Below are positions 1 through 53,011 of a DNA stretch of 53,011 nucleotides, one piece after another. The stretch covers positions 1 through 53,011 of IMG/VR virus record IMGVR_UViG_3300020725_000001, one strand, 5' to 3'. A program made the position numbers and the translations under genes. Every line of letters starts with the position of its first letter. Position 1 is the first letter of the stretch. The notes beneath the pieces were generated by a model, which searched no databases, was not told where the DNA came from, and saw nothing but the letters and a program-made list of their open reading frames with translations. This stretch comes from a virus.

Positions 1-189
1 CTCCTTAACAATTTCATGGATACGGGTTGCAGGAACGCGCAAAGCAATAGCCAAGGCGTTGACGCTCATATCCAGCGGAATCAAAAATTCTTCTCGCAGA
101 ATTTCGCCAGGGTGAATGGGGCGCATCCTGTTTCCGGTAGTGACATCGGAAAAATCCATACTGGCCATGTCTTCAATGTGAATGGTCAT
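1..189 (-). CDS. HigA-family antitoxin, 3' end cut by window edge
   Basis: The reverse strand from position 189 reads an open frame to the window edge (63 codons, no stop). It contains the hallmark HigA/VapI block MRPIHPGEILREEF followed by LDMSVNALAIALRVPATRI, the start of an XRE-type helix-turn-helix. HigA proteins bind and neutralise a RelE-fold HigB RNase and repress their own operon. It lies 9 bp downstream of another HTH antitoxin and of a RelE-type toxin, so the cluster reads toxin, antitoxin, antitoxin. No separate HigB is visible. The start at 189 is the first ATG. The C-terminus is outside the window. Confidence 0.8.
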   Translation of the reverse strand, partial: MTIHIEDMASMDFSDVTTGNRMRPIHPGEILREEFLIPLDMSVNALAIALRVPATRIHEIVKE

Positions 190-198
190 AATAAGCCC

Positions 199-531
199 CT
201 AGTACGCCAACTGCGCCAAAGAAATACCCAACGCTGTCGCCGCTTTTTCCAGCGTGGCCTTGCGTGGGCGTTTGGCAGATTCGATTTGTGCATAACCAGC
301 TTGAGTGATGCCCATACGCTCCGCCATATCAGTTTGTGTCAACAGCAAGTATTCACGCCAAGCTTGCAACATGCTCATATCTTCCATGATGCGCTTGCCG
401 ACGACAGCATTTGGAATCATGCCGGGAGCAATTGCTCCTGGAATTTTTACAAAATCGGCATAAGGCATCACAACAAACGCTGGCCTGCCGTCTGCTCCGT
501 TAATCATTTGGTAGTTAGTAAGTGCTTTCAT
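199..531 (-). CDS. HTH-type antitoxin of the RelE/ParE module
   Basis: This 110-residue protein has a short N-terminal part (about 1-45, containing GRPAFVVMPYADF), seen in RelE-associated antitoxins, then a Cro/C1 helix-turn-helix at about 58-110 (LLTQTDMAERMGITQAGYAQIES). It should neutralise the toxin encoded just upstream and bind the operon operator. The reading frame overlaps the toxin 3' end by 17 bp, as expected for coupled expression. The ATG at 531 is used. A GTG directly before it (534) is an alternative, with GAGGTG lying upstream of both. Family assignment is from motif recognition. Confidence 0.8.
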   Translation of the reverse strand: MKALTNYQMINGADGRPAFVVMPYADFVKIPGAIAPGMIPNAVVGKRIMEDMSMLQAWREYLLLTQTDMAERMGITQAGYAQIESAKRPRKATLEKAATALGISLAQLAY

Positions 532-772
532 CACGTTTTTTCACCTCTTCAATGTTGATAATATGAACATCGCCGTCGAACTCGAAAAACACTCGGTAAT
601 TGCCAGCCCGCAAGCGGTAGCTGTATTCATGGTTGACCAGCTTTTTTACGCCCTGACAATGTGGAAAATCAGACAAGGCTTGCGATTCAGTATAAACACG
701 CTTTCGTGCCTTACTATCCTTGATCTTTTCTATTTGCTTAAGCGCTTTAGGATTCCAGTTAATTTCGTTCAT
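515..772 (-). CDS. RelE/ParE-family toxin
   Basis: This 85-residue basic protein has the RelE/ParE fold signature: an N-terminal helix pair (KALKQIEKIKDSKARKRVY), then a beta core with YRLRAGNYRVFFEF and C-terminal EVKKRDESTY. Family members are ribosome-dependent mRNA interferases (RelE) or gyrase poisons (ParE), and the sequence alone does not decide between them. The frame is open further upstream, but ATG 772 (MNEINW) gives the usual family length and lies just downstream of a good promoter (800-828). It is the first gene of the minus-strand toxin-antitoxin operon. Confidence 0.82.
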   Translation of the reverse strand: MNEINWNPKALKQIEKIKDSKARKRVYTESQALSDFPHCQGVKKLVNHEYSYRLRAGNYRVFFEFDGDVHIINIEEVKKRDESTY

Positions 773-799
773 AGCAGCAATTATAAGTATTTTATAAGC

Positions 800-828
800 A
801 TTGTAAATAATTGTGTAAATTTTGACAA
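800..828 (-). promoter_or_regulatory. Sigma70-type promoter of the toxin-antitoxin operon, with palindromic operator
   Basis: On the minus strand, TTGTCA (823-828) and TACAAT (800-805) are separated by exactly 17 nt and point at the toxin start at 772. The -35 lies in an imperfect palindrome at 811-828 of the form TTGTNNAAATTTNNACAA, a plausible operator for the HTH antitoxin. The same -35 region serves the divergent promoter for the Rha gene. Confidence 0.6.
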
Positions 829-850
829 AGTTACGAACCCCAGCTATCAT
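822..850 (+). promoter_or_regulatory. Sigma70-type promoter of the Rha transcript
   Basis: A consensus -35 TTGACA (822-827), a 17-nt spacer and TATCAT (845-850) form a strong promoter reading right. Transcription should start near 857, leaving a leader of about 230 nt before the Rha start at 1090. It overlaps the divergent toxin-antitoxin promoter and the palindrome at 811-828, so an antitoxin bound there would be expected to affect both directions. Confidence 0.6.
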
Positions 851-856
851 TTACCC

Positions 857-1089
857 ACTGCCCCACATTGGGCAGGCGGGTTTGGTAGCTCGTGTAAGAC
901 AGGCGCAGAAGTTACGCGCCGAAAGGTTCGTGGCTTTTTTTATGCCCTTCACTTTATGGTGGGTGGTGTATTGGGAGGCTTAACGGCCTGTCGGGTCCTG
1001 TCTCCGATCTACCAACCTGATACATTACCCACCGCCCAAAGTTTGGTAGCTTCGGTCGGTGGTTTAAATCCATTAGACAGGAGTTTCAA
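857..1089 (+). other. Structured leader upstream of the Rha gene
   Basis: There is no convincing start codon in this 233-nt stretch, although one frame is open through it. It holds a perfect 6-bp hairpin CTGCCC-CACATT-GGGCAG, and two related segments that begin TTACCCAC, continue with GCCC and end GTTTGGTAGCT (around 850-890 and 1025-1052), the second pairing with a nearby CGGTCGGTGG. The open frame resembles short conserved peptides I recall upstream of Rha- or Ash-type phage genes. It may be a cis-acting RNA or a cryptic peptide. The function is unknown. Confidence 0.4.
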
Positions 1090-2094
1090 ATGAATAATCA
1101 ATCTCAAGTTACAACCGAATTACGCCCAGACGTTGCTGAAATCAATGGCGTTATCAAAACCACTTCACTTAAAGTTGCTGAATTTTTTGGCAAACGCCAT
1201 GACAATGTTATCAAGGCCATTAGAAATTTAGACTGCTCAGTCGATTTTGCTAAACTCAATTTTGAGGAGTGCCAACGAATCAACGAGTTAGCTAATGGTA
1301 AGCCTGAAATTTACTATGAGATGACTAAAAACGGCTTTATATTTTTAGCGATGGGCTTCACTGGCAAAGAAGCGGCTAAATGGAAAGAGTCGTATATCAA
1401 TGCTTTTGATCAACTAGAAGCTAAGCTTCAACAACTCCAAAAACCCCAATACGGCCTAAAGTCACTCGCCTCTCCGTTTATCAGCGAAGCCGAAGCCGCA
1501 CAGTTTAAAAAATCCATTGAAGCGTTCTGCAAAAGCGATGGTAAAGCTTATCCAATTTTGTATCGCAAGATTTATGAGCATTACGGTATCACCACTTACA
1601 AAAACATCCCTGCAGGTAAATTAGCAGAAGCAGCGCGTCTTTTAGGCATGAAGTTACTACCCCTAAAAAAGCAAGCCATTCCAGCCGAACCCCTTAAGCT
1701 GGAATTTACCCCCGAAGAACTCGAAGACTTAGTGGCAGAACGCATCAAAACCGTAGCCGGAGAAATTATGCCCAAACAACCCGAAGAGCCTGTGCAACAC
1801 AATAGCATCGCCATCAATCTTGTGCCGTTAGAAAATGGAGAAACTAGACGCTGGATAGTTACCCAAATGGCATCCGAAATAGGTATGTTTCACTCTATTC
1901 CTTCTGATCAATTGGTTCAAAGCAAAGCGAAGTTTATGGCTGACATAGGCGGGAGTAAAGAGTCGCTACAAGAATTGATTAGCAACCATATCCCTCTTGA
2001 GCTATTGCCTTGGTTGATTAATTTATCCAGTGAGCGCATGGGCGATTGTATTCAGAGTTTAACCATCAACACAACTGTTGCCGCTGCGGCTTAG
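1090..2094 (+). CDS. Rha-family phage regulatory protein
   Basis: This 334-residue protein opens with a clear Rha (pRha) domain at about 20-115. Diagnostic segments are EFFGKRHDNVIKAIRNLDC, YYEMTKNGFIFLAMGFTG and AKWKESYINAFDQLE. Residues about 130-185 (including YPILYRKIYEHYGITTYK) resemble the ORF6C/anti-repressor C-terminal type. The rest is unassigned. Rha proteins are prophage-borne DNA-binding regulators that interfere with phage growth in hosts lacking IHF. A start-proximal AGGAG (1079-1083) supports ATG 1090. Its 3' end overlaps the convergent DUF1640-like gene by 29 bp. Confidence 0.85.
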   Translation: MNNQSQVTTELRPDVAEINGVIKTTSLKVAEFFGKRHDNVIKAIRNLDCSVDFAKLNFEECQRINELANGKPEIYYEMTKNGFIFLAMGFTGKEAAKWKESYINAFDQLEAKLQQLQKPQYGLKSLASPFISEAEAAQFKKSIEAFCKSDGKAYPILYRKIYEHYGITTYKNIPAGKLAEAARLLGMKLLPLKKQAIPAEPLKLEFTPEELEDLVAERIKTVAGEIMPKQPEEPVQHNSIAINLVPLENGETRRWIVTQMASEIGMFHSIPSDQLVQSKAKFMADIGGSKESLQELISNHIPLELLPWLINLSSERMGDCIQSLTINTTVAAAA

Positions 2095-2287
2095 GGAGTT
2101 TGGGGATGATTAAGTTAGCAAGTCTTAAAAGTAGTTTGACTAATGTGGCAATAACAGCAGCTTGCGCAATTAAAGCACCTGTTACCCATTTAATTAACTC
2201 GACTTTTAACTCAGACATGCTGACTTTCATCTCTTGTTTTAAGCTTTCTATGTCTTGCTTAGTCGCTAAGTCTGCTTTGCCTTGCAT
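2066..2287 (-). CDS. DUF1640-like copy A: N-terminally truncated, stop lost
   Basis: The 73-residue product starts in the middle of the family plan (QGKADLATKQDIESLKQEM) and keeps the coiled coil and membrane segment (WVTGALIAQAAVIATLVKLL). The N-terminal ITFDT module is missing. Where other copies of this class stop after VKLL, this one reads on for about 20 residues into the 3' end of the Rha gene. The start matches the internal AQGEADLASKRDI of the adjacent copy B, so it looks like a partial duplication. It may be non-functional. Confidence 0.5.
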   Translation of the reverse strand: MQGKADLATKQDIESLKQEMKVSMSELKVELIKWVTGALIAQAAVIATLVKLLLRLANLIIPKLPKPQRQQLC

Positions 2288-2293
2288 AGGACG

Positions 2294-2566
2294 CTACGAT
2301 GGAAAAAATGACTTTAACACTAGTGACATGACACCGGCAATTAAAATGCCTAGCATCCAGCGATTAAGCTTTAGTTCGCCATCGATGCGCTCAAAGCGTA
2401 CATCAATATCTCGGCGTAAGTCGCTAATGTCGCGCTTACTAGCTAAGTCTGCTTCGCCTTGCGCATCACTAAAAGCGTCTGCGAAAGCTTCCGCCTGTTC
2501 TTCTTCAAGTCCGGCTGTCCTTAGTTTACGTACAAATTTATGGGTGTCAAAAGTGATGGTTGCCAT
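2294..2566 (-). CDS. DUF1640-like coiled-coil membrane protein, copy B (FFPS class)
   Basis: This 90-residue product has the family layout: MATITFDTHKFVRKLRTAG, a Glu/Ala-rich helix, a charged coiled coil (SKRDISDLRRDIDVRFERID), and one C-terminal membrane segment (about 68-85) ending LVLKSFFPS. Bacterial DUF1640 proteins share this plan with mitochondrial CCDC90/MCUR1, and their role in bacteria is unknown. It should be a tail-anchored inner-membrane protein. It belongs to a five-gene minus-strand array. Confidence 0.7.
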   Translation of the reverse strand: MATITFDTHKFVRKLRTAGLEEEQAEAFADAFSDAQGEADLASKRDISDLRRDIDVRFERIDGELKLNRWMLGILIAGVMSLVLKSFFPS

Positions 2567-2599
2567 AGCTGTTCCTAGTGAAGTTAAGTTAGCGGGTTA

Positions 2600-2863
2600 T
2601 CAAAGTAGTTTGACTAGTGCAGCGATAACAGCAACAGCGACAGACAGCATCGTGCCCATTTTTATGGTTAAACGTAGTTCTAGCTCTTTTAGGTCGCGTT
2701 TAGTAGTGACGTTATCCAAATCATATTCATGCTTGGCTTGCTCAAGCGTAGATACGATAGCCGCTTTTTGTAAGCGCGTGATCGTTTCGGCCTGTTGGTC
2801 ACTAAAGCCTGATGACTTGAGTTCGTTAAAAAATTCGTGCGTATCAAAGTTGATGGCGGCCAT
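2600..2863 (-). CDS. DUF1640-like coiled-coil membrane protein, copy C (VKLL class)
   Basis: This 87-residue protein has N-terminal MAAINFDTHEFFNELKSSGF, a helical middle, the coiled-coil segment TTKRDLKELELRLTIKMG and a final hydrophobic helix ending VIAALVKLL. It differs from copy B in the last 25 residues and shares the C-terminal class of copies A and E and of the three dispersed copies or remnants (near 8.5, 15.5 and 24.3 kb). Function unknown. Confidence 0.7.
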   Translation of the reverse strand: MAAINFDTHEFFNELKSSGFSDQQAETITRLQKAAIVSTLEQAKHEYDLDNVTTKRDLKELELRLTIKMGTMLSVAVAVIAALVKLL

Positions 2864-2884
2864 TATTATTCCTAATGAGGTGAA

Positions 2885-3154
2885 TTATGAAGGGAAAAAG
2901 GCTTTTAATACTAGCGAGATAACGCCTGCTAACATTAAACCTATCATCCATTTGATAACTGCTAAATCAGTACGTATGGGCGCTAATTCTTGCTGGAGCT
3001 TAATGTCAAGATGCTCTTTGGTCACTAGTTCTTTAAGATTTACCTCAAGGGCTTCTGATAAAGCCTCTGCCTCAGCTTCTGCTTGTTTATCAGGTACGCC
3101 TGCTGATTTAAGTTTATTAGCAAATTTTAGCGTATCGAAAGTAATAGTGGCCAT
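2885..3154 (-). CDS. DUF1640-like coiled-coil membrane protein, copy D (FFPS class)
   Basis: The 89-residue product is nearly identical to copy E over its first 50 residues (ITFDTLK, QAEAEAE, EALEVNLKELVTKE) but has the other C-terminal module, ending WMIGLMLAGVISLVLKAFFPS like copy B. This mosaic relation points to duplication of a two-gene unit or to module exchange. It is predicted to be a single-span, tail-anchored coiled-coil protein. Confidence 0.7.
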   Translation of the reverse strand: MATITFDTLKFANKLKSAGVPDKQAEAEAEALSEALEVNLKELVTKEHLDIKLQQELAPIRTDLAVIKWMIGLMLAGVISLVLKAFFPS

Positions 3155-3187
3155 GATGATTCCTAATGAAATTAAGTTGGCTGATTA

Positions 3188-3490
3188 TCAAAGTAGTTTA
3201 ACCAGTGCAGCAACGATGCCGATGGAGAAAGCCATAAGCGCACCTAGCTTAATGGTTAAGCGTTGCTCCATCTGGACAAATCTAGCATCTATATCACGAC
3301 GTAGATCATCAATATCGCGGTGTAAATCTTTTTGGGTAGCCAATAAGTCTTCTTTAGTGACTAACTCTTTAAGGTTAACTTCAAGTGCTTCTGCTAAGAC
3401 TTCTGCCTCAGCTTCTGCTTGTCTATCAGGCACGCCAGCAGCTTTAAGTCTATTAGCATATTTTAAAGTATCAAAAGTAATAGCAGCCAT
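3188..3490 (-). CDS. DUF1640-like coiled-coil membrane protein, copy E (VKLL class)
   Basis: This is the first and longest (100 residues) gene of the array. It has MAAITFDTLKYANRLKAAGV, a Glu/Ala-rich helix, a long coiled coil (DLHRDIDDLRRDIDARFVQM) and a hydrophobic tail ending GIVAALVKLL. The last 45 residues closely match the isolated copy at 8421-8678. A sigma70-type promoter (3514-3543) lies just upstream, so it probably leads the five-gene transcript. Confidence 0.75.
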   Translation of the reverse strand: MAAITFDTLKYANRLKAAGVPDRQAEAEAEVLAEALEVNLKELVTKEDLLATQKDLHRDIDDLRRDIDARFVQMEQRLTIKLGALMAFSIGIVAALVKLL

Positions 3491-3513
3491 AAGTAATCCT
3501 AGTTATTTTAATT

Positions 3514-3543
3514 TTTATACCAGTTTACCACGCTTAAAAACAA
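3514..3543 (-). promoter_or_regulatory. Candidate promoter of the DUF1640-like array
   Basis: On the minus strand TTGTTT (3538-3543) and TATAAA (3514-3519) are separated by 18 nt, with the gene start at 3490 about 24 nt beyond the -10. It sits between the divergent array and ssb. This is a consensus match only, weaker than those at 800-850. Confidence 0.4.
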
Positions 3544-3567
3544 TTTAATCAATCTAAAAAGGAAAGT

Positions 3568-4023
3568 ATGTCTATTAATAAGTGCGTTTTCATGGGCAAT
3601 TTGGGTGCTGATCCTGATCTGCGTTATTTACCCACTGGCACGGCTGTCGTTAATTTTTCGATAGCCTGTTCTAAGCGGTGGACAGATAAAGCCACTGGCG
3701 AGATTAAGGATAAAACCGAGTGGATTAGGTTGGTTAGCTTTGGTAGGCGGGCAGAGGTGATTGCCGAGCACTTTAAAAAAGGCAGTCTGATATATGTTGA
3801 GGGTGAGCAGTGTACTCGTAGCTATGAAAAAGACGGCGTTAAGCATTGGGTGACTGAGATAGTGGTATCAGAGTTTCAGTTTTGTGGACAGCAAGGTAAT
3901 AGTGGCAATGATGCTAGAGCCAGTCAGCAAGCAAGCGCTTATGGTAAGGCACAGCCTAATAATCCAACGATGCCGCCAGTGCCACCTGCTTATGAAGACT
4001 TTAATGACGATATACCTTTTTGA
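3568..4023 (+). CDS. ssb: Single-stranded DNA-binding protein
   Basis: The 151-residue protein begins MSINKCVFMGNLGADPDLRY and has the OB-fold pattern of bacterial/phage SSB at about 1-110 (VVNFSIACSKRW, TEWIRLVSFGRRAEV, GSLIYVEGEQCTRSYEKDGV). A Gln/Pro-rich linker follows, ending in the acidic tip DFNDDIPF that recruits partner proteins. It coats single-stranded DNA during phage replication and recombination. AAGGAAA lies just ahead of the ATG. It is the first gene of a rightward operon continuing to 6144, directly followed by a RuvC-like resolvase. Confidence 0.95.
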   Translation: MSINKCVFMGNLGADPDLRYLPTGTAVVNFSIACSKRWTDKATGEIKDKTEWIRLVSFGRRAEVIAEHFKKGSLIYVEGEQCTRSYEKDGVKHWVTEIVVSEFQFCGQQGNSGNDARASQQASAYGKAQPNNPTMPPVPPAYEDFNDDIPF

Positions 4024-4026
4024 TGT

Positions 4027-4446
4027 ATGAAAGTCATAGGCATTGATCCAGGTCGCCACACTGGAATTGCTCTTTCAGACAATGGCAAGCTAACCGAGGT
4101 GTTTGAAACGGATTTTTGGGGGGCAATTCAGGTTATCGATAACTTTAAGTATGCCGCTATCGTGGTTGAATTACCCTCCAATAAGCATGTTTGGCATAAC
4201 AAAGCGGTAACAAAGGGCGCAATACAACGTACCGGTGTTAATGTCGGTTCATGTATTAGAGAAGCAGAATTATTAATTGCCTACCTTGCGAATAAAGATA
4301 GGCAAGTAATTATAGAAAAACCAGCCGGAAAAGTTAATAGCGCTGCATTTAAGGCATTAACAGGCTGGGAGAAGCAAACTAACCAACACATGCGCGATGC
4401 AGGCGTTATGGCGCATAAATATAGATACTTATCCCCTGAGGAGTAA
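4027..4446 (+). CDS. RuvC-like Holliday junction resolvase
   Basis: This 139-residue RNase H-fold protein has the first catalytic Asp in VIGIDPGRHTGIAL, the second acidic position in AIVVELPSN, and a C-terminal NQHMRDAGVMAHKY helix carrying the last acidic residue. Such phage RuvC-like enzymes cut branched DNA before packaging. It starts 3 bp after ssb. It is shorter than host RuvC (about 170 residues), as is common for phage versions. Confidence 0.8.
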   Translation: MKVIGIDPGRHTGIALSDNGKLTEVFETDFWGAIQVIDNFKYAAIVVELPSNKHVWHNKAVTKGAIQRTGVNVGSCIREAELLIAYLANKDRQVIIEKPAGKVNSAAFKALTGWEKQTNQHMRDAGVMAHKYRYLSPEE

Positions 4447-4452
4447 ACAAAA

Positions 4453-4542
4453 ATGAATACAGAGGTATTAATAATAGTTGTAACTACGGTATTTTTTACA
4501 GGTTATCTAATGTATATGGCCGCGAAGAATAACAGAGAATGA
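4453..4542 (+). CDS. 29-residue membrane peptide
   Basis: ATG 4453 opens a 29-codon frame coding for one hydrophobic helix (EVLIIVVTTVFFTGYLMYM) and a short charged tail. Its stop overlaps the next start in an ATGA arrangement, which argues for real translation in an operon. The family is unknown; single-span phage microproteins of this size are common. Confidence 0.45.
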   Translation: MNTEVLIIVVTTVFFTGYLMYMAAKNNRE

Positions 4543-4688
4543 TTGATATAGGTGTGATCGTGGTAAAGATTATAAATTTCATTGAATTCATTGTCTTAGT
4601 TTTAATGCTGCCGGTATTGATCTATGACATCTGCAAAAAAGATAGTCGTTTTTGTAAGTCCTCAAAATCAAGAGAAGAAGATAATTAA
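4539..4688 (+). CDS. 49-residue membrane peptide
   Basis: This frame starts within the stop of the preceding peptide (ATGA) and ends in TAATG shared with the next gene. It encodes a hydrophobic helix (FIEFIVLVLMLPVLIY) followed by a Lys/Ser-rich cytoplasmic-type tail. No family is recognised. The coupled junctions on both sides are the main evidence. Confidence 0.45.
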   Translation: MIDIGVIVVKIINFIEFIVLVLMLPVLIYDICKKDSRFCKSSKSREEDN

Positions 4689-4954
4689 TGAATCGCTACA
4701 ACTGTAAGAATGGAATGATGGAATATTACACAGATCCTGATGGTTATTGGGTTACTTATGAAGATCACAGCAAAGCCTTAGATAGTGTTGAGCATGCACT
4801 TGATAATGCTTTAGAGGATGTGTTTGATCAGAAATATCTTATATCCGACATAAAATCAAAGCTTTCAAGCTCAAATAAACTAGTGACTAAACTACTTATA
4901 GTCATTGTGTCTTTATTAGCCTTTCAATTTTCAAAATACACAGGATTAATCTAA
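4688..4954 (+). CDS. Small protein with C-terminal membrane helix
   Basis: This 88-residue protein begins MNRYNCKNGMMEYYTDPDG, has an acidic helical middle and a C-terminal hydrophobic helix (LVTKLLIVIVSLLAFQF). It is coupled to the upstream frame by TAATG. The following interrupted frame (4955-5203) has the same plan, so the two look like tandem paralogues. Function unknown. Confidence 0.6.
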   Translation: MNRYNCKNGMMEYYTDPDGYWVTYEDHSKALDSVEHALDNALEDVFDQKYLISDIKSKLSSSNKLVTKLLIVIVSLLAFQFSKYTGLI

Positions 4955-5203
4955 ATGAAACGATACAACCAAGGATTTTATAAGTTTGGCGCTATGGAGC
5001 AATGCGATACAGGGGAGTGGGCAAGGGTTGAGGATTGTTATGATCTTATAAATCATGAAAGGGAAGATTATTATTTTTGATATTCTGAATTAGCAAAAGA
5101 AATGTACCAAGAAAATAGCGCGTTATTGTTTAAGTTAAAAGTAGTTACCGCAGGGCTTATTGTCTCTTTTGTCACTAATGCAATGCTAATAGCGGTCATG
5201 TAA
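4955..5203 (+). pseudogene. Paralogue of the preceding gene, interrupted by an in-frame TGA
   Basis: ATG 4955 begins MKRYNQGFYKFGAMEQCD and runs 41 codons to a TGA at 5078-5080. The same frame then continues for 40 residues (YSELAKEMYQENSALLFKLK and a hydrophobic helix) to TAA 5201-5203. The whole 81-residue product would match the layout and length of the upstream 88-residue protein: MxRYN start, middle with E and Y residues, C-terminal membrane helix. A nonsense mutation is the simplest reading. Two separate short genes (second start ATG 5102) or sequencing error are alternatives. Confidence 0.5.
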
Positions 5204-5311
5204 AGAGTTGGTATTTAACGTAGTTGTGAGGGGTTTAAGGCAGGACGACTAATAGTCTTCTGACGAAATTGAGAGAGTTGTAAACATGCCGCTTTTTTAT
5301 GGAGACTAGTA

Positions 5312-5842
5312 ATGGATATTAGCTATTTTAAATATGACGGGGCTTTGGGCGATTACTTTACTTGTCCAAAAGGATTAGGCACTTATTCAACTGATTTTTG
5401 TGCACGAATGTATACGGAGGCTATGTCTCCTGTGGGTTTAAAAGAAGGACTTAGATTTACATGCAAGTCATGCCAAGTCGGCGCTAAACATGCCGGTGCT
5501 TGCAGTAATTCAACATCCTGCTTTCTGGGTAAGCTATTGTGCTCAAGATGCCAAAAAGGTGCAAATCGATTAATTCGTGGCTCAATCTGCGTAAGTTGTT
5601 ACAACCGTGAGCGCGAAGTTTTGATAGGCAAAAATGCAAAAGGTTCGCCGCCTATTTTTTGCAAGGAAGTGGGCTCTGCTTATGTCTCATGCGCTATTGA
5701 TGCAGGTGAAACCACTCAAGTTAGAAAGCTTGATAAGGTAACGTCGCTAATGGAAGTCTATTTATCTATTTTACGGACTGCACCTAAGGCTGTTTGGTTT
5801 GGTATGGTTAACCCAACTCCTATCGCTGAGGCTAGTTATTGA
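5312..5842 (+). CDS. Cys-rich (zinc-ribbon) phage protein
   Basis: The 176-residue protein has Cys pairs spread over residues 17-100: CPKGLGTYSTDFC, CKSCQVGAKHAGAC, LLCSRCQKGANR and ICVSCYNRERE, consistent with two or three zinc ribbons. The C-terminal 60 residues are helical and lack Cys pairs. ATGGAGACTAGTA before the start supplies a ribosome site. It is followed with overlap by another zinc-ribbon gene. No catalytic motif is seen; nucleic-acid or protein binding is inferred only. Confidence 0.6.
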   Translation: MDISYFKYDGALGDYFTCPKGLGTYSTDFCARMYTEAMSPVGLKEGLRFTCKSCQVGAKHAGACSNSTSCFLGKLLCSRCQKGANRLIRGSICVSCYNREREVLIGKNAKGSPPIFCKEVGSAYVSCAIDAGETTQVRKLDKVTSLMEVYLSILRTAPKAVWFGMVNPTPIAEASY

Positions 5843-6144
5843 TGGGATGGGAATTAATTGATCATGTCTGCAAGCATTGTGCAGGTCGTATTATTGAGCA
5901 AATGACAGATGAAGGAGAGTTTCGGTACCGCTGTACAAATTGCGGTGCTGAGGTGATAGGTGAGCATACCGAATTATGCTGGTGCGGGGCGTCTGTACAA
6001 AAGTATGGTCATGTCTTTGAGTGCTTTGTTAACCCAAAAAAATCAATATCAATGCCGCAAGAGGTTTTGATTAGAGAACGTGTGTTGCAGCCATTTACAC
6101 CATCTCTTTTTAGACATGCAAGTATTGATGACGACTATAAGTAG
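5842..6144 (+). CDS. Small zinc-ribbon protein
   Basis: This protein of about 100 residues has three zinc-ligand groups: HVCKHCAGR, YRCTNCGAEV and LCWCGAS. The start ATG 5842 overlaps the previous stop (TGATG). A TTG at 5839 is possible. It is the last gene of the ssb operon, which is closed by the terminator at 6165-6190. Function unknown. Confidence 0.6.
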   Translation: MGWELIDHVCKHCAGRIIEQMTDEGEFRYRCTNCGAEVIGEHTELCWCGASVQKYGHVFECFVNPKKSISMPQEVLIRERVLQPFTPSLFRHASIDDDYK

Positions 6145-6164
6145 GGCGTAGGAGTGGATATAGA

Positions 6165-6190
6165 AAAGCCTCGTTAAGGGGCTTTTTTAT
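6165..6190 (+). terminator. Rho-independent terminator of the ssb operon
   Basis: AAAGCCTC and GGGGCTTT form an 8-bp stem with one T-G pair around the loop GTTAA, followed by a T run. It separates the ssb operon from the terminase unit. Confidence 0.75.
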
Positions 6191-6202
6191 TTGCATTGAT
6201 TT

Positions 6203-6221
6203 GGTAGTGACAGCACGCTTT
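6203..6221 (+). promoter_or_regulatory. Late element 1 (variant GGTAGTGACA) before terminase
   Basis: It matches GGTCGTGACRNNANNMTWW except for A at position 4. A GCAC-GCTTT-GTGC hairpin (6213-6225) overlaps its downstream half. It lies between a terminator and the terminase small subunit, with 28 nt between element and ATG. Confidence 0.55.
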
Positions 6222-6249
6222 GTGCATTAGAAGCTTATAGAGTTTAGAA

Positions 6250-6813
6250 ATGGCATATAGTGAAAAGGATTGGGAGGTTGTTAGGGCTTATTATCAGCAA
6301 GGACTATCCCTAGCAGAAATTATTGAAACGCCTGAGGTAAAGAAGATAGGCATTACCGATAGAAGCGGCATAAGCAAGAAAGCTAAAAAAGAGGGCTGGC
6401 TAAAAGGAAAAAATTCAACACTTGTTGAAAAAGTTATTCAATCTAAACAACTAGATAAAGAGATAGAAAAAGAAAAATCAACCTTTAATTCAACAGAGCT
6501 TGATATTTTCAACAGCATTGTTGACAAAAAGCTCCGTGATCTTGAATTGTGCGATAAGGCGCAAAGGCTGGTTATAGATATGACTATTAAAAAGCTTAAA
6601 CAGATTGGCATTGATAATGTTTCTTTTCAGGACATTAATGCTGCTGGATCTGCGATTCAAAAGTCTCGTGATGGTTTGGTTGGTAAAGAGCCTACTACAG
6701 TGATTAACAACAGCAATACGGCTATTGCACAAAGTCATTCAGTGTCATTGGTCAATATCCCTGCGCATGAACTTAAGCTGGCTTACTACGGCGAACTAGA
6801 TGATGAATATTGA
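6250..6813 (+). CDS. Terminase small subunit
   Basis: This 187-residue helical protein lies directly upstream of, and overlaps, the terminase large subunit gene. Its N-terminal 50 residues (DWEVVRAYYQQGLSLAEIIE, then TDRSGISKKAKKEGW) have the HTH layout of small terminases that bind the packaging site. A Lys/Glu-rich helix pair in the middle would be the oligomerisation region. The assignment rests on the N-terminal pattern and on gene order. Confidence 0.75.
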   Translation: MAYSEKDWEVVRAYYQQGLSLAEIIETPEVKKIGITDRSGISKKAKKEGWLKGKNSTLVEKVIQSKQLDKEIEKEKSTFNSTELDIFNSIVDKKLRDLELCDKAQRLVIDMTIKKLKQIGIDNVSFQDINAAGSAIQKSRDGLVGKEPTTVINNSNTAIAQSHSVSLVNIPAHELKLAYYGELDDEY

Positions 6814-8413
6814 TAGAAAAGAAATTGATCTTAAAGCCAGATTGATTAACGAATTTGATTTTTTTATAAGGTATTTCTTTAAGCATCAATTTGGGCGTAA
6901 ATTCATTATGACGCCTCATTTTTATGAGATCATTGATGCGTTGGTTGAGGTGGTAAAAGGTAATATTACTCGACTTATTATCAATATCCCCCCTAGATAT
7001 GGGAAAACAGCCGTAGCCGTTAAAATGTTTGTGGCATGGGTATTGGCTAATAATCCGGGCGCTAAATTTATTCATTTATCGTTTTCTGATGATCTAGCGC
7101 TAGATAATTCAAGTGAGATAAGAGAGCTAATCAAGTCTGAAGAGTACCAGCGTATATTTGGGGTGGCTATTAGAACTGATTCGGATAGTAAAAAGAAATG
7201 GTACACGATGGCAGGTGGCGGCTTGTATGCAACGTCTACTGGTGGGCCAATTACTGGATTCGGAGCTGGCGCTAAAACTCGTGAGAGGGCGGGTACAAAT
7301 AGTCCGTGTGATGGTTTTGAGGGTTGTCTCATACTTGATGACCCATTGAAGCCCGATGATGCATTCTCAGATACAATGAGAAGCCGCATTAATACCCGCT
7401 TTAATAACACTATTGCTTCGCGTGTTAACTCACCAACAACACCAATTATAGTGATAATGCAGCGTTTGCATGAAAATGATATGACAGGTTTTTTACTAGA
7501 AGGTGGTAGTGGTGAAGAATGGCATCATGTTTGTTTATCGGCTATTAAGCCTGATGGAACTGCTTTGTGGCCTGAGATGCACACTATAGAAAAACTAAGG
7601 GCAATGGAGCAAGCAGATCCCTATACATTTGCTGGCCAGTATATGCAGATACCTTCGCCTTTGGCGGGTGGTATTATCAAGCCGGACAATATTAGCGTTG
7701 TGCAGGCTATTCCGCATGGTGTGACCGAATGGGTGAGAGGTTGGGATTTTGCAGCTTCTACAACGGGTGATTTTACTGCTGGCGCTAAGATTGGACGCTT
7801 AGCTGATGGTCGGTGCATTATCGCTGATATGGTGCGCATAAGAGTGTCGCCTGATGAGCGAGATGCTGCATTGGTTAATACAGCGGCTCGTGATGGTGAT
7901 AACTGCCGCATATCTATTCCGCAAGATCCTGGGCAAGCGGGATTAACTCAGGTTAAATATTTGGTGCGTAGTCTGTCTGGATTTTCAGTTAAGGCTACAC
8001 CTGAGTCTGGTAATAAGGTGGTAAGGGCTGAGCCGTTTGCTGCTCAGATCAATGTCGGTAATGTGGTCATGCTTAAGGCTGATTGGAATGATGCGCTTAT
8101 CAGTGAGATGCGTATGTTTCCTAATGGTACGTTTGATGACCAAGTTGATGCGCTTTCTAGGGCGTTTTCAATGCTTATTGGCAATGAGCCCGCTATGATT
8201 TTCATTCCTGACGTAAGCAAGCCGGTTAATCCAGTGCAGGCACGCATATCAAAAGAAATGCCTGGGCTGCCTAGTGGTGTTATTGATGCAATTCAAGTGC
8301 CTGATGGAAACTTTTGCGGAAACTGCTCTGCGTATAGCGAGGGAAAGTGTTTAGATCGTGGGTTTTTGGTAGCTGTTCGTGATGTTGGGTGTCAATCATT
8401 TATACAAAGATAG
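6800..8413 (+). CDS. Terminase large subunit (packaging ATPase/nuclease)
   Basis: This 537-residue TerL drives DNA packaging and cuts the concatemer. The ATPase half has Walker A PPRYGKTAVA (about 64-72), Walker B CLILDDP (about 177-182) and the coupling motif IIVIMQRLHENDMTG. The RNase H-type nuclease half has GWDFAAS (near 315), QDPG and FDDQVDALS (about 444-452). An unusual C-terminal tail carries CGNCSAYSEGKCL and a final Cys, like a small zinc-binding knob. It overlaps the small subunit by 14 bp; ATG 6803 is an equal start candidate. Confidence 0.95.
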   Translation: MMNIDRKEIDLKARLINEFDFFIRYFFKHQFGRKFIMTPHFYEIIDALVEVVKGNITRLIINIPPRYGKTAVAVKMFVAWVLANNPGAKFIHLSFSDDLALDNSSEIRELIKSEEYQRIFGVAIRTDSDSKKKWYTMAGGGLYATSTGGPITGFGAGAKTRERAGTNSPCDGFEGCLILDDPLKPDDAFSDTMRSRINTRFNNTIASRVNSPTTPIIVIMQRLHENDMTGFLLEGGSGEEWHHVCLSAIKPDGTALWPEMHTIEKLRAMEQADPYTFAGQYMQIPSPLAGGIIKPDNISVVQAIPHGVTEWVRGWDFAASTTGDFTAGAKIGRLADGRCIIADMVRIRVSPDERDAALVNTAARDGDNCRISIPQDPGQAGLTQVKYLVRSLSGFSVKATPESGNKVVRAEPFAAQINVGNVVMLKADWNDALISEMRMFPNGTFDDQVDALSRAFSMLIGNEPAMIFIPDVSKPVNPVQARISKEMPGLPSGVIDAIQVPDGNFCGNCSAYSEGKCLDRGFLVAVRDVGCQSFIQR

Positions 8414-8420
8414 GAAAAGC

Positions 8421-8678
8421 TCAAAGTAGCTTAACCAGGGCTGCAACAATTCCGATAGCAAAAGCCATTAATGCGCCTTGTTTAATAATTAGTCGTTGTT
8501 CCATTTGAATTAAGCGCGTGTCTATATCTTTACGTAAATCGTCTATATCTCGTTTAGTTGATAATTCATGCTGTGATTCAACAATAACGCGTACAAAGGC
8601 ATCAGCCTGTTCTTGTGTAACGCCAACTGATTTTAATTTAATGACGGCTTCTTGGGTATCAAAAGTAATAGTGGTCAT
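8421..8678 (-). CDS. DUF1640-like membrane protein, dispersed copy F
   Basis: This 85-residue protein begins MTTITFDTQEAVIKLKSVGV, has a coiled coil (DIDDLRKDIDTRLIQMEQRL) and a C-terminal helix ending GIVAALVKLL. It is closest to array copy E, matching it almost throughout the last 45 residues. It is inserted in the opposite direction between terminase and portal, immediately before late element 2. AGGA precedes its ATG on the minus strand. Confidence 0.75.
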   Translation of the reverse strand: MTTITFDTQEAVIKLKSVGVTQEQADAFVRVIVESQHELSTKRDIDDLRKDIDTRLIQMEQRLIIKQGALMAFAIGIVAALVKLL

Positions 8679-8728
8679 ATTTTCCTCGAAGTTTTAATGA
8701 CAGCATGATCTTGTTAGGTATTATTATA

Positions 8729-8747
8729 GGTCGTGACACTACGATTA
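8729..8747 (+). promoter_or_regulatory. Late element 2 before portal
   Basis: This is a full match to GGTCGTGACRNNANNMTWW. It runs into a perfect 11-bp inverted repeat GATTACCAGAA/TTCTGGTAATC (8743-8753 and 8763-8773). The portal ATG is 30 nt beyond the element and has no clear Shine-Dalgarno, the last part of its leader being the 3' arm of the repeat. Confidence 0.65.
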
Positions 8748-8777
8748 CCAGAATAAATAATTTTCTGGTAATCAACT

Positions 8778-11372
8778 ATGTCAGACAACGCGCAATCAGT
8801 CGCATTTAACGAAAATGCCCCACAAGACGAACGCAATGATGCGCTTGCTGAATTGCAAAAGTCCCATAAAACAAATGCTTTAAGCGATCTTATTCCAGCA
8901 GAGGCTGTTAGGGAGGTGATTGCTCATATTCACGAAGGCTATCAGGATGAAGCTATTCGTAAGGCGATGAATCCTAATATTGTTCCATTTCCAAGCAAAC
9001 ATGCTAAGCGCAGAGAAAAAGGTATGCAGTCAATCCAGTTGGATGACTGGCAGCTGTCAGTCAATGGCGACTTTTGGGAACGTCCTAGTGCATTAGGCTT
9101 TGATTCTTTACGCATGATGGTAGAGCAAACGCCTATACTAAATGCTATTGTCATGACTAGGGTAAGGCAGGTACAGCGCTTTGCTAGAGTGACAGAAGAT
9201 AATAGGGATGCGCCGGGCTTTGAAATTAAGCATATTGATAAGTCACATCAACTTAATGATGCTGAGCAAGGCTCTATTCATCAGTTAAACAGATTCATAG
9301 CTAATTGCGGGTGGGAATTTTCACCACGCAGGCGCAAAGCTTTAAGGCGTGATTCATTTGCTCAGTTCTTGGGCAAGGTAACTCGCGACACTTTAATAAT
9401 GGATTCTGTCGGCATAGAGACCGAGTGGAAGCGTGATAAAGCCCAAGGAATGGATGGCTTTTACGCTGTTGACGGTGGCTCAATACGTTTATGTACGGAA
9501 GATGGTTATCGTGGCGATGATGAAATATTTGCGCTTCAAGTTGTGCAAGGAAGAGTCAGTGCAGCTTATAGCTTTGATGATTTGATTTATGAGCCGCGCA
9601 ATCCAAGATCTGATGTCTCTGTATGCGGCTATGGTCTGCCAGAAACAGAATTGCTGGTGCGAGTGGTGACAGGCTATCTAAATGCTTTAACCTATAACAT
9701 TAAAGGCTTTGATCAGAACGCTATTCCTAAGGGTATGTTGCACTTATCTGGCAACTATACTAATCAAGATATAGATGCCTTTAAGCGCTACTGGAACTCG
9801 ATGGTTAAGGGTATCAATAATCAATGGTCATTGCCGGTCATGGTTTCAAAAGATCAAGAGTCTAGGGCGAGCTTTGAGAAATTTGGAGTAGATTATGACG
9901 AGATGTACTTCGGCAAATGGATGACCTTTTTAACCTCTATTGCTTGCGCCATTTATGGTATGTCGCCATCTGAGATTAACTTTGATTCGTTTACTGCCGG
10001 TAGCTCCTCTGCGCTAGCTGGCTCTGATACTGCTGAAAAGCTAGCGGCGTCTAAGGACAGTGGCTTGCGGCCTGTATTAGCTTATTTTGAAAACCTAATC
10101 ACTGATTACATTGTTTCTGATTTTTCAGATAAGTATGTTTTTCGATGGACAGGGCTTGACCCTCAAAACGCTGATGAAAAGTTTGAGCTGCGTAAGCTGT
10201 TATTGACAGTTAATGAGGCTAGGGCAGAGGAGGGCTATGAGGCTATAAAAGGTCCTATGGGTGATGCGCCTTTAAATCCGCAATTAGTAGGGCCATGGAT
10301 GCAATTAACCCAGCAGCAGCCTGAACAGCCAGACTTTGGACAGCCTAGTCAAAGCTCTAGCAATGATAATCAAGGTGAACAAAAAAGCGATACAGTTGAG
10401 AAAAAGCCCGATAGCGATACAGTAGAGCCTGCTCAAGAAGAGCAAGCGGCTGAACCAGCTAAGCCTGCGCAGCCTGCTCAAGGTGCTGAATTAGCAAATG
10501 GTGATGAGGGATTGAGTAAATCATTTGAAGGTCATAAAGGCAGACCAGGGCATCAAGGCGGAAGTCAGGCCAAGTCTTCAACTGATAGTGATGAGGATTA
10601 TTCGGCTCATTTACCAGATTCATCAAAAATTAGCTCACTTGAAGAGGCTGAAAAATACTTTAAAGATAATATTGAAGGAAACTGGGCTATCACCATTAAA
10701 AGAAAGGCTGGGTTATTTGATGCAAAGCTAAATTTTAAGCAAAATCAGGATCATGCTTATACTAAAAAAAATAATGAAACTAATAAAAGGGAGTTTGAGG
10801 CTAAAAGAGCTTCTATGATGCAGTATATGGTGGACTGTATTGCTGATCCAGATGCTATCTTAGAAAACGGTGATAGGGAGATATTTGTAGAAAAAAATAT
10901 TAATGGCGTTAATTATGTGGTTATTCTTAGTTGGTTTGAAAAAGAAAAGGAGTATCGCTTTAGATCGGCTCATTATTGGAGTAATAAGGAATTTGATCAA
11001 AATCGTAAATATTACAAAATGCCAGCTCCAAAAGGCAGGAAGTCCACTAAAAACAAAGCCCCTGAAAGGCTTAGTAAGTCTTTAGGGGCTTTAATCAAAG
11101 ACACTGAAAATTTTGATAAGTCTTTAGTGTCTGCATCCGCACGGTTTTTAGACCTTACGGCCCCGCCCTTACCGATTTACCCGGAATCGCTCCAGCACCT
11201 ATCAGATAGGCTCGATTGGGGACTTGACAGTGACGGCATCCCCCACGAAAGTAATTTTAGATGTATGGCTGATTTTGTCAAGTCTTTGGGTGGTTGGAAT
11301 GAATTTGATTTTGAAAAAACAGAAGAGCTGGATTTTGGAACGCCTACACAAGTTATTTACACGATTGAATGA
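8778..11372 (+). CDS. Portal protein with C-terminal toxin-like nuclease extension
   Basis: The 864-residue protein has an HK97/SPP1-type portal core at about 75-500 (FDSLRMMVEQTPILNAIVMTR, FDDLIYEPRNPRSD, ITPSEI-like MSPSEINFDSF). Portals form the dodecameric DNA gate. A Gln/Pro/Glu-rich linker (about 510-580) and the segment GHKGRPGHQGGS (about 585-596) lead to an extra domain at about 620-735 (FEAKRASMMQYMVDCIADPD, REIFVEKNINGVNYVVILSW, FRSAHYW). That pattern fits the BECR/PBECR RNase-like fold found in phage polyvalent proteins. The last 100 residues are unassigned. Typical portals stop near 500, so the tail is an addition; the nuclease call is inference. Confidence 0.85.
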   Translation: MSDNAQSVAFNENAPQDERNDALAELQKSHKTNALSDLIPAEAVREVIAHIHEGYQDEAIRKAMNPNIVPFPSKHAKRREKGMQSIQLDDWQLSVNGDFWERPSALGFDSLRMMVEQTPILNAIVMTRVRQVQRFARVTEDNRDAPGFEIKHIDKSHQLNDAEQGSIHQLNRFIANCGWEFSPRRRKALRRDSFAQFLGKVTRDTLIMDSVGIETEWKRDKAQGMDGFYAVDGGSIRLCTEDGYRGDDEIFALQVVQGRVSAAYSFDDLIYEPRNPRSDVSVCGYGLPETELLVRVVTGYLNALTYNIKGFDQNAIPKGMLHLSGNYTNQDIDAFKRYWNSMVKGINNQWSLPVMVSKDQESRASFEKFGVDYDEMYFGKWMTFLTSIACAIYGMSPSEINFDSFTAGSSSALAGSDTAEKLAASKDSGLRPVLAYFENLITDYIVSDFSDKYVFRWTGLDPQNADEKFELRKLLLTVNEARAEEGYEAIKGPMGDAPLNPQLVGPWMQLTQQQPEQPDFGQPSQSSSNDNQGEQKSDTVEKKPDSDTVEPAQEEQAAEPAKPAQPAQGAELANGDEGLSKSFEGHKGRPGHQGGSQAKSSTDSDEDYSAHLPDSSKISSLEEAEKYFKDNIEGNWAITIKRKAGLFDAKLNFKQNQDHAYTKKNNETNKREFEAKRASMMQYMVDCIADPDAILENGDREIFVEKNINGVNYVVILSWFEKEKEYRFRSAHYWSNKEFDQNRKYYKMPAPKGRKSTKNKAPERLSKSLGALIKDTENFDKSLVSASARFLDLTAPPLPIYPESLQHLSDRLDWGLDSDGIPHESNFRCMADFVKSLGGWNEFDFEKTEELDFGTPTQVIYTIE

Positions 11373-12004
11373 TAATGAAAAAAACTAATTTACAACAAAA
11401 ACTACCCATACAAAGCCGAAATGTTATAGATGGCGATGTGCTTTATTTTAAACATCCAGAGCATGGCGCATTATCTGGAAAGGTTCATGCTGTCGGTCAG
11501 CATGGCGTTCAGGTTCTTCATGAAAGCGGCGAGGATGGAGTGGTGCGCGTACCTTGGGCTGATGTGTTGGGGCATAAAGAACGTAGAGCCAGAAAGCTTG
11601 TTTTAGTTGAACGTGGCGAAGATGGCGCTATTGCTGAGGATGAAGATGGTAATCGTGTTTATGTCGAAGGCGAGGTGCCAGAGGAAGAAAAACCACTCAA
11701 TAAAGCATTGCCTAGTGGTGATATTTCAGTGTTTGCGTTGAAAGAGCAAGCGGCCATTGATGCTGCGCTTATTTCTGCTGGATTTGTTCCGTCGATTGAG
11801 TACATACGCAAATCTTATGGTGAGCATTGGAACGAGCCACAAGTGAGTGCAGAAACGATTGCAGAAGCTCCTAAAGTAGACCTAGAGCCGTTGATTAAAG
11901 CGATTGCAGAGATTAAGGCTCATGCTGATATGGCTATTACTAATTTGCGTTCAGAACTAGCGTTAAAGTTAGCGCTTGGGGAAGGGAATGGCGCTGCTGA
12001 TTGA
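11369..12004 (+). CDS. Head-module protein with SH3-like N-terminus
   Basis: This 211-residue protein is coupled to the portal gene by a 4-bp ATGA overlap. Residues 20-95 (DGDVLYFKHPEHGALSGKV, GVVRVPWADVLGH) look like a KOW/SH3 barrel, and the rest is acidic and helical. Position between portal and Mu F-like protein suggests a virion or assembly accessory. I do not recognise a named family. ATG 11375 is an alternative start. Confidence 0.55.
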   Translation: MIMKKTNLQQKLPIQSRNVIDGDVLYFKHPEHGALSGKVHAVGQHGVQVLHESGEDGVVRVPWADVLGHKERRARKLVLVERGEDGAIAEDEDGNRVYVEGEVPEEEKPLNKALPSGDISVFALKEQAAIDAALISAGFVPSIEYIRKSYGEHWNEPQVSAETIAEAPKVDLEPLIKAIAEIKAHADMAITNLRSELALKLALGEGNGAAD

Positions 12005-14201
12005 TATATCAAATATTCCAGAGTGCTCTTGTGATGGCGCATTAGAGCATCTACACAAAGCACTGAATGATGAAGACGGTTTAGCGCATGATATTTGGGC
12101 GCAACATGAAAGCCCATTTATACGTGAGCTAATCGAAAAGTTTACTGATCGTGGCCTATTTAAGATTGCTAAGGTTCAGGAGGAGTTGAAAAAGTGGCTG
12201 GCAGGCGATTATTACGTTCCTGCTCTAAGGCACACAACAGTTCCTGTAGGTTATATGGGTCGTTGGACACAAGCAGAGCTTGATTTAGTTTATACCTATT
12301 TGCAAAACATACCGCCAGATTTAATGACGCTAAATGATTGGTCTATGCTGATTGATTATACAGTACAGCGATATTTGCCGGCTGATCAACTTAATGAAGA
12401 GGCTGAGTGGCTAGCGGTTAAGTCGGGATTAATGGGAAAGGCGCAAGTGCACATGGACAATATTGATATTGCTGCAGCTGCAACCATTGTTGAGGCATTG
12501 CCTTCGACTGTAGTAGAAGCGGTAACGATGTTTAACCTATCTCCAGCTGCTGAAGCGATTATGGAATATGGCAAGCTTTATGGTTGCGAGAATGTTCAGG
12601 CTGTTTCTGATGGGTTTAGGCATAAGCTTAAGAAGGTCATTTTAAATCATGAGTCAGCTAAGCTATTGAATGATGAGTCGTCTAATGCTCAGACGCTAGA
12701 ACAAGCTTTATTTGATACGTTTTCATCTGCAAATAGAGACTGGCGTAGGATCGCGCTAACAGAAGCCGGTGAAATGGCTAATCAAGGCGTTATTGCTTCA
12801 TTGCCTGCTGGGTCTAAAGTTAGGCGCATGGAAATGTACAGAGGCGCCTGCCCATTTTGTAAAAAGATCGATGGGCGAATTTTTAGCGTGGTTGATCCGT
12901 CCTCTGAAGACAAGGACGGCACTAAGGAAGTTTGGGTAGGTAAAACCAATATAGGCCGATCATCGTCCCCACGAAAGCGTAGCGGTGATGAGTTGGTCGA
13001 GCGACTGCCATCTGAATTATGGTGGGTAGGTGCGGGAGTAATGCATCCCCATTGCTTTATTAATCCAAGGGTTCTAATTTACACAGTGCAGGGTTATAAG
13101 CCAATTTCAGATATAAAAGTTGGTGATTTAGTCTTGACTCACAAAGGAAGATTTAAGCCTGTAAATTGGGTTCTTAGTGGAAAGAAGCATACGGGCAACG
13201 TGATCGGCCTAACATTGGGTACTAAAAATAAAAAGAGAATGCCTTTTACAACTCCAGAGCACCCTTATTTAACATCGAGGGGATGGATTAAGTCAGGAGA
13301 TATAGTTGTTGGCGACAGAATTGTTGCTCTTTCTAAAATATGCCAAGGTTGCGGCAAGCCATTTGTTAATTTAAAGCACCCAAATGTTAATAATTGTGGG
13401 AAATCTTGCGTAGAGCCTAGTGGAAGTAATCAATTTTCTGAGCCAGACACAAGGGACGAGGCTAGGCAGGTTACTTCAGAAGCCAATAAGAAAAGAATGC
13501 GGCTAATGACTGTTGAGCAAAGGAGAGATCTTACTAAAAAGGCAAGAATTTCAGCCAAGGAAAAAGGGTATGAGTGGTTAAGAAGTGACGACGTTAAAAA
13601 AAGATCTGCAATTTCAAATGCAAATAAAAACTATACTCCCAGTGGCATTGAGTTATCTATACACAGAGAGCTTTTAGAGCTTGGTGTAGAGCCTACGCTA
13701 CAACACAGGGTTCTTTCTGGAATGAAAGACATCTCTGGAAGGGTGCGTTACTGGTGGTTAGATATAGCATTGACAGAGCAAAAAATAGCCATAGAGATAG
13801 ATGGCGCTGCTTGGCACAGAAGAGGCGAATTTATCTCAAGAGATGATCGTAGGGATAATGATCTTACTAGCATGGGGTGGACTGTTATGCGATTTGATCA
13901 TGAATTAGCAAAAGCTAACCCTAGTTTTATTGCCCAAGAAATAGCAAGATTGGCTATGAATCATTCTGGTGATTATGTGTTTTCAGACATAGAGGTTACT
14001 GATATTTGTGAAAAGGAGGTTGCAAATAAAAGGCTTTATAACTTTGGTGTTGAAGATGATGAGTCTTACATTATTGGCGGTGGAATTGTAGTGCATAATT
14101 GCCGTGGCCAGTGGGTGGCTATGGATTCGTCAGCTTTTGGTGATGATCCTGAGTTTGCTAGCTTTTTATCCAATTTGTTTAGTCATCAAGAGGGATTGTG
14201 A
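11988..14201 (+). CDS. Mu F/SPP1 gp7-like minor head protein, interrupted by an intein
   Basis: The host protein is about 388 residues once the intein is removed. N-extein residues 1-355 are helical and end in the Mu F C-terminal region (RMEMYRGACPFCKKIDGRIF, then WWVGAGVMHPH). The C-extein resumes with CRGQWVAMDS, restoring the diagnostic HPHCRGQW block. These proteins enter the head with the portal and act in head morphogenesis or injection. Residues 356-704 are the intein. ATG 11988 follows GAAGGGA closely and overlaps the previous gene by 17 bp; TTG 11976 is possible. Confidence 0.85.
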   Translation: MALLIDISNIPECSCDGALEHLHKALNDEDGLAHDIWAQHESPFIRELIEKFTDRGLFKIAKVQEELKKWLAGDYYVPALRHTTVPVGYMGRWTQAELDLVYTYLQNIPPDLMTLNDWSMLIDYTVQRYLPADQLNEEAEWLAVKSGLMGKAQVHMDNIDIAAAATIVEALPSTVVEAVTMFNLSPAAEAIMEYGKLYGCENVQAVSDGFRHKLKKVILNHESAKLLNDESSNAQTLEQALFDTFSSANRDWRRIALTEAGEMANQGVIASLPAGSKVRRMEMYRGACPFCKKIDGRIFSVVDPSSEDKDGTKEVWVGKTNIGRSSSPRKRSGDELVERLPSELWWVGAGVMHPHCFINPRVLIYTVQGYKPISDIKVGDLVLTHKGRFKPVNWVLSGKKHTGNVIGLTLGTKNKKRMPFTTPEHPYLTSRGWIKSGDIVVGDRIVALSKICQGCGKPFVNLKHPNVNNCGKSCVEPSGSNQFSEPDTRDEARQVTSEANKKRMRLMTVEQRRDLTKKARISAKEKGYEWLRSDDVKKRSAISNANKNYTPSGIELSIHRELLELGVEPTLQHRVLSGMKDISGRVRYWWLDIALTEQKIAIEIDGAAWHRRGEFISRDDRRDNDLTSMGWTVMRFDHELAKANPSFIAQEIARLAMNHSGDYVFSDIEVTDICEKEVANKRLYNFGVEDDESYIIGGGIVVHNCRGQWVAMDSSAFGDDPEFASFLSNLFSHQEGL
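13053..14099 (+). mobile_element. Intein with EDxHD-type homing endonuclease
   Basis: The 349-residue intein starts at Cys356 (HPH/CFINPR) and ends VVHN before extein Cys705. Splicing block A has CFINPRVLIYTVQGYKPI, block B has FTTPEHPYLT, block F RLYNFGVEDDESYIIGG and block G VVHN, so all expected catalytic residues (Cys1, block-B His, penultimate His, terminal Asn, +1 Cys) are present. Between them is a Cys4 motif (CQGCGKPF, CGKSC) and a Vsr-like EDxHD nuclease: WWLDIALTEQK, then AIEIDGAAWHRR (Glu603, Asp605, His610) and an Asp-rich helix. It should splice itself out and home into intein-free alleles. Confidence 0.9.
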
Positions 14202-14905
14202 TGCTTAAAAAATGCTTAGCAATGGCAGTATTATGTCTGCCATTAACAGTGAGTGCAAAAGGAAGTCATAAGCTTGATACGACGCCAGAGGTTGCAGTTG
14301 GCGCTGTAACTGCTCAAATTGAAGATAACTATTATCACAACACCAATTCATTTGATAGTAATGGTAATTTATTGCCTGTTGATACTGACTATATTAATGC
14401 CACAATTGGTTATTCATTTGATTTTGGGCTGACTGTTCAGGCGGCCACCTATAACTGTCCTATATTTGGTAGAGGTGCTCAAAACTTTGAGTGCGATACT
14501 TACATTAATATTATTCAGCGCTTCAATTTGACAGAGCATTTTGGTGTAAATATTGGATCTCAAAATGGCACAGTCTTTGGTGCACTACCACAATGGCATC
14601 ATGTTGATTTTGGCTTGCTGTCTTATCAAGTCACTAATGATATAGAGATTCATTCTGGCAGTTATTTTGTTAATAGTTATTTGGCAACTATTCCTGTTGA
14701 TGTGATCGATGTAACAACAGGCTTTGTTGTTAAGTTTAATGAGAAATTTAGCTGGGAAATGGATTACTTTGGCGGACATAATAACTTATCAGGTGCGCAG
14801 TTAAACTGGTTTTATAAAAGTTACTATTTGGGTGTGATCATACCTGAATCAGGCTCAGGCAATCAGTATGCAGGTGTAGTAGGTATGCGAATTACATCGT
14901 GGTAG
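14201..14905 (+). CDS. Secreted outer-membrane beta-barrel-like protein
   Basis: This 234-residue protein has a clear signal peptide (MLKKCLAMAVLCLPLTVSA, cleavage before KG). The rest is rich in alternating aromatic/polar strands (NATIGYSFDFGLTVQAATY, FNLTEHFGVNIGSQ, FSWEMDYFGG, and C-terminal VVGMRITSW ending in Trp), the usual look of an outer-membrane barrel. It starts inside the stop of the minor head gene (TGATG) with AGAGGGA upstream. An export-signal barrel is not a normal head gene; a lysogenic-conversion or superinfection-exclusion role is possible but unproven. Confidence 0.65.
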   Translation: MLKKCLAMAVLCLPLTVSAKGSHKLDTTPEVAVGAVTAQIEDNYYHNTNSFDSNGNLLPVDTDYINATIGYSFDFGLTVQAATYNCPIFGRGAQNFECDTYINIIQRFNLTEHFGVNIGSQNGTVFGALPQWHHVDFGLLSYQVTNDIEIHSGSYFVNSYLATIPVDVIDVTTGFVVKFNEKFSWEMDYFGGHNNLSGAQLNWFYKSYYLGVIIPESGSGNQYAGVVGMRITSW

Positions 14906-14919
14906 TTTTGCTTTATTTT

Positions 14920-14938
14920 GGTCGTGACAATACGATTA
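14920..14938 (+). promoter_or_regulatory. Late element 3 before the tRNA genes
   Basis: This is a full consensus match. It shares the downstream half TACGATTA with element 2. The tRNA-Asn begins 14 nt beyond it, so here the element precedes an RNA gene rather than a protein gene. Confidence 0.6.
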
Positions 14939-14952
14939 GTCTTGTTAATTAT

Positions 14953-15027
14953 TCCTTGATAGCTCAGTGGTAGAGCGGTTGACTGTTAATCAATTGGTCG
15001 GTGGTTCGAGCCCATCTCAGGGAGCCA
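14953..15027 (+). tRNA. tRNA-Asn (GTT)
   Basis: The 75-nt cloverleaf has acceptor TCCTTGA/TCAGGGA (one T-G pair), D-arm GCTC/GAGC, anticodon stem GTTGA/TCAAT (one G-T pair) with loop CTGTTAA (anticodon GTT at 14985-14987), T-arm GGTGG/CCATC around TTCGAGC, and an encoded CCA. Confidence 0.95.
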
Positions 15028-15096
15028 AAAAAAACGGCAATGCTGGAAGTCGGTAATGACCATGCGGATTCATGGACAAAGACAGTGTAATTTATA

Positions 15097-15172
15097 GGGG
15101 TCATAGCTCAGCTGATAGAGCGCTTGCCTTGCACGCAAGAGGTCGGGAGTTTGATCCTCCCTGGCTCCACCA
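15097..15172 (+). tRNA. tRNA-Ala (TGC)
   Basis: The 76-nt cloverleaf has acceptor GGGGTCA/TGGCTCC, D-arm GCTC/GAGC, anticodon stem CTTGC/GCAAG with loop CTTGCAC (anticodon TGC), a standard T-arm and an encoded CCA. The 69 nt separating it from tRNA-Asn hold only a small CCATG/CATGG hairpin. Confidence 0.95.
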
Positions 15173-15215
15173 TTATTAAAACTATTTATGACATATAAGT
15201 TTGTTAAAGCTCCTG

Positions 15216-15401
15216 ATGAATATCCAGGGAAGATTTATACATGCGGCAAAAAATAATGACAGGAGCTTGAACTATGAAATAGTTGCAAGGCTTGAAGCGT
15301 CTCTTACAGTTGGGAATGATTTTGAGGGACTAAGTCCTGAACAAGCTCAGGCTGTAAAATTAATTATTTCTCAATTTAAGCAGGTCAATCCTGCTCAATA
15401 G
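15216..15401 (+). CDS. Short hypothetical protein, possibly the 3' part of a frameshifted gene
   Basis: A 61-residue frame ends in helical EIVARLEASLTVGN and SPEQAQAVKLIISQFKQV. An overlapping frame at 15188 (MTYKFVKAPDEYPGKIYTCG) stops at TAA after a run of six A. Moving by +1 there would join the two into one protein of about 71 residues. No ribosome site is evident for either start. TTG 15201 is another start option. No family recognised. Confidence 0.4.
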   Translation: MNIQGRFIHAAKNNDRSLNYEIVARLEASLTVGNDFEGLSPEQAQAVKLIISQFKQVNPAQ

Positions 15402-15429
15402 ATGCTCGAAACATTTGGGGTGCGTCAAA

Positions 15430-15681
15430 TTAAAGCAACTTCACCAATGCCGCAATTACAGCCACTTGCGCCATCATTAAAGCGCCTACCCATTTAACAA
15501 TATCAACTTTAAGTTCAAGAAGGTCAGTCTTAGAGGCTAGTGGTGCTATATCATTCTTAGTAGCTAACTCGCTTTGCGATTTTTTAAGAACAGCAATCAC
15601 TGTTTCTGATTGTTTTCTAGTAAATCCACTAGTTTCAAGTTCGTTAACTAATTCGTTGGTATCAAAAGTAATCGTTGTCAT
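15430..15681 (-). CDS. DUF1640-like membrane protein, dispersed copy G
   Basis: The 83-residue protein has MTTITFDTNELVNELETSGF, a central helix, ATKNDIAPLASKTDLLELK and a C-terminal helix ending VAVIAALVKLL. It is oriented against the late genes and is followed on the right by late element 4. It is more divergent than copies E and F. Function unknown. Confidence 0.7.
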   Translation of the reverse strand: MTTITFDTNELVNELETSGFTRKQSETVIAVLKKSQSELATKNDIAPLASKTDLLELKVDIVKWVGALMMAQVAVIAALVKLL

Positions 15682-15790
15682 CGCTATAGCTCCTTAAGAT
15701 AATTTTATCAACATACCGAAACGGTTGTGGGTTGTCAAATATCCACGTCCTACCATTTTATGTTTTGCATTTAATTGTTAGCTTGTCTTA

Positions 15791-15809
15791 GGTCGTGACA
15801 CCAGAATTT
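15791..15809 (+). promoter_or_regulatory. Late element 4 before the DUF5681-like gene
   Basis: This is a full consensus match, followed by the inverted repeat AATTTAA/TTAAATT (15805-15811 and 15820-15826). It lies 31 nt before ATG 15841, the same spacing as elements 1, 2, 5 and 10, which favours 15841 over the in-frame ATG at 15829. Confidence 0.65.
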
Positions 15810-15840
15810 AACAAATCAATTAAATTTAATGGGTAGTGTT

Positions 15841-16113
15841 ATGGCGACTGAAAGAGCAGTGGATGTTTCAAAAAAAATAGATTCTAAGTTTAAGGCTGGG
15901 GTAAGTGGTAATCCGCTGGGCAGACCTAAGCAGACCGAAGAAATTAAAATGGCTAAGGTTAGAGATGCTTTAGATAAAAACATTGTCGCAATTTTTTATA
16001 AGGTTTTAGATAGTGCGCTTGCTGGCGATATTCAGGCGGCAGGGTTAATATTTGAAATTTATGGCTTATCAAATCGTATTTTAGATGTTAAGCCTGACTT
16101 AAACGCGAAATGA
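15841..16113 (+). CDS. DUF5681-like small phage protein
   Basis: This 90-residue protein carries the signature KFKAGVSGNPLGRPK near residues 17-31, typical of DUF5681 proteins found next to phage packaging or large polyvalent genes. The rest is helical. An upstream in-frame ATG (15829) would add four residues; the spacing from late element 4 supports 15841. It is the first gene of the unit encoding the large polyvalent protein. Confidence 0.6.
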   Translation: MATERAVDVSKKIDSKFKAGVSGNPLGRPKQTEEIKMAKVRDALDKNIVAIFYKVLDSALAGDIQAAGLIFEIYGLSNRILDVKPDLNAK

Positions 16114-16117
16114 TATT

Positions 16118-16519
16118 ATGAGTAATTCATCAGAAAAAGATCATCCTTTTGTTGTAGGCAAGGCAGATTGCAAGGGAAATCCTGAAAAAGCATCGTCATT
16201 AAAGTTTGCTGGCCGCGAGTATCATGCCTCAGGCAAGTCCGGCAAATCAATTCACGACGATACACCGGTGCGTGAGTTTGAGCATGAAAGCGGACATAAG
16301 GTCTGGATGGATGATGCTGCGCGTGTTCATGCTAATAATGAGGATGAAGTTGATAGCTTGCGCCAAGATGCAGATAAGGGGCTGACTGAAGATACTAGCA
16401 AAACTGACAGCCAAGTTGATGGCAAGCGTCCAGGTAAAGACATTCCAGAGAAAATGACAAAGGCTTTGTTCTTTATGTCTGCTGATCAATCAGAGTTGTT
16501 TTTAAATCTGATTGATTGA
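16118..16519 (+). CDS. Hypothetical acidic protein upstream of the polyvalent protein
   Basis: This 133-residue protein has no recognised domain. The middle (FEHESGHKVWMDDAARVHA) and the Asp/Lys-rich linker (EDTSKTDSQVDGKRPGKDIP) look soluble. It sits 4 bp after the DUF5681-like gene and ends 4 bp before the polyvalent protein, so it is clearly in that operon. It may be a cargo or chaperone for the large protein; this is inference. Confidence 0.55.
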   Translation: MSNSSEKDHPFVVGKADCKGNPEKASSLKFAGREYHASGKSGKSIHDDTPVREFEHESGHKVWMDDAARVHANNEDEVDSLRQDADKGLTEDTSKTDSQVDGKRPGKDIPEKMTKALFFMSADQSELFLNLID

Positions 16520-16523
16520 GTTT

Positions 16524-19500
16524 ATGGCGCCCTTGATACTTTTATTTAAGTCCCACGTCAAAGGCTATACGCGTAAGGATGGGCATTATGTTAATCCTTA
16601 TACAAAAGATAACTCAGGAAGGCATGGGGTTCAGCACAGAGTTCCAGTAAAGAATAGTGTGCTTCAGTGGGCTGGGTTGGGCTTAAATCCCGTTGTTGCA
16701 GATTATTTTAAATTGCATACAAAGCATTCTGATCAATTTCCTGACGAAGCCTCTATGAGATCTCATGTTCAGTGGGTTATGGAGCATCCGCATGTATTTA
16801 TGCCAGCTACAAAAGATGGATATGTGATGTTTGTTCGTCGCGGAGCTTTAGACAAGTGTGTAGTTATTAACCCTGTTGTCAAGGGTGGGGCGAATGGATA
16901 TGTAGTTAGGTCAGCGTATATAATGAATGAGGATCAGCTAAAATCTTACATTAAAGCAGTATTCAAGTATCGAAAATATAACGTAAAAATTAGAAAGTCA
17001 ATCAGCGTCGGGGCGCTAAGTCCGAGCTTCTTGTCCGGTTCCGAATTATCAGAGCGATCAACAAGGTGGCTCCCCATTTCTCACGAAAAGGTTCAACTGA
17101 TTGCAAAATGCAATTTACCTGAAGATAGCAATTTAATCAAGTGGATGATTGAAAGCGGAATTAATTATAAAAATACAAGCTTTACTAAATCAGATATATC
17201 AATGGATAGGTACAGTTCACCATATGAGCTATCAGAATATCAAATAAAATCAGGCAATTATAAAAAACGATCAATTTCGTGGAATGGTTTGACTATCAAG
17301 ATAGAGAATGAGGCCGGGTCAGTTCGTAGCGGCCAAGATCCTAATGGCAAATTATGGGAAGTTCGCATGATTTACCCTTATGGTTATGTTAGTAATTCAA
17401 CGGGGGTTGATGGTGATGAGGTTGATATATATTTGGGCTTTAATCTTAATGCGCCAATAGTTTACATTGTTCACCAGCGAAAGGTGGGGGACTGGTCGGA
17501 ATACGACGAAGATAAGTGCATGATCGGCTTTGATTCTGAGGATGACGCAAGACAAGCATTTTTGCATCATTATGATGATCCTCGTTTTTTGGGCGAAATA
17601 ACAGCTATGTCTGTTGGCGAATTTGTTGATAAAGTAAAAGCCACCAACAAAAAACCAGCTATGATTAAAGCTTTGCCTGTAACTTTGTCAGAAAGGCTTG
17701 CTAAGGCTGGCTTTATCTGGCGTGAAGTACCCTTTACTCGTGAGTCATGGGATGGCGAGTTCCCAGGCAATATGGTTAAGTCGTTCATGGGTGATTTGAT
17801 AGAACTTCTCCCTGAAACGCTAGATTATCCTGACTATGGCTCATCACTCATTGGCGCATTAAAGCCAACAATAGAAAGCCCATTAATTATTCATCATGAG
17901 GTAGGTCAGGCTTCTTTTTTTCGAGCAATAATTAACGCAGACGGCTCAATACTAGGCTACTCTAAAGTAACGCTATGGAAAGGTTTTTCTCGTGTTGAGA
18001 TTATTCAAGATTTACCGGCTCTTGAAGGGTGTATTGACCATGGCATTAATGTCATTGCTGATTTCGTTGATGAGGGTCATGCCGTATTTAAATGCCTATC
18101 GCTGGGTAAATTTCTTGTCACTGATTTTGGTATCGCTTCACATTTAATGGATTGGGGTGTTGAGTTCTTTAAGTCTGATCATGGCGCTATACCAGATGGC
18201 GCAAGATGGATAACGGTTCATCCAAACGGCGAAGGCTCTAAAGGTGTTCCAATATTGGTGCAGCCTGCCAAGGATAATTCAGGTACGTTCCGAGTGGTGG
18301 GCGGCGCAGGTGGCAAACTTAATATGCTTAAGTTACGCGGTGTTAAGTCTGAAGCTGATTATAAACAGGAGCATTCAGAGCGTGCGCACAATAAACGATT
18401 AGTCGACAAAGAGCGTATAAGGCGTGATAAAGAGCTAGGCATACATGATGCAAAGACTCAGGCCAAAGAAAATATTAATGCTCAACGAAAGAAGTCGCAA
18501 AAAGATTTTATCAAAACTGTTGCTGATGCTATGGGTTGGAAGCATGAAGAAACAGAGCTAAATACATCCGGATTGTCAGAGCAAGCCGCTAAAAAGGCAG
18601 AGCTTAAGCATCATGCGGAATTATTGACCAGGGCTAAGGAAGCTGTCAATGTACAGCGTAAAATGCTGGTTGATAATGCTGATGCGCGGGCAGCTGCTGG
18701 TCTGGGCGTAATGCCGCTACATGATGAAAATGCGGCTTTAATTTCTGCTGATGATCTTGATCCGGTTCGTTTAACTGACAAGTCGGGTATTTCTCAAGAT
18801 TTTAAAAAGCGCGCTGAAAATGCTGGGCTGACGCAAGATAGTCTTGATTCAAAAGTCAGCGAAACCAAGACGACTGGCAAGACGGATGCACAAATTGAAA
18901 GAGGCCAGATAGCGCAAGATATTAAAGACGAGTTATCAAAGCTGCCAAAACCTGACTTAAATGCAAAAATAGTTGATGCTAAAAAAGCTGTTGAGCTGAT
19001 CAAGGCGCAAAAGAAATTAGCGGCCATGGAAAAAGCTGCGCGTGATGCAAACAAGGAGGTTAATAAAGCGACTGTAGAGCCTAAAGCCTATGTGTTAGCA
19101 ACCTCTGAGCCTGATGATAAGGTCGCGCTTAAGGCGATACATGACGATTTAAGTACATCTAAGGCCAAGGCCTTTTTAGCAGGTGTGCAAGCAGTAGGTG
19201 GAGAGGAGTCAATAGAAAGTCATGTCTCTACGGGCGCATATAATGTTATTAATGCGTTATCCCATGCAGTAGGCGGTGATTCTCTAATGGATAGATCAGT
19301 TATCGACGTGTTAGGAATTGCGGGCGCTGCTCAAGTGCTTGCAAGGCGTTTGCATTCTGATTACAAAGATAAGACTGATGATATTGCCAGCGGCGTTGAG
19401 GAATATCATGTGGCACATGCTCCGGAGTTACAGAGCGAAGCCCTAGCACAGGCTCAAGAGCTGCAGGACATAGCTAACAAGATTGAAATGGATCAGGCCG

Positions 19501-22500
19501 CAAACTCGCAAGACTTTGCTCATGCCTCTGGGCTGAATCATCAACGTAAAGAGCATTTAGCAACAGCACGTAAAGTCATGGGGCAAGCTCTAGGAGAAAT
19601 GGAAGCAAATGCGGCTATTTCTGCGGCACTGCGCGGTGGTAAGCGTGACTTTGTTCAGGTGTCCTTGGGCAAGTCTACATCAGAATCAGCTGTACAACAG
19701 CTATGGGCTTTGGGCTTAAATAATGACGACTTTAATCTGGATAAGGTGGCCGGAAATACTTTTGCAACCATTAAAGCTTCTGGCATGGACAAGCTTGCTA
19801 AACCTATCGACAAAGAGAATATGCAGCGTATAGATCGCAATCTATCTATTATGCGTGGTGATGAAGATGAGGATGATTGGCTGCCGCAAGGCTTCTCTAA
19901 GCGCCCTGACTTGGGTCTTAATTTTAAAGCTGGAGTTGCTCCGCAGCTATCGCAGCCTTTTGATGCTAAAGGTTCTAATTTAGCAGATTCAGTGCGTGAG
20001 TATATTGGTGGTCGCATGGCTGATGGGGATAGACCAGCTGATATATTGTCGGATCTAAATTCCTTGCCCTTTATGCTATCGGTGGGTGCTGATCGAGCTT
20101 CTGAATACAGAAAAGCCCTTAATGAGGCTATCCCTACTAAGAATTTTAATGGTAAGTTAATGCGAGTCGAGCATTTAGAACCCATATTTCAGCAATACGC
20201 TGATGATTATGTGGCTTCTAAATGGGGCGGTACGCGTTCAACGCTTAATAAACAAACCTTTGAGCCTGATGCGATTGCACAAGATGCGCTGCATAGGGCA
20301 TTAGCGTCTGAGCCTGCCGGTAAGATTGCTTATAAGCCTATTGGTGAGCTAACAGCGCAAGATCGATCAGCCTTGCGCAATTGGTTTTATAAAAATGTTG
20401 CTAAAGAATCACCAGAGCAAGCAGGGTTGCGTGAAAAAGCTGACAATCTTCAAAAGAATGAGCCCATTAAATTTACTGAGGATCTGTTTGGCGAGGTTTC
20501 GGAAAATCCAGCCTGGAAAGCATGGAAGAGTGACTACGATGAAGCGAGTGCAGTTGCGGCTGATGCGGGTTTAGATTGGGGTAAATACTCGCATTTAATG
20601 CGAGGTAGTGTTAGGGCTTTTGAGTCTATACAAGATTTAATCCGCTCAAAAGTCTCAGAGAGCTTTGCGCAAAACTATAATACACAACGTCCTGATGCTG
20701 CGTTAAAGATCGGCAAGACTATTGTAAGAAACAATCTTAATCATCTTGATGCTGTTGATCCTACTGAGCGTGAAAAGCGGCTAAAGGCTGAGCGTTCACT
20801 TATTGATTCTTTACGAGAGCGAGTACAAGGAAAATATTCGTCTGGATCTGTAGGCGACAAGATAGAGCAAGCCAAAGAGAAGCAAGCGGCTTATGGTCAA
20901 GCGCAGATGTCTTTATTTTCGTCTGAAGAAGATGACAATAAGGAGGCGCTAGCTTTAAAAGCGGATGAACGCAAAACCATAGGCCACGCCGCTGAAAACA
21001 TGATCAACAAAATGATGGGGGTAGTCGGTGCTAATTTTGAGCCTAATAAGCCAGTCAAGTTATTTAATCCGTCGATGTCCGGACCTGATGGCGTAAAGCG
21101 ACAAAGAGCCATCAAGCTAGTCGAAGCCAATAAGCGCGTAATGCTTGGGGCCGGAGTGGGTTCAGGCAAATCAGCTATGATGCTGGGCGCATTTTCTAGC
21201 CTGCATTCACAAGGCAAGATAAAAAAAGGCGTGATCTGCTGCCCAAGTATCGTGCAAGGACAAATGGGTGCTGAAGCCTTGCGCTTCTTAGAGGCTGGTA
21301 AATACAACTGGCATTGCAATCCTGGCGATTCCTTTGAAAGCCGTCTTGCTTCTTATAAAGATCCAGATAACCATTTTACCGTAGTCACACATCAATCTTT
21401 TCGTGATGATCTACTAAAAATGGCAAGTCTAAAGACCGGCGAAAGCACTGATGTAATTGCTGACAAAATGGGCGGCATGACGCAAAAGGAAAGGGCGAGC
21501 TATACCAAGGATGTGCTAGATCACCACGGCATTAACTTTGATTTCTCTGCGGTTGATGAAGGGCATAACCTGTTAGATCGTGAAGGTAAAGAAAACTCAC
21601 GCATGTCTAATGTGATTGGTGGGGTAACCGATAATACGCCTTACCATATTTCAGCAACAGCTGATCCTGTTAAAAATGATGCTTCTGAGGCATTTAGTGC
21701 GCTACAAAAGATGGACGGCGACCGTTATAACGATCGTGATGCGTTCATGCGGCGTTATGGTAGCGATACCCAAGCCGCTAAGCAGGGTTTGCAGAAAGAG
21801 TTAGCTAGGCATTTGTACGCTATGGAAGTTAAGCCAGATATTAGTGTGAACAAGCAACAGATTAAGGTGCCACAAACCGAGGCGCAACAAGAGGCACTGA
21901 AGACCGTAGAACAGCAAGCCGCTAGCTTACGCATTGCTAAAATGACTAATCAAGTCGATATAAAGACAGCTCAAGCTTTTGCACCCGCCATGTTTGATGG
22001 TGTACCAGAAGACCAGCATGAAGCCGTTGCAAAAAAGGTCGCTGATTCAGTCGGTATCATGAAGCAATCAGCTATTCGCAAGGTGCTAGATAATCATCCT
22101 GCTGCAGGAAAGCTTAATAAGTTGATTGAGATAGCTAATGGTAAGAAAGGACAGCAAGGCGTGGTCTTTGCTCACTCACTAGAGGCGGTCGAGAGCATTA
22201 GAAAGCGTTTAGAAGCAGAGGGTCATCGAGTCGTGACTATCTCCGGCAAGGATTCAGCAAAAGATAAGGCGGCAAAGATACAGGCCTTCAATCCTGATAA
22301 GGGCGATGCCAAAGCCGATATTATTGTCTGCTCTGATGCAGGAGCTACTGGCGCAAACCTTCAATCTGGTCGTTGGCTTGCGCAATATGATATTCCTCAG
22401 ACTGCTATGAACCACGCGCAACGTCAAGGCCGTATCAATCGAATTGGTCAAAAGAACGACATTGATTTAATTGATCTGGTTTCAGACCATGAATCAGATA

Positions 22501-22646
22501 AACGCGCACAAAGCCGACTCTCTAATAAGTACGCGCTACGAAATTTAATGACTACACCGCTAGATGCTATGGATGACAGCGGCTTAGGCTATTATTTAAA
22601 GCAACAAGGCATAGGTGCAGCTAAGCCACAAAGTGATTTATTTTAG
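16524..22646 (+). CDS. Giant polyvalent protein: BECR-like, pyrophosphatase-like and SF2 helicase domains
   Basis: The 2,040-residue protein starts with the linker YTRKDGHYVNPY seen in phage/plasmid polyvalent proteins. Residues about 64-140 (MRSHVQWVMEHPHVFMPAT, YVMFVRRGALDKCVVINPVV, YVVRSAY) resemble a BECR nuclease. Residues about 245-385 (GVDGDEVDIYLG, VYIVHQRKVGDWSEYDED, HHYDDPRFLGEI) match the InPase-like domain of such proteins. A long helical middle follows. The C-terminal third is an SNF2-like helicase: GAGVGSGKS (about 1545), DEGH (about 1678), SATADP, and QRQGRINRIGQ (about 1966). Such proteins are thought to be injected with DNA and act against host systems. TTG 16512 is an alternative start. 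Its stop shares a base with late element 5. Confidence 0.85.
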   Translation: MAPLILLFKSHVKGYTRKDGHYVNPYTKDNSGRHGVQHRVPVKNSVLQWAGLGLNPVVADYFKLHTKHSDQFPDEASMRSHVQWVMEHPHVFMPATKDGYVMFVRRGALDKCVVINPVVKGGANGYVVRSAYIMNEDQLKSYIKAVFKYRKYNVKIRKSISVGALSPSFLSGSELSERSTRWLPISHEKVQLIAKCNLPEDSNLIKWMIESGINYKNTSFTKSDISMDRYSSPYELSEYQIKSGNYKKRSISWNGLTIKIENEAGSVRSGQDPNGKLWEVRMIYPYGYVSNSTGVDGDEVDIYLGFNLNAPIVYIVHQRKVGDWSEYDEDKCMIGFDSEDDARQAFLHHYDDPRFLGEITAMSVGEFVDKVKATNKKPAMIKALPVTLSERLAKAGFIWREVPFTRESWDGEFPGNMVKSFMGDLIELLPETLDYPDYGSSLIGALKPTIESPLIIHHEVGQASFFRAIINADGSILGYSKVTLWKGFSRVEIIQDLPALEGCIDHGINVIADFVDEGHAVFKCLSLGKFLVTDFGIASHLMDWGVEFFKSDHGAIPDGARWITVHPNGEGSKGVPILVQPAKDNSGTFRVVGGAGGKLNMLKLRGVKSEADYKQEHSERAHNKRLVDKERIRRDKELGIHDAKTQAKENINAQRKKSQKDFIKTVADAMGWKHEETELNTSGLSEQAAKKAELKHHAELLTRAKEAVNVQRKMLVDNADARAAAGLGVMPLHDENAALISADDLDPVRLTDKSGISQDFKKRAENAGLTQDSLDSKVSETKTTGKTDAQIERGQIAQDIKDELSKLPKPDLNAKIVDAKKAVELIKAQKKLAAMEKAARDANKEVNKATVEPKAYVLATSEPDDKVALKAIHDDLSTSKAKAFLAGVQAVGGEESIESHVSTGAYNVINALSHAVGGDSLMDRSVIDVLGIAGAAQVLARRLHSDYKDKTDDIASGVEEYHVAHAPELQSEALAQAQELQDIANKIEMDQAANSQDFAHASGLNHQRKEHLATARKVMGQALGEMEANAAISAALRGGKRDFVQVSLGKSTSESAVQQLWALGLNNDDFNLDKVAGNTFATIKASGMDKLAKPIDKENMQRIDRNLSIMRGDEDEDDWLPQGFSKRPDLGLNFKAGVAPQLSQPFDAKGSNLADSVREYIGGRMADGDRPADILSDLNSLPFMLSVGADRASEYRKALNEAIPTKNFNGKLMRVEHLEPIFQQYADDYVASKWGGTRSTLNKQTFEPDAIAQDALHRALASEPAGKIAYKPIGELTAQDRSALRNWFYKNVAKESPEQAGLREKADNLQKNEPIKFTEDLFGEVSENPAWKAWKSDYDEASAVAADAGLDWGKYSHLMRGSVRAFESIQDLIRSKVSESFAQNYNTQRPDAALKIGKTIVRNNLNHLDAVDPTEREKRLKAERSLIDSLRERVQGKYSSGSVGDKIEQAKEKQAAYGQAQMSLFSSEEDDNKEALALKADERKTIGHAAENMINKMMGVVGANFEPNKPVKLFNPSMSGPDGVKRQRAIKLVEANKRVMLGAGVGSGKSAMMLGAFSSLHSQGKIKKGVICCPSIVQGQMGAEALRFLEAGKYNWHCNPGDSFESRLASYKDPDNHFTVVTHQSFRDDLLKMASLKTGESTDVIADKMGGMTQKERASYTKDVLDHHGINFDFSAVDEGHNLLDREGKENSRMSNVIGGVTDNTPYHISATADPVKNDASEAFSALQKMDGDRYNDRDAFMRRYGSDTQAAKQGLQKELARHLYAMEVKPDISVNKQQIKVPQTEAQQEALKTVEQQAASLRIAKMTNQVDIKTAQAFAPAMFDGVPEDQHEAVAKKVADSVGIMKQSAIRKVLDNHPAAGKLNKLIEIANGKKGQQGVVFAHSLEAVESIRKRLEAEGHRVVTISGKDSAKDKAAKIQAFNPDKGDAKADIIVCSDAGATGANLQSGRWLAQYDIPQTAMNHAQRQGRINRIGQKNDIDLIDLVSDHESDKRAQSRLSNKYALRNLMTTPLDAMDDSGLGYYLKQQGIGAAKPQSDLF

Positions 22647-22664
22647 GTCGTGACTAAATACTAT
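22646..22664 (+). promoter_or_regulatory. Late element 5 before the methyltransferase
   Basis: GGTCGTGACT plus AAATACTAT matches with T at position 10. It begins on the last base of the preceding TAG stop. A CCCAT/ATGGG inverted repeat (22665-22669 and 22681-22685) follows, and its 3' arm would cover the G-rich stretch upstream of the methyltransferase ATG (30 nt beyond the element). Confidence 0.6.
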
Positions 22665-22694
22665 CCCATTAAATAATATTATGGGGTTTACGGT

Positions 22695-23441
22695 ATGAGT
22701 ATGCAGTTAATACACGGTGATTGTCTGGTTGAAATGGCTAATATGGCGGATGGTAGTGTGGATTTAATCGTAACTGATCCGCCTTATTACTCTACTGAGC
22801 TGGCATTTGATAAAGCGCCTAGAATCGACTACAAACAATGGTTAATCGACTGTAAGCGAGTTTTAAAAGATACGGGCGTTCTAGTTTCGTTTTGTGATTT
22901 AAACCTACTGATTGAGCTTAAGGGCTATAAAGTTTTTAAAACAGCTTATGAAATTGTCTGGGAAAAGACAATGCCTGTTGGTTTTTTAAACGCAAATTTA
23001 CGGCCAATGATGGCGCATGAATTTATTGTCGTGATGACTAACGCGCTTAAAAAATCGACTTATAACCCGCAGAAAGTAGCGGGTAAAGCCTATACTGCTA
23101 CGCATAAAGCTGACCGTCATAGACACGTATCGAAACATAAAGGGTGTACTACGATTAACACTGGCGACCGTCACCCTAGATCGGTGCAAAAATTTAGCAA
23201 CAATAACCATAAATCATTACACCCTACACAAAAGCCCATTGATTTATGCCAATGGTTAATTAATTCCTATTCAAATGCAGATGATGTGGTGCTGGATTGT
23301 TTTATGGGGGGGGGTAGCGTGAAAGTTGCAGCCCAGCTAACAGGCCGCAGATTCATAGGCATTGAACTTGACGCTGGCTATTTTGAAATAGCCAAAAACA
23401 GAATTGAAGGCGCTCAAGGTAAAGAGGTAGAGGCGGCATGA
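22695..23441 (+). CDS. DNA N4/N6 methyltransferase
   Basis: The 248-residue enzyme has the catalytic TDPPYYS (Asp28-Tyr31) near the N-terminus and the AdoMet-binding VVLDCFMGGGSV (about 199-210), followed by RRFIGIELDAGYFEIA, an order of the beta class (Dam/Mtase N6/N4 type). It transfers a methyl group from S-adenosylmethionine to adenine or cytosine N4, probably protecting phage DNA. No restriction enzyme is nearby. The FMGGGS codons contain nine consecutive G (23306-23314), a tract prone to slippage. Confidence 0.9.
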   Translation: MSMQLIHGDCLVEMANMADGSVDLIVTDPPYYSTELAFDKAPRIDYKQWLIDCKRVLKDTGVLVSFCDLNLLIELKGYKVFKTAYEIVWEKTMPVGFLNANLRPMMAHEFIVVMTNALKKSTYNPQKVAGKAYTATHKADRHRHVSKHKGCTTINTGDRHPRSVQKFSNNNHKSLHPTQKPIDLCQWLINSYSNADDVVLDCFMGGGSVKVAAQLTGRRFIGIELDAGYFEIAKNRIEGAQGKEVEAA

Positions 23442-23445
23442 TTAA

Positions 23446-23721
23446 TCAGGCTACCTCTAATAATATTTCAGGGTATTTTTCTGCTACTCTCAGCAGAGTT
23501 TTAGCTGCCCCTGATGGTTGTTTACGGCCTTGCTCCCAGTCTTGCAATGTACGTACTGACACGCCTAATAATTTGGCAAATTCAGATTGCGATAGTCCTA
23601 GAGACTTGCGGGCGACTATGGCAGGGGAATGTACTATAACACCTTGCCCTGCTGCCATTTCTTTTGCGGCTGCTAATAGCTTTTCGCCTAGTTCTTTGCC
23701 AGTCATAAAATCGTTATTCAT
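23446..23721 (-). CDS. XRE-family regulator, antitoxin-like (NadS/HigA type)
   Basis: This 91-residue protein has an N-terminal helix and a HTH (ARKSLGLSQSEFAKLLGVSVRTLQDWEQGRKQPSG is split here as SLGLSQSEFAKLLGVSVRTL and QDWEQGRKQPSG). This is the pattern of antitoxins paired with RelE/HigB toxins, but no toxin gene adjoins it, so it is a solo regulator. It is convergent with the methyltransferase. A perfect inverted repeat upstream (23765-23783) is a likely binding site. Confidence 0.8.
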   Translation of the reverse strand: MNNDFMTGKELGEKLLAAAKEMAAGQGVIVHSPAIVARKSLGLSQSEFAKLLGVSVRTLQDWEQGRKQPSGAAKTLLRVAEKYPEILLEVA

Positions 23722-23764
23722 GTTTAAATGTGGGCAATTCGATTATGGTGTACATAACCGCAAT

Positions 23765-23783
23765 TATACGGTTAAGCCGTATA
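23765..23783. promoter_or_regulatory. Palindromic operator candidate TATACGG-TTAAG-CCGTATA
   Basis: The perfect 7-bp inverted repeat with a 5-nt centre sits 44 bp upstream of the XRE gene start and 30 bp before the next rightward gene. Position and symmetry fit autoregulation by the XRE protein. Confidence 0.5.
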
Positions 23784-23812
23784 GAGTCAATCAATTTACA
23801 GTGGGTTAATCT

Positions 23813-24046
23813 ATGGATATTGAAAAACTAAGAAGTTCACTAGCCGAAAACGACTCTATGATGAAAAAGTCATTAGATTACGACGATAATTTAAGGCGTC
23901 ATGCCGAAGATGAGTTGAGTAGGGTCGATGTAAGACTACAATCATTGCCTTATGGTCATGTGGCCCATGATAGCGCAACAGCTTATGAGTACAGGCGCTT
24001 GCTTGATGAAAAGGCTAGGCTACTAAACTTGGTTTCAGGATATTAG
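23813..24046 (+). CDS. Small charged helical protein
   Basis: This 77-residue protein is almost entirely helical by composition (KLRSSLAENDSMMKKSLDYD, AYEYRRLLDEKARLLNLVSG). It is transcribed away from the XRE gene across the shared operator region. No family recognised. Nothing is seen in the following 24047-24213 except a possible 16-codon hydrophobic frame at about 24167. Confidence 0.5.
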   Translation: MDIEKLRSSLAENDSMMKKSLDYDDNLRRHAEDELSRVDVRLQSLPYGHVAHDSATAYEYRRLLDEKARLLNLVSGY

Positions 24047-24213
24047 CTTGGTGGGGCAGTTAAAACAAAAGCTTTGTCAATAGGGCAATCGTTCTTGTTG
24101 GCAGGGCTATTGATATGCCTACCATCCGGCGTAACAATTTTAATTCTCCGTTATCGATGATCAAGCATGTTAAAAGTTATAGTAGTTATTTTTGTAGCTT
24201 CTGTAGGTTTAAA

Positions 24214-24322
24214 TTAGAGCAACTTAATCAGTGCAGTAATCATAGCAAATTGGCCTAAAGCTAAGACAATTCCCCATTTAACCATTAATGAATTTGTGAG
24301 TGTCGAAGGTAATAGTCGTCAT
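24214..24322 (-). pseudogene. DUF1640-like remnant: internal deletion joining N- and C-termini
   Basis: Minus-strand ATG 24322 reads MTTITFDTHKFIN, the exact family start, then stops at TAA 24278. Another frame beginning within the same bases continues LMVKWGIVLALGQFAMITAL and IKLL and stops at 24214-24216, the exact family end. The coiled-coil middle (about 40 residues) is gone. Like intact copies F and G it lies just upstream of a late element. Confidence 0.8.
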
Positions 24323-24397
24323 AAAAAATCCTAAATTATTTTTTAATAGTGCACCTGATTTGATCGCTAAATTTGTAGATTAATTACCGTTTTGTTA

Positions 24398-24416
24398 GGT
24401 CGTGACAAAATAATAA
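24398..24416 (+). promoter_or_regulatory. Late element 6 before the prohead protease (short spacing)
   Basis: GGTCGTGACA plus AAATAATAA is a full match. The protease ATG (24422) follows after only 5 nt and no Shine-Dalgarno is present, so initiation just downstream of the element would give a near-leaderless mRNA. Confidence 0.6.
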
Positions 24417-24421
24417 TAGCT

Positions 24422-25318
24422 ATGAAAATAGATTATTTATCAACTGAAGATCGTGGATTGCTAGATGCAGTGCCGTCTTATCTAAGCATTACCCAAATGC
24501 TAAAAGCATCGCCTGTTACGGAGGGAGTTGATCGCTTTATTTATCTGGAAGCCTCTAACGAGTCGTTAGATCAGCAGAATGAAGTAGTGCTTGCAAAAGC
24601 GCTTGAGGAATCGGCAGCTTATTACCTAAAGTTTGGCAATCTTGATATAGATCATTTCACTCAAATTGGTGCAAAAGCCGGGATTCCTAATTATGAATTA
24701 TTTGAAATTGGCCGTCCTGTTGATGTGGCTGTACGCGACGGGGCGACCTTTGTTAAGGGGCAAATCTATTCAGGTTCTGGATCAGCTGCCGAGCGTGCAA
24801 ATTCTTTCTGGTCATCATTAACCGAACTTAACCCTCCTGCTCGCTGGTATCCCTCTGTGGGCGGCTCAGTCATTGCTAAGTCGGTGATTATTGATCCTGA
24901 AACTAAAGCAAAGCGTGCCGTTATCAATAAAGTTAGGTGGTCAAACATAGGTTTCTCAAAAACACCGGTTAACGCCAACCTAGCTACCGTATCTACTCTT
25001 CCTTTTGGCGCATTAGCAAAATCTTTGTGCGCTGAAGGCTTTGACTTCATCAAGGCCATTGAAGCGGGTTATGGAACAGATTCCGCAGCGCTATCAGGTG
25101 GTAGTGCATTGCGTAAACAAAGTTTGGAATCGAATCTTCTTAGTTACTGGGACTTTCGAGACCATCTTGCGGATGCTATCCGCAAAAAAAGAGTCAGTGG
25201 CGCCAAGCCTGCTGAACTTGTTAATTTCGCTCATAAACAGTTTGGCATGTCGGTTGATGTTGCCGCAGCTTCTGTTGAGCGTTTTCTAAGTGACCTAAAA
25301 AGAGGCTTGAAACAATGA
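24422..25318 (+). CDS. Prohead maturation protease
   Basis: This 298-residue protein precedes a scaffold-like gene and the capsid gene. It has the assemblin-type layout: an acidic/His block KFGNLDIDHF (catalytic His candidate), a long beta region, WYPSVGGSV (Ser candidate) and RWSNIGFSKTPVN. It would cleave scaffold and capsid inside the prohead. Residues 211-241 (KAIEAGYGTDSAALSGGSAL and onward to LLS) closely match the capsid N-terminus. The C-terminal 60 residues are helical. TTG 24392 in the same frame would run through the late element and is rejected. Confidence 0.8.
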   Translation: MKIDYLSTEDRGLLDAVPSYLSITQMLKASPVTEGVDRFIYLEASNESLDQQNEVVLAKALEESAAYYLKFGNLDIDHFTQIGAKAGIPNYELFEIGRPVDVAVRDGATFVKGQIYSGSGSAAERANSFWSSLTELNPPARWYPSVGGSVIAKSVIIDPETKAKRAVINKVRWSNIGFSKTPVNANLATVSTLPFGALAKSLCAEGFDFIKAIEAGYGTDSAALSGGSALRKQSLESNLLSYWDFRDHLADAIRKKRVSGAKPAELVNFAHKQFGMSVDVAAASVERFLSDLKRGLKQ

Positions 25319-25944
25319 GTTTTGAAAAACTATTGGGCGAACTGGAAGAACTCCAGTCCATGCATAAATCTGAACCTGCTAATGAAGATAAAGGCGGCGG
25401 TGATGAGGATGATAAAAAAATCGCGGAAGCGGCTGAATTAAATGACCAAGAAAATCATGATGAGCCTGCTGACGATAAAAATGAAAATGAAGACAAAGAC
25501 AAAGATGATGAGCCTATGGGCAAGTCATTTAATTTCAAATTAGATTCTGGCGAAGAGATTGATGCTGTTGATGGCACAGAATTTATTAAATCGTTAATGT
25601 CAAAAATTGATGGTCAAGAAGTATCTGTGAAGAAGTTTATGGGTACTGCGCTGGATCTTATTAAATCTCAAGGTGAGCAAATTAGCGCACTTAAAACCGA
25701 AATTACGAAGCTTGGCTCTGAAGGTCGTGGTCGTAAAACTGTTGTTTCAATAGCTGAAAAACCTGCTGCTGGAACAATGGCAAAAAGTGAGCCTGAAGGT
25801 TTATCTGCCGAAGAGTTTATGGCGAAAGCGTTAACAGCACAAGCTGCTGGCCGCTTAACCGCACTCGATGTGTCGATAGCCGAGGCTTCATTCCTAAAAG
25901 GTCTGCCCGTTCGTGCCGACATTGTTAATAAAGTTCTAGTGTAA
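25315..25944 (+). CDS. Acidic scaffold-like protein
   Basis: The 209-residue protein overlaps the protease by ATGA. Its N-terminal 75 residues are very acidic (GGGDEDDKKIAEAAELN, DDKNENEDKDKDDEP), followed by a helical, coiled-coil-prone middle and a C-terminus ending GLPVRADIVNKVLV. Position between protease and capsid, length and charge fit a scaffolding protein. No sequence family was recognised, so the call rests on context. Confidence 0.6.
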   Translation: MSFEKLLGELEELQSMHKSEPANEDKGGGDEDDKKIAEAAELNDQENHDEPADDKNENEDKDKDDEPMGKSFNFKLDSGEEIDAVDGTEFIKSLMSKIDGQEVSVKKFMGTALDLIKSQGEQISALKTEITKLGSEGRGRKTVVSIAEKPAAGTMAKSEPEGLSAEEFMAKALTAQAAGRLTALDVSIAEASFLKGLPVRADIVNKVLV

Positions 25945-25957
25945 CTAAGGAAAATAT

Positions 25958-27406
25958 ATGTTAAATCCTGCTCTGTTGCCCAGTGTCGCCAATGGGCAAT
26001 CTGTTTCTGGCGAAATGTCATTTGGTGAAGTTGGTGAACTAAAGAAAGCTCTTGAAGCTGGCTATGGTTCTGATGTTGCTCAATTGCAAGGTGCTGGTGC
26101 ATTACGTATCCAGTCTCTTGAGAAAACCATGTTATCTACCATTCAAGAAAACAAGCATTTTGCTTTGTTTAATGAGATGGCAAAAACTAATGCTACTGCA
26201 ACTGTTGACGAATGGACTGAACAGTCTGGAGTTGGCGGCTTTTTGGGCGGCTCAACTAACTCTGAAACAGGTATTATTGCCGGTGCTCAAGGTCAATACA
26301 ATCGTAGGGTTGGCTTAGTTAAATACTTAATGACTCGTCGTGAGGTATCTTTCGTTTCTACTCTGCAAAATTCAATTGTAGAAGCTGAAGCAGTTGAAGC
26401 GCAAAACGGTGCTTTGCAGTTATTGACTGATGCTGAATTCTTAAGTTTTGAGGGCGATAGCTCAATCGTTCAAACTGAATTTGATGGTATTTATTCACAA
26501 ATCGCCTCTTTGGGCGACAGTGAGCATATTATTGATGCAGCGGGCGAGCCATTAAATAGCATTAGTGCTATTGACCAAGCGGCAGCATTGATCACTGGCT
26601 TTGGTAACTTTGGTACTCCAACGCATTTGTTCATGTCGCAATTAAATCAATCTGATTTCAACACCCATCTTGATCCTGCTTTCCGTGTTTCACTGAATGG
26701 CACATCTCAAGAATTGATGTTAGGCGCACCTGTTAAAGGTATTTCTACATCATGGGGCGATATTAAAACAATTCCTGATGTATTTATCCGTGATGAGCGC
26801 CAACAAAAGCCTTTTGAAGTTGAGTTCCCAACTGTAGCTTCTCAAAATGCACTTTTCAAGCCTGCTACCGTAACTGCTGTTGCAGATGCTGGCGGTGCTG
26901 ATTCTAAATGGAAAGCAAGCCAAGGTGGCAATTACTATTATGCAGTTGCTGGCGTTAATGCTGCTGGTCAGTCAACCGTAGTTGTTACAGGTCAAATTGC
27001 TGTTTCTGCTGGTGATGCAGTTACTTTAACAATTGCTCGTTCTGCTTCTGGTGCTGAGACTGGTTATGCGATCTATCGTGGTCGATTGAATGGTTCTGAT
27101 GCTGTTGATGATTTGCGTTTGATGTGCCGTATTCCTGCATCAGGCGCAACAACTACTTTTGTAGACAAAAATCGCAAGATACCAGGTACTACAAAAGCAT
27201 ATTTATTGAATATGTTGCCAGGCCAGCAAGCAATTACATGGCGTCAATACTTGCCTATGACTAAATTCCCATTGTATCCAACTAATGCAGCGACCGTGCC
27301 ATGGGCGCAATTGTTGTTTGGTTACCTAAGAATCGGCAAGCGCAAGCATCATGTTGTTATTGAAAACATCGTTCCATCAGGTGCTTTATGGAAGCCTTTC
27401 GGATAA
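25958..27406 (+). CDS. Major capsid protein with Ig/FN3-like insertion
   Basis: The 482-residue protein has a strong ribosome site (TAAGGAAAATAT), follows protease and scaffold, and ends in a terminator, all typical of a major capsid gene. Residues 30-60 (KALEAGYGSDVAQLQGAGAL, RIQSLEKTML) resemble the protease C-terminal region. The core (VGLVKYLMTRREVSFVSTLQ, THLFMSQLNQSDFNTH) suits an HK97 fold. Residues about 310-410 (NYYYAVAGVNAAGQSTVVV, GAETGYAIYRGRLNGSD, TTTFVDKNRKIPG) look like an Ig/FN3-type domain, probably exposed on the capsid surface. Confidence 0.85.
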   Translation: MLNPALLPSVANGQSVSGEMSFGEVGELKKALEAGYGSDVAQLQGAGALRIQSLEKTMLSTIQENKHFALFNEMAKTNATATVDEWTEQSGVGGFLGGSTNSETGIIAGAQGQYNRRVGLVKYLMTRREVSFVSTLQNSIVEAEAVEAQNGALQLLTDAEFLSFEGDSSIVQTEFDGIYSQIASLGDSEHIIDAAGEPLNSISAIDQAAALITGFGNFGTPTHLFMSQLNQSDFNTHLDPAFRVSLNGTSQELMLGAPVKGISTSWGDIKTIPDVFIRDERQQKPFEVEFPTVASQNALFKPATVTAVADAGGADSKWKASQGGNYYYAVAGVNAAGQSTVVVTGQIAVSAGDAVTLTIARSASGAETGYAIYRGRLNGSDAVDDLRLMCRIPASGATTTFVDKNRKIPGTTKAYLLNMLPGQQAITWRQYLPMTKFPLYPTNAATVPWAQLLFGYLRIGKRKHHVVIENIVPSGALWKPFG

Positions 27407-27431
27407 CTGATGTGATTGGTTAGCGCAAAAT

Positions 27432-27463
27432 AAGTGCCGTGAAATAAGTAGCGGCACTTTTTT
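27432..27463 (+). terminator. Rho-independent terminator after the capsid gene
   Basis: AAGTGCCG (27432-27439) pairs with CGGCACTT (27452-27459) and is followed by a T run. It lies 26 bp after the capsid stop. Confidence 0.8.
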
Positions 27464-27522
27464 AGCATCTGAATTTGAGTCAATAAAGGCAAATGCCTTT
27501 GTTCTGGATTAGAGGAATAGTT

Positions 27523-27774
27523 ATGCCGCAAGTTATTTGCACTTTACCTAATGCCGCTGATGTCATTAGCGGTTACAAATTTTTACAACATCCAGAAGGA
27601 AAGATCTCTGAAGATTTGCCAGTGGATGTTGCCAATCGTATTTCTTCAATTGCTGGCTATAAGCTGGCAGATAGCAAAGCTACGCCTAAACAATCCCAAG
27701 TAGCTCAAAAGCCTAGCGTTGATGACGTTATTCATGCTGATGAAGTTACATCGGCACAACCAGCAAAAAAATAA
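27523..27774 (+). CDS. Small head-region protein
   Basis: This 83-residue protein starts at ATG 27523 behind AGAGGAATAGTT. The longer frame from 27493 lacks a ribosome site. It has PQVICTLPNAADVISGYKFL, an acidic middle and an Ala/Lys end (TSAQPAKK). Position directly after the capsid suggests a decoration or head-completion role, which is not shown by sequence. Confidence 0.55.
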   Translation: MPQVICTLPNAADVISGYKFLQHPEGKISEDLPVDVANRISSIAGYKLADSKATPKQSQVAQKPSVDDVIHADEVTSAQPAKK

Positions 27775-27791
27775 AATATAAATTTTTAAAT

Positions 27792-27818
27792 GCCTAATTT
27801 TTATTAGGCGTTTTATTT
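27792..27818 (+). terminator. Rho-independent terminator
   Basis: GCCTAAT and ATTAGGC form a perfect 7-bp stem with a TTTT loop, followed by GTTTTATTTT. Late elements 7 and 8 come right after it. Confidence 0.75.
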
Positions 27819-27823
27819 TGCGT

Positions 27824-27842
27824 GGTCGTGACACGATGATGT
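27824..27842 (+). promoter_or_regulatory. Late element 7 (first of a tandem pair)
   Basis: GGTCGTGACA plus CGATGATGT fits the consensus except for G at position 18. It follows a terminator by 5 nt and is 48 bp upstream of element 8. A CGAT/ATCG repeat (27834-27848) follows. Confidence 0.6.
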
Positions 27843-27871
27843 GAATCGAAAGCAACGAGTGTCCTATTAAT

Positions 27872-27890
27872 GGTCGTGACGAGAGTATAT
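27872..27890 (+). promoter_or_regulatory. Late element 8 (second of a tandem pair, short spacing)
   Basis: GGTCGTGACG plus AGAGTATAT matches the consensus. The ATG at 27893 follows after 2 nt, so this site is of the near-leaderless class while element 7 would supply a 50-nt leader for the same gene. Confidence 0.6.
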
Positions 27891-27892
27891 GA

Positions 27893-28183
27893 ATGAGTAT
27901 CACAGAGAGCTTGGTATTAGATGATGGTCTAAGCCTAGTCCTGGATAGTGTCGAGCTTTATAGCTCACCTGGAGATTCCGTAATTAGATATGCCTTTACG
28001 GACTCTATGGAGTGGCTAGTTCAGCACAATAAAGGCACCTCTTTATTTATAGAGAGGCTTACAGATTTAGATGGATATAGGTTTATGGCATCCACAAAAA
28101 TAATTGATGACAATTCGTTTGTTGTGGAATTAACAGAAGCTACAAGTGGATTTGTCGATGTTATTTTCAATACAACATTCTGA
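27893..28183 (+). CDS. Single-domain fibre-associated protein
   Basis: The 96-residue product consists of an N-terminal beta strand region and a domain (SMEWLVQHNKGTSLFIERLT, ELTEATSGFVDVIFN) that recurs at the C-terminus of the fibre protein 28400-30760 and near the N-terminus of 31494-33599. Shared features are W/H-x-V-x-HN, a D/N-containing turn, and IEL/VEL-T/S-EA-x-x-G-x-V. It may be a soluble version of that fibre domain. Function unknown. Confidence 0.6.
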   Translation: MSITESLVLDDGLSLVLDSVELYSSPGDSVIRYAFTDSMEWLVQHNKGTSLFIERLTDLDGYRFMASTKIIDDNSFVVELTEATSGFVDVIFNTTF

Positions 28184-28194
28184 TGGAGCGACGA

Positions 28195-28395
28195 ATGGAT
28201 AAGTTTTCATGTAAGGAGTTACACCTTGCTGCATTTATAAAAAGTAATGGCGCAGAATTTTTAGGCTTTGAGAGCGGATCGTTTGTTTTCGAGAGCGATA
28301 AATCATTAGGCCAGTGGAGAGTGGAGCACAGCAATAGCTGTTGTCGCCGAGTGGATCAAGAACTTATTAACCTTCGCAAATTTTTAAAGAGATAA
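28195..28395 (+). CDS. DUF5659-like small protein
   Basis: This 66-residue protein (CKELHLAAFIKSNGAEFLGF, SFVFESDKSLGQW, VDQELINLRKFLKR) resembles the small DUF5659 phage proteins with an LAAFxxxxGxxxLG pattern. ATG 28195 has GGAG six nt upstream, itself within TGATGGAG at the previous stop; ATG 28183 is the alternative. No function is known. Confidence 0.55.
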   Translation: MDKFSCKELHLAAFIKSNGAEFLGFESGSFVFESDKSLGQWRVEHSNSCCRRVDQELINLRKFLKR

Positions 28396-28399
28396 AAAA

Positions 28400-30760
28400 A
28401 TGGCACAATTTCCAAGAATTCACGGCATTAACCTTGCTAATAATAGCTGGATCGAAAATCTTAACGTAGAGCGTTTGGCAGCTGATCCAGTTCCCGCTCA
28501 GCCTGGTAGAGTCTGGTTTAATACAGCTGAAAGAAATTTTAAATATTCATCATTAGATGCAAATGGTGCGGTAATTATACGCGCATTTATTCTTGATTCT
28601 GATGTTGCTAGCGCATTGGCATCAGCTGAGTCATATACTGATACAAAAATTGCTCAGTTAGTAGATGCAGCTCCTGCATTATTAGATACTTTGCGTGAAC
28701 TTGCTCAAGCAATTGCTAACGATCCTAATTTTGTTACTACAATCTTAAATGATATTGCCCAGGCAAAAGCTGATTTGCAAGTTGAAGTTGATGGCTTATC
28801 GGCTGCTTTGGCTGCTGAAGTTGCTCGCGCTTCTAATGAAGAAAGCGTTTTGCAAGTTGCTATCAACACCGAAGAATCACGCGCTATATCTGCTGAAAGC
28901 GCATTAGATTCTCGCGCTACTTCATTAGAAGGTCGCGCAACAAATCTTGAATCAGGTTTGGCTGCAGAGGTTTCTCGTGCAACTGGCGCTGAAAATACTC
29001 TTCAAAATAATCTTGATGATGAGGCTGCTACTCGTTTAGCTAATGATAACACTCTGCAATCTAACTTAAATAAAGAGATTGCTGATCGTTCGTCAGCTAT
29101 TACTGCTGCAACAAATTCATTAAACGCAGAAGTTGCTCGCGCTACAGCTGCTGAAAACCAAGTTGCTTTAGATTTATCTAATGAAGTAACTCGCGCAACA
29201 GCTGCTGAGGCTGGTTTAACTGCTGCCGTTGCATCTGAATCAACTCGCGCTCAAGCTGCTGAAAGCAATTTATCTGCTGAGATTGCTTCTGAGACTTCGC
29301 GTGCTCAAGGCGCTGAAAACCAGCTAACAACTAATCTGTCTGCTGAAGTTGCTCGCGCTCAATCAGCTGAGTCTGCAATTACTTCTAACTTAACTGCTGA
29401 AGCTCAACGTGCAACAACTGCTGAAGCTGGCTTATCTGCAAGCATTTCTACTGAAGTATCGCGCGCTCAATCTGCTGAAAATACATTAACAAGTAATTTG
29501 GCTGCTGAAACTTCACGCGCACAAGGTGCGGAAGCCAAATTAACTTCTGACTTATCTGCGGAAGTAACTAGAGCTACTGCAGCGGAAGGCGTCTTAACTA
29601 CTGGCTTAAATGCTGAAGTTATTCGTGCAACTGCAGCTGAATCTGCGTTAGGTCAACGTATTGATAATGTTATTTCTAATACTGATCCTGCCGCAATTGA
29701 TTCTATTTCTGAGTTATTGTCTTTAATCAACAAAGACGATGCTGACTTATTGGCGTCAATCAATACGATGTCTACAAGCGCGGCTTCTGCACTTGCTGCT
29801 GAAGTAGCTCGCGCTAAAGCTGAAGAAGCTACACTACAAGGCAGTGTAAATGCAGAAGTGATTCGTGCGACTGCAGCTGAAGGTATTTTAACTGCGGCTT
29901 TAGCTCAAGAAGTTCTTGATCGTACTGCTGGCGACTTAGCTAATTCTAATGCAATTTCCGCTGAAACAACTCGTGCAACAGCTGCAGAAGGTGTTTTAAC
30001 TACTGGCTTGACATCTGAAGTTACTCGCGCTCAAGCTGCTGAAAGCAATTTATCTGCTGAGATTGCTTCTGAGACATCTGCTCGTATTGCTGTCGACTCT
30101 GCTTTAGACACTCGCGTAACGACTGTTGAGGGTCAAGTTAACGGCAAAATTGGCGACCTAACTACTTTAGCAACTAATGCTAAAACTACTTTAGTAGCTG
30201 CGGTTAATGAAGTAGATGCATTAGCTTTACAAGTTAAGTCTGATCTTGCAGCAGAAGTAGTTAGAGCAACGACTGCAGAAGCTTCTGTACAAGCAGCAGC
30301 TGCGGCTGATGCAACAGCTAAAGCTAGTGCGGCTCAAGCAGCAGCGCAAACTTACGCTGATGGCTTGGCTGCAAATGAAACAGCTGCGTTGCAAGCGGCT
30401 AGCTTGGCTTTGACTAACGAAATCAATAACGAAGTTACCAGAGCAACTGCTGCTGAGGCAACTTTGACAACTGGTTTGTCTAATGAGGTTGCGGCACGTA
30501 CTGCTGCTGATACTCAGATCCGTTCTGACATCAATGCAAACATCTTTACATTCCAGTCAGGTGTTTCTGCAACTACTCACGTTGTTGCTCATAACCTAAA
30601 TGCTGATTTTGTAGACTTTACTGTACTTACTCAAGGCGCAGATGGCGTTTATAGAAATGACATCGTTTGCGTTGAAGAGACTAATGGCAATACATTGACT
30701 GTTTATTTATCAGATGCTTCAAAAGTTAAGGTTGCTGTACAAGCAATAAAATCTATTTAA
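28400..30760 (+). CDS. Long coiled-coil fibre protein with 18-residue repeats
   Basis: The 786-residue protein has an N-terminal attachment-type region (FPRIHGINLANNSWIENLNV, GRVWFNTAERNFKYS). From about residue 130 to 700 there are many copies of an 18-residue unit such as LSAEVARAQSAESAITSN and LTAEAQRATTAEAGLSAS, a trimeric coiled-coil shaft. The unit is broken near 420-470 by IDNVISNTDPAAIDSISELL, which recurs in the next fibre. A 60-residue C-terminal beta domain ends AVQAIKSI. Such proteins are virion fibres. Location right after the capsid leaves open a head fibre rather than a tail fibre. Confidence 0.8.
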   Translation: MAQFPRIHGINLANNSWIENLNVERLAADPVPAQPGRVWFNTAERNFKYSSLDANGAVIIRAFILDSDVASALASAESYTDTKIAQLVDAAPALLDTLRELAQAIANDPNFVTTILNDIAQAKADLQVEVDGLSAALAAEVARASNEESVLQVAINTEESRAISAESALDSRATSLEGRATNLESGLAAEVSRATGAENTLQNNLDDEAATRLANDNTLQSNLNKEIADRSSAITAATNSLNAEVARATAAENQVALDLSNEVTRATAAEAGLTAAVASESTRAQAAESNLSAEIASETSRAQGAENQLTTNLSAEVARAQSAESAITSNLTAEAQRATTAEAGLSASISTEVSRAQSAENTLTSNLAAETSRAQGAEAKLTSDLSAEVTRATAAEGVLTTGLNAEVIRATAAESALGQRIDNVISNTDPAAIDSISELLSLINKDDADLLASINTMSTSAASALAAEVARAKAEEATLQGSVNAEVIRATAAEGILTAALAQEVLDRTAGDLANSNAISAETTRATAAEGVLTTGLTSEVTRAQAAESNLSAEIASETSARIAVDSALDTRVTTVEGQVNGKIGDLTTLATNAKTTLVAAVNEVDALALQVKSDLAAEVVRATTAEASVQAAAAADATAKASAAQAAAQTYADGLAANETAALQAASLALTNEINNEVTRATAAEATLTTGLSNEVAARTAADTQIRSDINANIFTFQSGVSATTHVVAHNLNADFVDFTVLTQGADGVYRNDIVCVEETNGNTLTVYLSDASKVKVAVQAIKSI

Positions 30761-30787
30761 ACAAGTCCCGCTGTAGTAACAGCGCCG

Positions 30788-30982
30788 GTGGTAATTCCAC
30801 CTGTTGTAACAAAAACAGCGGTCTCTGTGGAGACTGTATATATAGGATGGTTATCTGCTGCCGATCAAGCGGCACTCCATCTTAAATATGACACCTATCA
30901 TCCTAATGGTAGTGTTAGTTGGTCTCCATATTGGATAAAGAAAACAACGTATAGCGATGGATCAATTTCCTACACTATATAA
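30788..30982 (+). CDS. Possible separate gene or read-through extension of the fibre
   Basis: The frame is the same as the fibre gene and directly follows its TAA (30758-30760). Nine codons after the stop comes GTG 30788, with no ribosome site. The product (Pro/Val/Thr-rich APVVIPPVVTKTAVSVE, then HPNGSVSWSPYWIKKTTYSD) has a linker-plus-tip layout. It may be translated by stop read-through or by coupling, or it may be a tip domain cut off by mutation. A terminator follows at 31008-31041, which supports the region belonging to the same transcript. Confidence 0.4.
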   Translation: MVIPPVVTKTAVSVETVYIGWLSAADQAALHLKYDTYHPNGSVSWSPYWIKKTTYSDGSISYTI

Positions 30983-31007
30983 GTTAATGTTCAAAAAATA
31001 AGGTTAG

Positions 31008-31041
31008 ACGGTGGGTTGGGCAACTTGCTCACCGTTTTTTT
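31008..31041 (+). terminator. Rho-independent terminator after the fibre region
   Basis: ACGGTG (31008-31013) pairs with CACCGT (31030-31035), with an inner GTTG/CAAC, followed by seven T. The next gene starts at 31066. Confidence 0.7.
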
Positions 31042-31065
31042 AAAAGTGCTTGTGACTGTGCTGTT

Positions 31066-31272
31066 ATGAAACAAATGCCGAATGTTTGGTTAGACACTTT
31101 AACCACTTTTGATGACGCTTTAGTACATATTGAGGGGTGTCTTAATACGCTCAAAGAAAACGCCATTGAGGCTGATTTTTATAAAAAGCCAGTCAGAGAG
31201 CAGTTTAAAAATGACGTTATTTTTATGAAGCAGTTTTTTGAAAAAGCTGAATCCTTGTCAAGGGCGAATTAA
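31066..31272 (+). CDS. Small helical hypothetical protein
   Basis: This 68-residue protein (NVWLDTLTTFDDALVHIEGC, QFKNDVIFMKQFFEKAESL) is helical and mixed-charge. Its stop overlaps the next start (TAATG). It follows a terminator and must have its own promoter; only a poor relative of the late element (GCTTGTGAC at 31048, lacking the conserved A at position 13) is present. Function unknown. Confidence 0.5.
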   Translation: MKQMPNVWLDTLTTFDDALVHIEGCLNTLKENAIEADFYKKPVREQFKNDVIFMKQFFEKAESLSRAN

Positions 31273-31475
31273 TGAAAGAACACCACTTAAATCATCATAT
31301 ATATGGATGGCTAGAGAAGATCCAGGAGAATATTGATACGTTTAAATTAAGGAGCGATGTAACTGATACTGAAAAATTGACGTTTATTTCTCATCAATAT
31401 CATTTGGTCATGCTGATTTATAAGACGCTTAACGGGCAAGCAATTTATGTTGGCGCTAAAAAACCAGCATCCTAA
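31272..31475 (+). CDS. Small hypothetical protein coupled to the preceding gene
   Basis: The 67-residue product (HHLNHHIYGWLEKIQENIDT, ISHQYHLVMLIYKTLNG) is His-rich at the N-terminus and helical. Coupling by TAATG with the previous gene and position ahead of a fibre gene suggest a fibre-assembly accessory, but nothing in the sequence proves this. Confidence 0.5.
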   Translation: MKEHHLNHHIYGWLEKIQENIDTFKLRSDVTDTEKLTFISHQYHLVMLIYKTLNGQAIYVGAKKPAS

Positions 31476-31493
31476 TAAATAAAGGAAATAAAT

Positions 31494-33599
31494 ATGTCAA
31501 TTCGTGTTTTAGGTGACTTAGAACTTTCCGGCGTACTTCGTTGGAAAAAGAACCTTTCTGATTTTCCGTTAAACCCTGAGCCCTATACGCTTATCACAAA
31601 AGACGGTATTCCGTACTTTTACACTGAGCTTGTTAATAATTCAGGTTTTTTCTCATGGCAACCTATTGGCATTAAGCAAGCATCTTACTTGCATGTTCAA
31701 GGTGTTGCTTCATCGTTGTGGACAGTAACCCACAATTTTAATACAACAGATTTTGCTTATTTTATCTATGACAGCAACCACAATTTAATGATTGCGGATA
31801 TTGCTATTGTTGATCTAAATACCATAAAAATTGAGTTATCTGAGGCAATGACGGGAACGGTTGTTCTTTTCTCAATGCAATATTTAAACTCAACAACTGT
31901 TTCTGCAACACAGCAATTAAACCTAGGCTCTGCCGTGTTAACCAGTAATGCTGGCGTGCTAGAGATTAATAACAATCCCGTTGCATTTACGCAATATGTT
32001 GATGCTCAAGATGCAGTGCTAGGCGCTAGAATCGATAATTTGGTTAGCAATGCTGATCCTTCTGCAATCGACAGTTTATCTGAAATTGTTGCAGCATTTA
32101 GTAATGCTGATGGTGATTTAAGTGCGGCTATTTCATCAATGAGCACTAGTGCTGCTTCTGCTCTGGCTGATGAGTCTACAAGAGCACAAATAGCTGAAAA
32201 TTCATTACAGAGTGCATTAGATATTGTCAATTCTGTTCTTGTAACTAAGGCTGATTCAGCTATTGTTGATGCGCAGATCTCAGCATTAGAGGCTCAAATA
32301 CTTTCAAATATTCAGGTTTCTAACTCTTCATTATCTAATAGTATTCCAACAGCTGTTAGTCAATTGATTAATGATGCCAATTATCAAACCGCAAGCAATG
32401 TCAGCGCCTCAATTGCTGCAGGAATCTCTGGCAAAGCTAATGCGTCATCTTTAGCTACAGTTGCAACATCTGGTTCATATTTGGATTTGATAAATAAACC
32501 GACCATACCTGTTGTTCCAGTTAATGTTTCTGCATTTATTAATGATGCTGGTTATCAAACATCAGCTCAGGTTGCCAGTGCTATTGTTTCAGCTTCAGCT
32601 TCTGCTACTGGTAGTTCCTCAAATAATTTTGCTGTAAATACATTAACCGTGTCAGGCAACATTATGCCTGCGGTATCTGGGGTGTCTAATATTGGTTCGC
32701 CGACTGATAAATTTGATGCGATCTATACTAAAGAGCTTCATTTAGATGCCAATACTTTGTATTTGAATGGCGTTCCTGTTCTTGGTTCTACTGCAGCAAC
32801 AATGAATTTTACTGCTGATGTAAATCAAGGCATTACTATTTTAACAAGTGGTACAGGTGAAACAGTTCTTAATTCACAAGCGGCCACTATTATTCAGGCT
32901 AACGGTCAAAATGCGGATGTAGTTGTACAGTCTGGCGGCCAAGGCTCAATGACGCGCATATCATCATCAACTCAAGTTGTTTTGACCGCTCCTGTCGTCA
33001 ACATTCAAGGTGATCAAAGTATATCAGGTGCATTAACTGTTGCCGGCAACTTTTCCGTTAATGGCACAACAACTTTTGTTAATACGGCAAATATGTCAAT
33101 TAAAGACAATATTATTACTGTAAACAAAGGAGAGGCTGGATCTGGCGTCTCGTTGCGCTATGCCGGTATTGATGTTGATCGCGGTGATTTGGCTAGGCAA
33201 AGATTGGTATGGGATGAAACTGTTGGTAAGTGGGTTGCCGGGCAAACAAACCAAGAAGTTGCATTGGCAACTGAGCCATTTGTGACAGCTGCTATTGCCT
33301 CATCAACATCTAGCGTTTCTAAATCAAGTCTAGGCTTAAGTAATGTAGACAACACCTCGGATGCCAATAAGCCTGTATCAACTGCCACTGTTGCAGCTAT
33401 TTCAGCAGAAACATCCAGAGCAGTTTCTGTAGAGAGTGCGTTGAGAAGTGATTTGAATGCTGAAATCACAAGAGCAGAAGCAGCTGAGGCTTTGTTTTCA
33501 CAGCAAGCTAATACTTACACTAAATCAGAGGTTGACGCAGCTATTGCTGCCGCAATTACAAAGGCATTGTCTGATTTTGCAGCTACTTTATACGATTAA
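31494..33599 (+). CDS. Fibre protein (T4 long-tail-fibre-like beta regions)
   Basis: The 701-residue protein has AAAGGAAATAAAT before its ATG. Near the N-terminus is the domain shared with 27893-28183 (LWTVTHNFNTTDFAYFIYD, IELSEAMTG). Then come a coiled coil, NADPSAIDSLSEIV (also in the previous fibre), phage fibre segments (VNTLTVSGNIMPAVSGVSNI, SISGALTVAGNFSVNGTTTF, NIITVNKGEAG), the widespread GLSNVDNTSDANKPVSTAT unit, and a C-terminal YTKSEVDAAIAAAITKAL...FAATLY tip shared with the next gene. It is a virion fibre subunit. Confidence 0.8.
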   Translation: MSIRVLGDLELSGVLRWKKNLSDFPLNPEPYTLITKDGIPYFYTELVNNSGFFSWQPIGIKQASYLHVQGVASSLWTVTHNFNTTDFAYFIYDSNHNLMIADIAIVDLNTIKIELSEAMTGTVVLFSMQYLNSTTVSATQQLNLGSAVLTSNAGVLEINNNPVAFTQYVDAQDAVLGARIDNLVSNADPSAIDSLSEIVAAFSNADGDLSAAISSMSTSAASALADESTRAQIAENSLQSALDIVNSVLVTKADSAIVDAQISALEAQILSNIQVSNSSLSNSIPTAVSQLINDANYQTASNVSASIAAGISGKANASSLATVATSGSYLDLINKPTIPVVPVNVSAFINDAGYQTSAQVASAIVSASASATGSSSNNFAVNTLTVSGNIMPAVSGVSNIGSPTDKFDAIYTKELHLDANTLYLNGVPVLGSTAATMNFTADVNQGITILTSGTGETVLNSQAATIIQANGQNADVVVQSGGQGSMTRISSSTQVVLTAPVVNIQGDQSISGALTVAGNFSVNGTTTFVNTANMSIKDNIITVNKGEAGSGVSLRYAGIDVDRGDLARQRLVWDETVGKWVAGQTNQEVALATEPFVTAAIASSTSSVSKSSLGLSNVDNTSDANKPVSTATVAAISAETSRAVSVESALRSDLNAEITRAEAAEALFSQQANTYTKSEVDAAIAAAITKALSDFAATLYD

Positions 33600-33635
33600 T
33601 TTTTTAGATAACTTACATCAATTTAGGAACATAAA

Positions 33636-34535
33636 ATGAGTACAACAATTGTAACAAGAGCATCAAAGGGAAGCCGTTTATCTTTTACTGAAATGGATAG
33701 CAACCTTACTAATTTGCAAGCTACTGCAGATGCGGCTGCATCTCAAGCGAATACTTATACAAAAACACAGGTAGACGCTAATGTAGCTGTAGTTGCTGCC
33801 AGTGTTTCTGCAGAAACAAGTAGAGCAACAGCGGCTGAAGCATTAAAGGCTCCTTTGGCGTCACCAACATTTACCGGTACTGTTAGCGGTGTTACTGCAG
33901 CAATGGTAGGCTTAGGTAATGTCAACAATACGTCCGATACTGCTAAGCCTGTCTCTACTGCTACTGCTGCAGCGATTGCTGTTGAAACATCAAGAGCCCA
34001 AGCAGCTGAGGCACTATTAGCGCCACAGGCGACTACCTATACTAAAACCGAAACTGACGCCAAGATCCAAGCTGTTGTCGGCGCAGCTCCTGCTGCTTTA
34101 GACACATTAGTTGAGATCGCTACACAGCTTTCTTCTGATGAGTCTGCTGCTGCGGCTTTGACTACTGCTGTTTCTTTGAAAGCACCTTTAGCGTCACCAA
34201 CATTTACAGGCACAGTATCTGGCATTACTGCCGCCATGGTTGGGTTGGGTAATGTTAATAACACGTCTGATTTAGCAAAACCTGTATCTACTGCTACAAC
34301 TACAGCAATTGGCGTTGAAACTACAAGGGCGACTGCGGCTGAAGGTACTTTAACAACAAATCTAGCGGCTGAAGTTTCAAGAGCTCAAGCTGCAGAAGCT
34401 TTATTGGCTCCACAAGCGACTACCTATACTAAAACGCAAGTAGATTCTGCGATTGCAGCTCTTTATACAAAAGCTCAAGTTGATGCGGCTATTGCCACAG
34501 CTATTACTAACTTTGCAGCAACTTTATACGTTTAA
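33636..34535 (+). CDS. Fibre protein paralogue with GLGNVNNTSD repeats
   Basis: The 299-residue protein starts MSTTIVTRASKGSRLSFTEM, has two GLGNVNNTSDTAKPVSTAT-type units separated by coiled-coil stretches, and ends with the FAATLYV tip seen in the preceding fibre. Its N-terminal 35 residues are nearly identical to those of the shorter gene at 34593. Duplication within the fibre module is evident. Either fibre subunit or receptor-binding variant. Confidence 0.75.
   Translation: MSTTIVTRASKGSRLSFTEMDSNLTNLQATADAAASQANTYTKTQVDANVAVVAASVSAETSRATAAEALKAPLASPTFTGTVSGVTAAMVGLGNVNNTSDTAKPVSTATAAAIAVETSRAQAAEALLAPQATTYTKTETDAKIQAVVGAAPAALDTLVEIATQLSSDESAAAALTTAVSLKAPLASPTFTGTVSGITAAMVGLGNVNNTSDLAKPVSTATTTAIGVETTRATAAEGTLTTNLAAEVSRAQAAEALLAPQATTYTKTQVDSAIAALYTKAQVDAAIATAITNFAATLYV
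34233..34344 (+). repeat. 112-bp direct repeat, copy 1
   Basis: I read 112 identical bases here and at 34746-34857, 513 bp apart, encoding the GLGNVNNTSDLAKPVSTATT block in two adjacent fibre genes. Complete identity implies recent duplication or gene conversion. Confidence 0.85.
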
Positions 34536-34592
34536 TTTTTCCCGAGTGGGTAGCAAGCTACCCACTCCATTCTCTATTATTGGAGCCTAAAA

Positions 34593-34949
34593 ATGAGTAC
34601 AACAATTGTAACAAGAGCGTCAAAAGGTGGCCGATTATCTTTTACAGATATGGACAACAACCTTATTAATTTACAAGCTACTGCAGATGCAGCTGCTCCT
34701 AAAGCCTCCCCAACATTCACTGGCACTGTTTCAGGAATTACAGCAGCCATGGTTGGGTTGGGTAATGTTAATAACACGTCTGATTTAGCAAAACCTGTAT
34801 CTACTGCTACAACTACAGCAATTGGCGTTGAAACTACAAGGGCGACTGCGGCTGAAGCAACACTAACTACTGCTCTAAATGCTGCTGTAGCGCGTATTAC
34901 CGCTTTGGAAAATGCATTGTTGAGCATTACTTGGTCAACATCAATCTAA
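34593..34949 (+). CDS. Short fibre protein paralogue
   Basis: This 118-residue protein duplicates the N-terminus (MSTTIVTRASKGGRLSFTDM) and one GLGNVNNTSD block of the preceding gene, and ends in a short coiled coil (TALNAAVARITALENALLSI). It lacks the FAATLY tip. It looks like an internally deleted copy that remains expressed, since TTGGAGCC precedes its ATG. Confidence 0.7.
   Translation: MSTTIVTRASKGGRLSFTDMDNNLINLQATADAAAPKASPTFTGTVSGITAAMVGLGNVNNTSDLAKPVSTATTTAIGVETTRATAAEATLTTALNAAVARITALENALLSITWSTSI
34746..34857 (+). repeat. 112-bp direct repeat, copy 2
   Basis: This is the second copy of the identical segment at 34233-34344, in the short fibre gene. Confidence 0.85.
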
Positions 34950-34967
34950 TTAATTGAGGGGTTATAG

Positions 34968-36056
34968 ATGCCAATTATTAGAGATCAAGATCAAACTGTA
35001 TCGCTTACCTTACGTTCAGGCGGGGCTGCGATTACTATTGATCCTACAGCATCTGTAACTGTTCAGTTATTTGCGGCCAACGGAACTACGTCTATTTCTG
35101 GCGTGGTTTCTGTTGATCCGTATGCGATAGGGGCTAATTGGGCGCATGGTATTGTGGTCGTTGATTTGACGGCTGAGGATACGATTAATGTTATGCCTCC
35201 GTCTGTTGTTTTCTTAGTTACGGCCAAGATCAATGGACATACTAAAGTGTGGTCTGCTTCTGTGCAGTCTATAGATAGTGCGCCTGTTGTTATGTCTGCA
35301 TTAAGTGATAAAACGACAGCCATTAGTAGATTAAGATCGGCTTTAATGCTAGGTGTAGCAAGTAAGCTCAATGTTGATACTTCGTTAATTCTTGATGATG
35401 AATTATGGGATTATTGGAATGCTGCTGAGGCTGACGCGCAAAGACGATTAGCCGTCCCTTTGCAACCTACACAAATATTTGATCATCAACCGACTCAGGA
35501 TGAGATTAGCTCATTGGCGGGAATGCCTTATATGGTTGAGCCTGGCTATGATATGCCACCCGATTTTTTTGGATCGCAATCTTGGGGAGCGATTAAGTTA
35601 CGCTATTGCCCTGCGATTCAGGTACAGAGAGTAAGGCTTATTTATCCTTCAATGGAAACGCAAATGTTCGAGATTCCGTTGAACTGGATTAAGTTAGATA
35701 ACAAATACGGAATGATACATATTATCCCGGGTCCAAATCTAAATACTGCGCCATTGTCTATTTTTATGATGCAGGCGATAGCTTCAGGTGTGCAAATACC
35801 ACATGTGTTACGCATAACCTATCAAGCTGGCATTAATGGACAAAGCCCTGAGTTTTACGATTTAGCTGACTTGGTTAAGCAAATGGCGTTACTGCGTATT
35901 ATGCAAAATGCTTTTGCACCTATGTCTGGTTCAATATCGGCTGATGGTTTGAGTCAGTCCTATTCGATGGATATTATCAAATTTCAAGATGATATTGAAA
36001 GGCGTTTAAGCGTTATTCGTGAGCGTTTAATTGGCCCTACTTGGGGTGTTTTGTAA
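34968..36056 (+). CDS. Head-tail connector/adaptor-like protein
   Basis: The 362-residue protein has an N-terminal beta domain of about 110 residues (DQTVSLTLRSGGAAITI, IVVVDLTAEDTINVMPP) and a helical part with AEADAQRRLAVPLQPTQIF, a pattern seen in head-tail adaptors, then IKLRYCPAIQVQRVRLIYPS and a helical C-terminus. Position at the start of the neck genes supports the call. It may be a fusion of an N-terminal fibre-anchor domain with an adaptor. Confidence 0.6.
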   Translation: MPIIRDQDQTVSLTLRSGGAAITIDPTASVTVQLFAANGTTSISGVVSVDPYAIGANWAHGIVVVDLTAEDTINVMPPSVVFLVTAKINGHTKVWSASVQSIDSAPVVMSALSDKTTAISRLRSALMLGVASKLNVDTSLILDDELWDYWNAAEADAQRRLAVPLQPTQIFDHQPTQDEISSLAGMPYMVEPGYDMPPDFFGSQSWGAIKLRYCPAIQVQRVRLIYPSMETQMFEIPLNWIKLDNKYGMIHIIPGPNLNTAPLSIFMMQAIASGVQIPHVLRITYQAGINGQSPEFYDLADLVKQMALLRIMQNAFAPMSGSISADGLSQSYSMDIIKFQDDIERRLSVIRERLIGPTWGVL

Positions 36057-36685
36057 TGAGGCTTAGTCCTAGCGCATTTAATTCACATTTAAATGTAATG
36101 GGGCAGTCATTTGGCTGGCGCAAGGCTTTTGCTTGTCCTTGCATTAATCCACACTCTGGAGCAGCTAAGCCTAATTGTCCTTATTGTGGGGGTAAGGGCA
36201 GGCTTTGGTCTGATTCTGTCGATGGTAAGGCGGGTATTATTGGTAGAGATGCTTTAAAAGATTTTGCCTCATTTGGCGTTTGGGATCAGGGCGATATTAT
36301 GCTATCGATTCCTTCTGATTCGCCACTTTATCAAATTGGTCAATATGATAGAGCTATGCCAACTAATCGTAGTGAGCCTTTTTCTATCAATATGACCAGA
36401 GGTCAAAATGATATTATGAGAACACCAGTGCTGTCGATAGATAGGGCATTTTGGCTAGATAGCAATAATATTATTCAAGAGGCAGGAACTCCTGCTGTTG
36501 GGAAGGACGGTGTATTGACATGGAATACCAATGCGCCGCCTGTGGGAGCAACTTATTCTTTAACCGGTCGTCGCCGTCAAGAATATTTTGTTTATGCAGA
36601 GATGCCGTTTGATAGACCTATTCATTACGGCTTAACCTTACCCCGTCGTGTCGTTATTAGACGATTTGATCTCTATGGAAAATAA
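36056..36685 (+). CDS. Neck-region protein with zinc ribbon
   Basis: This 209-residue protein starts at the ATG inside TAATG of the previous gene. Residues about 24-50 hold CPCINPHSGAAKPNCPYCGG, a four-Cys zinc ribbon. The rest is beta-rich and ends RRVVIRRFDLYGK. It lies among connector genes, so a head-tail joining role is likely. I do not recognise the family by name. Confidence 0.6.
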   Translation: MRLSPSAFNSHLNVMGQSFGWRKAFACPCINPHSGAAKPNCPYCGGKGRLWSDSVDGKAGIIGRDALKDFASFGVWDQGDIMLSIPSDSPLYQIGQYDRAMPTNRSEPFSINMTRGQNDIMRTPVLSIDRAFWLDSNNIIQEAGTPAVGKDGVLTWNTNAPPVGATYSLTGRRRQEYFVYAEMPFDRPIHYGLTLPRRVVIRRFDLYGK

Positions 36686-36687
36686 AT

Positions 36688-37185
36688 ATGTCCCACGAAA
36701 TGAAGCACTCTATCACTGAATTTATTGTGATACCTGATCATGAAAAAAGAACTGAATCGGCATTGTTTGCAAAGAATAAAAGAACGCTAGTTAAGCAGCT
36801 TGATCTGCCTTGCTGGGTATGCGGTAGTCGTGATTCTCGTGAGGTTCACCATTTGCATGAGTGGGCTTTATGGGGCGCACTTGATCCTGAAAAAGTATTA
36901 GACACCTTGCATATTTTTGATCCTTATGGATACACGCACAATATGGGTGAAAAAGACATTGAGTCTCCTGATGATATTCGCAATCTGCTTGTGTTATGCG
37001 GGCATTGTGAGATTGATGGTATTCCTGTTGCGGGCGGTCATCATCGAGGTGTTGATGCTGGTATTCATGATTTAACATTTCCGACATGGATAGCTCAACG
37101 AGCCACTAAAGATGGAATCTCTATCACTAAGGCTATTTTGCATGTTAAAAATCTTGATTCTAAACTAGCTAATAAGCATGACTAA
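36688..37185 (+). CDS. HNH-like zinc-binding protein
   Basis: The 165-residue protein has CWVCGSRDSREVHHLHEW (CxxC with the His pair), then PDDIRNLLVLCGHCEIDG (Asn and second CxxC) and GGHHRGVDAGIHDLTFPTW. This is the treble-clef HNH pattern. HNH proteins beside terminase/connector genes can assist DNA cutting at packaging. A structural zinc-binding role is the alternative. Its 3' end overlaps the next gene by 8 bp. Confidence 0.65.
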   Translation: MSHEMKHSITEFIVIPDHEKRTESALFAKNKRTLVKQLDLPCWVCGSRDSREVHHLHEWALWGALDPEKVLDTLHIFDPYGYTHNMGEKDIESPDDIRNLLVLCGHCEIDGIPVAGGHHRGVDAGIHDLTFPTWIAQRATKDGISITKAILHVKNLDSKLANKHD

Positions 37186-37972
37186 ATACAATGTTTCTAT
37201 AGATCTGTCTGAACTATATGAGGCTAACGGCGCTATTGCAAAGGCTATTTTCGGCAATGTGGCAACTTCAGTTAAGTCGGTAGCTCATGAGGGTGCTTAT
37301 AAATGGAAAGATTCGGTCAATAAGGCTAAGCTTTGGTCGGGTGAGAAAAAGCCTTATATCAAGTCAATCAATGTAGTTAGTACCGGTGATTTTTCAGCTG
37401 AAATTAGCTCTGAATATGAGTATGCTGCTGAAATAGAAAACGGTAGGCCGCTCAAAGATTTAAAGCGAATGCTTCAGACTTCGCAAAAAACTCGCGTATC
37501 TAAAAAAGGCAATAAATACCTTATTATTCCATTTAGACATAATGTTCCTGGTAGTGATGCTCACGCTATGGATATGCCATCTTCAGTTTATGCGTCAGCC
37601 GAAAGTTTAGCGCCTTCTTATGTTTTGCCAACCATGTCAAAAAACTCGGGGCTTAGATTGTCAGCAAGCGGACATCATGTAAAAAAATATTCGTATGAAT
37701 GGGGTGGAAGATTGCCAGAAGGCTTAATGCCCAAGCTTAAAGATCATCATAAAACGGATATTTACGCGAGCATGGTTAAGTTTGATACTTCTACTCCTCA
37801 TGCTAAATCATCTTCTTATATGACTTTTAGAGTCATGTCTGAAAAATCCTCTGGCTGGATTATTCCTGCTAAGCCAGGTCTTTATTTAGCTCAAAATGTC
37901 TCTAATCAATTGCAGCCTTTGCTTGAGACAGCAATAGGTGGGGCCGTTACACTGAAGTCATTAAAGCTTTAA
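37178..37972 (+). CDS. Neck / tail-completion protein (HK97 gp10-like)
   Basis: This 264-residue protein has the pattern of minor tail/neck proteins of the gp10 type: helical start, then AEISSEYEYAAEIENGRPLK and later TFRVMSEKSSGWIIPAKPGL. An insertion of about 70 residues precedes the last part. Its stop lies in the 16-bp palindrome CATTAAAGCTTTAATG (37959-37974) at the convergent junction with the next gene. Confidence 0.6.
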   Translation: MTKYNVSIDLSELYEANGAIAKAIFGNVATSVKSVAHEGAYKWKDSVNKAKLWSGEKKPYIKSINVVSTGDFSAEISSEYEYAAEIENGRPLKDLKRMLQTSQKTRVSKKGNKYLIIPFRHNVPGSDAHAMDMPSSVYASAESLAPSYVLPTMSKNSGLRLSASGHHVKKYSYEWGGRLPEGLMPKLKDHHKTDIYASMVKFDTSTPHAKSSSYMTFRVMSEKSSGWIIPAKPGLYLAQNVSNQLQPLLETAIGGAVTLKSLKL

Positions 37973-37996
37973 TGGTCTAATGGAGTTTTTTGTGCC

Positions 37997-39001
37997 TTAC
38001 AAATTAGATTTTGCCCTAGATACCATATTTCGAATTGACTCACTCATATTTACAGGAACTAACTTAGTGTCTGCATGGGAGTTCTGAAAGACTCTAAACA
38101 CTTCGTCTGAAAAAGCTTGGCCTATTTCTTCTACACCTGAAAAATCAAGTATCACTGTTTTAAATTTCTCAAATCTAAAAATTAACCGCTTGGCTTGTGA
38201 TCTTGATACCAGCTTTTCACCCTCATATTGAGCAAGCCTAACGGGTACAATAGTTTTAGCGAACGTGTATTCTTCATCCGTTGTAAACTTATCAAAGACC
38301 TCTTTGTTTGTGCGCGCAGAGTCATTAAATAACCTCATCACTACCATAGTACCCTCCGCATTATCATCACGCTCAATCAGCAGGTCATTGAGCCCATCAT
38401 CGTGCATAAAGTGCAGACTTCCTGATCTAATATCAAATAAATCAAATACCTTACTAGAAAAGAAAATGCCCTCACCGGAATGATTAGAGGGATCAGTCGT
38501 TAATTTCCCTTTGGCCAATTCAAGTATAGATTCTCTTGGATCAAATAAATTGAGTGAGCGCTGTATCTTTAAAAAAATACCGACACCATCATCTGCAATC
38601 CATGCCTGGGTAAATAGTGGATTTTTAACAACCCACACATAAACAGATTTAGCCTCTGAGTGATCGATGGCATTGTTAACCATTTCTGTGAATCCGTAAT
38701 GCCATATATCACGCACATTTACAGGGAAATCAGCAATGATAGGCGCTAAAACCTCCCGCCAGACATGATCTTCAGACAAGCCAGATCGAGTAAACTCTTT
38801 ATGAACGCGGGTTAGTTCTGCGAGACTATAGCAAAGCCCCCGCCCTTTACCATTACTCACTACAAAACCATTTTTAATAGCACTTCTTATTCTTGAGCTA
38901 GCTGCTTGTCTTGATATCCCCGCTTGTTCAGATAGCCTAGCGGCTACATTTTTCCCGCTTATCGATATTAATAAGAGCGTTTCCTTAGTTATTAAATTCA
39001 T
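37997..39001 (-). CDS. HTH - GHKL ATPase - STAS-like (DUF4325) regulator
   Basis: The 334-residue protein contains a winged HTH at about 1-60 (AARLSEQAGISRQAASSRIR), a GHKL ATP-binding domain at about 95-235 with N box EMVNNAIDHSEA (106-117), G1 ADDGVGIF and G2 SGEGIFFSSKVF, and a C-terminal STAS-like segment (KTVILDFSGVEEIGQAFSDE, about 280-300). It thus joins DNA binding, an anti-sigma-like kinase fold and an anti-anti-sigma-like fold. No His-kinase phospho-acceptor domain is seen. It sits in a tail operon in opposite orientation. A prophage-expressed regulator or defence gene is plausible. Confidence 0.8.
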   Translation of the reverse strand: MNLITKETLLLISISGKNVAARLSEQAGISRQAASSRIRSAIKNGFVVSNGKGRGLCYSLAELTRVHKEFTRSGLSEDHVWREVLAPIIADFPVNVRDIWHYGFTEMVNNAIDHSEAKSVYVWVVKNPLFTQAWIADDGVGIFLKIQRSLNLFDPRESILELAKGKLTTDPSNHSGEGIFFSSKVFDLFDIRSGSLHFMHDDGLNDLLIERDDNAEGTMVVMRLFNDSARTNKEVFDKFTTDEEYTFAKTIVPVRLAQYEGEKLVSRSQAKRLIFRFEKFKTVILDFSGVEEIGQAFSDEVFRVFQNSHADTKLVPVNMSESIRNMVSRAKSNL

Positions 39002-39094
39002 TTTAAACCCCTATACGTAAAGTATTTTGAAATTTATTGTAAACCTTTTGTTAGTCAACCGTAAACCATTAGTTATTTTTTTGCGGCCTGTATA

Positions 39095-39113
39095 GGTCGT
39101 GACAACAAACTAT
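39095..39113 (+). promoter_or_regulatory. Late element 9 (short spacing)
   Basis: GGTCGTGACA plus ACAAACTAT is a full match. The ATG at 39118 is 4 nt beyond. A CTATC-GTCAT-GATAG hairpin (39110-39124) places the start codon in its loop and stem. There is no Shine-Dalgarno. Confidence 0.65.
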
Positions 39114-39117
39114 CGTC

Positions 39118-39948
39118 ATGATAGCAATGATTCAACTCATTCCAGCTGGAAACGGCTTAAAAATAATCCTACACCCGCCTGCCAAGACGGTCAGGATTCG
39201 TTTGCTTCGCAGAGACGATAGCGCCTTTACAGGGGAATCTGATCCAGCAGCGTTATTAATTAATGATGGCAAAGAAACCTATATTGTTGATACAGCTGCG
39301 CTATACAACGGCCACGTCGTTTATTACTGCGCTTATTACTTTGACGGCACCAATTGGACAGCTTCTGCGGTAGTTTCTGCTACACCTAATGCTAATTTTG
39401 CTGATATGTCATCTGATGCAATGACTGTTGTGCGCGATCGGATTGAGCTTGGCTTGCAGGTTTATGTAGATAGAGGGCTTATTACGCCATCTAGCGGAAG
39501 AATACCCGTTATGACTGCTTCGCCTTTGGTTGAAACAACACCTATGCCATTAATTACTATCCATCTAGCCAGCGATTCATCTGAAGATCGTTTTATAGGC
39601 GATATGGTGGCTAATGATATTTTCGACTCAACAGAATGGAAATGGCATTCGCAAGACGCCTATTTTTCAAGAGTGCAATTGACCATTATTGCTTGGTGTT
39701 TAAATGCTGACGAAAGAATCATTTTAAGAAACGCTTTAAAGACAGTGATGATTTCTAATTTTGCTGTTTTTGATGCAGCTGGGCTAATGCAAGTGGATAT
39801 ACAGTTTTCTGATCAGGAGGATTTTGTATCTTATGCAGCGCCCATTTATCAAGCTGTGTGTAATTTTACATGCTATGCAGCTTCTGTGGTGGACAGCGTT
39901 GATCCAGCTATCCGCGACCTTACTTCTAATCTAACCCCAATTATATGA
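39118..39948 (+). CDS. Tail-region structural protein
   Basis: The 276-residue protein has a beta N-terminal domain (KTVRIRLLRRDDSAFTGESD, YYCAYYFDGTNWTAS) followed by AMTVVRDRIELGLQVYVDRG, LITIHLASDSSEDRFIGD and RVQLTIIAWCLNADERIILR, the layout of tail-completion proteins encoded just before the sheath. ATG 39127 is an alternative start. The family is not identified with certainty. Confidence 0.55.
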   Translation: MIAMIQLIPAGNGLKIILHPPAKTVRIRLLRRDDSAFTGESDPAALLINDGKETYIVDTAALYNGHVVYYCAYYFDGTNWTASAVVSATPNANFADMSSDAMTVVRDRIELGLQVYVDRGLITPSSGRIPVMTASPLVETTPMPLITIHLASDSSEDRFIGDMVANDIFDSTEWKWHSQDAYFSRVQLTIIAWCLNADERIILRNALKTVMISNFAVFDAAGLMQVDIQFSDQEDFVSYAAPIYQAVCNFTCYAASVVDSVDPAIRDLTSNLTPII

Positions 39949-39957
39949 GACTAAACC

Positions 39958-40206
39958 ATGGTTAATGCTGACAAACAGGGCGCTGTTATAGCGCCAGCTA
40001 TTCAAAGTGTTGTTTTAAATGCAACCTCTGTAAATGATGAGTTCCCCTTGTCACTAGACGAATTTTGCTCACGTTTATCATCATCTGATAAGCGCGTCGA
40101 AATGATTGGCGCTTTTCATCACACTGAAAAAGCAGCCGGTCGTAATAAAGATATTGAGTCAGCTTATATAGCTCGTTACTCAGATTTCATCAATCAGCCT
40201 GCATAA
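39958..40206 (+). CDS. Small tail-region protein
   Basis: This 82-residue protein contains LSLDEFCSRLSSSDKRVEMI and HHTEKAAGRNKDIESAYIAR, a helical module found in small proteins next to tail sheath genes. It starts 9 bp after the previous gene and precedes the sheath by 13 bp. Function unknown. Confidence 0.5.
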   Translation: MVNADKQGAVIAPAIQSVVLNATSVNDEFPLSLDEFCSRLSSSDKRVEMIGAFHHTEKAAGRNKDIESAYIARYSDFINQPA

Positions 40207-40219
40207 GAAGGGGCATAAA

Positions 40220-41929
40220 ATGAGTGTATTTTTTAATGGAAGATTATGGGTTTCGCCCGTAACTGCATCGGTTGTTGATGACTCTGCAATGAATAACACC
40301 AATGTTGGCGTAAGCAATGTCTTAGCTATCATTGGTAAATCTGAAGGTGGACAGCCTTTTACAGCGCTAAGCTTTGGTTCTGCAACAGAAGCAAGAGCAA
40401 CATTGATTTCAGGAGAGTCACTAAAAGCTATTGAGAATGCTTTTGATCCTTCTGCACAAACAACTGGACCATCAACCATCATTTTTGTACGCGTTAATCC
40501 TGCATTGCAATCCAGTTTAAATTTGTTAGATGCAAATGGTAATGTGGCAATTAATCTTGTGTCGCAAGACTGGGGTCTGCATACTAATGGCATAAAAGTT
40601 AAGATTGAATCTGCATCTTTGGTCGGCAGCAAGGTAACTAGCCAATTTGGCAATAATTATTATTCTGCTGACAATATCCATAAGAATGCTTTAAGTGTTC
40701 ATTATACTGGAGCTGCTGCTACAGCGACTATTGCTATTAATGCAGATACAGTTACTTTGGTTTATGACTCAACAACAACAGCCATTGACTTAAATACCTA
40801 TAAAACAGTTGGAAGTCTAGTTGATAGAATCAATGCAGAGGCTGGTTTTTCTGCTGCTGTATTGGATGGTAATATTGAGACGCCTGCTTTAAATGGACTT
40901 GATTTTGTAGCTGCTCAAGATGTTAAATCTACTTCATTCACTGTGACTGGAAACTTGCAAGCTATAGTTGATTGGATGAATAGCATGGGCGAAGGTTATG
41001 TAACTGCAACTCGTGCAATTAATGCTGGCTTAGTTCCTGTCAATATTCCATTCAGTTATTTAACTGGCGGCACTGATGGCATGGTAACCATGAATGAATG
41101 GCAACAAGCTTATGATGCTCTTCAATCTGTAGATGCTCAATGGGTAGTGCCTATCTCTTCAAATCCTGCACTTCATGCTATGAATGATACGCATTGTTCT
41201 TATATGTCAAACATTGCACGCATGGAAAGACGCGGCATTGTTGGTGGTGATATAGGTACAACAGATCTGCAAGCCATTGCTGCCGCAAAAATGCTGAACA
41301 GCGATAGAACTTCTTATACGCATCTAGGTTTTTATGATTATGATGTGAATGGTAATCTAACACTATACCCTCCTTATATTATGGCTGGATTGTTAGCCGG
41401 CATGTTCTCAGGTGTTAACCCTGGCACTGCTTTGACAAACAAAGAAGTAAAAATAAGAGGCATCGAGCGTAGTCTGCGCAATCCTACTGATACTGATATT
41501 TTAATTAATGGCGGTGTATTGTGTGTTGAAAACACCAAGAAAGGCTATAAGGTTGTTAAATCGATCACTACTTGGCTGATTAACAACAATTATAACCGTG
41601 TTGAGGTTTCAGTCGGTGTGGCTTGCGACTTTACATCGAGAGCAGTAAGAGATGCGGTTGATGATTTGCGCGGTGCTAAAGGTTCGCCATCATTATTGGC
41701 TGATGCTGTATCGAGAGCTGAAACAGCTCTTAGACAGCTATCTGTTCCTGAGCCTATGGGTCCTGGCGTTCTTGTTGGTGACAAATTAAACCCTCCATAC
41801 AAAAATATTACAGCGACTTTATCGGGCGATGTGTTACGTATCGAGTATCAAGCAAGCCCAGTTATTCCAGCTAACTACATCTTGTTAGTGATGCACGCCG
41901 TACCTTACTCTGGATCTGCTAGTTTGTAA
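40220..41929 (+). CDS. Tail sheath protein
   Basis: The 569-residue protein has the sheath layout: N-terminal SNVLAIIGKSEGGQPFTAL, a variable beta domain, the hallmark VPVNIPFSYLTGGTDG before a Rossmann-like section (WQQAYDALQSVDAQWVVPIS), and a conserved C-terminal domain (LINGGVLCVENTKKGYKVVK). The sheath contracts on infection and defines a myovirus. It is closed by a strong terminator at 41944-41970. Confidence 0.9.
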   Translation: MSVFFNGRLWVSPVTASVVDDSAMNNTNVGVSNVLAIIGKSEGGQPFTALSFGSATEARATLISGESLKAIENAFDPSAQTTGPSTIIFVRVNPALQSSLNLLDANGNVAINLVSQDWGLHTNGIKVKIESASLVGSKVTSQFGNNYYSADNIHKNALSVHYTGAAATATIAINADTVTLVYDSTTTAIDLNTYKTVGSLVDRINAEAGFSAAVLDGNIETPALNGLDFVAAQDVKSTSFTVTGNLQAIVDWMNSMGEGYVTATRAINAGLVPVNIPFSYLTGGTDGMVTMNEWQQAYDALQSVDAQWVVPISSNPALHAMNDTHCSYMSNIARMERRGIVGGDIGTTDLQAIAAAKMLNSDRTSYTHLGFYDYDVNGNLTLYPPYIMAGLLAGMFSGVNPGTALTNKEVKIRGIERSLRNPTDTDILINGGVLCVENTKKGYKVVKSITTWLINNNYNRVEVSVGVACDFTSRAVRDAVDDLRGAKGSPSLLADAVSRAETALRQLSVPEPMGPGVLVGDKLNPPYKNITATLSGDVLRIEYQASPVIPANYILLVMHAVPYSGSASL

Positions 41930-41943
41930 TTGATTGGCATCTA

Positions 41944-41970
41944 AAAAAGCCCTCCTAGTGAGGGCTTTTT
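41944..41970 (+). terminator. Rho-independent terminator after the sheath gene
   Basis: AAAAAGCCCTC and GAGGGCTTTTT form a perfect 11-bp stem around CTAGT. It ends the sheath unit before late element 10. Confidence 0.9.
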
Positions 41971-42004
41971 ATTATTATTTTAATGCTTTAATTTTAGTTT
42001 AAGA

Positions 42005-42023
42005 AGTCGTGACAGCAACATAA
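42005..42023 (+). promoter_or_regulatory. Late element 10 before the second polyvalent protein
   Basis: AGTCGTGACA plus GCAACATAA differs from consensus only at position 1. A long hairpin CATAA-AGAAT/ATTCT-TTATG (42019-42044) overlaps its end. It lies 29 nt before ATG 42053. Confidence 0.6.
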
Positions 42024-42052
42024 TCAGAATTTATTCTTTTTATGGTGCGACC

Positions 42053-44209
42053 ATGACTATCATCCTTTTGAGCAAAGCATTTGTTAAAGAACATCAACGT
42101 CACAAAAAAGATGGTTCCGTTTATACAGTTTTGGCGCATTACAATAAGCGTGTTAAGAAAAATACCGAACATGCACCAGAACACGGTCATGATCTTAGCC
42201 ACTTAAATGATGATGACAAGGCACGTTTTAATCAAATGCACGCTGAGCAACATTTAGCTAAGCATTATGATGAGCACGCGATTAAGCAGCAGTTACAAGA
42301 CAGTAGGGCTGAGCACGACAAGCTTATTCGAGATGCTGATGTACAAGACAAGTTGGGAGATCATAAGGCTGCAACTAGGCTACGCAACAAGGCGATTAAA
42401 GTTAATCAGCACATGATGCGCTTTCAGCGGCAATTATCCAAACTAGAAGAGACAATACAAGGTATTGGTAAAATGAAGGAGAAGTTAGTCGCAGGAAGCG
42501 GTGAATTAGTTCATGATGCGGCGGCTCATGCACATTATGTGAGTAAGCTAGGAGCTAAGTTTAAAGGCCGCATTATGTTCATTAAAAAGGTCACAAAACC
42601 TAAGCAGCCTTTTATACCGACTCATACGCTATCAGATGGCGTGCCTGCCAGGCATGTTGAAGGCAATATTTATATCGATAAAGACGGCGATGAGGTGCAA
42701 GATTATTATGCTGAGCCGGTTGATAAAATAGATGATTCAAAGGGTAGCGATAAGGTAGACCCTCATAGTTTTATCACTGCGCCTGATGGCTCAAAAGACT
42801 TTGGTGAAATTACATCAGAGCAAGCTGAAAAAATAGGAAATAAATCAGGGAAAATAAGGCTACAGCAAGGATTTCATAATGATGATGACGGTAGTGGATA
42901 TGGAAAGATTCATATTGACAGGGAATTGAGGAAAGATCAGCTTAAAGACAATGGTTATCAGTCGACAGAAGAATTAGTCGATGACGTTGCTAAAAACCAT
43001 AATGCTATCTATCAAGGCAAGGGAGGTTCATATATTTTAGCTAAGCTAAATGGTAAGGCTAAAATAGCTTATGTACTGGTTAAGGAAGGTAACGATGGTA
43101 TTTTTTACAGTATTGGAAGCGGTTTAGTTACAAGAGATGGTTATCTTAAAAACAAGCCGTTGCTTTGGGAAAGGGCGCAGACCAATCAACTCAAAGAGTC
43201 CCCTAGCGCGGTCACAGGCAAAAGCAACGGCCCGAATAAAACTATACCCCAATTACCAAAAAATGCAACAGAAAAAGACAGTCCCAAAGAAGGCGAGCGC
43301 AACGCCGAGGGCTTGGTGTTCCATGATGGGCGCTGGCATAGGGAAGGCGATAATGCGGATAAGAGCGCAAGATTCCATGCAGACATTAAAGCTCTGAAAG
43401 AAACAAATTTTAAATACAAAGCAGGTGATAAGGTAATTGACAAAGAATCTGGTAAAAAATATATGGTGTTAAGCTCATATATTCAAGATGGACAGGTTAG
43501 ATATACTGTTTATCCTCCAGGCAAAAAATCATCTGTTGGCCACCATATTTGGATTAAAGAGTCTGACTTGGTTAATAGTGGGAATGATGAAGCCAAAAAA
43601 CCAGCCAAGGTTGTTTCTATCAAAGAGGTTGCTCGTAAGCCTGAAGCTGAAAAATTAGCGGATGAAGACAATCCCAATAGCCCTAACTATCGATTCCGTG
43701 ATACTGGCTATATAGGCGGCAGTCGTAAAGAAGATGCGGCGTTAATGATTAGGTCTGCGGCTAAAGGCGGGGTTTTAGTCAGATCAACAGCCATTGACTG
43801 GGACGAGATAGAAAAAAATCCACGGGAAGCGCATCAGTTAATCACTAAATCAAATTTGTTCGGCAAAGTAGATTGGGATAGTTTAAAAGTAGAGGGTATG
43901 GAGCCTAGCGCCGGATTTTTAGTTGATAGAGTCTATGCTAGCGTCGCTAAAGAACCGGAAGATAATGCGCCTATGCGTAAGGATTATGCAGTGGGTATAG
44001 AAACTCTGCGTGATCGCATGGAGGCATGCAAAACACCTGATGAAGTCGTTAAGGTGCTTGCTGAGATTAGGGGCGAATATGAAGGCACTATGCTTTCTGC
44101 TACTGAGTCAGAGGAATATCAAAAGGCCAATGATGAAGTAAACAGGCTTCGTGGCATATTAAGAGCGGCTAATGATGAAAAAGATGTTTTTTTTTCAGAG
44201 ATGGTATAG
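42053..44209 (+). CDS. Polyvalent protein, N-terminal part, with BECR-like region
   Basis: The 718-residue protein starts with a linker of the polyvalent type (AFVKEHQRHKKDGSVYTVL), then a charged helical region. Residues about 250-380 (GEITSEQAEKIGNKSGKIRL, SGYGKIHIDRE, GYLKNKPLLWE) recall barnase/EndoU-like BECR nucleases. A small SH3-like part (FKYKAGDKVIDKESGKKYMV) and a helical tail ending EKDVFFSEMV follow. The tail is cut by a frame change at T9 (44187-44195); the next gene continues naturally from DEKDVFF to QRWYSAQINAN. It may therefore be the first part of a 1,260-residue protein. Confidence 0.7.
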   Translation: MTIILLSKAFVKEHQRHKKDGSVYTVLAHYNKRVKKNTEHAPEHGHDLSHLNDDDKARFNQMHAEQHLAKHYDEHAIKQQLQDSRAEHDKLIRDADVQDKLGDHKAATRLRNKAIKVNQHMMRFQRQLSKLEETIQGIGKMKEKLVAGSGELVHDAAAHAHYVSKLGAKFKGRIMFIKKVTKPKQPFIPTHTLSDGVPARHVEGNIYIDKDGDEVQDYYAEPVDKIDDSKGSDKVDPHSFITAPDGSKDFGEITSEQAEKIGNKSGKIRLQQGFHNDDDGSGYGKIHIDRELRKDQLKDNGYQSTEELVDDVAKNHNAIYQGKGGSYILAKLNGKAKIAYVLVKEGNDGIFYSIGSGLVTRDGYLKNKPLLWERAQTNQLKESPSAVTGKSNGPNKTIPQLPKNATEKDSPKEGERNAEGLVFHDGRWHREGDNADKSARFHADIKALKETNFKYKAGDKVIDKESGKKYMVLSSYIQDGQVRYTVYPPGKKSSVGHHIWIKESDLVNSGNDEAKKPAKVVSIKEVARKPEAEKLADEDNPNSPNYRFRDTGYIGGSRKEDAALMIRSAAKGGVLVRSTAIDWDEIEKNPREAHQLITKSNLFGKVDWDSLKVEGMEPSAGFLVDRVYASVAKEPEDNAPMRKDYAVGIETLRDRMEACKTPDEVVKVLAEIRGEYEGTMLSATESEEYQKANDEVNRLRGILRAANDEKDVFFSEMV

Positions 44210-45836
44210 CGCTCAGATTAATGCCAACAAGGTTGGCTATGAGCAAGAAGCTAGAAAAAGACGCAAGTGGAAGCCTAGTCCTGAGCTAGATGCGCGCTAT
44301 GCTGAATTAAGAGGTATTGAATCTCAATATAAAAAAGATTATATGGATTATTTAAGCGCACACCCAGAGCTTAAGTCAGTTCCAAGGAACAAGATTGATG
44401 GCATCTATATGAATTTTGACAATGAACTTGAGCATAATTTGCGACAAGCAAGAGGCAGGGCTAATACTATTCTTAACTCAGCTAAAGCTAAAAACCTCTA
44501 TGAAAATCCAGTAACAAGAGCGTGGATTTCTCTTGGGCCTAAGTTTCATGCGGTTCTTAATTATCGTCAATACAAAGGTTCTGGCGCTTTTGGTGGTCAT
44601 GTGACTAGCGCAAAGACTGGAAAAATAAATGATTGGTCATGGGCAGAATCAAGCGGCGCTACAAAAGCCCCTAGATCTACTGAAGCACAGGTTAAATTCC
44701 AGCTTAAAGTGGCTGATAGCTATGATCGAATCGGTGGGGCGGATATTAGTAGTGACTCAACAAGCTCGCTTAAAGACATGTTTAATTTACGTGATGTGCA
44801 GTCGGGTAATTGGGTATTAAAAGACATTAATTCAGCTAAATTTCATGTGCAAAGATCGGCAGAGGCTTTTAGTGATTTAGCTGATATCCTTGGCTCAGAC
44901 AAAGAAAAAGTGTCCATGAATGGCAGGCTTGCTATGGCATTTGGTGCGCGTGGCAAAGGTAATGCTGGCTTTGGTGGTGCAGCAGCTGCTCATTACGAGC
45001 CTGTGCAGAGAATTATCAATCTAACCAAGATGGGCGGAGGCGGATCTCTAGCGCATGAGTGGTTTCATGCTATGGATAATATGACCAGTGCCGCTGTCAA
45101 TGGAGTTGATGGCAGTGCTAAAGACTTTGTATCTGAAAACTTAGACTTGTTGCCGCAGGGTGAGTTGCGCAATGCTTGGGGCAATCTTATGCAGGCCATA
45201 AGCCATGGCGATCATTATGCCACCAAGAAAATTGCCTATACAGATAAAGACTATAGGCTAGCAATACATAATATTGATCGTCCATCACCAGGTAAATTAG
45301 CCGCAATGATTAAGGATGCGCCAGATGTCCATGCCGCTGTTAGGGCTGTTGAGAGTTATTTAGGTGACTCAACTAGCAAAAGAAGCATCAAGAACATGAA
45401 TGATTGGATAAAAGTTGCCGCTGCGTATCATGATAAGAATGCGGCCGGTGGAAGTGCTTTTGTAAAAGCCGGTGCGCCTATGTCTTCATTTGCTGCTGAA
45501 GCTAGGTCTTTAGATGGTGGCGTTGCTGGTAAGTTTTGGTCGCAGTCGGCAGAAATGGCGGCTAGAGCTTTTCAAGCCTATGTTGAAGATAAGCTTCAAT
45601 CTATGGATAGAAAGAATGACTATCTATCAGCATTTGCCGATAACAAATATTATAAAGATCCTATATTTGGCGATACCTATCCCTTCCCGGAGGGTGAAGA
45701 GCGTAAGGCTATTAATGCATCATTTGATGGCCTTATGGCGGCTATGAAAAAAGAAAATGTCTTGGCAAAGGCGGCAAATGCTTTTTCTAAACCCATGATC
45801 TTACTCAATGTCAGAGTTAGGCGGGCAGTTGCGTAA
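44172..45836 (+). CDS. LPD1-like zincin metallopeptidase, C-terminal part of the polyvalent protein
   Basis: This 554-residue frame overlaps the previous one by 38 bp. It has the layout of LPD1-containing proteins: FNLRDVQSGNWVLKDINSA, AMAFGARGKGNAGFGGAAAA, HYEPVQRIINLTKMGGGGSL and the zinc-binding AHEWFHAMDN (HExxH). SQSAEMAARAFQAYVEDKL supplies a downstream Glu helix. The predicted activity is a zinc-dependent protease delivered or expressed with other polyvalent domains. Separate initiation (ATG 44172, 44175 or 44184) or fusion through slippage on T9 are both possible. Confidence 0.8.
   Translation: MMKKMFFFQRWYSAQINANKVGYEQEARKRRKWKPSPELDARYAELRGIESQYKKDYMDYLSAHPELKSVPRNKIDGIYMNFDNELEHNLRQARGRANTILNSAKAKNLYENPVTRAWISLGPKFHAVLNYRQYKGSGAFGGHVTSAKTGKINDWSWAESSGATKAPRSTEAQVKFQLKVADSYDRIGGADISSDSTSSLKDMFNLRDVQSGNWVLKDINSAKFHVQRSAEAFSDLADILGSDKEKVSMNGRLAMAFGARGKGNAGFGGAAAAHYEPVQRIINLTKMGGGGSLAHEWFHAMDNMTSAAVNGVDGSAKDFVSENLDLLPQGELRNAWGNLMQAISHGDHYATKKIAYTDKDYRLAIHNIDRPSPGKLAAMIKDAPDVHAAVRAVESYLGDSTSKRSIKNMNDWIKVAAAYHDKNAAGGSAFVKAGAPMSSFAAEARSLDGGVAGKFWSQSAEMAARAFQAYVEDKLQSMDRKNDYLSAFADNKYYKDPIFGDTYPFPEGEERKAINASFDGLMAAMKKENVLAKAANAFSKPMILLNVRVRRAVA
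44187..44195 (+). other. T9 slippage tract joining two frames
   Basis: Nine T lie where the upstream frame (GAT GTT TTT TTT TCA) and the downstream frame (TTT TTT TTT CAG) overlap. Loss of one T, by transcriptional slippage or as a sequencing error, would fuse the two frames into one continuous protein. Confidence 0.55.
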
Positions 45837-45839
45837 TTT

Positions 45840-46301
45840 TTAATCATCAGGCAGCCAGTCGGTAGAAAGTACATCATCGATAGACCACGGGCAGTTTTGC
45901 GGAAAGTTGTCTAGGTTGGTTTCTTTTTCTGCAAGCAATCTTCCGTCTAGGTAAGCATCATCAAAGCGATCTTCTTCAATGAAGAAAGCCTTAAGGCTGG
46001 GCGTTCTTTTAAGTCTGAGCTGTATGCGCTTTCGTTGTTCTTTTATGGTCAGTGTCCAACTGCTTGATCTGCGTTCAGGTTGATACTGGTATTTCAACAA
46101 ATGGCCGATGAGTACGGCCATTCTGTTCTCAAGTTCTCTTGCTTCACTTTTTCCCACGTCGTTTATTTCATCCGCTATATGTTCTAGGTCGAGCAGGTCA
46201 AAACGCCCTGCGCGGATAAGGTCAGCTTGCTCTCTAGCCCAAGCAACAATGTCTTGCTGATAGGTAGCTAAGGATTGTTTGTCAAAAGCTATGGTAGACA
46301 T
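45840..46301 (-). CDS. DUF29-family protein
   Basis: This 153-residue protein has the DUF29 pattern: YQQDIVAWAREQADLIRAGR, FDLLDLEHIADEINDVGKSE, NRMAVLIGHLLKYQYQPERR, SSWTLTIKEQRKRI and a C-terminal CPWSIDDVLSTDWLPDD. DUF29 proteins are common in cyanobacteria and some gammaproteobacteria; their function is unknown. It is oriented against the tail genes, ends 4 bp from the LPD1-like gene and is followed on its other side by late element 11. The start is ATG 46301. Confidence 0.85.
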   Translation of the reverse strand: MSTIAFDKQSLATYQQDIVAWAREQADLIRAGRFDLLDLEHIADEINDVGKSEARELENRMAVLIGHLLKYQYQPERRSSSWTLTIKEQRKRIQLRLKRTPSLKAFFIEEDRFDDAYLDGRLLAEKETNLDNFPQNCPWSIDDVLSTDWLPDD

Positions 46302-46402
46302 GATTATGCTTACTCCAATTAATTCATATTTAATGTATTGATTGTACCCCAAAAGAAACAAATTACAGGCAGTGTTTAATTAATTAATTTAACACTCAAA
46401 AT

Positions 46403-46421
46403 GGTCGTGACAGCACCCTTT
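46403..46421 (+). promoter_or_regulatory. Late element 11 before the tail tube
   Basis: GGTCGTGACA plus GCACCCTTT is a full match. A perfect AGACGTT/AACGTCT hairpin (46422-46428 and 46436-46442) follows directly. The ATG lies 37 nt beyond and has its own GTGGAG ribosome site. Confidence 0.65.
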
Positions 46422-46458
46422 AGACGTTCCTTTTTAACGTCTTTAGTGGAGTTGTACG

Positions 46459-46884
46459 ATGTCCTCAATAAATCTCAAAGCCAGAACTGGCAATAGAGTT
46501 ATCGTCAAATTTGATGGTATGCAAATTGGTTTAATTCAATCAGTAAGACAGTCTGATGAGTATGGTTTGGAGCCAGCCAGCGGTATAGGGGATATTCATG
46601 TCGTCGAATATGTCCCATCGATGGCTAGGCACAGTATTTCTGTATCTTCAATGGTTTTATTTGTAGGAGCTATGCGAGAGGCTGGTATTACAGCTCTTAA
46701 TGGTGACGATGTATTGCAAGGCAAGGTCTTTGATATTGTTGTTCAGTCTAAAGACGATGGCTCTGAGCTTCGTAAGTATGTGGGCTGTTCTTTTGCATCA
46801 GGTGATATTGATATTCAAAAGCATGGCATTATCGTTTCTAACGCTCAATTCAATGCGTTAGACGTTACTGGCTCAGGTCTATAG
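46459..46884 (+). CDS. Tail tube protein
   Basis: The 141-residue beta-rich protein (GNRVIVKFDGMQIGLIQSVR, YVPSMARHSISVSSMVLFVG, GKVFDIVVQSKDDGSELRKY) has the size and pattern of inner tube proteins of contractile tails. It is the first gene of the last unit, ahead of the lysis and tape-measure genes. It is separated from the sheath by about 4.5 kb of polyvalent and DUF29 genes, which is unusual because sheath and tube are normally adjacent. Confidence 0.65.
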   Translation: MSSINLKARTGNRVIVKFDGMQIGLIQSVRQSDEYGLEPASGIGDIHVVEYVPSMARHSISVSSMVLFVGAMREAGITALNGDDVLQGKVFDIVVQSKDDGSELRKYVGCSFASGDIDIQKHGIIVSNAQFNALDVTGSGL

Positions 46885-46886
46885 TT

Positions 46887-47192
46887 ATGATGCCTAATTT
46901 CCGCAGAGGCTTTATTGCTGATTCAAGGTTATGGGTGTTATTAATTCCTGCGCTCGGCATATTGGCTGCAGATATTCCTGTCATGCTGACCTTGCTCTAT
47001 TCGCTATCAGCAATGATGGTTGTATTGGCGATGACACACTTCATGCGTCGTATTTTAATGCACTACATTGATCTTGAAGAAATGGCTGACATTGCTGCTG
47101 ATACGCCTTTAGGGGCTGGATTAGTCTTTTGTGGCGTTTGCTTAATTATTTCTGCCATTGTATTAGCTACGGCAATCTGGATAGCAAAATGA
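46887..47192 (+). CDS. Putative holin
   Basis: This 101-residue protein has three hydrophobic segments (LWVLLIPALGILAADIPVML, LLYSLSAMMVVLAMTHFM, GLVFCGVCLIISAIVLATAI) and a short charged N-terminus. It lies directly upstream of the lytic transglycosylase with an ATGA overlap. Holins form the inner-membrane lesion that times lysis. ATG 46890 is an alternative start. Confidence 0.7.
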   Translation: MMPNFRRGFIADSRLWVLLIPALGILAADIPVMLTLLYSLSAMMVVLAMTHFMRRILMHYIDLEEMADIAADTPLGAGLVFCGVCLIISAIVLATAIWIAK

Positions 47193-47797
47193 TTCCGGCT
47201 CTTGCAAAGCTATACATTCCTGTTCTTGCATCAGTATTGACGACCATGTGGCCGTCTATGCCCGATAAGCCTTTGTTTGCTGCGCAAGTTGAACAGGAAA
47301 CTTGTGTATCTTTGACTGGCAAGGGCTGCTGGAATCCAAAGACAGAGTTAAAAACAAGTAGAGAGTATGGGTTTGGGCTTTCTCAGTTAACCATAACCAA
47401 ACAGTTTAATAATTTTACTGCCGCTAAGGGTTGGGATAAATCATTAGCAAATTGGCAATGGTCTGATCGTTATGATCCAGAGATGCAGTTAAGATCCTTG
47501 GTTGCTTATGACCGCAACTTGTTTGAGCAAATTAAGTTTGGTGCAACTGATGTGGATAGGCTGGCATTTATGTTTTCTGCCTATAACGGCGGTCTTGGTG
47601 GTGTGCTTAAAGATCGTCACATGTGCAGAACTATTAGTGGCTGTGATCCTGACAAGTGGTTTGGGAATGTTGAGAAATATTCTTTTAGATCACGAACAGC
47701 TGTAAAAGGTTATGGGCAGTCATTTTTTGATGTTAATCGTGGTTATGTAAAAAACATCATGATCGAAAGGGTTGAGAAGTACAGGGGTTTGCTGTGA
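47189..47797 (+). CDS. Endolysin, lytic transglycosylase type
   Basis: The 202-residue protein (start ATG 47189 within the holin stop) has the SLT-like pattern: FAAQVEQETCV with the catalytic Glu candidate, TSREYGFGLSQLTITK and FMFSAYNGGLGGV (AYNGG motif). It would cut the glycan strand of peptidoglycan. No signal peptide is obvious beyond a mildly hydrophobic N-terminus (LAKLYIPVLASVL), which might act as a signal-arrest segment. Confidence 0.8.
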   Translation: MIPALAKLYIPVLASVLTTMWPSMPDKPLFAAQVEQETCVSLTGKGCWNPKTELKTSREYGFGLSQLTITKQFNNFTAAKGWDKSLANWQWSDRYDPEMQLRSLVAYDRNLFEQIKFGATDVDRLAFMFSAYNGGLGGVLKDRHMCRTISGCDPDKWFGNVEKYSFRSRTAVKGYGQSFFDVNRGYVKNIMIERVEKYRGLL

Positions 47798-48441
47798 TCT
47801 CATGGGTGTTTGGGAAATTGATAGGCTTCTCTGCTGGGTTTACAAGCCCGTTTGCATTAAAAGTCATATTTTTGGGTGTGTTTATAGTCGGTATTTTTAT
47901 TGGAGGCTGGGTCGTTAAGGGTGATTTTGATAATGCAACAATCATTAATCTTAAGGCTGAGCAAGAAAAACAATTGTCTGACATAAGAGCGCAAGAAGAG
48001 GCCGACCGAAAGGCGGTTAATGACGCTGTTGCTGCAAAAATAGCGGCTTCAGAAGCAGCTGGCAGAGTGCAAGTATCGATCCTAACTGAGCAATTGCAAA
48101 AGAAACGCAAGGCTGCTCAAAACATTCAAATGGAGATTTCCCATGAAGAAAAAATTAATCCTAATCCTGTGCTCCCTAATAATGAGCTTACTAATGACTG
48201 GGTGCGCATCTACAACGAAGCCTTGCGAGGCGACGGTATTAGCTATGAACCCACCTCAAGAATTAATGATGAAAGCGGACGAACCAACATATCTGTCAGC
48301 TCCGGCCTTTCTCAGTGGGACGCCCTCCGCGTCCACACTATTAATGCCGAAAGTTTTTCCGCGTGCAGGGCGCAATTAAACGCCTTAATCGATTTCATTA
48401 ATTTACAGGCCAAGACTAGCTCAGTGGTCAATGAGAAATAA
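47794..48441 (+). CDS. Rz-like inner-membrane spanin
   Basis: This 215-residue protein starts with GTG overlapping the endolysin stop, behind AGGGG. It has an N-terminal membrane segment (VIFLGVFIVGIFIGGWVV), a long charged coiled coil (LKAEQEKQLSDIRAQEEADR, AAGRVQVSILTEQLQKKR) and a soluble periplasmic end. Rz spans the periplasm with Rz1 and fuses the two membranes at lysis. The o-spanin is encoded inside it in the +1 frame. Spanins indicate a Gram-negative host. Confidence 0.8.
   Translation: MISWVFGKLIGFSAGFTSPFALKVIFLGVFIVGIFIGGWVVKGDFDNATIINLKAEQEKQLSDIRAQEEADRKAVNDAVAAKIAASEAAGRVQVSILTEQLQKKRKAAQNIQMEISHEEKINPNPVLPNNELTNDWVRIYNEALRGDGISYEPTSRINDESGRTNISVSSGLSQWDALRVHTINAESFSACRAQLNALIDFINLQAKTSSVVNEK
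48143..48379 (+). CDS. Rz1-like outer-membrane lipoprotein (o-spanin), embedded in Rz
   Basis: A 78-residue frame lies wholly inside the Rz gene in the +1 frame. It has a lipoprotein signal MKKKLILILCSLIMSLLMTG before Cys21, then a short polar, Pro-containing mature part. The fully nested Rz/Rz1 arrangement is known from lambda-like phages. The mature part is partly Pro-rich, as usual. Confidence 0.8.
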   Translation: MKKKLILILCSLIMSLLMTGCASTTKPCEATVLAMNPPQELMMKADEPTYLSAPAFLSGTPSASTLLMPKVFPRAGRN

Positions 48442-48443
48442 TT

Positions 48444-48995
48444 ATGTTACCAGAAGCTATACAGAGTATGCCTACAGGTGGCGATCCTTTCCTTGATGTT
48501 CTCAAGTGGATAGTTGTTGCCGTTACTTTAATCGTTGTTTCGGGATCTACAATCATATCTTACATTAAAAGTGCAAAAGGTAATGATTCAGTAGAGGTTG
48601 CCAAAGATGAGGCTGAAATATTGCTTTATAGCCAACTTCAAGAACAGCTTAGAAGAATGGATGAGGATGTACAAGAGCTTACTCATCAAAAGAATAGATT
48701 GTTTGAAGAGTGGGCTACTTTAAAAGTTAGGTCAGAGTATCAAGAAAAAAAGCTTAATGAGCTATCAAAATCAGATGCAATTATTTGTAAGTTACGCGAA
48801 ACATTGGTTGAAAAAGATAAAGATATTGCCTTAAGAGATAAGGAAAACAAAAAGTTGATGCGCGATATTTTAGATATGAAAGATCGTATTTATCACCTTG
48901 AAATGCGTCTTGCTGAAGACGAAAAAAAGTTTTGTAACAATTGTCCTACTCTTAAAAAGAAAAAGCAGGCTCTGGAAAAAATACAACCGGAATAA
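48444..48995 (+). CDS. Membrane-anchored coiled-coil protein
   Basis: The 183-residue protein has one N-terminal membrane helix (VLKWIVVAVTLIVVSGSTII) and a long coiled coil (ILLYSQLQEQLRRMDEDVQE, DILDMKDRIYHLEMRL), ending with CNNCPTLKKKKQ. It directly follows the spanin gene. It could be a second holin-like or antiholin-like product, but no family is recognised. Confidence 0.55.
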   Translation: MLPEAIQSMPTGGDPFLDVLKWIVVAVTLIVVSGSTIISYIKSAKGNDSVEVAKDEAEILLYSQLQEQLRRMDEDVQELTHQKNRLFEEWATLKVRSEYQEKKLNELSKSDAIICKLRETLVEKDKDIALRDKENKKLMRDILDMKDRIYHLEMRLAEDEKKFCNNCPTLKKKKQALEKIQPE

Positions 48996-49001
48996 TGGAT
49001 T

Positions 49002-49229
49002 ATGGAAAGGTATGCAGATGAAATAGATCGAGCATCTGCGCTTGAGGAAGCTGAGCGCAGACACTTAATAAACAAAGCAAAAAATAGTACAACCATATTC
49101 ATTAAATCAACAGGGTTTTGTCATAACTGCAATAGTGAGTTACGACATCCATTACTTTTTTGTGATGATGAATGTGCAGAAGATTATGAGTATTTGACGG
49201 CATGTCGCCGTCGTAATGGGGATAGATAA
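49002..49229 (+). CDS. TraR/DksA-like zinc-finger protein
   Basis: This 75-residue protein begins MERYADEIDRASALEEAERR, where DEIDRA fits the acidic DxxDxA tip of TraR/DksA-type proteins, followed by a helix and the Cys4-type GFCHNCNSELRHPLLFCDDE. TraR-like phage proteins enter the RNA polymerase secondary channel and mimic DksA plus ppGpp. The zinc module is shorter and ends differently from TraR, so a plain zinc-ribbon protein remains possible. Confidence 0.6.
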   Translation: MERYADEIDRASALEEAERRHLINKAKNSTTIFIKSTGFCHNCNSELRHPLLFCDDECAEDYEYLTACRRRNGDR

Positions 49230-49240
49230 AGAGGCATTAA

Positions 49241-49588
49241 ATGCGTACTGCGAAAGAGAGTGATTTTTTTATTGAGCTGACAGGAGTTGGCTTTTTTCGT
49301 TTTGGTCGCCGCACTTATGGTGATCGTTTAAAGATAAGGTCTGAGTATTTAAGGCTGGTTCGTGAATTTGGTGATGATGATCCTGATTTGTCAATGTATG
49401 CGGCTATGATTTCTTCTCATACGGTTTTGTGTGTTGAAGCGCCTAAAGGCTGGGAAAACTTAGCAGATATTGATCTTATTGCTGATGATGGAGCAGAAGA
49501 TAAGATTTATGAGCTTTATCAATTATTGAAAACACAGGAAGAGTTTTTTCGTCAAGGCCATACCCAAGCAGGCCAAACGAAAGGGTAA
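49241..49588 (+). CDS. Tail assembly chaperone, short form (gpG-like)
   Basis: The 115-residue acidic protein sits directly before the tape-measure gene, where contractile and siphophage genomes encode a chaperone pair made by frameshifting. The N-terminus (SDFFIELTGVGFFRFGRRTY) and the helical rest fit. It ends AAA GGG TAA at 49580-49588. A long open frame in +1 register continues beyond this stop. Confidence 0.7.
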   Translation: MRTAKESDFFIELTGVGFFRFGRRTYGDRLKIRSEYLRLVREFGDDDPDLSMYAAMISSHTVLCVEAPKGWENLADIDLIADDGAEDKIYELYQLLKTQEEFFRQGHTQAGQTKG

Positions 49589-49832
49589 AGAACTACATGA
49601 TACGTATTCATTTTGGTTTAGGCGTAAGTATAACTTGTCTCCTTTAGATCCTAGGTTTCTTGAATTGACTTCAGAAGATGTTGAGGCTGAGTTCTGGGCT
49701 TATTACTATGTAGATAAGCCGCCAGGTGAAGAATTTGAAGATGATGATTTTGATATTCAGGCCATTATGGATGATTTGAATGGTGGTGATATAAATGATG
49801 ATGAATGGGAAGAATTGATCAATGACCGTTAA
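49586..49832 (+). CDS. Tail assembly chaperone, frameshift extension (gpT-like)
   Basis: This frame lies +1 of the short form, is open well upstream of the junction and continues KELHDTYSFWFRRKYNLSPL, DPRFLELTSEDVEAEFWAYY and an acidic end to TAA 49832. A +1 step at AAA GGG TAA (Gly tRNA moving from GGG to GGT) would give a fusion of about 196 residues, the known gpG-gpGT strategy for tail chaperones. The only in-frame initiator-like codon (TTG 49635) has no ribosome site, which argues for frameshifting. It overlaps the tape-measure start. Confidence 0.6.
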
Positions 49833-52800
49833 AATTAATGTCTCTGCTGATGTATCTGATGTTCAATCTGGACTAAAGAAAGTCCAAGATTCGGCTGATA
49901 AAATCAATAAGTCTTTATCAGGTGAGGTTGATTTTGATTTTAAGCAGGGTAAGGATGATCTAGCTGAATTAGCTGCCAATGCTAAAAAACTGACTGATCT
50001 TTTAGAAAAAGCCAAAAAAAATGGCTCTGATTTATCTGGCGTTGATTTTGATGCGGTCTCTAAAGTATTTGAGGAAGCAGCCAAATCTGCCGAGGAACTT
50101 GATAGGGCACTTGAGTACCTAGGAAAATCTGATGGGTTGTCTAAGGTCGTAAAGAGCTCAAAAGATCTGACTGAAAACATCAAAAAAGCAACCAGAGAAC
50201 AAAAGACCTTAAGGGAAGAAAATAGAAAATACATTACTGACCAAGAAAAGTACGATAGAGCAAGAAACTCAGGTGCTGCAGGATCTAGGCCTTTTAGAAA
50301 TATTTTACATGAAGATATTTTGGGCGGTGGTTGGCGTAAAGTCGATGTTGATGAAGCAGCAGCAAAGCGTAAAACAAGGAATTTTTTTGATTTTGCTGGA
50401 ATAAAAGTTCCCAAGGATTTATTTGGCAATGGTGATTCTGAAAAAGAAAGGGTAGATGCTGAAAAACAGGCTGAGAAAGAGCGCATATCTGCTGAGCAAA
50501 AAGCTGATAGAGAGCGTCAATCTGCTGCGCAAAGTAATGCTCGAAGAATAGCTGCTGTAGCAGGAGCTGTAGGAAGCTATGCGGGCAGCATGGGGCAGGG
50601 TGGCGGGATAATGGGTTCAGCAGGGCGATTAGCTGGCTCTGGTATTGGTGCTGCTGCTGGAGCAGTGGCTGGTTCACTTATCCCTATTCCTGTTGTTGGC
50701 TCTATGATTGGTGCAGGCGTTGGTGCTTTTGCAGGAAAGTTACTAGGTGGCGCTGGTTCTGCTGTTGATAGCAAGGCTGATGATGTTACTGCAGAAGGTG
50801 CAATGTATACGGATTTGCGTCATTCATTAGGCGCAACATCCATAGACTTTGAGATGTTGCGCGGTTCAGTTCGTCATTTTTCAGAAGGCTTAGGCTTGGC
50901 TTATAACGAGTCAGCCAAGTTGGCTAAAGAGTTTGCGCATACCGCTAACCTTAATGGTGAAGACGGCATGAAGGTTGGCAAGGAGGTGGGCTCTGCTGTC
51001 GCTTTTGGTCGCGGCTATGGAATTTCACCTGATCAGTCTGTGCAGTTTATCGCAACTATGCGTCAAATGGGTGTTACTCAAGATGATAAGGGTAATCGTA
51101 AGCTTGCATTACAAATAGCTGAGTCTGTCAAAAGTGGTGGCACATCGGCAAAAATGGATGAGGTATTAGCTTCATTGCAATCTTATGTGCAGACATCGAC
51201 AAGGCAATCCTTAACTTCTGCTGATGCAGGCGCTTACGCGTCTTTTATGGCTTTGCTGACTGGATCGTCAGTGCCAGGCATGAAGGGCGATCCTCGCAAT
51301 GCAGCCGCCACTATGAATGCGGCAGATGAGGCTATGCGACAGGGCGGCGCTCATGGTGAAGCTTCAAAAAATGTTAGTCTAGCAGCTTATCAGCAGCTAT
51401 TTGGCAACAACTTTAATGCGTATGATGCTAAATTTGTCAATGAACAAGGTGCATTTAACGATCTTGGTAAATCGTTTGATAATGTTATTTCTGTGGCTGA
51501 GGATCGAGGTGATAAAGGTGAGGCTGATCGATATAGAGAAATGGCTAAGGCCGGTAGGGGCAAGACTGCTTTATCAGTCAATATGGATTTTCTTGAGAAA
51601 GAGTTTGGGCATCAGCCGCTTGGTGAGTTTATTGGTTCTGGTGCAAATCATTTTGGCATGGGTGTTAATCAATTTTCAGCGCTTAATACTGCCATTAATA
51701 AGGTTGGCGGCACAAATAATTTAGAAAAAACTTTATCTGATGCTGGTGTTGATATGAGCAACATGAGTATGGATAAGGTTTCTTCGCTTGCGGCGCTAGC
51801 AACGGGAAGCAAAGATGAATTAAAGGCGCAGGCTAAGAGATTGCAGGGGCTAACTGGTGAAAATAAATTATCAGATCCAGAGAGAAGCGCACTAAAGCAA
51901 GGGCTGGATGAAGATAACGAAGATAAGATACGTAAATCAGTGCTTAATTTATCATCTAAGCACAATGCATTAGGCGATAGCGGTGAGAAAGGAAGGCAAT
52001 TACAAGCCACCGCAGACAATCTTTTACAAGAAATGGCAACAAAACTTGTGCCTTATACGCAAGCAATTAAAGAAGGCATTACTGAGTTAGTGCGCAATGC
52101 TGCGCCTGATTCAGAGTTTGTTAAGCAAATGGATGCTGAGAAGGAAAAGCAAAAGAAGGATGCTGAAAAAGCAAGTTATTTGGATGCGCAAATTGAAGAA
52201 AGAAAAAAGATGGTTGATGATCCGAGTAGATCAAGGGATCATGAAGGTGATATTAATCTTTATAATCATCTTGTTAAAAAGCGTAAAGAAATTGGTATTC
52301 CAACTGAATACAGTGAAATAGATGCGCCTACGCCTTGGGGAAATAAAAAAGACTATACTCAGTATGGGGATAGTAAGACAAAAGATTCATCTCCTCTTGC
52401 CAAAAATCAGTCTGATTTTATAGAAAAAACTAAGTCAGCTGCGGAGCGTGCGGCGACAAAAATTAACAAAGATACCGGCTCATCAATTTCAGCATCTGAT
52501 ATACAAGCTCAATGGGGTCTTGAGACTGGATGGGGTAAGTCAGTTCTTTCTGGAACTAATAATCTTGGCAATATTAAAGCCGGAAATGATTATAAAGGTC
52601 GCCATAAAATATTTAATGTAAATGAGGTTGATAAGGATGGTAAGCCTTATAAAACTGATCAGTCTTTTAGGGCTTATGATTCATTAGATGATTCTGCTGA
52701 TGATTATGCTGATTTAATATCAAGAAAATATCTAAATGGAAAGCCAGCTGCTAATGGGGCAGAATTTGCAAAAAGGTTAAAGCAGGGTGGTTATGCAACT

Positions 52801-53011
52801 GATCCAGACTATGAAAGCAAGCTTAGATCTGCAGCTAATAAAATAAATAGTAATAGCAGTATAGCTATTGCTTCCGAAGACAATAAATCTGCCAAGCCAG
52901 AAACAAAAGAAGAGAAGCAGAAAATTGTTAAGGAAGCTGTTAAGGGCAATGATGCTATAAAAAAAATACCCCCCCAAGAAAAGTTGGCTGATGCGATAGC
53001 TATGCCAGAAT
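49822..53011 (+). CDS. Tape measure protein with GH73 glucosaminidase domain (3' end outside window)
   Basis: The frame from ATG 49822 is open to the window end (at least 1,063 residues). It has a coiled-coil N-terminus (VSDVQSGLKKVQDSADKINK), a Gly/Ala hydrophobic region at about 243-315 (AAVAGAVGSYAGSMGQGGG, GAAAGAVAGSLIPIPVVG), long helices, and at about 890-1000 a glucosaminidase-like domain (QAQWGLETGWGKSVLSGTNN, LGNIKAGNDYKG, FRAYDSLDDSADDYADLIS, GGYATDPDYESKL). The protein sets tail length, and its hydrolase opens peptidoglycan during DNA injection. Confidence 0.85.
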   Translation, partial: MTVKINVSADVSDVQSGLKKVQDSADKINKSLSGEVDFDFKQGKDDLAELAANAKKLTDLLEKAKKNGSDLSGVDFDAVSKVFEEAAKSAEELDRALEYLGKSDGLSKVVKSSKDLTENIKKATREQKTLREENRKYITDQEKYDRARNSGAAGSRPFRNILHEDILGGGWRKVDVDEAAAKRKTRNFFDFAGIKVPKDLFGNGDSEKERVDAEKQAEKERISAEQKADRERQSAAQSNARRIAAVAGAVGSYAGSMGQGGGIMGSAGRLAGSGIGAAAGAVAGSLIPIPVVGSMIGAGVGAFAGKLLGGAGSAVDSKADDVTAEGAMYTDLRHSLGATSIDFEMLRGSVRHFSEGLGLAYNESAKLAKEFAHTANLNGEDGMKVGKEVGSAVAFGRGYGISPDQSVQFIATMRQMGVTQDDKGNRKLALQIAESVKSGGTSAKMDEVLASLQSYVQTSTRQSLTSADAGAYASFMALLTGSSVPGMKGDPRNAAATMNAADEAMRQGGAHGEASKNVSLAAYQQLFGNNFNAYDAKFVNEQGAFNDLGKSFDNVISVAEDRGDKGEADRYREMAKAGRGKTALSVNMDFLEKEFGHQPLGEFIGSGANHFGMGVNQFSALNTAINKVGGTNNLEKTLSDAGVDMSNMSMDKVSSLAALATGSKDELKAQAKRLQGLTGENKLSDPERSALKQGLDEDNEDKIRKSVLNLSSKHNALGDSGEKGRQLQATADNLLQEMATKLVPYTQAIKEGITELVRNAAPDSEFVKQMDAEKEKQKKDAEKASYLDAQIEERKKMVDDPSRSRDHEGDINLYNHLVKKRKEIGIPTEYSEIDAPTPWGNKKDYTQYGDSKTKDSSPLAKNQSDFIEKTKSAAERAATKINKDTGSSISASDIQAQWGLETGWGKSVLSGTNNLGNIKAGNDYKGRHKIFNVNEVDKDGKPYKTDQSFRAYDSLDDSADDYADLISRKYLNGKPAANGAEFAKRLKQGGYATDPDYESKLRSAANKINSNSSIAIASEDNKSAKPETKEEKQKIVKEAVKGNDAIKKIPPQEKLADAIAMPE

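What the first reader, a model, noticed from the sequence alone, without database searches (positions are those of the whole stretch)
6203..46421. Eleven copies of a 19-bp element GGTCGTGACRNNANNMTWW at late transcription unit starts
Aligning all intergenic copies (6203, 8729, 14920, 15791, 22646, 24398, 27824, 27872, 39095, 42005, 46403) shows GTGAC in every copy, A at position 13 in 11/11, A/C at 16 in 11/11, T at 17 in 11/11 and A/T at 18-19 in nearly all. The base before the element is always A or T. Many copies follow a terminator (6190, 27818, 41970) or a counter-oriented insert. A coding occurrence of GTCGTGAC at about 22232 lacks the downstream half, so the extended pattern is selective. 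No consistent sigma70 -10 is found 17 nt downstream. This looks like a dedicated promoter for a phage-specific sigma factor, activator or single-subunit RNA polymerase.
Basis: seen in the sequence. Interest (0 to 1): 0.9.

Follow-up and report, generated by a model that had tools for sequence, protein, structure and literature searches.

The report
Lineage-specific phage late promoter, often leaderless
Eleven copies of a short DNA sign in this phage fragment are almost certainly its private late-gene promoters; the same sign marks late genes across a widespread family of tailed phages, sits so close to the genes that about half of the messages should begin directly at the start codon, and is probably read with the help of two small, undescribed zinc-type phage proteins encoded just before it.

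Summary
The element is conserved across a ~90 kb myovirus lineage (PHB04, Touem01, Dolphis, ST4, fHe-Yen8-01, many IMG/VR genomes) and largely confined to it.

Of 273 distinct sites, 132 have an ATG 23 or 24 bases from the first G, and these mostly lack a Shine-Dalgarno. Other sites still show C at 22 and A at 23/24. This puts +1 at base 23: T16 is -7, A12 is -11 (sigma70-like -10 geometry), GTCGTGAY is -22 to -15, with no -35. About half of these late mRNAs should therefore be leaderless. Many other sites carry hairpins that only read-through RNA can form, as at T4 gene e.

The likely trans factor is an adjacent gene pair (window 5312-5842, 5839-6144): two zinc-cysteine proteins in no family library, without a PDB fold match, conserved with the element, while sigma-region-2 genes were not found. 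This assignment is inferred; no RNA or protein experiment exists.

The parts
6204..6219 (+). promoter element (variant GTAGTGAC), upstream of gene 6250 (HTH protein, likely small terminase) and the terminase large subunit; predicted +1 ~6226
   Evidence: matrix 13.5 bits, intergenic; TerL
8730..8745 (+). promoter element upstream of portal gene (ATG 8778); predicted +1 ~8752; inverted repeat starts right after the element
   Evidence: 21.6 bits; fold -15.0 kcal/mol; portal
14921..14936 (+). promoter element upstream of tRNA-Asn (14953) and tRNA-Ala (15097); predicted +1 ~14943
   Evidence: 20.4 bits; tRNAs
15792..15807 (+). promoter element upstream of gene 15829 and the helicase-like giant ORF 16512; predicted +1 ~15814
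   Evidence: 20.9 bits
22647..22662 (+). promoter element at the stop of the giant ORF, upstream of DNA methyltransferase gene 22695; predicted +1 ~22669
   Evidence: 14.6 bits; methyltransferase
24399..24414 (+). promoter element upstream of head maturation protease, ATG 24422 at element position 24: predicted leaderless (+1 ~24421)
   Evidence: 17.6 bits; ATG position; protease
27825..27840 (+). promoter element, first of a tandem pair, after a terminator-like hairpin
   Evidence: 20.7 bits; terminator-like 27788-27813
27873..27888 (+). promoter element, second of the tandem pair, ATG 27893 at element position 21: predicted nearly leaderless
   Evidence: 16.6 bits
39096..39111 (+). promoter element upstream of the 276-aa conserved gene, ATG 39118 at element position 23: predicted leaderless (+1 = 39118)
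   Evidence: 17.7 bits; orthologues of this gene have the same geometry in most relatives
42006..42021 (+). promoter element upstream of gene 42053; predicted +1 ~42028; follows a terminator-like hairpin
   Evidence: 20.2 bits; terminator-like 41944-41970
46404..46419 (+). promoter element upstream of a virion structural gene (46459) and the lysis genes; predicted +1 ~46426; hairpin AGACGTT/AACGTCT after the element
   Evidence: 20.6 bits; hairpin; genes
5312..5842 (+). A1: 176-aa protein with eight invariant cysteines and CVSCYNREREV-GKNAKG motif; candidate promoter-specificity or activator protein
   Evidence: conserved in all motif-bearing near-complete relatives; no Pfam/NCBIfam/PHROG family; AlphaFold2 pLDDT 91.9, no PDB fold match
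5839..6144 (+). A2: 101-aa zinc-ribbon-like protein directly after A1; candidate partner of A1
   Evidence: invariant H9 C14 C32 C35 C47 C49 C62; pLDDT 91.7; A2-like ribbon fused to A1 in some elements

Best explanation
The eleven copies are the late promoters of this phage. Shown by sequence: a 16-bp core GTCGTGAY-NNN-A-NN-M-T in front of late genes, on the late strand in most genomes, throughout one myovirus lineage. Inferred: transcription starts 6-7 nt after the T, so the core spans -22 to -7, with A-11 and T-7 acting as a minimal -10 element opened by host RNA polymerase, and GTCGTGAY (-22 to -15) replacing the -35 as the phage-specific recognition element. About half of the promoters start transcripts at or within a base of the A of the start codon, giving leaderless mRNAs for the head protease, the portal in many relatives, the 276-aa gene and others. 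The remainder have leaders; many carry an inverted repeat beginning just after the T that only read-through RNA can form, which would keep upstream transcripts silent or terminated. Inferred: GTCGTGAY is recognised by the adjacent zinc-cysteine proteins A1 and A2, made from genes immediately upstream of the first promoter and themselves without the element, acting as an activator or specificity factor that switches the host polymerase to late genes.
For: Matrix trained on other phages recovers exactly the 11 sites, all intergenic and on +. 34 of 38 relatives have the full pattern, almost always on one strand; reversed-string control 0-1. 273 distinct sites: ATG at position 23 (97) or 24 (35); in 130 other sites C at 22 is 44% and A at 23/24 is 34-35%; no -35 (2.75 versus 2.74 matches). 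SD-like sequence in 4/91 leaderless-type, 28/49 leadered, 78/185 control genes. Leadered sites: RNA from position 17 is more structured than shuffles (z -1.2), RNA from 23 is not (z 0.0). One site precedes tRNA genes. A collection scan with the leaderless pattern gave at least 119 loci, 98 with core proteins of this lineage, versus 0 of 30 control loci. A1 and A2 are among the few non-structural genes conserved in motif-bearing genomes; A1 in 15/15 near-complete genomes, sigma region 2 in 0/15. Of 40 records chosen by A1 alone, 37 have the pattern and one more has GTCGTGAT; the other two include G035, where TTCGGGAC replaces it at two sites. A1 N-terminal and A2-like C-terminal parts are fused in other elements.
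Against: No transcript 5' end has been mapped and no protein-DNA binding tested. A1 shows no similarity to sigma factors or to any solved structure, so its role rests on co-occurrence, position and zinc-cysteine character; within one lineage co-occurrence may be plain shared descent. A1 is also in motif-poor relatives (G016, Mecenats66), where the promoter must have diverged or been lost. RBS accessibility rises only modestly on truncation from position 17 to 23 (mean +0.05; 8/49 sites above 0.15, against 4% of controls), so the hairpin role is not uniform.
Confidence: 0.72

Rival explanations
1. Same promoter, but the reader is a different phage protein (an undetected divergent sigma or another regulator) and A1/A2 do something else.
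For: The A1/A2 link is genomic only. Near-complete relatives also encode AraC-like and other regulators. phiEco32-type sigma factors can be very diverged (15% identity, PMC8948821).
Against: Sigma region 2 found in 0/15 near-complete relatives, control positive in 10 of 14 genomes; region 4 hits are scattered. Apart from A1, A2 and SSB, conserved genes in these genomes are structural, packaging or large helicase genes.
Confidence: 0.25
2. Single-subunit (T7-like) or giant-phage type RNA polymerase promoter, with transcription starting at position 17 directly after the conserved T (compare AR9 AACA-N6-TA/G).
For: Conservation ends at position 16; hairpins often begin at 16-18.
Against: No PF00940 match in 15 relatives (the control did not ring, so weak). 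ATG at 23/24 and the C22-A23 signature point to +1 at 23. A12/T16 spacing equals A-11/T-7. Several hairpins are terminator-like and would stop the promoter's own RNA if it began at 17.
Confidence: 0.07
3. GTGAC(A) is a plain sigma70 -35 hexamer with a -10 about 17 bp further on.
For: Three window sites fit (8733, 14924, 42009).
Against: Positions 27-33 carry almost no information (0.00-0.07 bits) across 167 sites, and in the leaderless class that -10 would lie inside the gene.
Confidence: 0.02
4. Not a promoter but an RNA-level translation or processing signal.
For: Close, fixed spacing to start codons in half of the sites.
Against: One site precedes tRNAs; some sites directly follow terminator-like hairpins; the A/T spacing matches a -10; RNA that includes the element is more structured around the start, not less.
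Confidence: 0.03
5. A1/A2 is a promoter-loaded antiterminator (lambda-Q-like), the element lying upstream of the -10 like a Q-binding site.
For: Element position -22 to -15 resembles Q-binding sites between -35 and -10 (recalled, not tested); terminator-like hairpins follow several sites.
Against: Many dispersed promoters instead of one late promoter; no -35 element.
Confidence: 0.08

Closest known systems
phiEco32 gp36 sigma-factor promoters (tAATGTAtA, PMC8948821)
   Same: single compact element without -35, in front of phage genes, start 6-8 bp downstream
   Different: unrelated sequence; read by a sigma-family protein, not found here
T4 late promoters with gp55/gp33 (PMC2988020)
   Same: dispersed late promoters without -35; a small pair of phage proteins; hairpins that silence read-through transcripts as at gene e, soc, 49, I-TevI (PMC3014915)
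   Different: T4 uses TATAAATA and gp55 is a diverged sigma-family protein; A1/A2 are zinc-cysteine proteins without detected sigma similarity and the element extends to -22
P2 Ogr / P4 Delta zinc-finger late activators
   Same: small cysteine-rich phage proteins proposed as late activators; the A1-A2 fusion in chromosomal elements recalls two-domain P4 Delta (recalled, not tested)
   Different: no Ogr_Delta domain over cut-off in 15 relatives; element lies at -22 to -15 rather than far upstream (recalled for Ogr)
AR9 late promoters (AACA-N6-TA/G, PMC5312081)
   Same: short bipartite phage-specific late element
   Different: AR9 has its own multisubunit polymerase and 26-491 nt UTRs, not leaderless mRNAs

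Membership tests
sigma70-type -10 geometry | conserved A and T four bases apart, start 6-8 nt after the T | tested here: met
   A12 and T16 each 89% among 167 GTCGTGAC sites; ATG or CA at 22-24; the start itself is inferred
sigma70-type promoter | -35 hexamer TTGACA at 15-19 bp spacing | tested here: not met
   2.75 versus 2.74 matches in shuffles
T4 late promoter system | TATAAATA at -10 | tested here: not met
   consensus GTCGTGAYNNNANNMT
T4 late promoter / phiEco32 system | sigma-family specificity protein | tested here: not met
   Sigma70_r2 in 0/15 near-complete relatives, control rings in 10/14; Sigma70_r4 over cut-off in one only
T7-like single-subunit RNAP promoter | phage-encoded PF00940 polymerase | tested here: inconclusive
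   0/15, but the control search did not ring
Ogr/Delta activators | Ogr_Delta zinc finger (PF04606) | tested here: not met
   no match over cut-off in 15 relatives
Leaderless mRNA class | transcript 5' end at the start codon | not testable with these tools
   inferred: ATG at 23/24 in 132 of 273 sites, SD-like in 4/91
T4 gene e type read-through silencing | hairpin hides RBS in long transcripts, promoter starts inside its 5' arm | tested here: inconclusive
   structure lost at start 23; RBS accessibility gain above 0.15 in 8/49 against 4% of controls

The most novel reading that the evidence does not exclude
A1 and A2 form a new, non-sigma class of phage promoter-specificity factor: a two-protein zinc-cysteine complex that replaces -35 recognition by binding -22 to -15, drives systematic leaderless expression of virion genes in proteobacteria, and has been captured as a single fused protein by chromosomal phage-like elements (possible satellites).
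Probability: 0.4. Interest if true: 0.88.

Novelty: new variant of a known kind. Interest (0 to 1): 0.72.

Why it matters
A promoter class shared by a large but barely studied myovirus lineage of proteobacteria lets anyone read its late operons from sequence. It predicts that many virion genes, the head protease among them, are translated from leaderless mRNAs, which is unexpected for highly expressed proteobacterial phage genes and directly testable. It also gives a likely function to two conserved protein families that no library names, annotated in isolates as hypothetical, 'chromosome segregation' or 'DNA repair helicase', and points to a way of steering host RNA polymerase without a recognisable sigma factor.

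Tried and rejected
Plain -35/-10 reading of GTGACA: rejected by lack of conservation at 27-33. Start at position 17: considered because hairpins begin there; disfavoured by ATG/CA positions and by hairpins that would end the promoter's own RNA. Library annotation of A1/A2: nothing significant in Pfam, NCBIfam, PHROGs or PDB sequences; A2's best structural neighbours, RNA polymerase I/II/III zinc-ribbon subunits, are not significant. tRNA-linked sites in relatives: only the window's. Letters of the motif searched in papers: only chance matches among those listed; a term search of the Mecenats66 paper finds no promoter; no paper found on leaderless late genes in such phages, noting that the library is open-access only. 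Co-variation between A1 residues and motif variants was not attempted beyond noting the GTCGTGAT and TTCGGGAC variants.

Full report
What was checked. GTCGTGAC occurs 11 times on the + strand and never on the - strand, against 0.38 expected. To avoid circularity I built a weight matrix from 155 sites in related phages only and scanned the window: the eleven reader sites are the eleven best hits, all intergenic and on +, in a region that is 6.8% intergenic. The next hit, at 10.7 bits, is coding, and the coding copy at 22230 scores 3.8.

Relatives. The window is a 53-kb virus record with terminase, portal, head protease, major head protein, tail sheath and lysis genes. Its head protein is 48-50% identical to those of Pseudomonas phage Touem01, Bordetella phage PHB04, Morganella phage Mecenats66, Dolphis and ST4, and it brought in 49 IMG/VR loci, which with Touem01 span 42-71% GC. 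Nearly all carry GTCGTGAC on the late strand. Of 38 records searched whole, 34 have GTCGTGACNNNANNNT, almost always on one strand, while the reversed-string control gives 0-1. PHB04 has 10 copies; Dolphis, ST4, fHe-Yen8-01 and Touem01 have 12, 8, 7 and 13 when T is allowed at position 8.

The core. Aligning 167 sites shows information at GTCGTGAC, A12 (89%), T16 (89%) and, weakly, A/C at 15 and G/A at 9; next to nothing upstream or at 27-33.

Start point. In 273 distinct sites with A12 and T16, an ATG opening an ORF lies at position 23 in 97 and 24 in 35. These genes keep the arrangement in distant relatives: the head protease, the portal and the 276-aa gene have ATG at about 23-24 in most genomes, supported by conserved N-termini. 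Only 4/91 such sites have a Shine-Dalgarno-like sequence, against 28/49 leadered sites and 78/185 control genes. In the 130 sites without an ATG there, position 22 is still C in 44% and positions 23-24 are A in 34-35%, the base pattern of a start site. With +1 at 23, T16 is -7 and A12 is -11, the two most important bases of a sigma70 -10 (established knowledge); GTCGTGAY is -22 to -15; and no TTGACA-like -35 exists. Hence about half of the transcripts should be leaderless. This is inference from sequence; no 5' end was measured.

Hairpins. In leadered sites, RNA starting at position 17 is more structured than shuffles (mean z -1.2) and RNA starting at 23 is not (z 0.0). Many strong inverted repeats start at 16-18; some contain the RBS or end in a T run. 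A promoter that starts inside the 5' arm escapes them, while read-through RNA does not. This is documented for T4 gene e, with soc, 49 and I-TevI as related cases (PMC3014915). RBS exposure improves strongly in only 8/49 sites, so the role is mixed.

Specificity of the lineage. The scrambled control gave 30, none with core proteins.

Trans factor. Among near-complete genomes, the conserved genes are structural, packaging, helicase and SSB genes plus two adjacent ones: window 5312-5842 (A1) and 5839-6144 (A2). They lie just upstream of the first element and have no element of their own in the window. A1 has invariant C18, C30, C51, C54, C77, C80, C93, C96 and N98, R99, E102; A2 has invariant H9, C14, C32, C35, C47, C49 and C62. 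Zinc binding is inferred from the cysteine spacing. Neither matches Pfam, NCBIfam or PHROGs significantly. Both models are confident (pLDDT 91.9 and 91.7); neither has a significant PDB fold match, and A1's only significant BFVD hit is a protein without a name in the tables at hand. Of 40 records chosen by A1 alone, 37 have GTCGTGACNNNANNNT and one more GTCGTGAT; the other two include G035, where TTCGGGAC replaces it at two sites, one with ATG at the same spacing. A1 is found in 15 of 15 near-complete relatives, sigma region 2 in none. In Pseudomonas, Halomonas, Methylobacterium and Citrobacter loci A1 is fused to an A2-like ribbon (A1 part probability 100%, A2 part 83%, P 1e-5), which suggests that the two act together. 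In L254 and L239 the element lies upstream of the fused gene's operon, with a hairpin after it. Bacterial-genome loci chosen by A1 hold 35 full motifs on the A1 strand and 6 on the other, against 0-2 per strand for four control strings.

Conclusion. The promoter is close to certain, the start point likely, leaderless expression likely, and A1/A2 as its readers plausible (about two in three). Whether they act as an activator of sigma70 holoenzyme or replace sigma is open.

Noticed in passing
L231, L232, L237, L238, L240, L254 (A1-like ORFs about 300 aa): A1 fused to an A2-like zinc ribbon in chromosomal elements; L231 lies beside rpoD- and dnaG-like genes with a phage-type primase and a lysin-like gene. 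Possibly phage satellites that carry the late regulator of a helper, as P4 carries Delta.
   Followed up: partly
IMG/VR records G039 and G042 (loci L133, L143): Unusually many copies (25 and 19) of the promoter, on both strands, so some relatives may use it for more than the late operon.
   Followed up: no
G035 (L097-L101): Clade with A1 but no GTCGTGAC pattern; two sites read TTCGGGAC with A12/T16, one with ATG at the same spacing. A natural specificity change that could test which residues of A1/A2 read the DNA.
   Followed up: partly
Dolphis gp83, ST4_027/ST4_028: Genes next to A1, at or near the A2 position, are annotated 'DNA repair helicase' or 'chromosome segregation protein', most likely wrong names.
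   Followed up: partly
window 16512-22646: 2044-aa ORF matching phage DNA helicase and DarB-like families, with a coding GTCGTGAC at 22230 that is not a promoter.
   Followed up: partly
window 14953-15172: tRNA-Asn and tRNA-Ala genes that appear to be transcribed from their own late-type promoter.
   Followed up: partly
Dolphis gp117, ST4_109, fHe-Yen8-01 gene 129: Very large proteins annotated ADP-ribosyltransferase; a T4 Alt-like modification of host RNA polymerase would fit a late switch.
   Followed up: no

What the first reader, a model, noticed from the sequence alone, without database searches (positions are those of the whole stretch)
16524..22646. 2,040-residue polyvalent protein combining nuclease-like, pyrophosphatase-like and helicase domains
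The order BECR-like, InPase-like, long helical region, SNF2-like helicase is a clear polyvalent architecture of the type proposed for proteins delivered at infection to counter host systems. The roughly 1,100-residue middle has no recognised domain.
Basis: partly seen in the sequence, partly recalled or inferred. Interest (0 to 1): 0.65.

Follow-up and report, generated by a model that had tools for sequence, protein, structure and literature searches.

The report
Phage effector polyprotein with cleavage tags
A giant phage protein carries several host-targeting enzymes joined end to end, and short repeated tags at the joints suggest that the phage's own head-building protease packs it into the virus head and cuts it into separate injectable enzymes.

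Summary
The 2,040-residue ORF (ATG at 16524) is real and intact in further contigs. InPase (239-371) and an SF2/SNF2-like helicase (1527-2015) are confirmed. The "domainless" middle is not anonymous: residues 554-2015 are one phage helicase family (PHROG 62, E 3e-152), helix-rich, without known fold. An N-terminal BECR nuclease is plausible but unproven; 395-505 is a second BECR candidate.

The gene sits between portal/MuF and head protease/scaffold/capsid genes. Relatives with this layout carry separate replicative helicases. In many relatives InPase and helicase are separate genes flanking a DarB-like methylase and Ulx. In the nearest relative (L005) an ADP-ribosyltransferase replaces BECR-InPase behind the same N-terminal leader.

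New: a [LMIFV]-x-K-[A/S] motif marks the leader, domain joints and helicase junction. It is found before 70 of 71 helicases, in 24 of 26 inter-domain intervals, and at the N-terminus of 58 of 58 capsid proteins. Scaffold and protease are 6-8-fold enriched; tail and replication proteins are not. A homologous solved capsid protein starts exactly at this K|S position. I infer a head-protease cleavage site: a polyprotein packaged via a leader and cut in the prohead before injection. Packaging and cleavage were not shown experimentally.

The parts
16524..22646 (+). whole fused polyvalent ORF, 2,040 aa
16524..16550 (+). N-terminal leader MAPLILLFK|S (K9), candidate capsid-targeting and first cleavage tag
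   Evidence: same leader on the unrelated cargo of L005; similar leaders on NUDIX, ART, RelA/SpoT, DarB-like, InPase and helicase proteins of related phages
16656..16997 (+). possible PBECR-like nuclease, residues ~45-158, ends at tag K158
   Evidence: H81/S130 pattern only; no Pfam hit, low model confidence
17238..17636 (+). InPase domain (PF18823), residues 239-371, flanked by tags K222 and K382
17706..18038 (+). second BECR-like candidate, residues ~395-505, with tags K394 and K419 near its start and K550 after it
   Evidence: hhalign prob 97, E 5e-11 to a region of L055 that hits PBECR2 below its cut-off
18165..18176 (+). junction tag F-F-K550|S, probably the relic of the helicase's own N-terminal leader
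   Evidence: motif within 30 aa upstream of the RWIT motif in 70 of 71 relatives
18174..21101 (+). helicase-associated region, residues 551-1526: small beta module (RWITVHPNG) then long helices
   Evidence: PHROG 62; model pLDDT 81.5 over 552-1489, no known fold
21102..22583 (+). SF2/SNF2-like ATPase core, residues 1527-2020
22695..23441 (+). N6/N4 DNA methyltransferase gene directly downstream
   Evidence: PF01555 E 2e-34; phrog_16 matches both the helicase and this methylase, in different segments
24392..25318 (+). head maturation protease, inferred to recognise [LMIFV]-x-K|[A/S]
   Evidence: phrog_1028; similar to Staphylococcus phage head maturation serine protease, E 1e-3
25315..25944 (+). 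probable scaffold, six motif copies in 209 aa
25958..27406 (+). major capsid protein with predicted cut ELKK30|A31
   Evidence: aligned solved homologue starts after its K24; site in 58 of 58 capsid proteins
8778..11372 (+). portal with a PBECR3-like C-terminal domain (655-738) bracketed by tags K581 and K767
   Evidence: PF18812 E 0.0018, below cut-off; tags

Best explanation
This is a virion-delivered effector polyprotein. It is made late from the head operon. Its short hydrophobic leader ending in K9|S directs it into the prohead. The head maturation protease then cuts after Lys in [LMIFV]-x-K|[A/S] tags at K9, K158, K222, K382, K394, K419 and K550. This releases a possible BECR nuclease, the pyrophosphatase, a second BECR-like module and the ~1,490-residue SNF2-like translocase inside the head. 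The pieces are ejected with the DNA. The translocase, perhaps with the neighbouring DNA methylase, protects incoming DNA as P1 DarB does, while the small enzymes act on RNA or nucleotides. Shown: domains, synteny, cargo swap, motif distribution. Inferred: packaging, cleavage, ejection, enzymatic roles.
For: (1) The gene lies between portal/MuF and protease/scaffold/capsid genes here and in PHB04, Mecenats66 and, downstream of it, Cumys. (2) PHB04 annotates a helicase and a primase/helicase elsewhere in the genome; the papers report separate replication helicases for Mecenats66 and the Lalka phages. (3) L005 has the same leader and an 87%-identical helicase, but LPD3+ART cargo in a separate overlapping ORF. 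(4) The motif precedes RWIT in 70/71 helicases (shuffled 7.5; control windows 0-12). (5) It brackets InPase: 38/41 downstream (shuffled 5.4), 28/32 upstream where there is room (shuffled 4.1). (6) In multi-domain proteins: 6 sites inside Pfam domains (expected 4.0), 47 outside (expected 10.1), and 24/26 inter-domain intervals hold one. (7) Observed/expected: scaffold 325/42, protease 344/52; sheath 18/13.5; PHB04 early genes 20/19, tail 10/8. Reversed, Arg and Glu versions are enriched far less or not at all. (8) Capsid protein site 58/58; the 439-residue chain of 9row_B starts at S25 of the 5lii_P sequence, aligned to the K30|A31 position here. (9) HK97 is cut at K103/S104 (PMC10275583). T4 Alt loses six N-terminal residues to its head protease (PMC5694885). 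The first 30 residues of P1 DarB suffice for packaging of a reporter (PMC9024508).
Against: No virion proteomics or N-terminal data were found for this phage or its helicase-bearing relatives. The motif is short; within residues 1-550 of this protein alone the excess is modest (6 against 1.7, p 0.007). The distance to the solved capsid protein with the matching start is large (E 1e-20) and the protease link to staphylococcal phages is weak (E 1e-3). Five motif copies lie inside InPase domains of relatives, and four lie in this protein's helicase middle.
Confidence: 0.62

Rival explanations
1. It is packaged and ejected as one intact polyvalent protein, like P1 DarB. The K-[A/S] motif is only a docking tag for scaffold or capsid, not a cleavage site.
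For: P1 DarB (251 kDa) is found in virions with an N-terminal targeting signal (PMC9024508). A docking tag would also explain the leader and its spread over head proteins.
Against: A docking tag does not easily explain copies at nearly every domain joint (24 of 26), multiple copies in scaffold and protease, or the solved capsid chain starting at this position.
Confidence: 0.2
2. It is an intracellular replication or recombination helicase that happens to carry accessory domains and is not packaged.
For: PHROG 62 is labelled DNA helicase, and no other replicative helicase was recognised in the window.
Against: It lies in the head operon; PHB04, Mecenats66 and Lalka have separate replication helicases; it has the leader and cargo swaps shared with effector proteins. 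The record may be incomplete, so absence of a replicative helicase here says little.
Confidence: 0.08
3. The fused ORF and the motif pattern are chance or composition effects of Lys/Ala-rich head proteins.
For: The motif is short and degenerate.
Against: Shuffles keep each protein's composition; control positions, reversed and Arg/Glu variants, tail and early genes show little or no excess. The helicase part of the ORF is under purifying selection.
Confidence: 0.03

Closest known systems
Polyvalent proteins (Iyer et al. 2017, PMC5512222)
   Same: Disparate enzymatic domains (InPase, BECR-like, SNF2 helicase, ART in relatives) in one late-gene phage polypeptide.
   Different: Iyer et al. propose processing by embedded metallopeptidase or assemblin-like domains. 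Here no embedded peptidase was found; joints instead carry a motif fitting the separate head protease.
P1 DarB/Ulx defence-against-restriction system
   Same: SNF2-like helicase in the head module; relatives carry a DarB-like methylase-helicase and a Ulx-like protein next to this helicase; N-terminal packaging leader.
   Different: This helicase lacks the fused methylase, coexists in relatives with a separate DarB-like protein, and its leader does not resemble P1 DarB's N-terminus.
T4 internal proteins / Alt and the SPN3US head proteins
   Same: N-terminal propeptide cut by the head protease at a P3-x-P1 motif.
   Different: T4 and SPN3US cut after Glu; the inferred site here is after Lys. Those proteins are not multi-enzyme polyproteins.
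PHROG 62 'DNA helicase'
   Same: Residues 554-2015 match the family profile throughout.
   Different: Most relatives are separate ~1,500-aa genes; this one is fused to cargo.

Membership tests
Polyvalent proteins | Two or more disparate effector-type domains in one polypeptide | tested here: met
   InPase plus SF2 helicase
Polyvalent proteins | Encoded among virion or late genes | tested here: met
Polyvalent proteins | Delivered into the host with the DNA | not testable with these tools
   needs virion proteomics
InPase (PF18823) | Profile match over cut-off and metal-binding Asp motif | tested here: met
   144.7 bits against cut-off 26.8; DGDEVDI at 296
PBECR nucleases (N-terminal segment) | Profile match or BECR fold | tested here: inconclusive
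   no hit, low model confidence; His/Ser pattern only
PBECR nucleases (residues 395-505) | Profile match or BECR fold | tested here: inconclusive
   indirect via L055, which hits PBECR2 below cut-off
DarB-like antirestriction proteins | Adenine methylase fused N-terminal to SNF2 helicase | tested here: not met
   no methylase in the ORF; a separate N6/N4 methylase gene follows
PHROG 62 helicase | Match over associated region and helicase core | tested here: met
   E 3e-152, residues 554-2015
Head-protease-processed ejection proteins | Cleavage at a protease-specific site during head maturation | not testable with these tools
   motif distribution supports it; cleavage itself not observed

The most novel reading that the evidence does not exclude
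A family of myoviruses uses one Lys-specific head protease both to mature the capsid and to dice fused effector polyproteins. A [LMIFV]-x-K|[A/S] code works as leader cut and joint cut, so that any enzyme flanked by two tags becomes packaged, separated cargo. The code would predict the injected proteome directly from sequence.
Probability: 0.5. Interest if true: 0.8.

Novelty: new variant of a known kind. Interest (0 to 1): 0.64.

Why it matters
Which phage proteins are injected, and how fused effectors become separate enzymes, is mostly unknown. If the code holds, the tags identify cargo in dozens of phage loci at once (ADP-ribosyltransferases, NUDIX, alarmone synthetases, pyrophosphatases, nucleases, helicases). 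They also define a swappable packaging leader and explain how cargo modules shuffle without disturbing function. The prediction can be tested by mass spectrometry on cultured phages.

Tried and rejected
Pfam scans of the N-terminal 239 aa and of 385-559 alone gave nothing. A viral-contig search with the N-terminus found only near-identical copies. AlphaFold on 1-563 with a thin alignment was confident only over InPase. The middle model found no fold neighbour in PDB or BFVD. I suspected the linker 386-545 to be the small Ulx-like gene that precedes the helicase elsewhere; there is no similarity. I looked for leader similarity to P1 DarB: none by eye. Vibrio phage XM1 proved no useful test, because its capsid propeptide is short but its cut residue is not given in the passages read. 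A first PHB04 composition test with greedy ORFs mis-picked antisense ORFs and was replaced by annotated genes. Papers searched: no virion proteomics for Mecenats66 or Cumys in the passages found; no paper on fHe-Yen8-01.

Full report
What is there. The window is an IMG/VR virus record of 53,011 bases holding a myovirus: terminase 6800-8413, portal 8778-11372, MuF-like minor head protein 11976-14201, the ORF in question, a DNA methyltransferase, head maturation protease, scaffold-like protein, capsid protein 25958-27406 and tail sheath 40220-41929. The ORF runs from ATG 16524 to 22646, 2,040 aa. Two contigs carry the same full-length frame and a third carries its first 1,728 residues at 100% identity. 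Against L002 dN/dS is about 0.08-0.09 in the helicase part. Residues 1-550 are nearly identical there, so selection on them could not be measured; in L005, residues 389-550 give 0.2.

Domains. InPase is secure (signature at 296; structural match to type I pyrophosphatases). The helicase is secure and SNF2-like. Residues 554-2015 together match one phage helicase family, PHROG 62. Its associated ~940-residue region is collinear across an alignment of 56 sequences and is modelled as a small beta module followed by long helices (pLDDT 81.5), with no known fold. The N-terminal BECR call stays open. Residues 395-505 are a second BECR candidate, through relative L055.

Genomic logic. In Bordetella phage PHB04, Morganella phage Mecenats66 and Thermus phage Cumys the same helicase is a separate gene just upstream of the protease-capsid genes; in the first two the portal gene lies upstream of it. 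In Thermus phage Lalka8 it lies after a tail module instead. In PHB04, L007, L012 and L017 the InPase is its own gene, followed by a 2,000-2,800-aa gene and a ~110-aa gene and then the helicase. That large gene is a DarB-like methylase-SNF2 protein where scanned (PHB04, L007, L012). The small protein shares the pattern PRxYRxxGxYWxxIKxLL with P1 Ulx, by eye. PHB04 annotates other helicases in a replication region, and the papers report separate replication helicases for Mecenats66 and Lalka.

Cargo swap. The nearest relative, L005 (helicase 87% identical), has the same leader (MAALILFFKSHVKGYTRKDG) but then LPD3 plus ART-PolyVal, in a separate ORF that overlaps the helicase ORF by four bases. 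Among 75 non-redundant relatives roughly 15 carry sizeable N-terminal extensions, with several different cargo combinations of InPase, ART, LPD3 or unknown segments.

The tag. Nearly every helicase has a hydrophobic-x-Lys-Ala/Ser motif just before its conserved RWITV module: MKPILFLK|AS in PHB04, EFFK|SD at residue 550 here. It is present in 70 of 71 within 30 residues, against 7.5 in shuffles and 0-12 in control windows. In fused versions it stays at the joint. InPase domains are followed by it in 38 of 41 and preceded by it in 28 of 32 with room; in nine InPase proteins on contigs without this protease or helicase it is 3 and 3, and two of those short contigs look like the same phage group. 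In eleven multi-domain proteins 24 of 26 inter-domain intervals hold a site, and sites avoid the domains (6 inside, 4.0 expected; 47 outside, 10.1 expected; Fisher p 7e-6).

Why a head-protease site. The motif is enriched 7.8-fold in the scaffold-like proteins and 6.7-fold in the head proteases themselves, 3-fold in portals, but hardly in sheath (1.3-fold) nor in PHB04 early (1.0) or tail genes (1.3). Reversed or Arg/Glu variants are enriched far less or not at all. All 58 capsid proteins have it near the N-terminus. The homologous solved capsid protein 5lii_P reads VVK24-S25, and the 439-residue chain 9row_B begins at that serine; I take this as the depositors' mature sequence. The head protease is distantly similar to staphylococcal phage head maturation proteases. 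HK97 is cut at K103/S104 (PMC10275583). T4 and SPN3US proteases use the same P3-x-P1 layout with Glu (PMC5694885, PMC10052503). T4 Alt is an ejected protein that loses a six-residue leader this way, and P1 DarB is packaged through its N-terminus, whose first 30 residues suffice for a reporter (PMC9024508).

Mechanism and limits. I infer leader-directed entry into the prohead, cutting at K9, K158, K222, K382, K394, K419 and K550, and ejection of separate enzymes. The functions after ejection are the weakest part. DNA protection by the translocase is argued from DarB and from the adjacent methylase. The pyrophosphatase and BECR roles are only those suggested by Iyer et al. No step after translation was observed.

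Comparison. It meets the sequence and context features of polyvalent proteins. It is not a DarB protein, since it has no fused methylase. Iyer et al. describe embedded peptidases for processing; a separate head protease reading a joint code was not found in the papers I could search, but that search is limited to open-access text and to a few terms.

Noticed in passing
window 13053-14099 within 11976-14201: A 349-aa intein (HINT plus DUF559/MTES_1575 nuclease) interrupts the MuF-like minor head protein between VMHPH and CRGQW; the homologue in L005 lacks it.
   Followed up: yes
window 42053-45836: A second polyvalent protein (LPD1 near its C-terminal end) with a similar leader (MTIILLSK|A) is split into two ORFs at a run of nine T; L156 has one 1,272-aa ORF and L155 reads through, so the split is an indel here.
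   Followed up: yes
window 10740-10991 (portal residues 655-738): A sub-threshold PBECR3 domain on the portal C-terminus, bracketed by K581|S and K767|S tags, as if a nuclease were shed from the portal by the head protease.
   Followed up: partly
[quoted passage not shown]
   Followed up: partly
L002 compared with window 16524-22646: Residues 1-550 are nearly identical (no synonymous change), while the helicase shows dS 0.14-0.34, suggesting recombination that moved the cargo segment between related phages.
   Followed up: no
L010 9059-10711: An InPase protein with leader VTPCVLLIKSRPVKGYVRSDG has an uncharacterised ~300-aa N-terminal domain and a second copy of the leader after InPase.
   Followed up: no
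L007 981-9455: A 2,824-aa DarB-like protein adds DUF6884 and a sub-threshold ART segment before its methylase and SNF2 domains.
   Followed up: no
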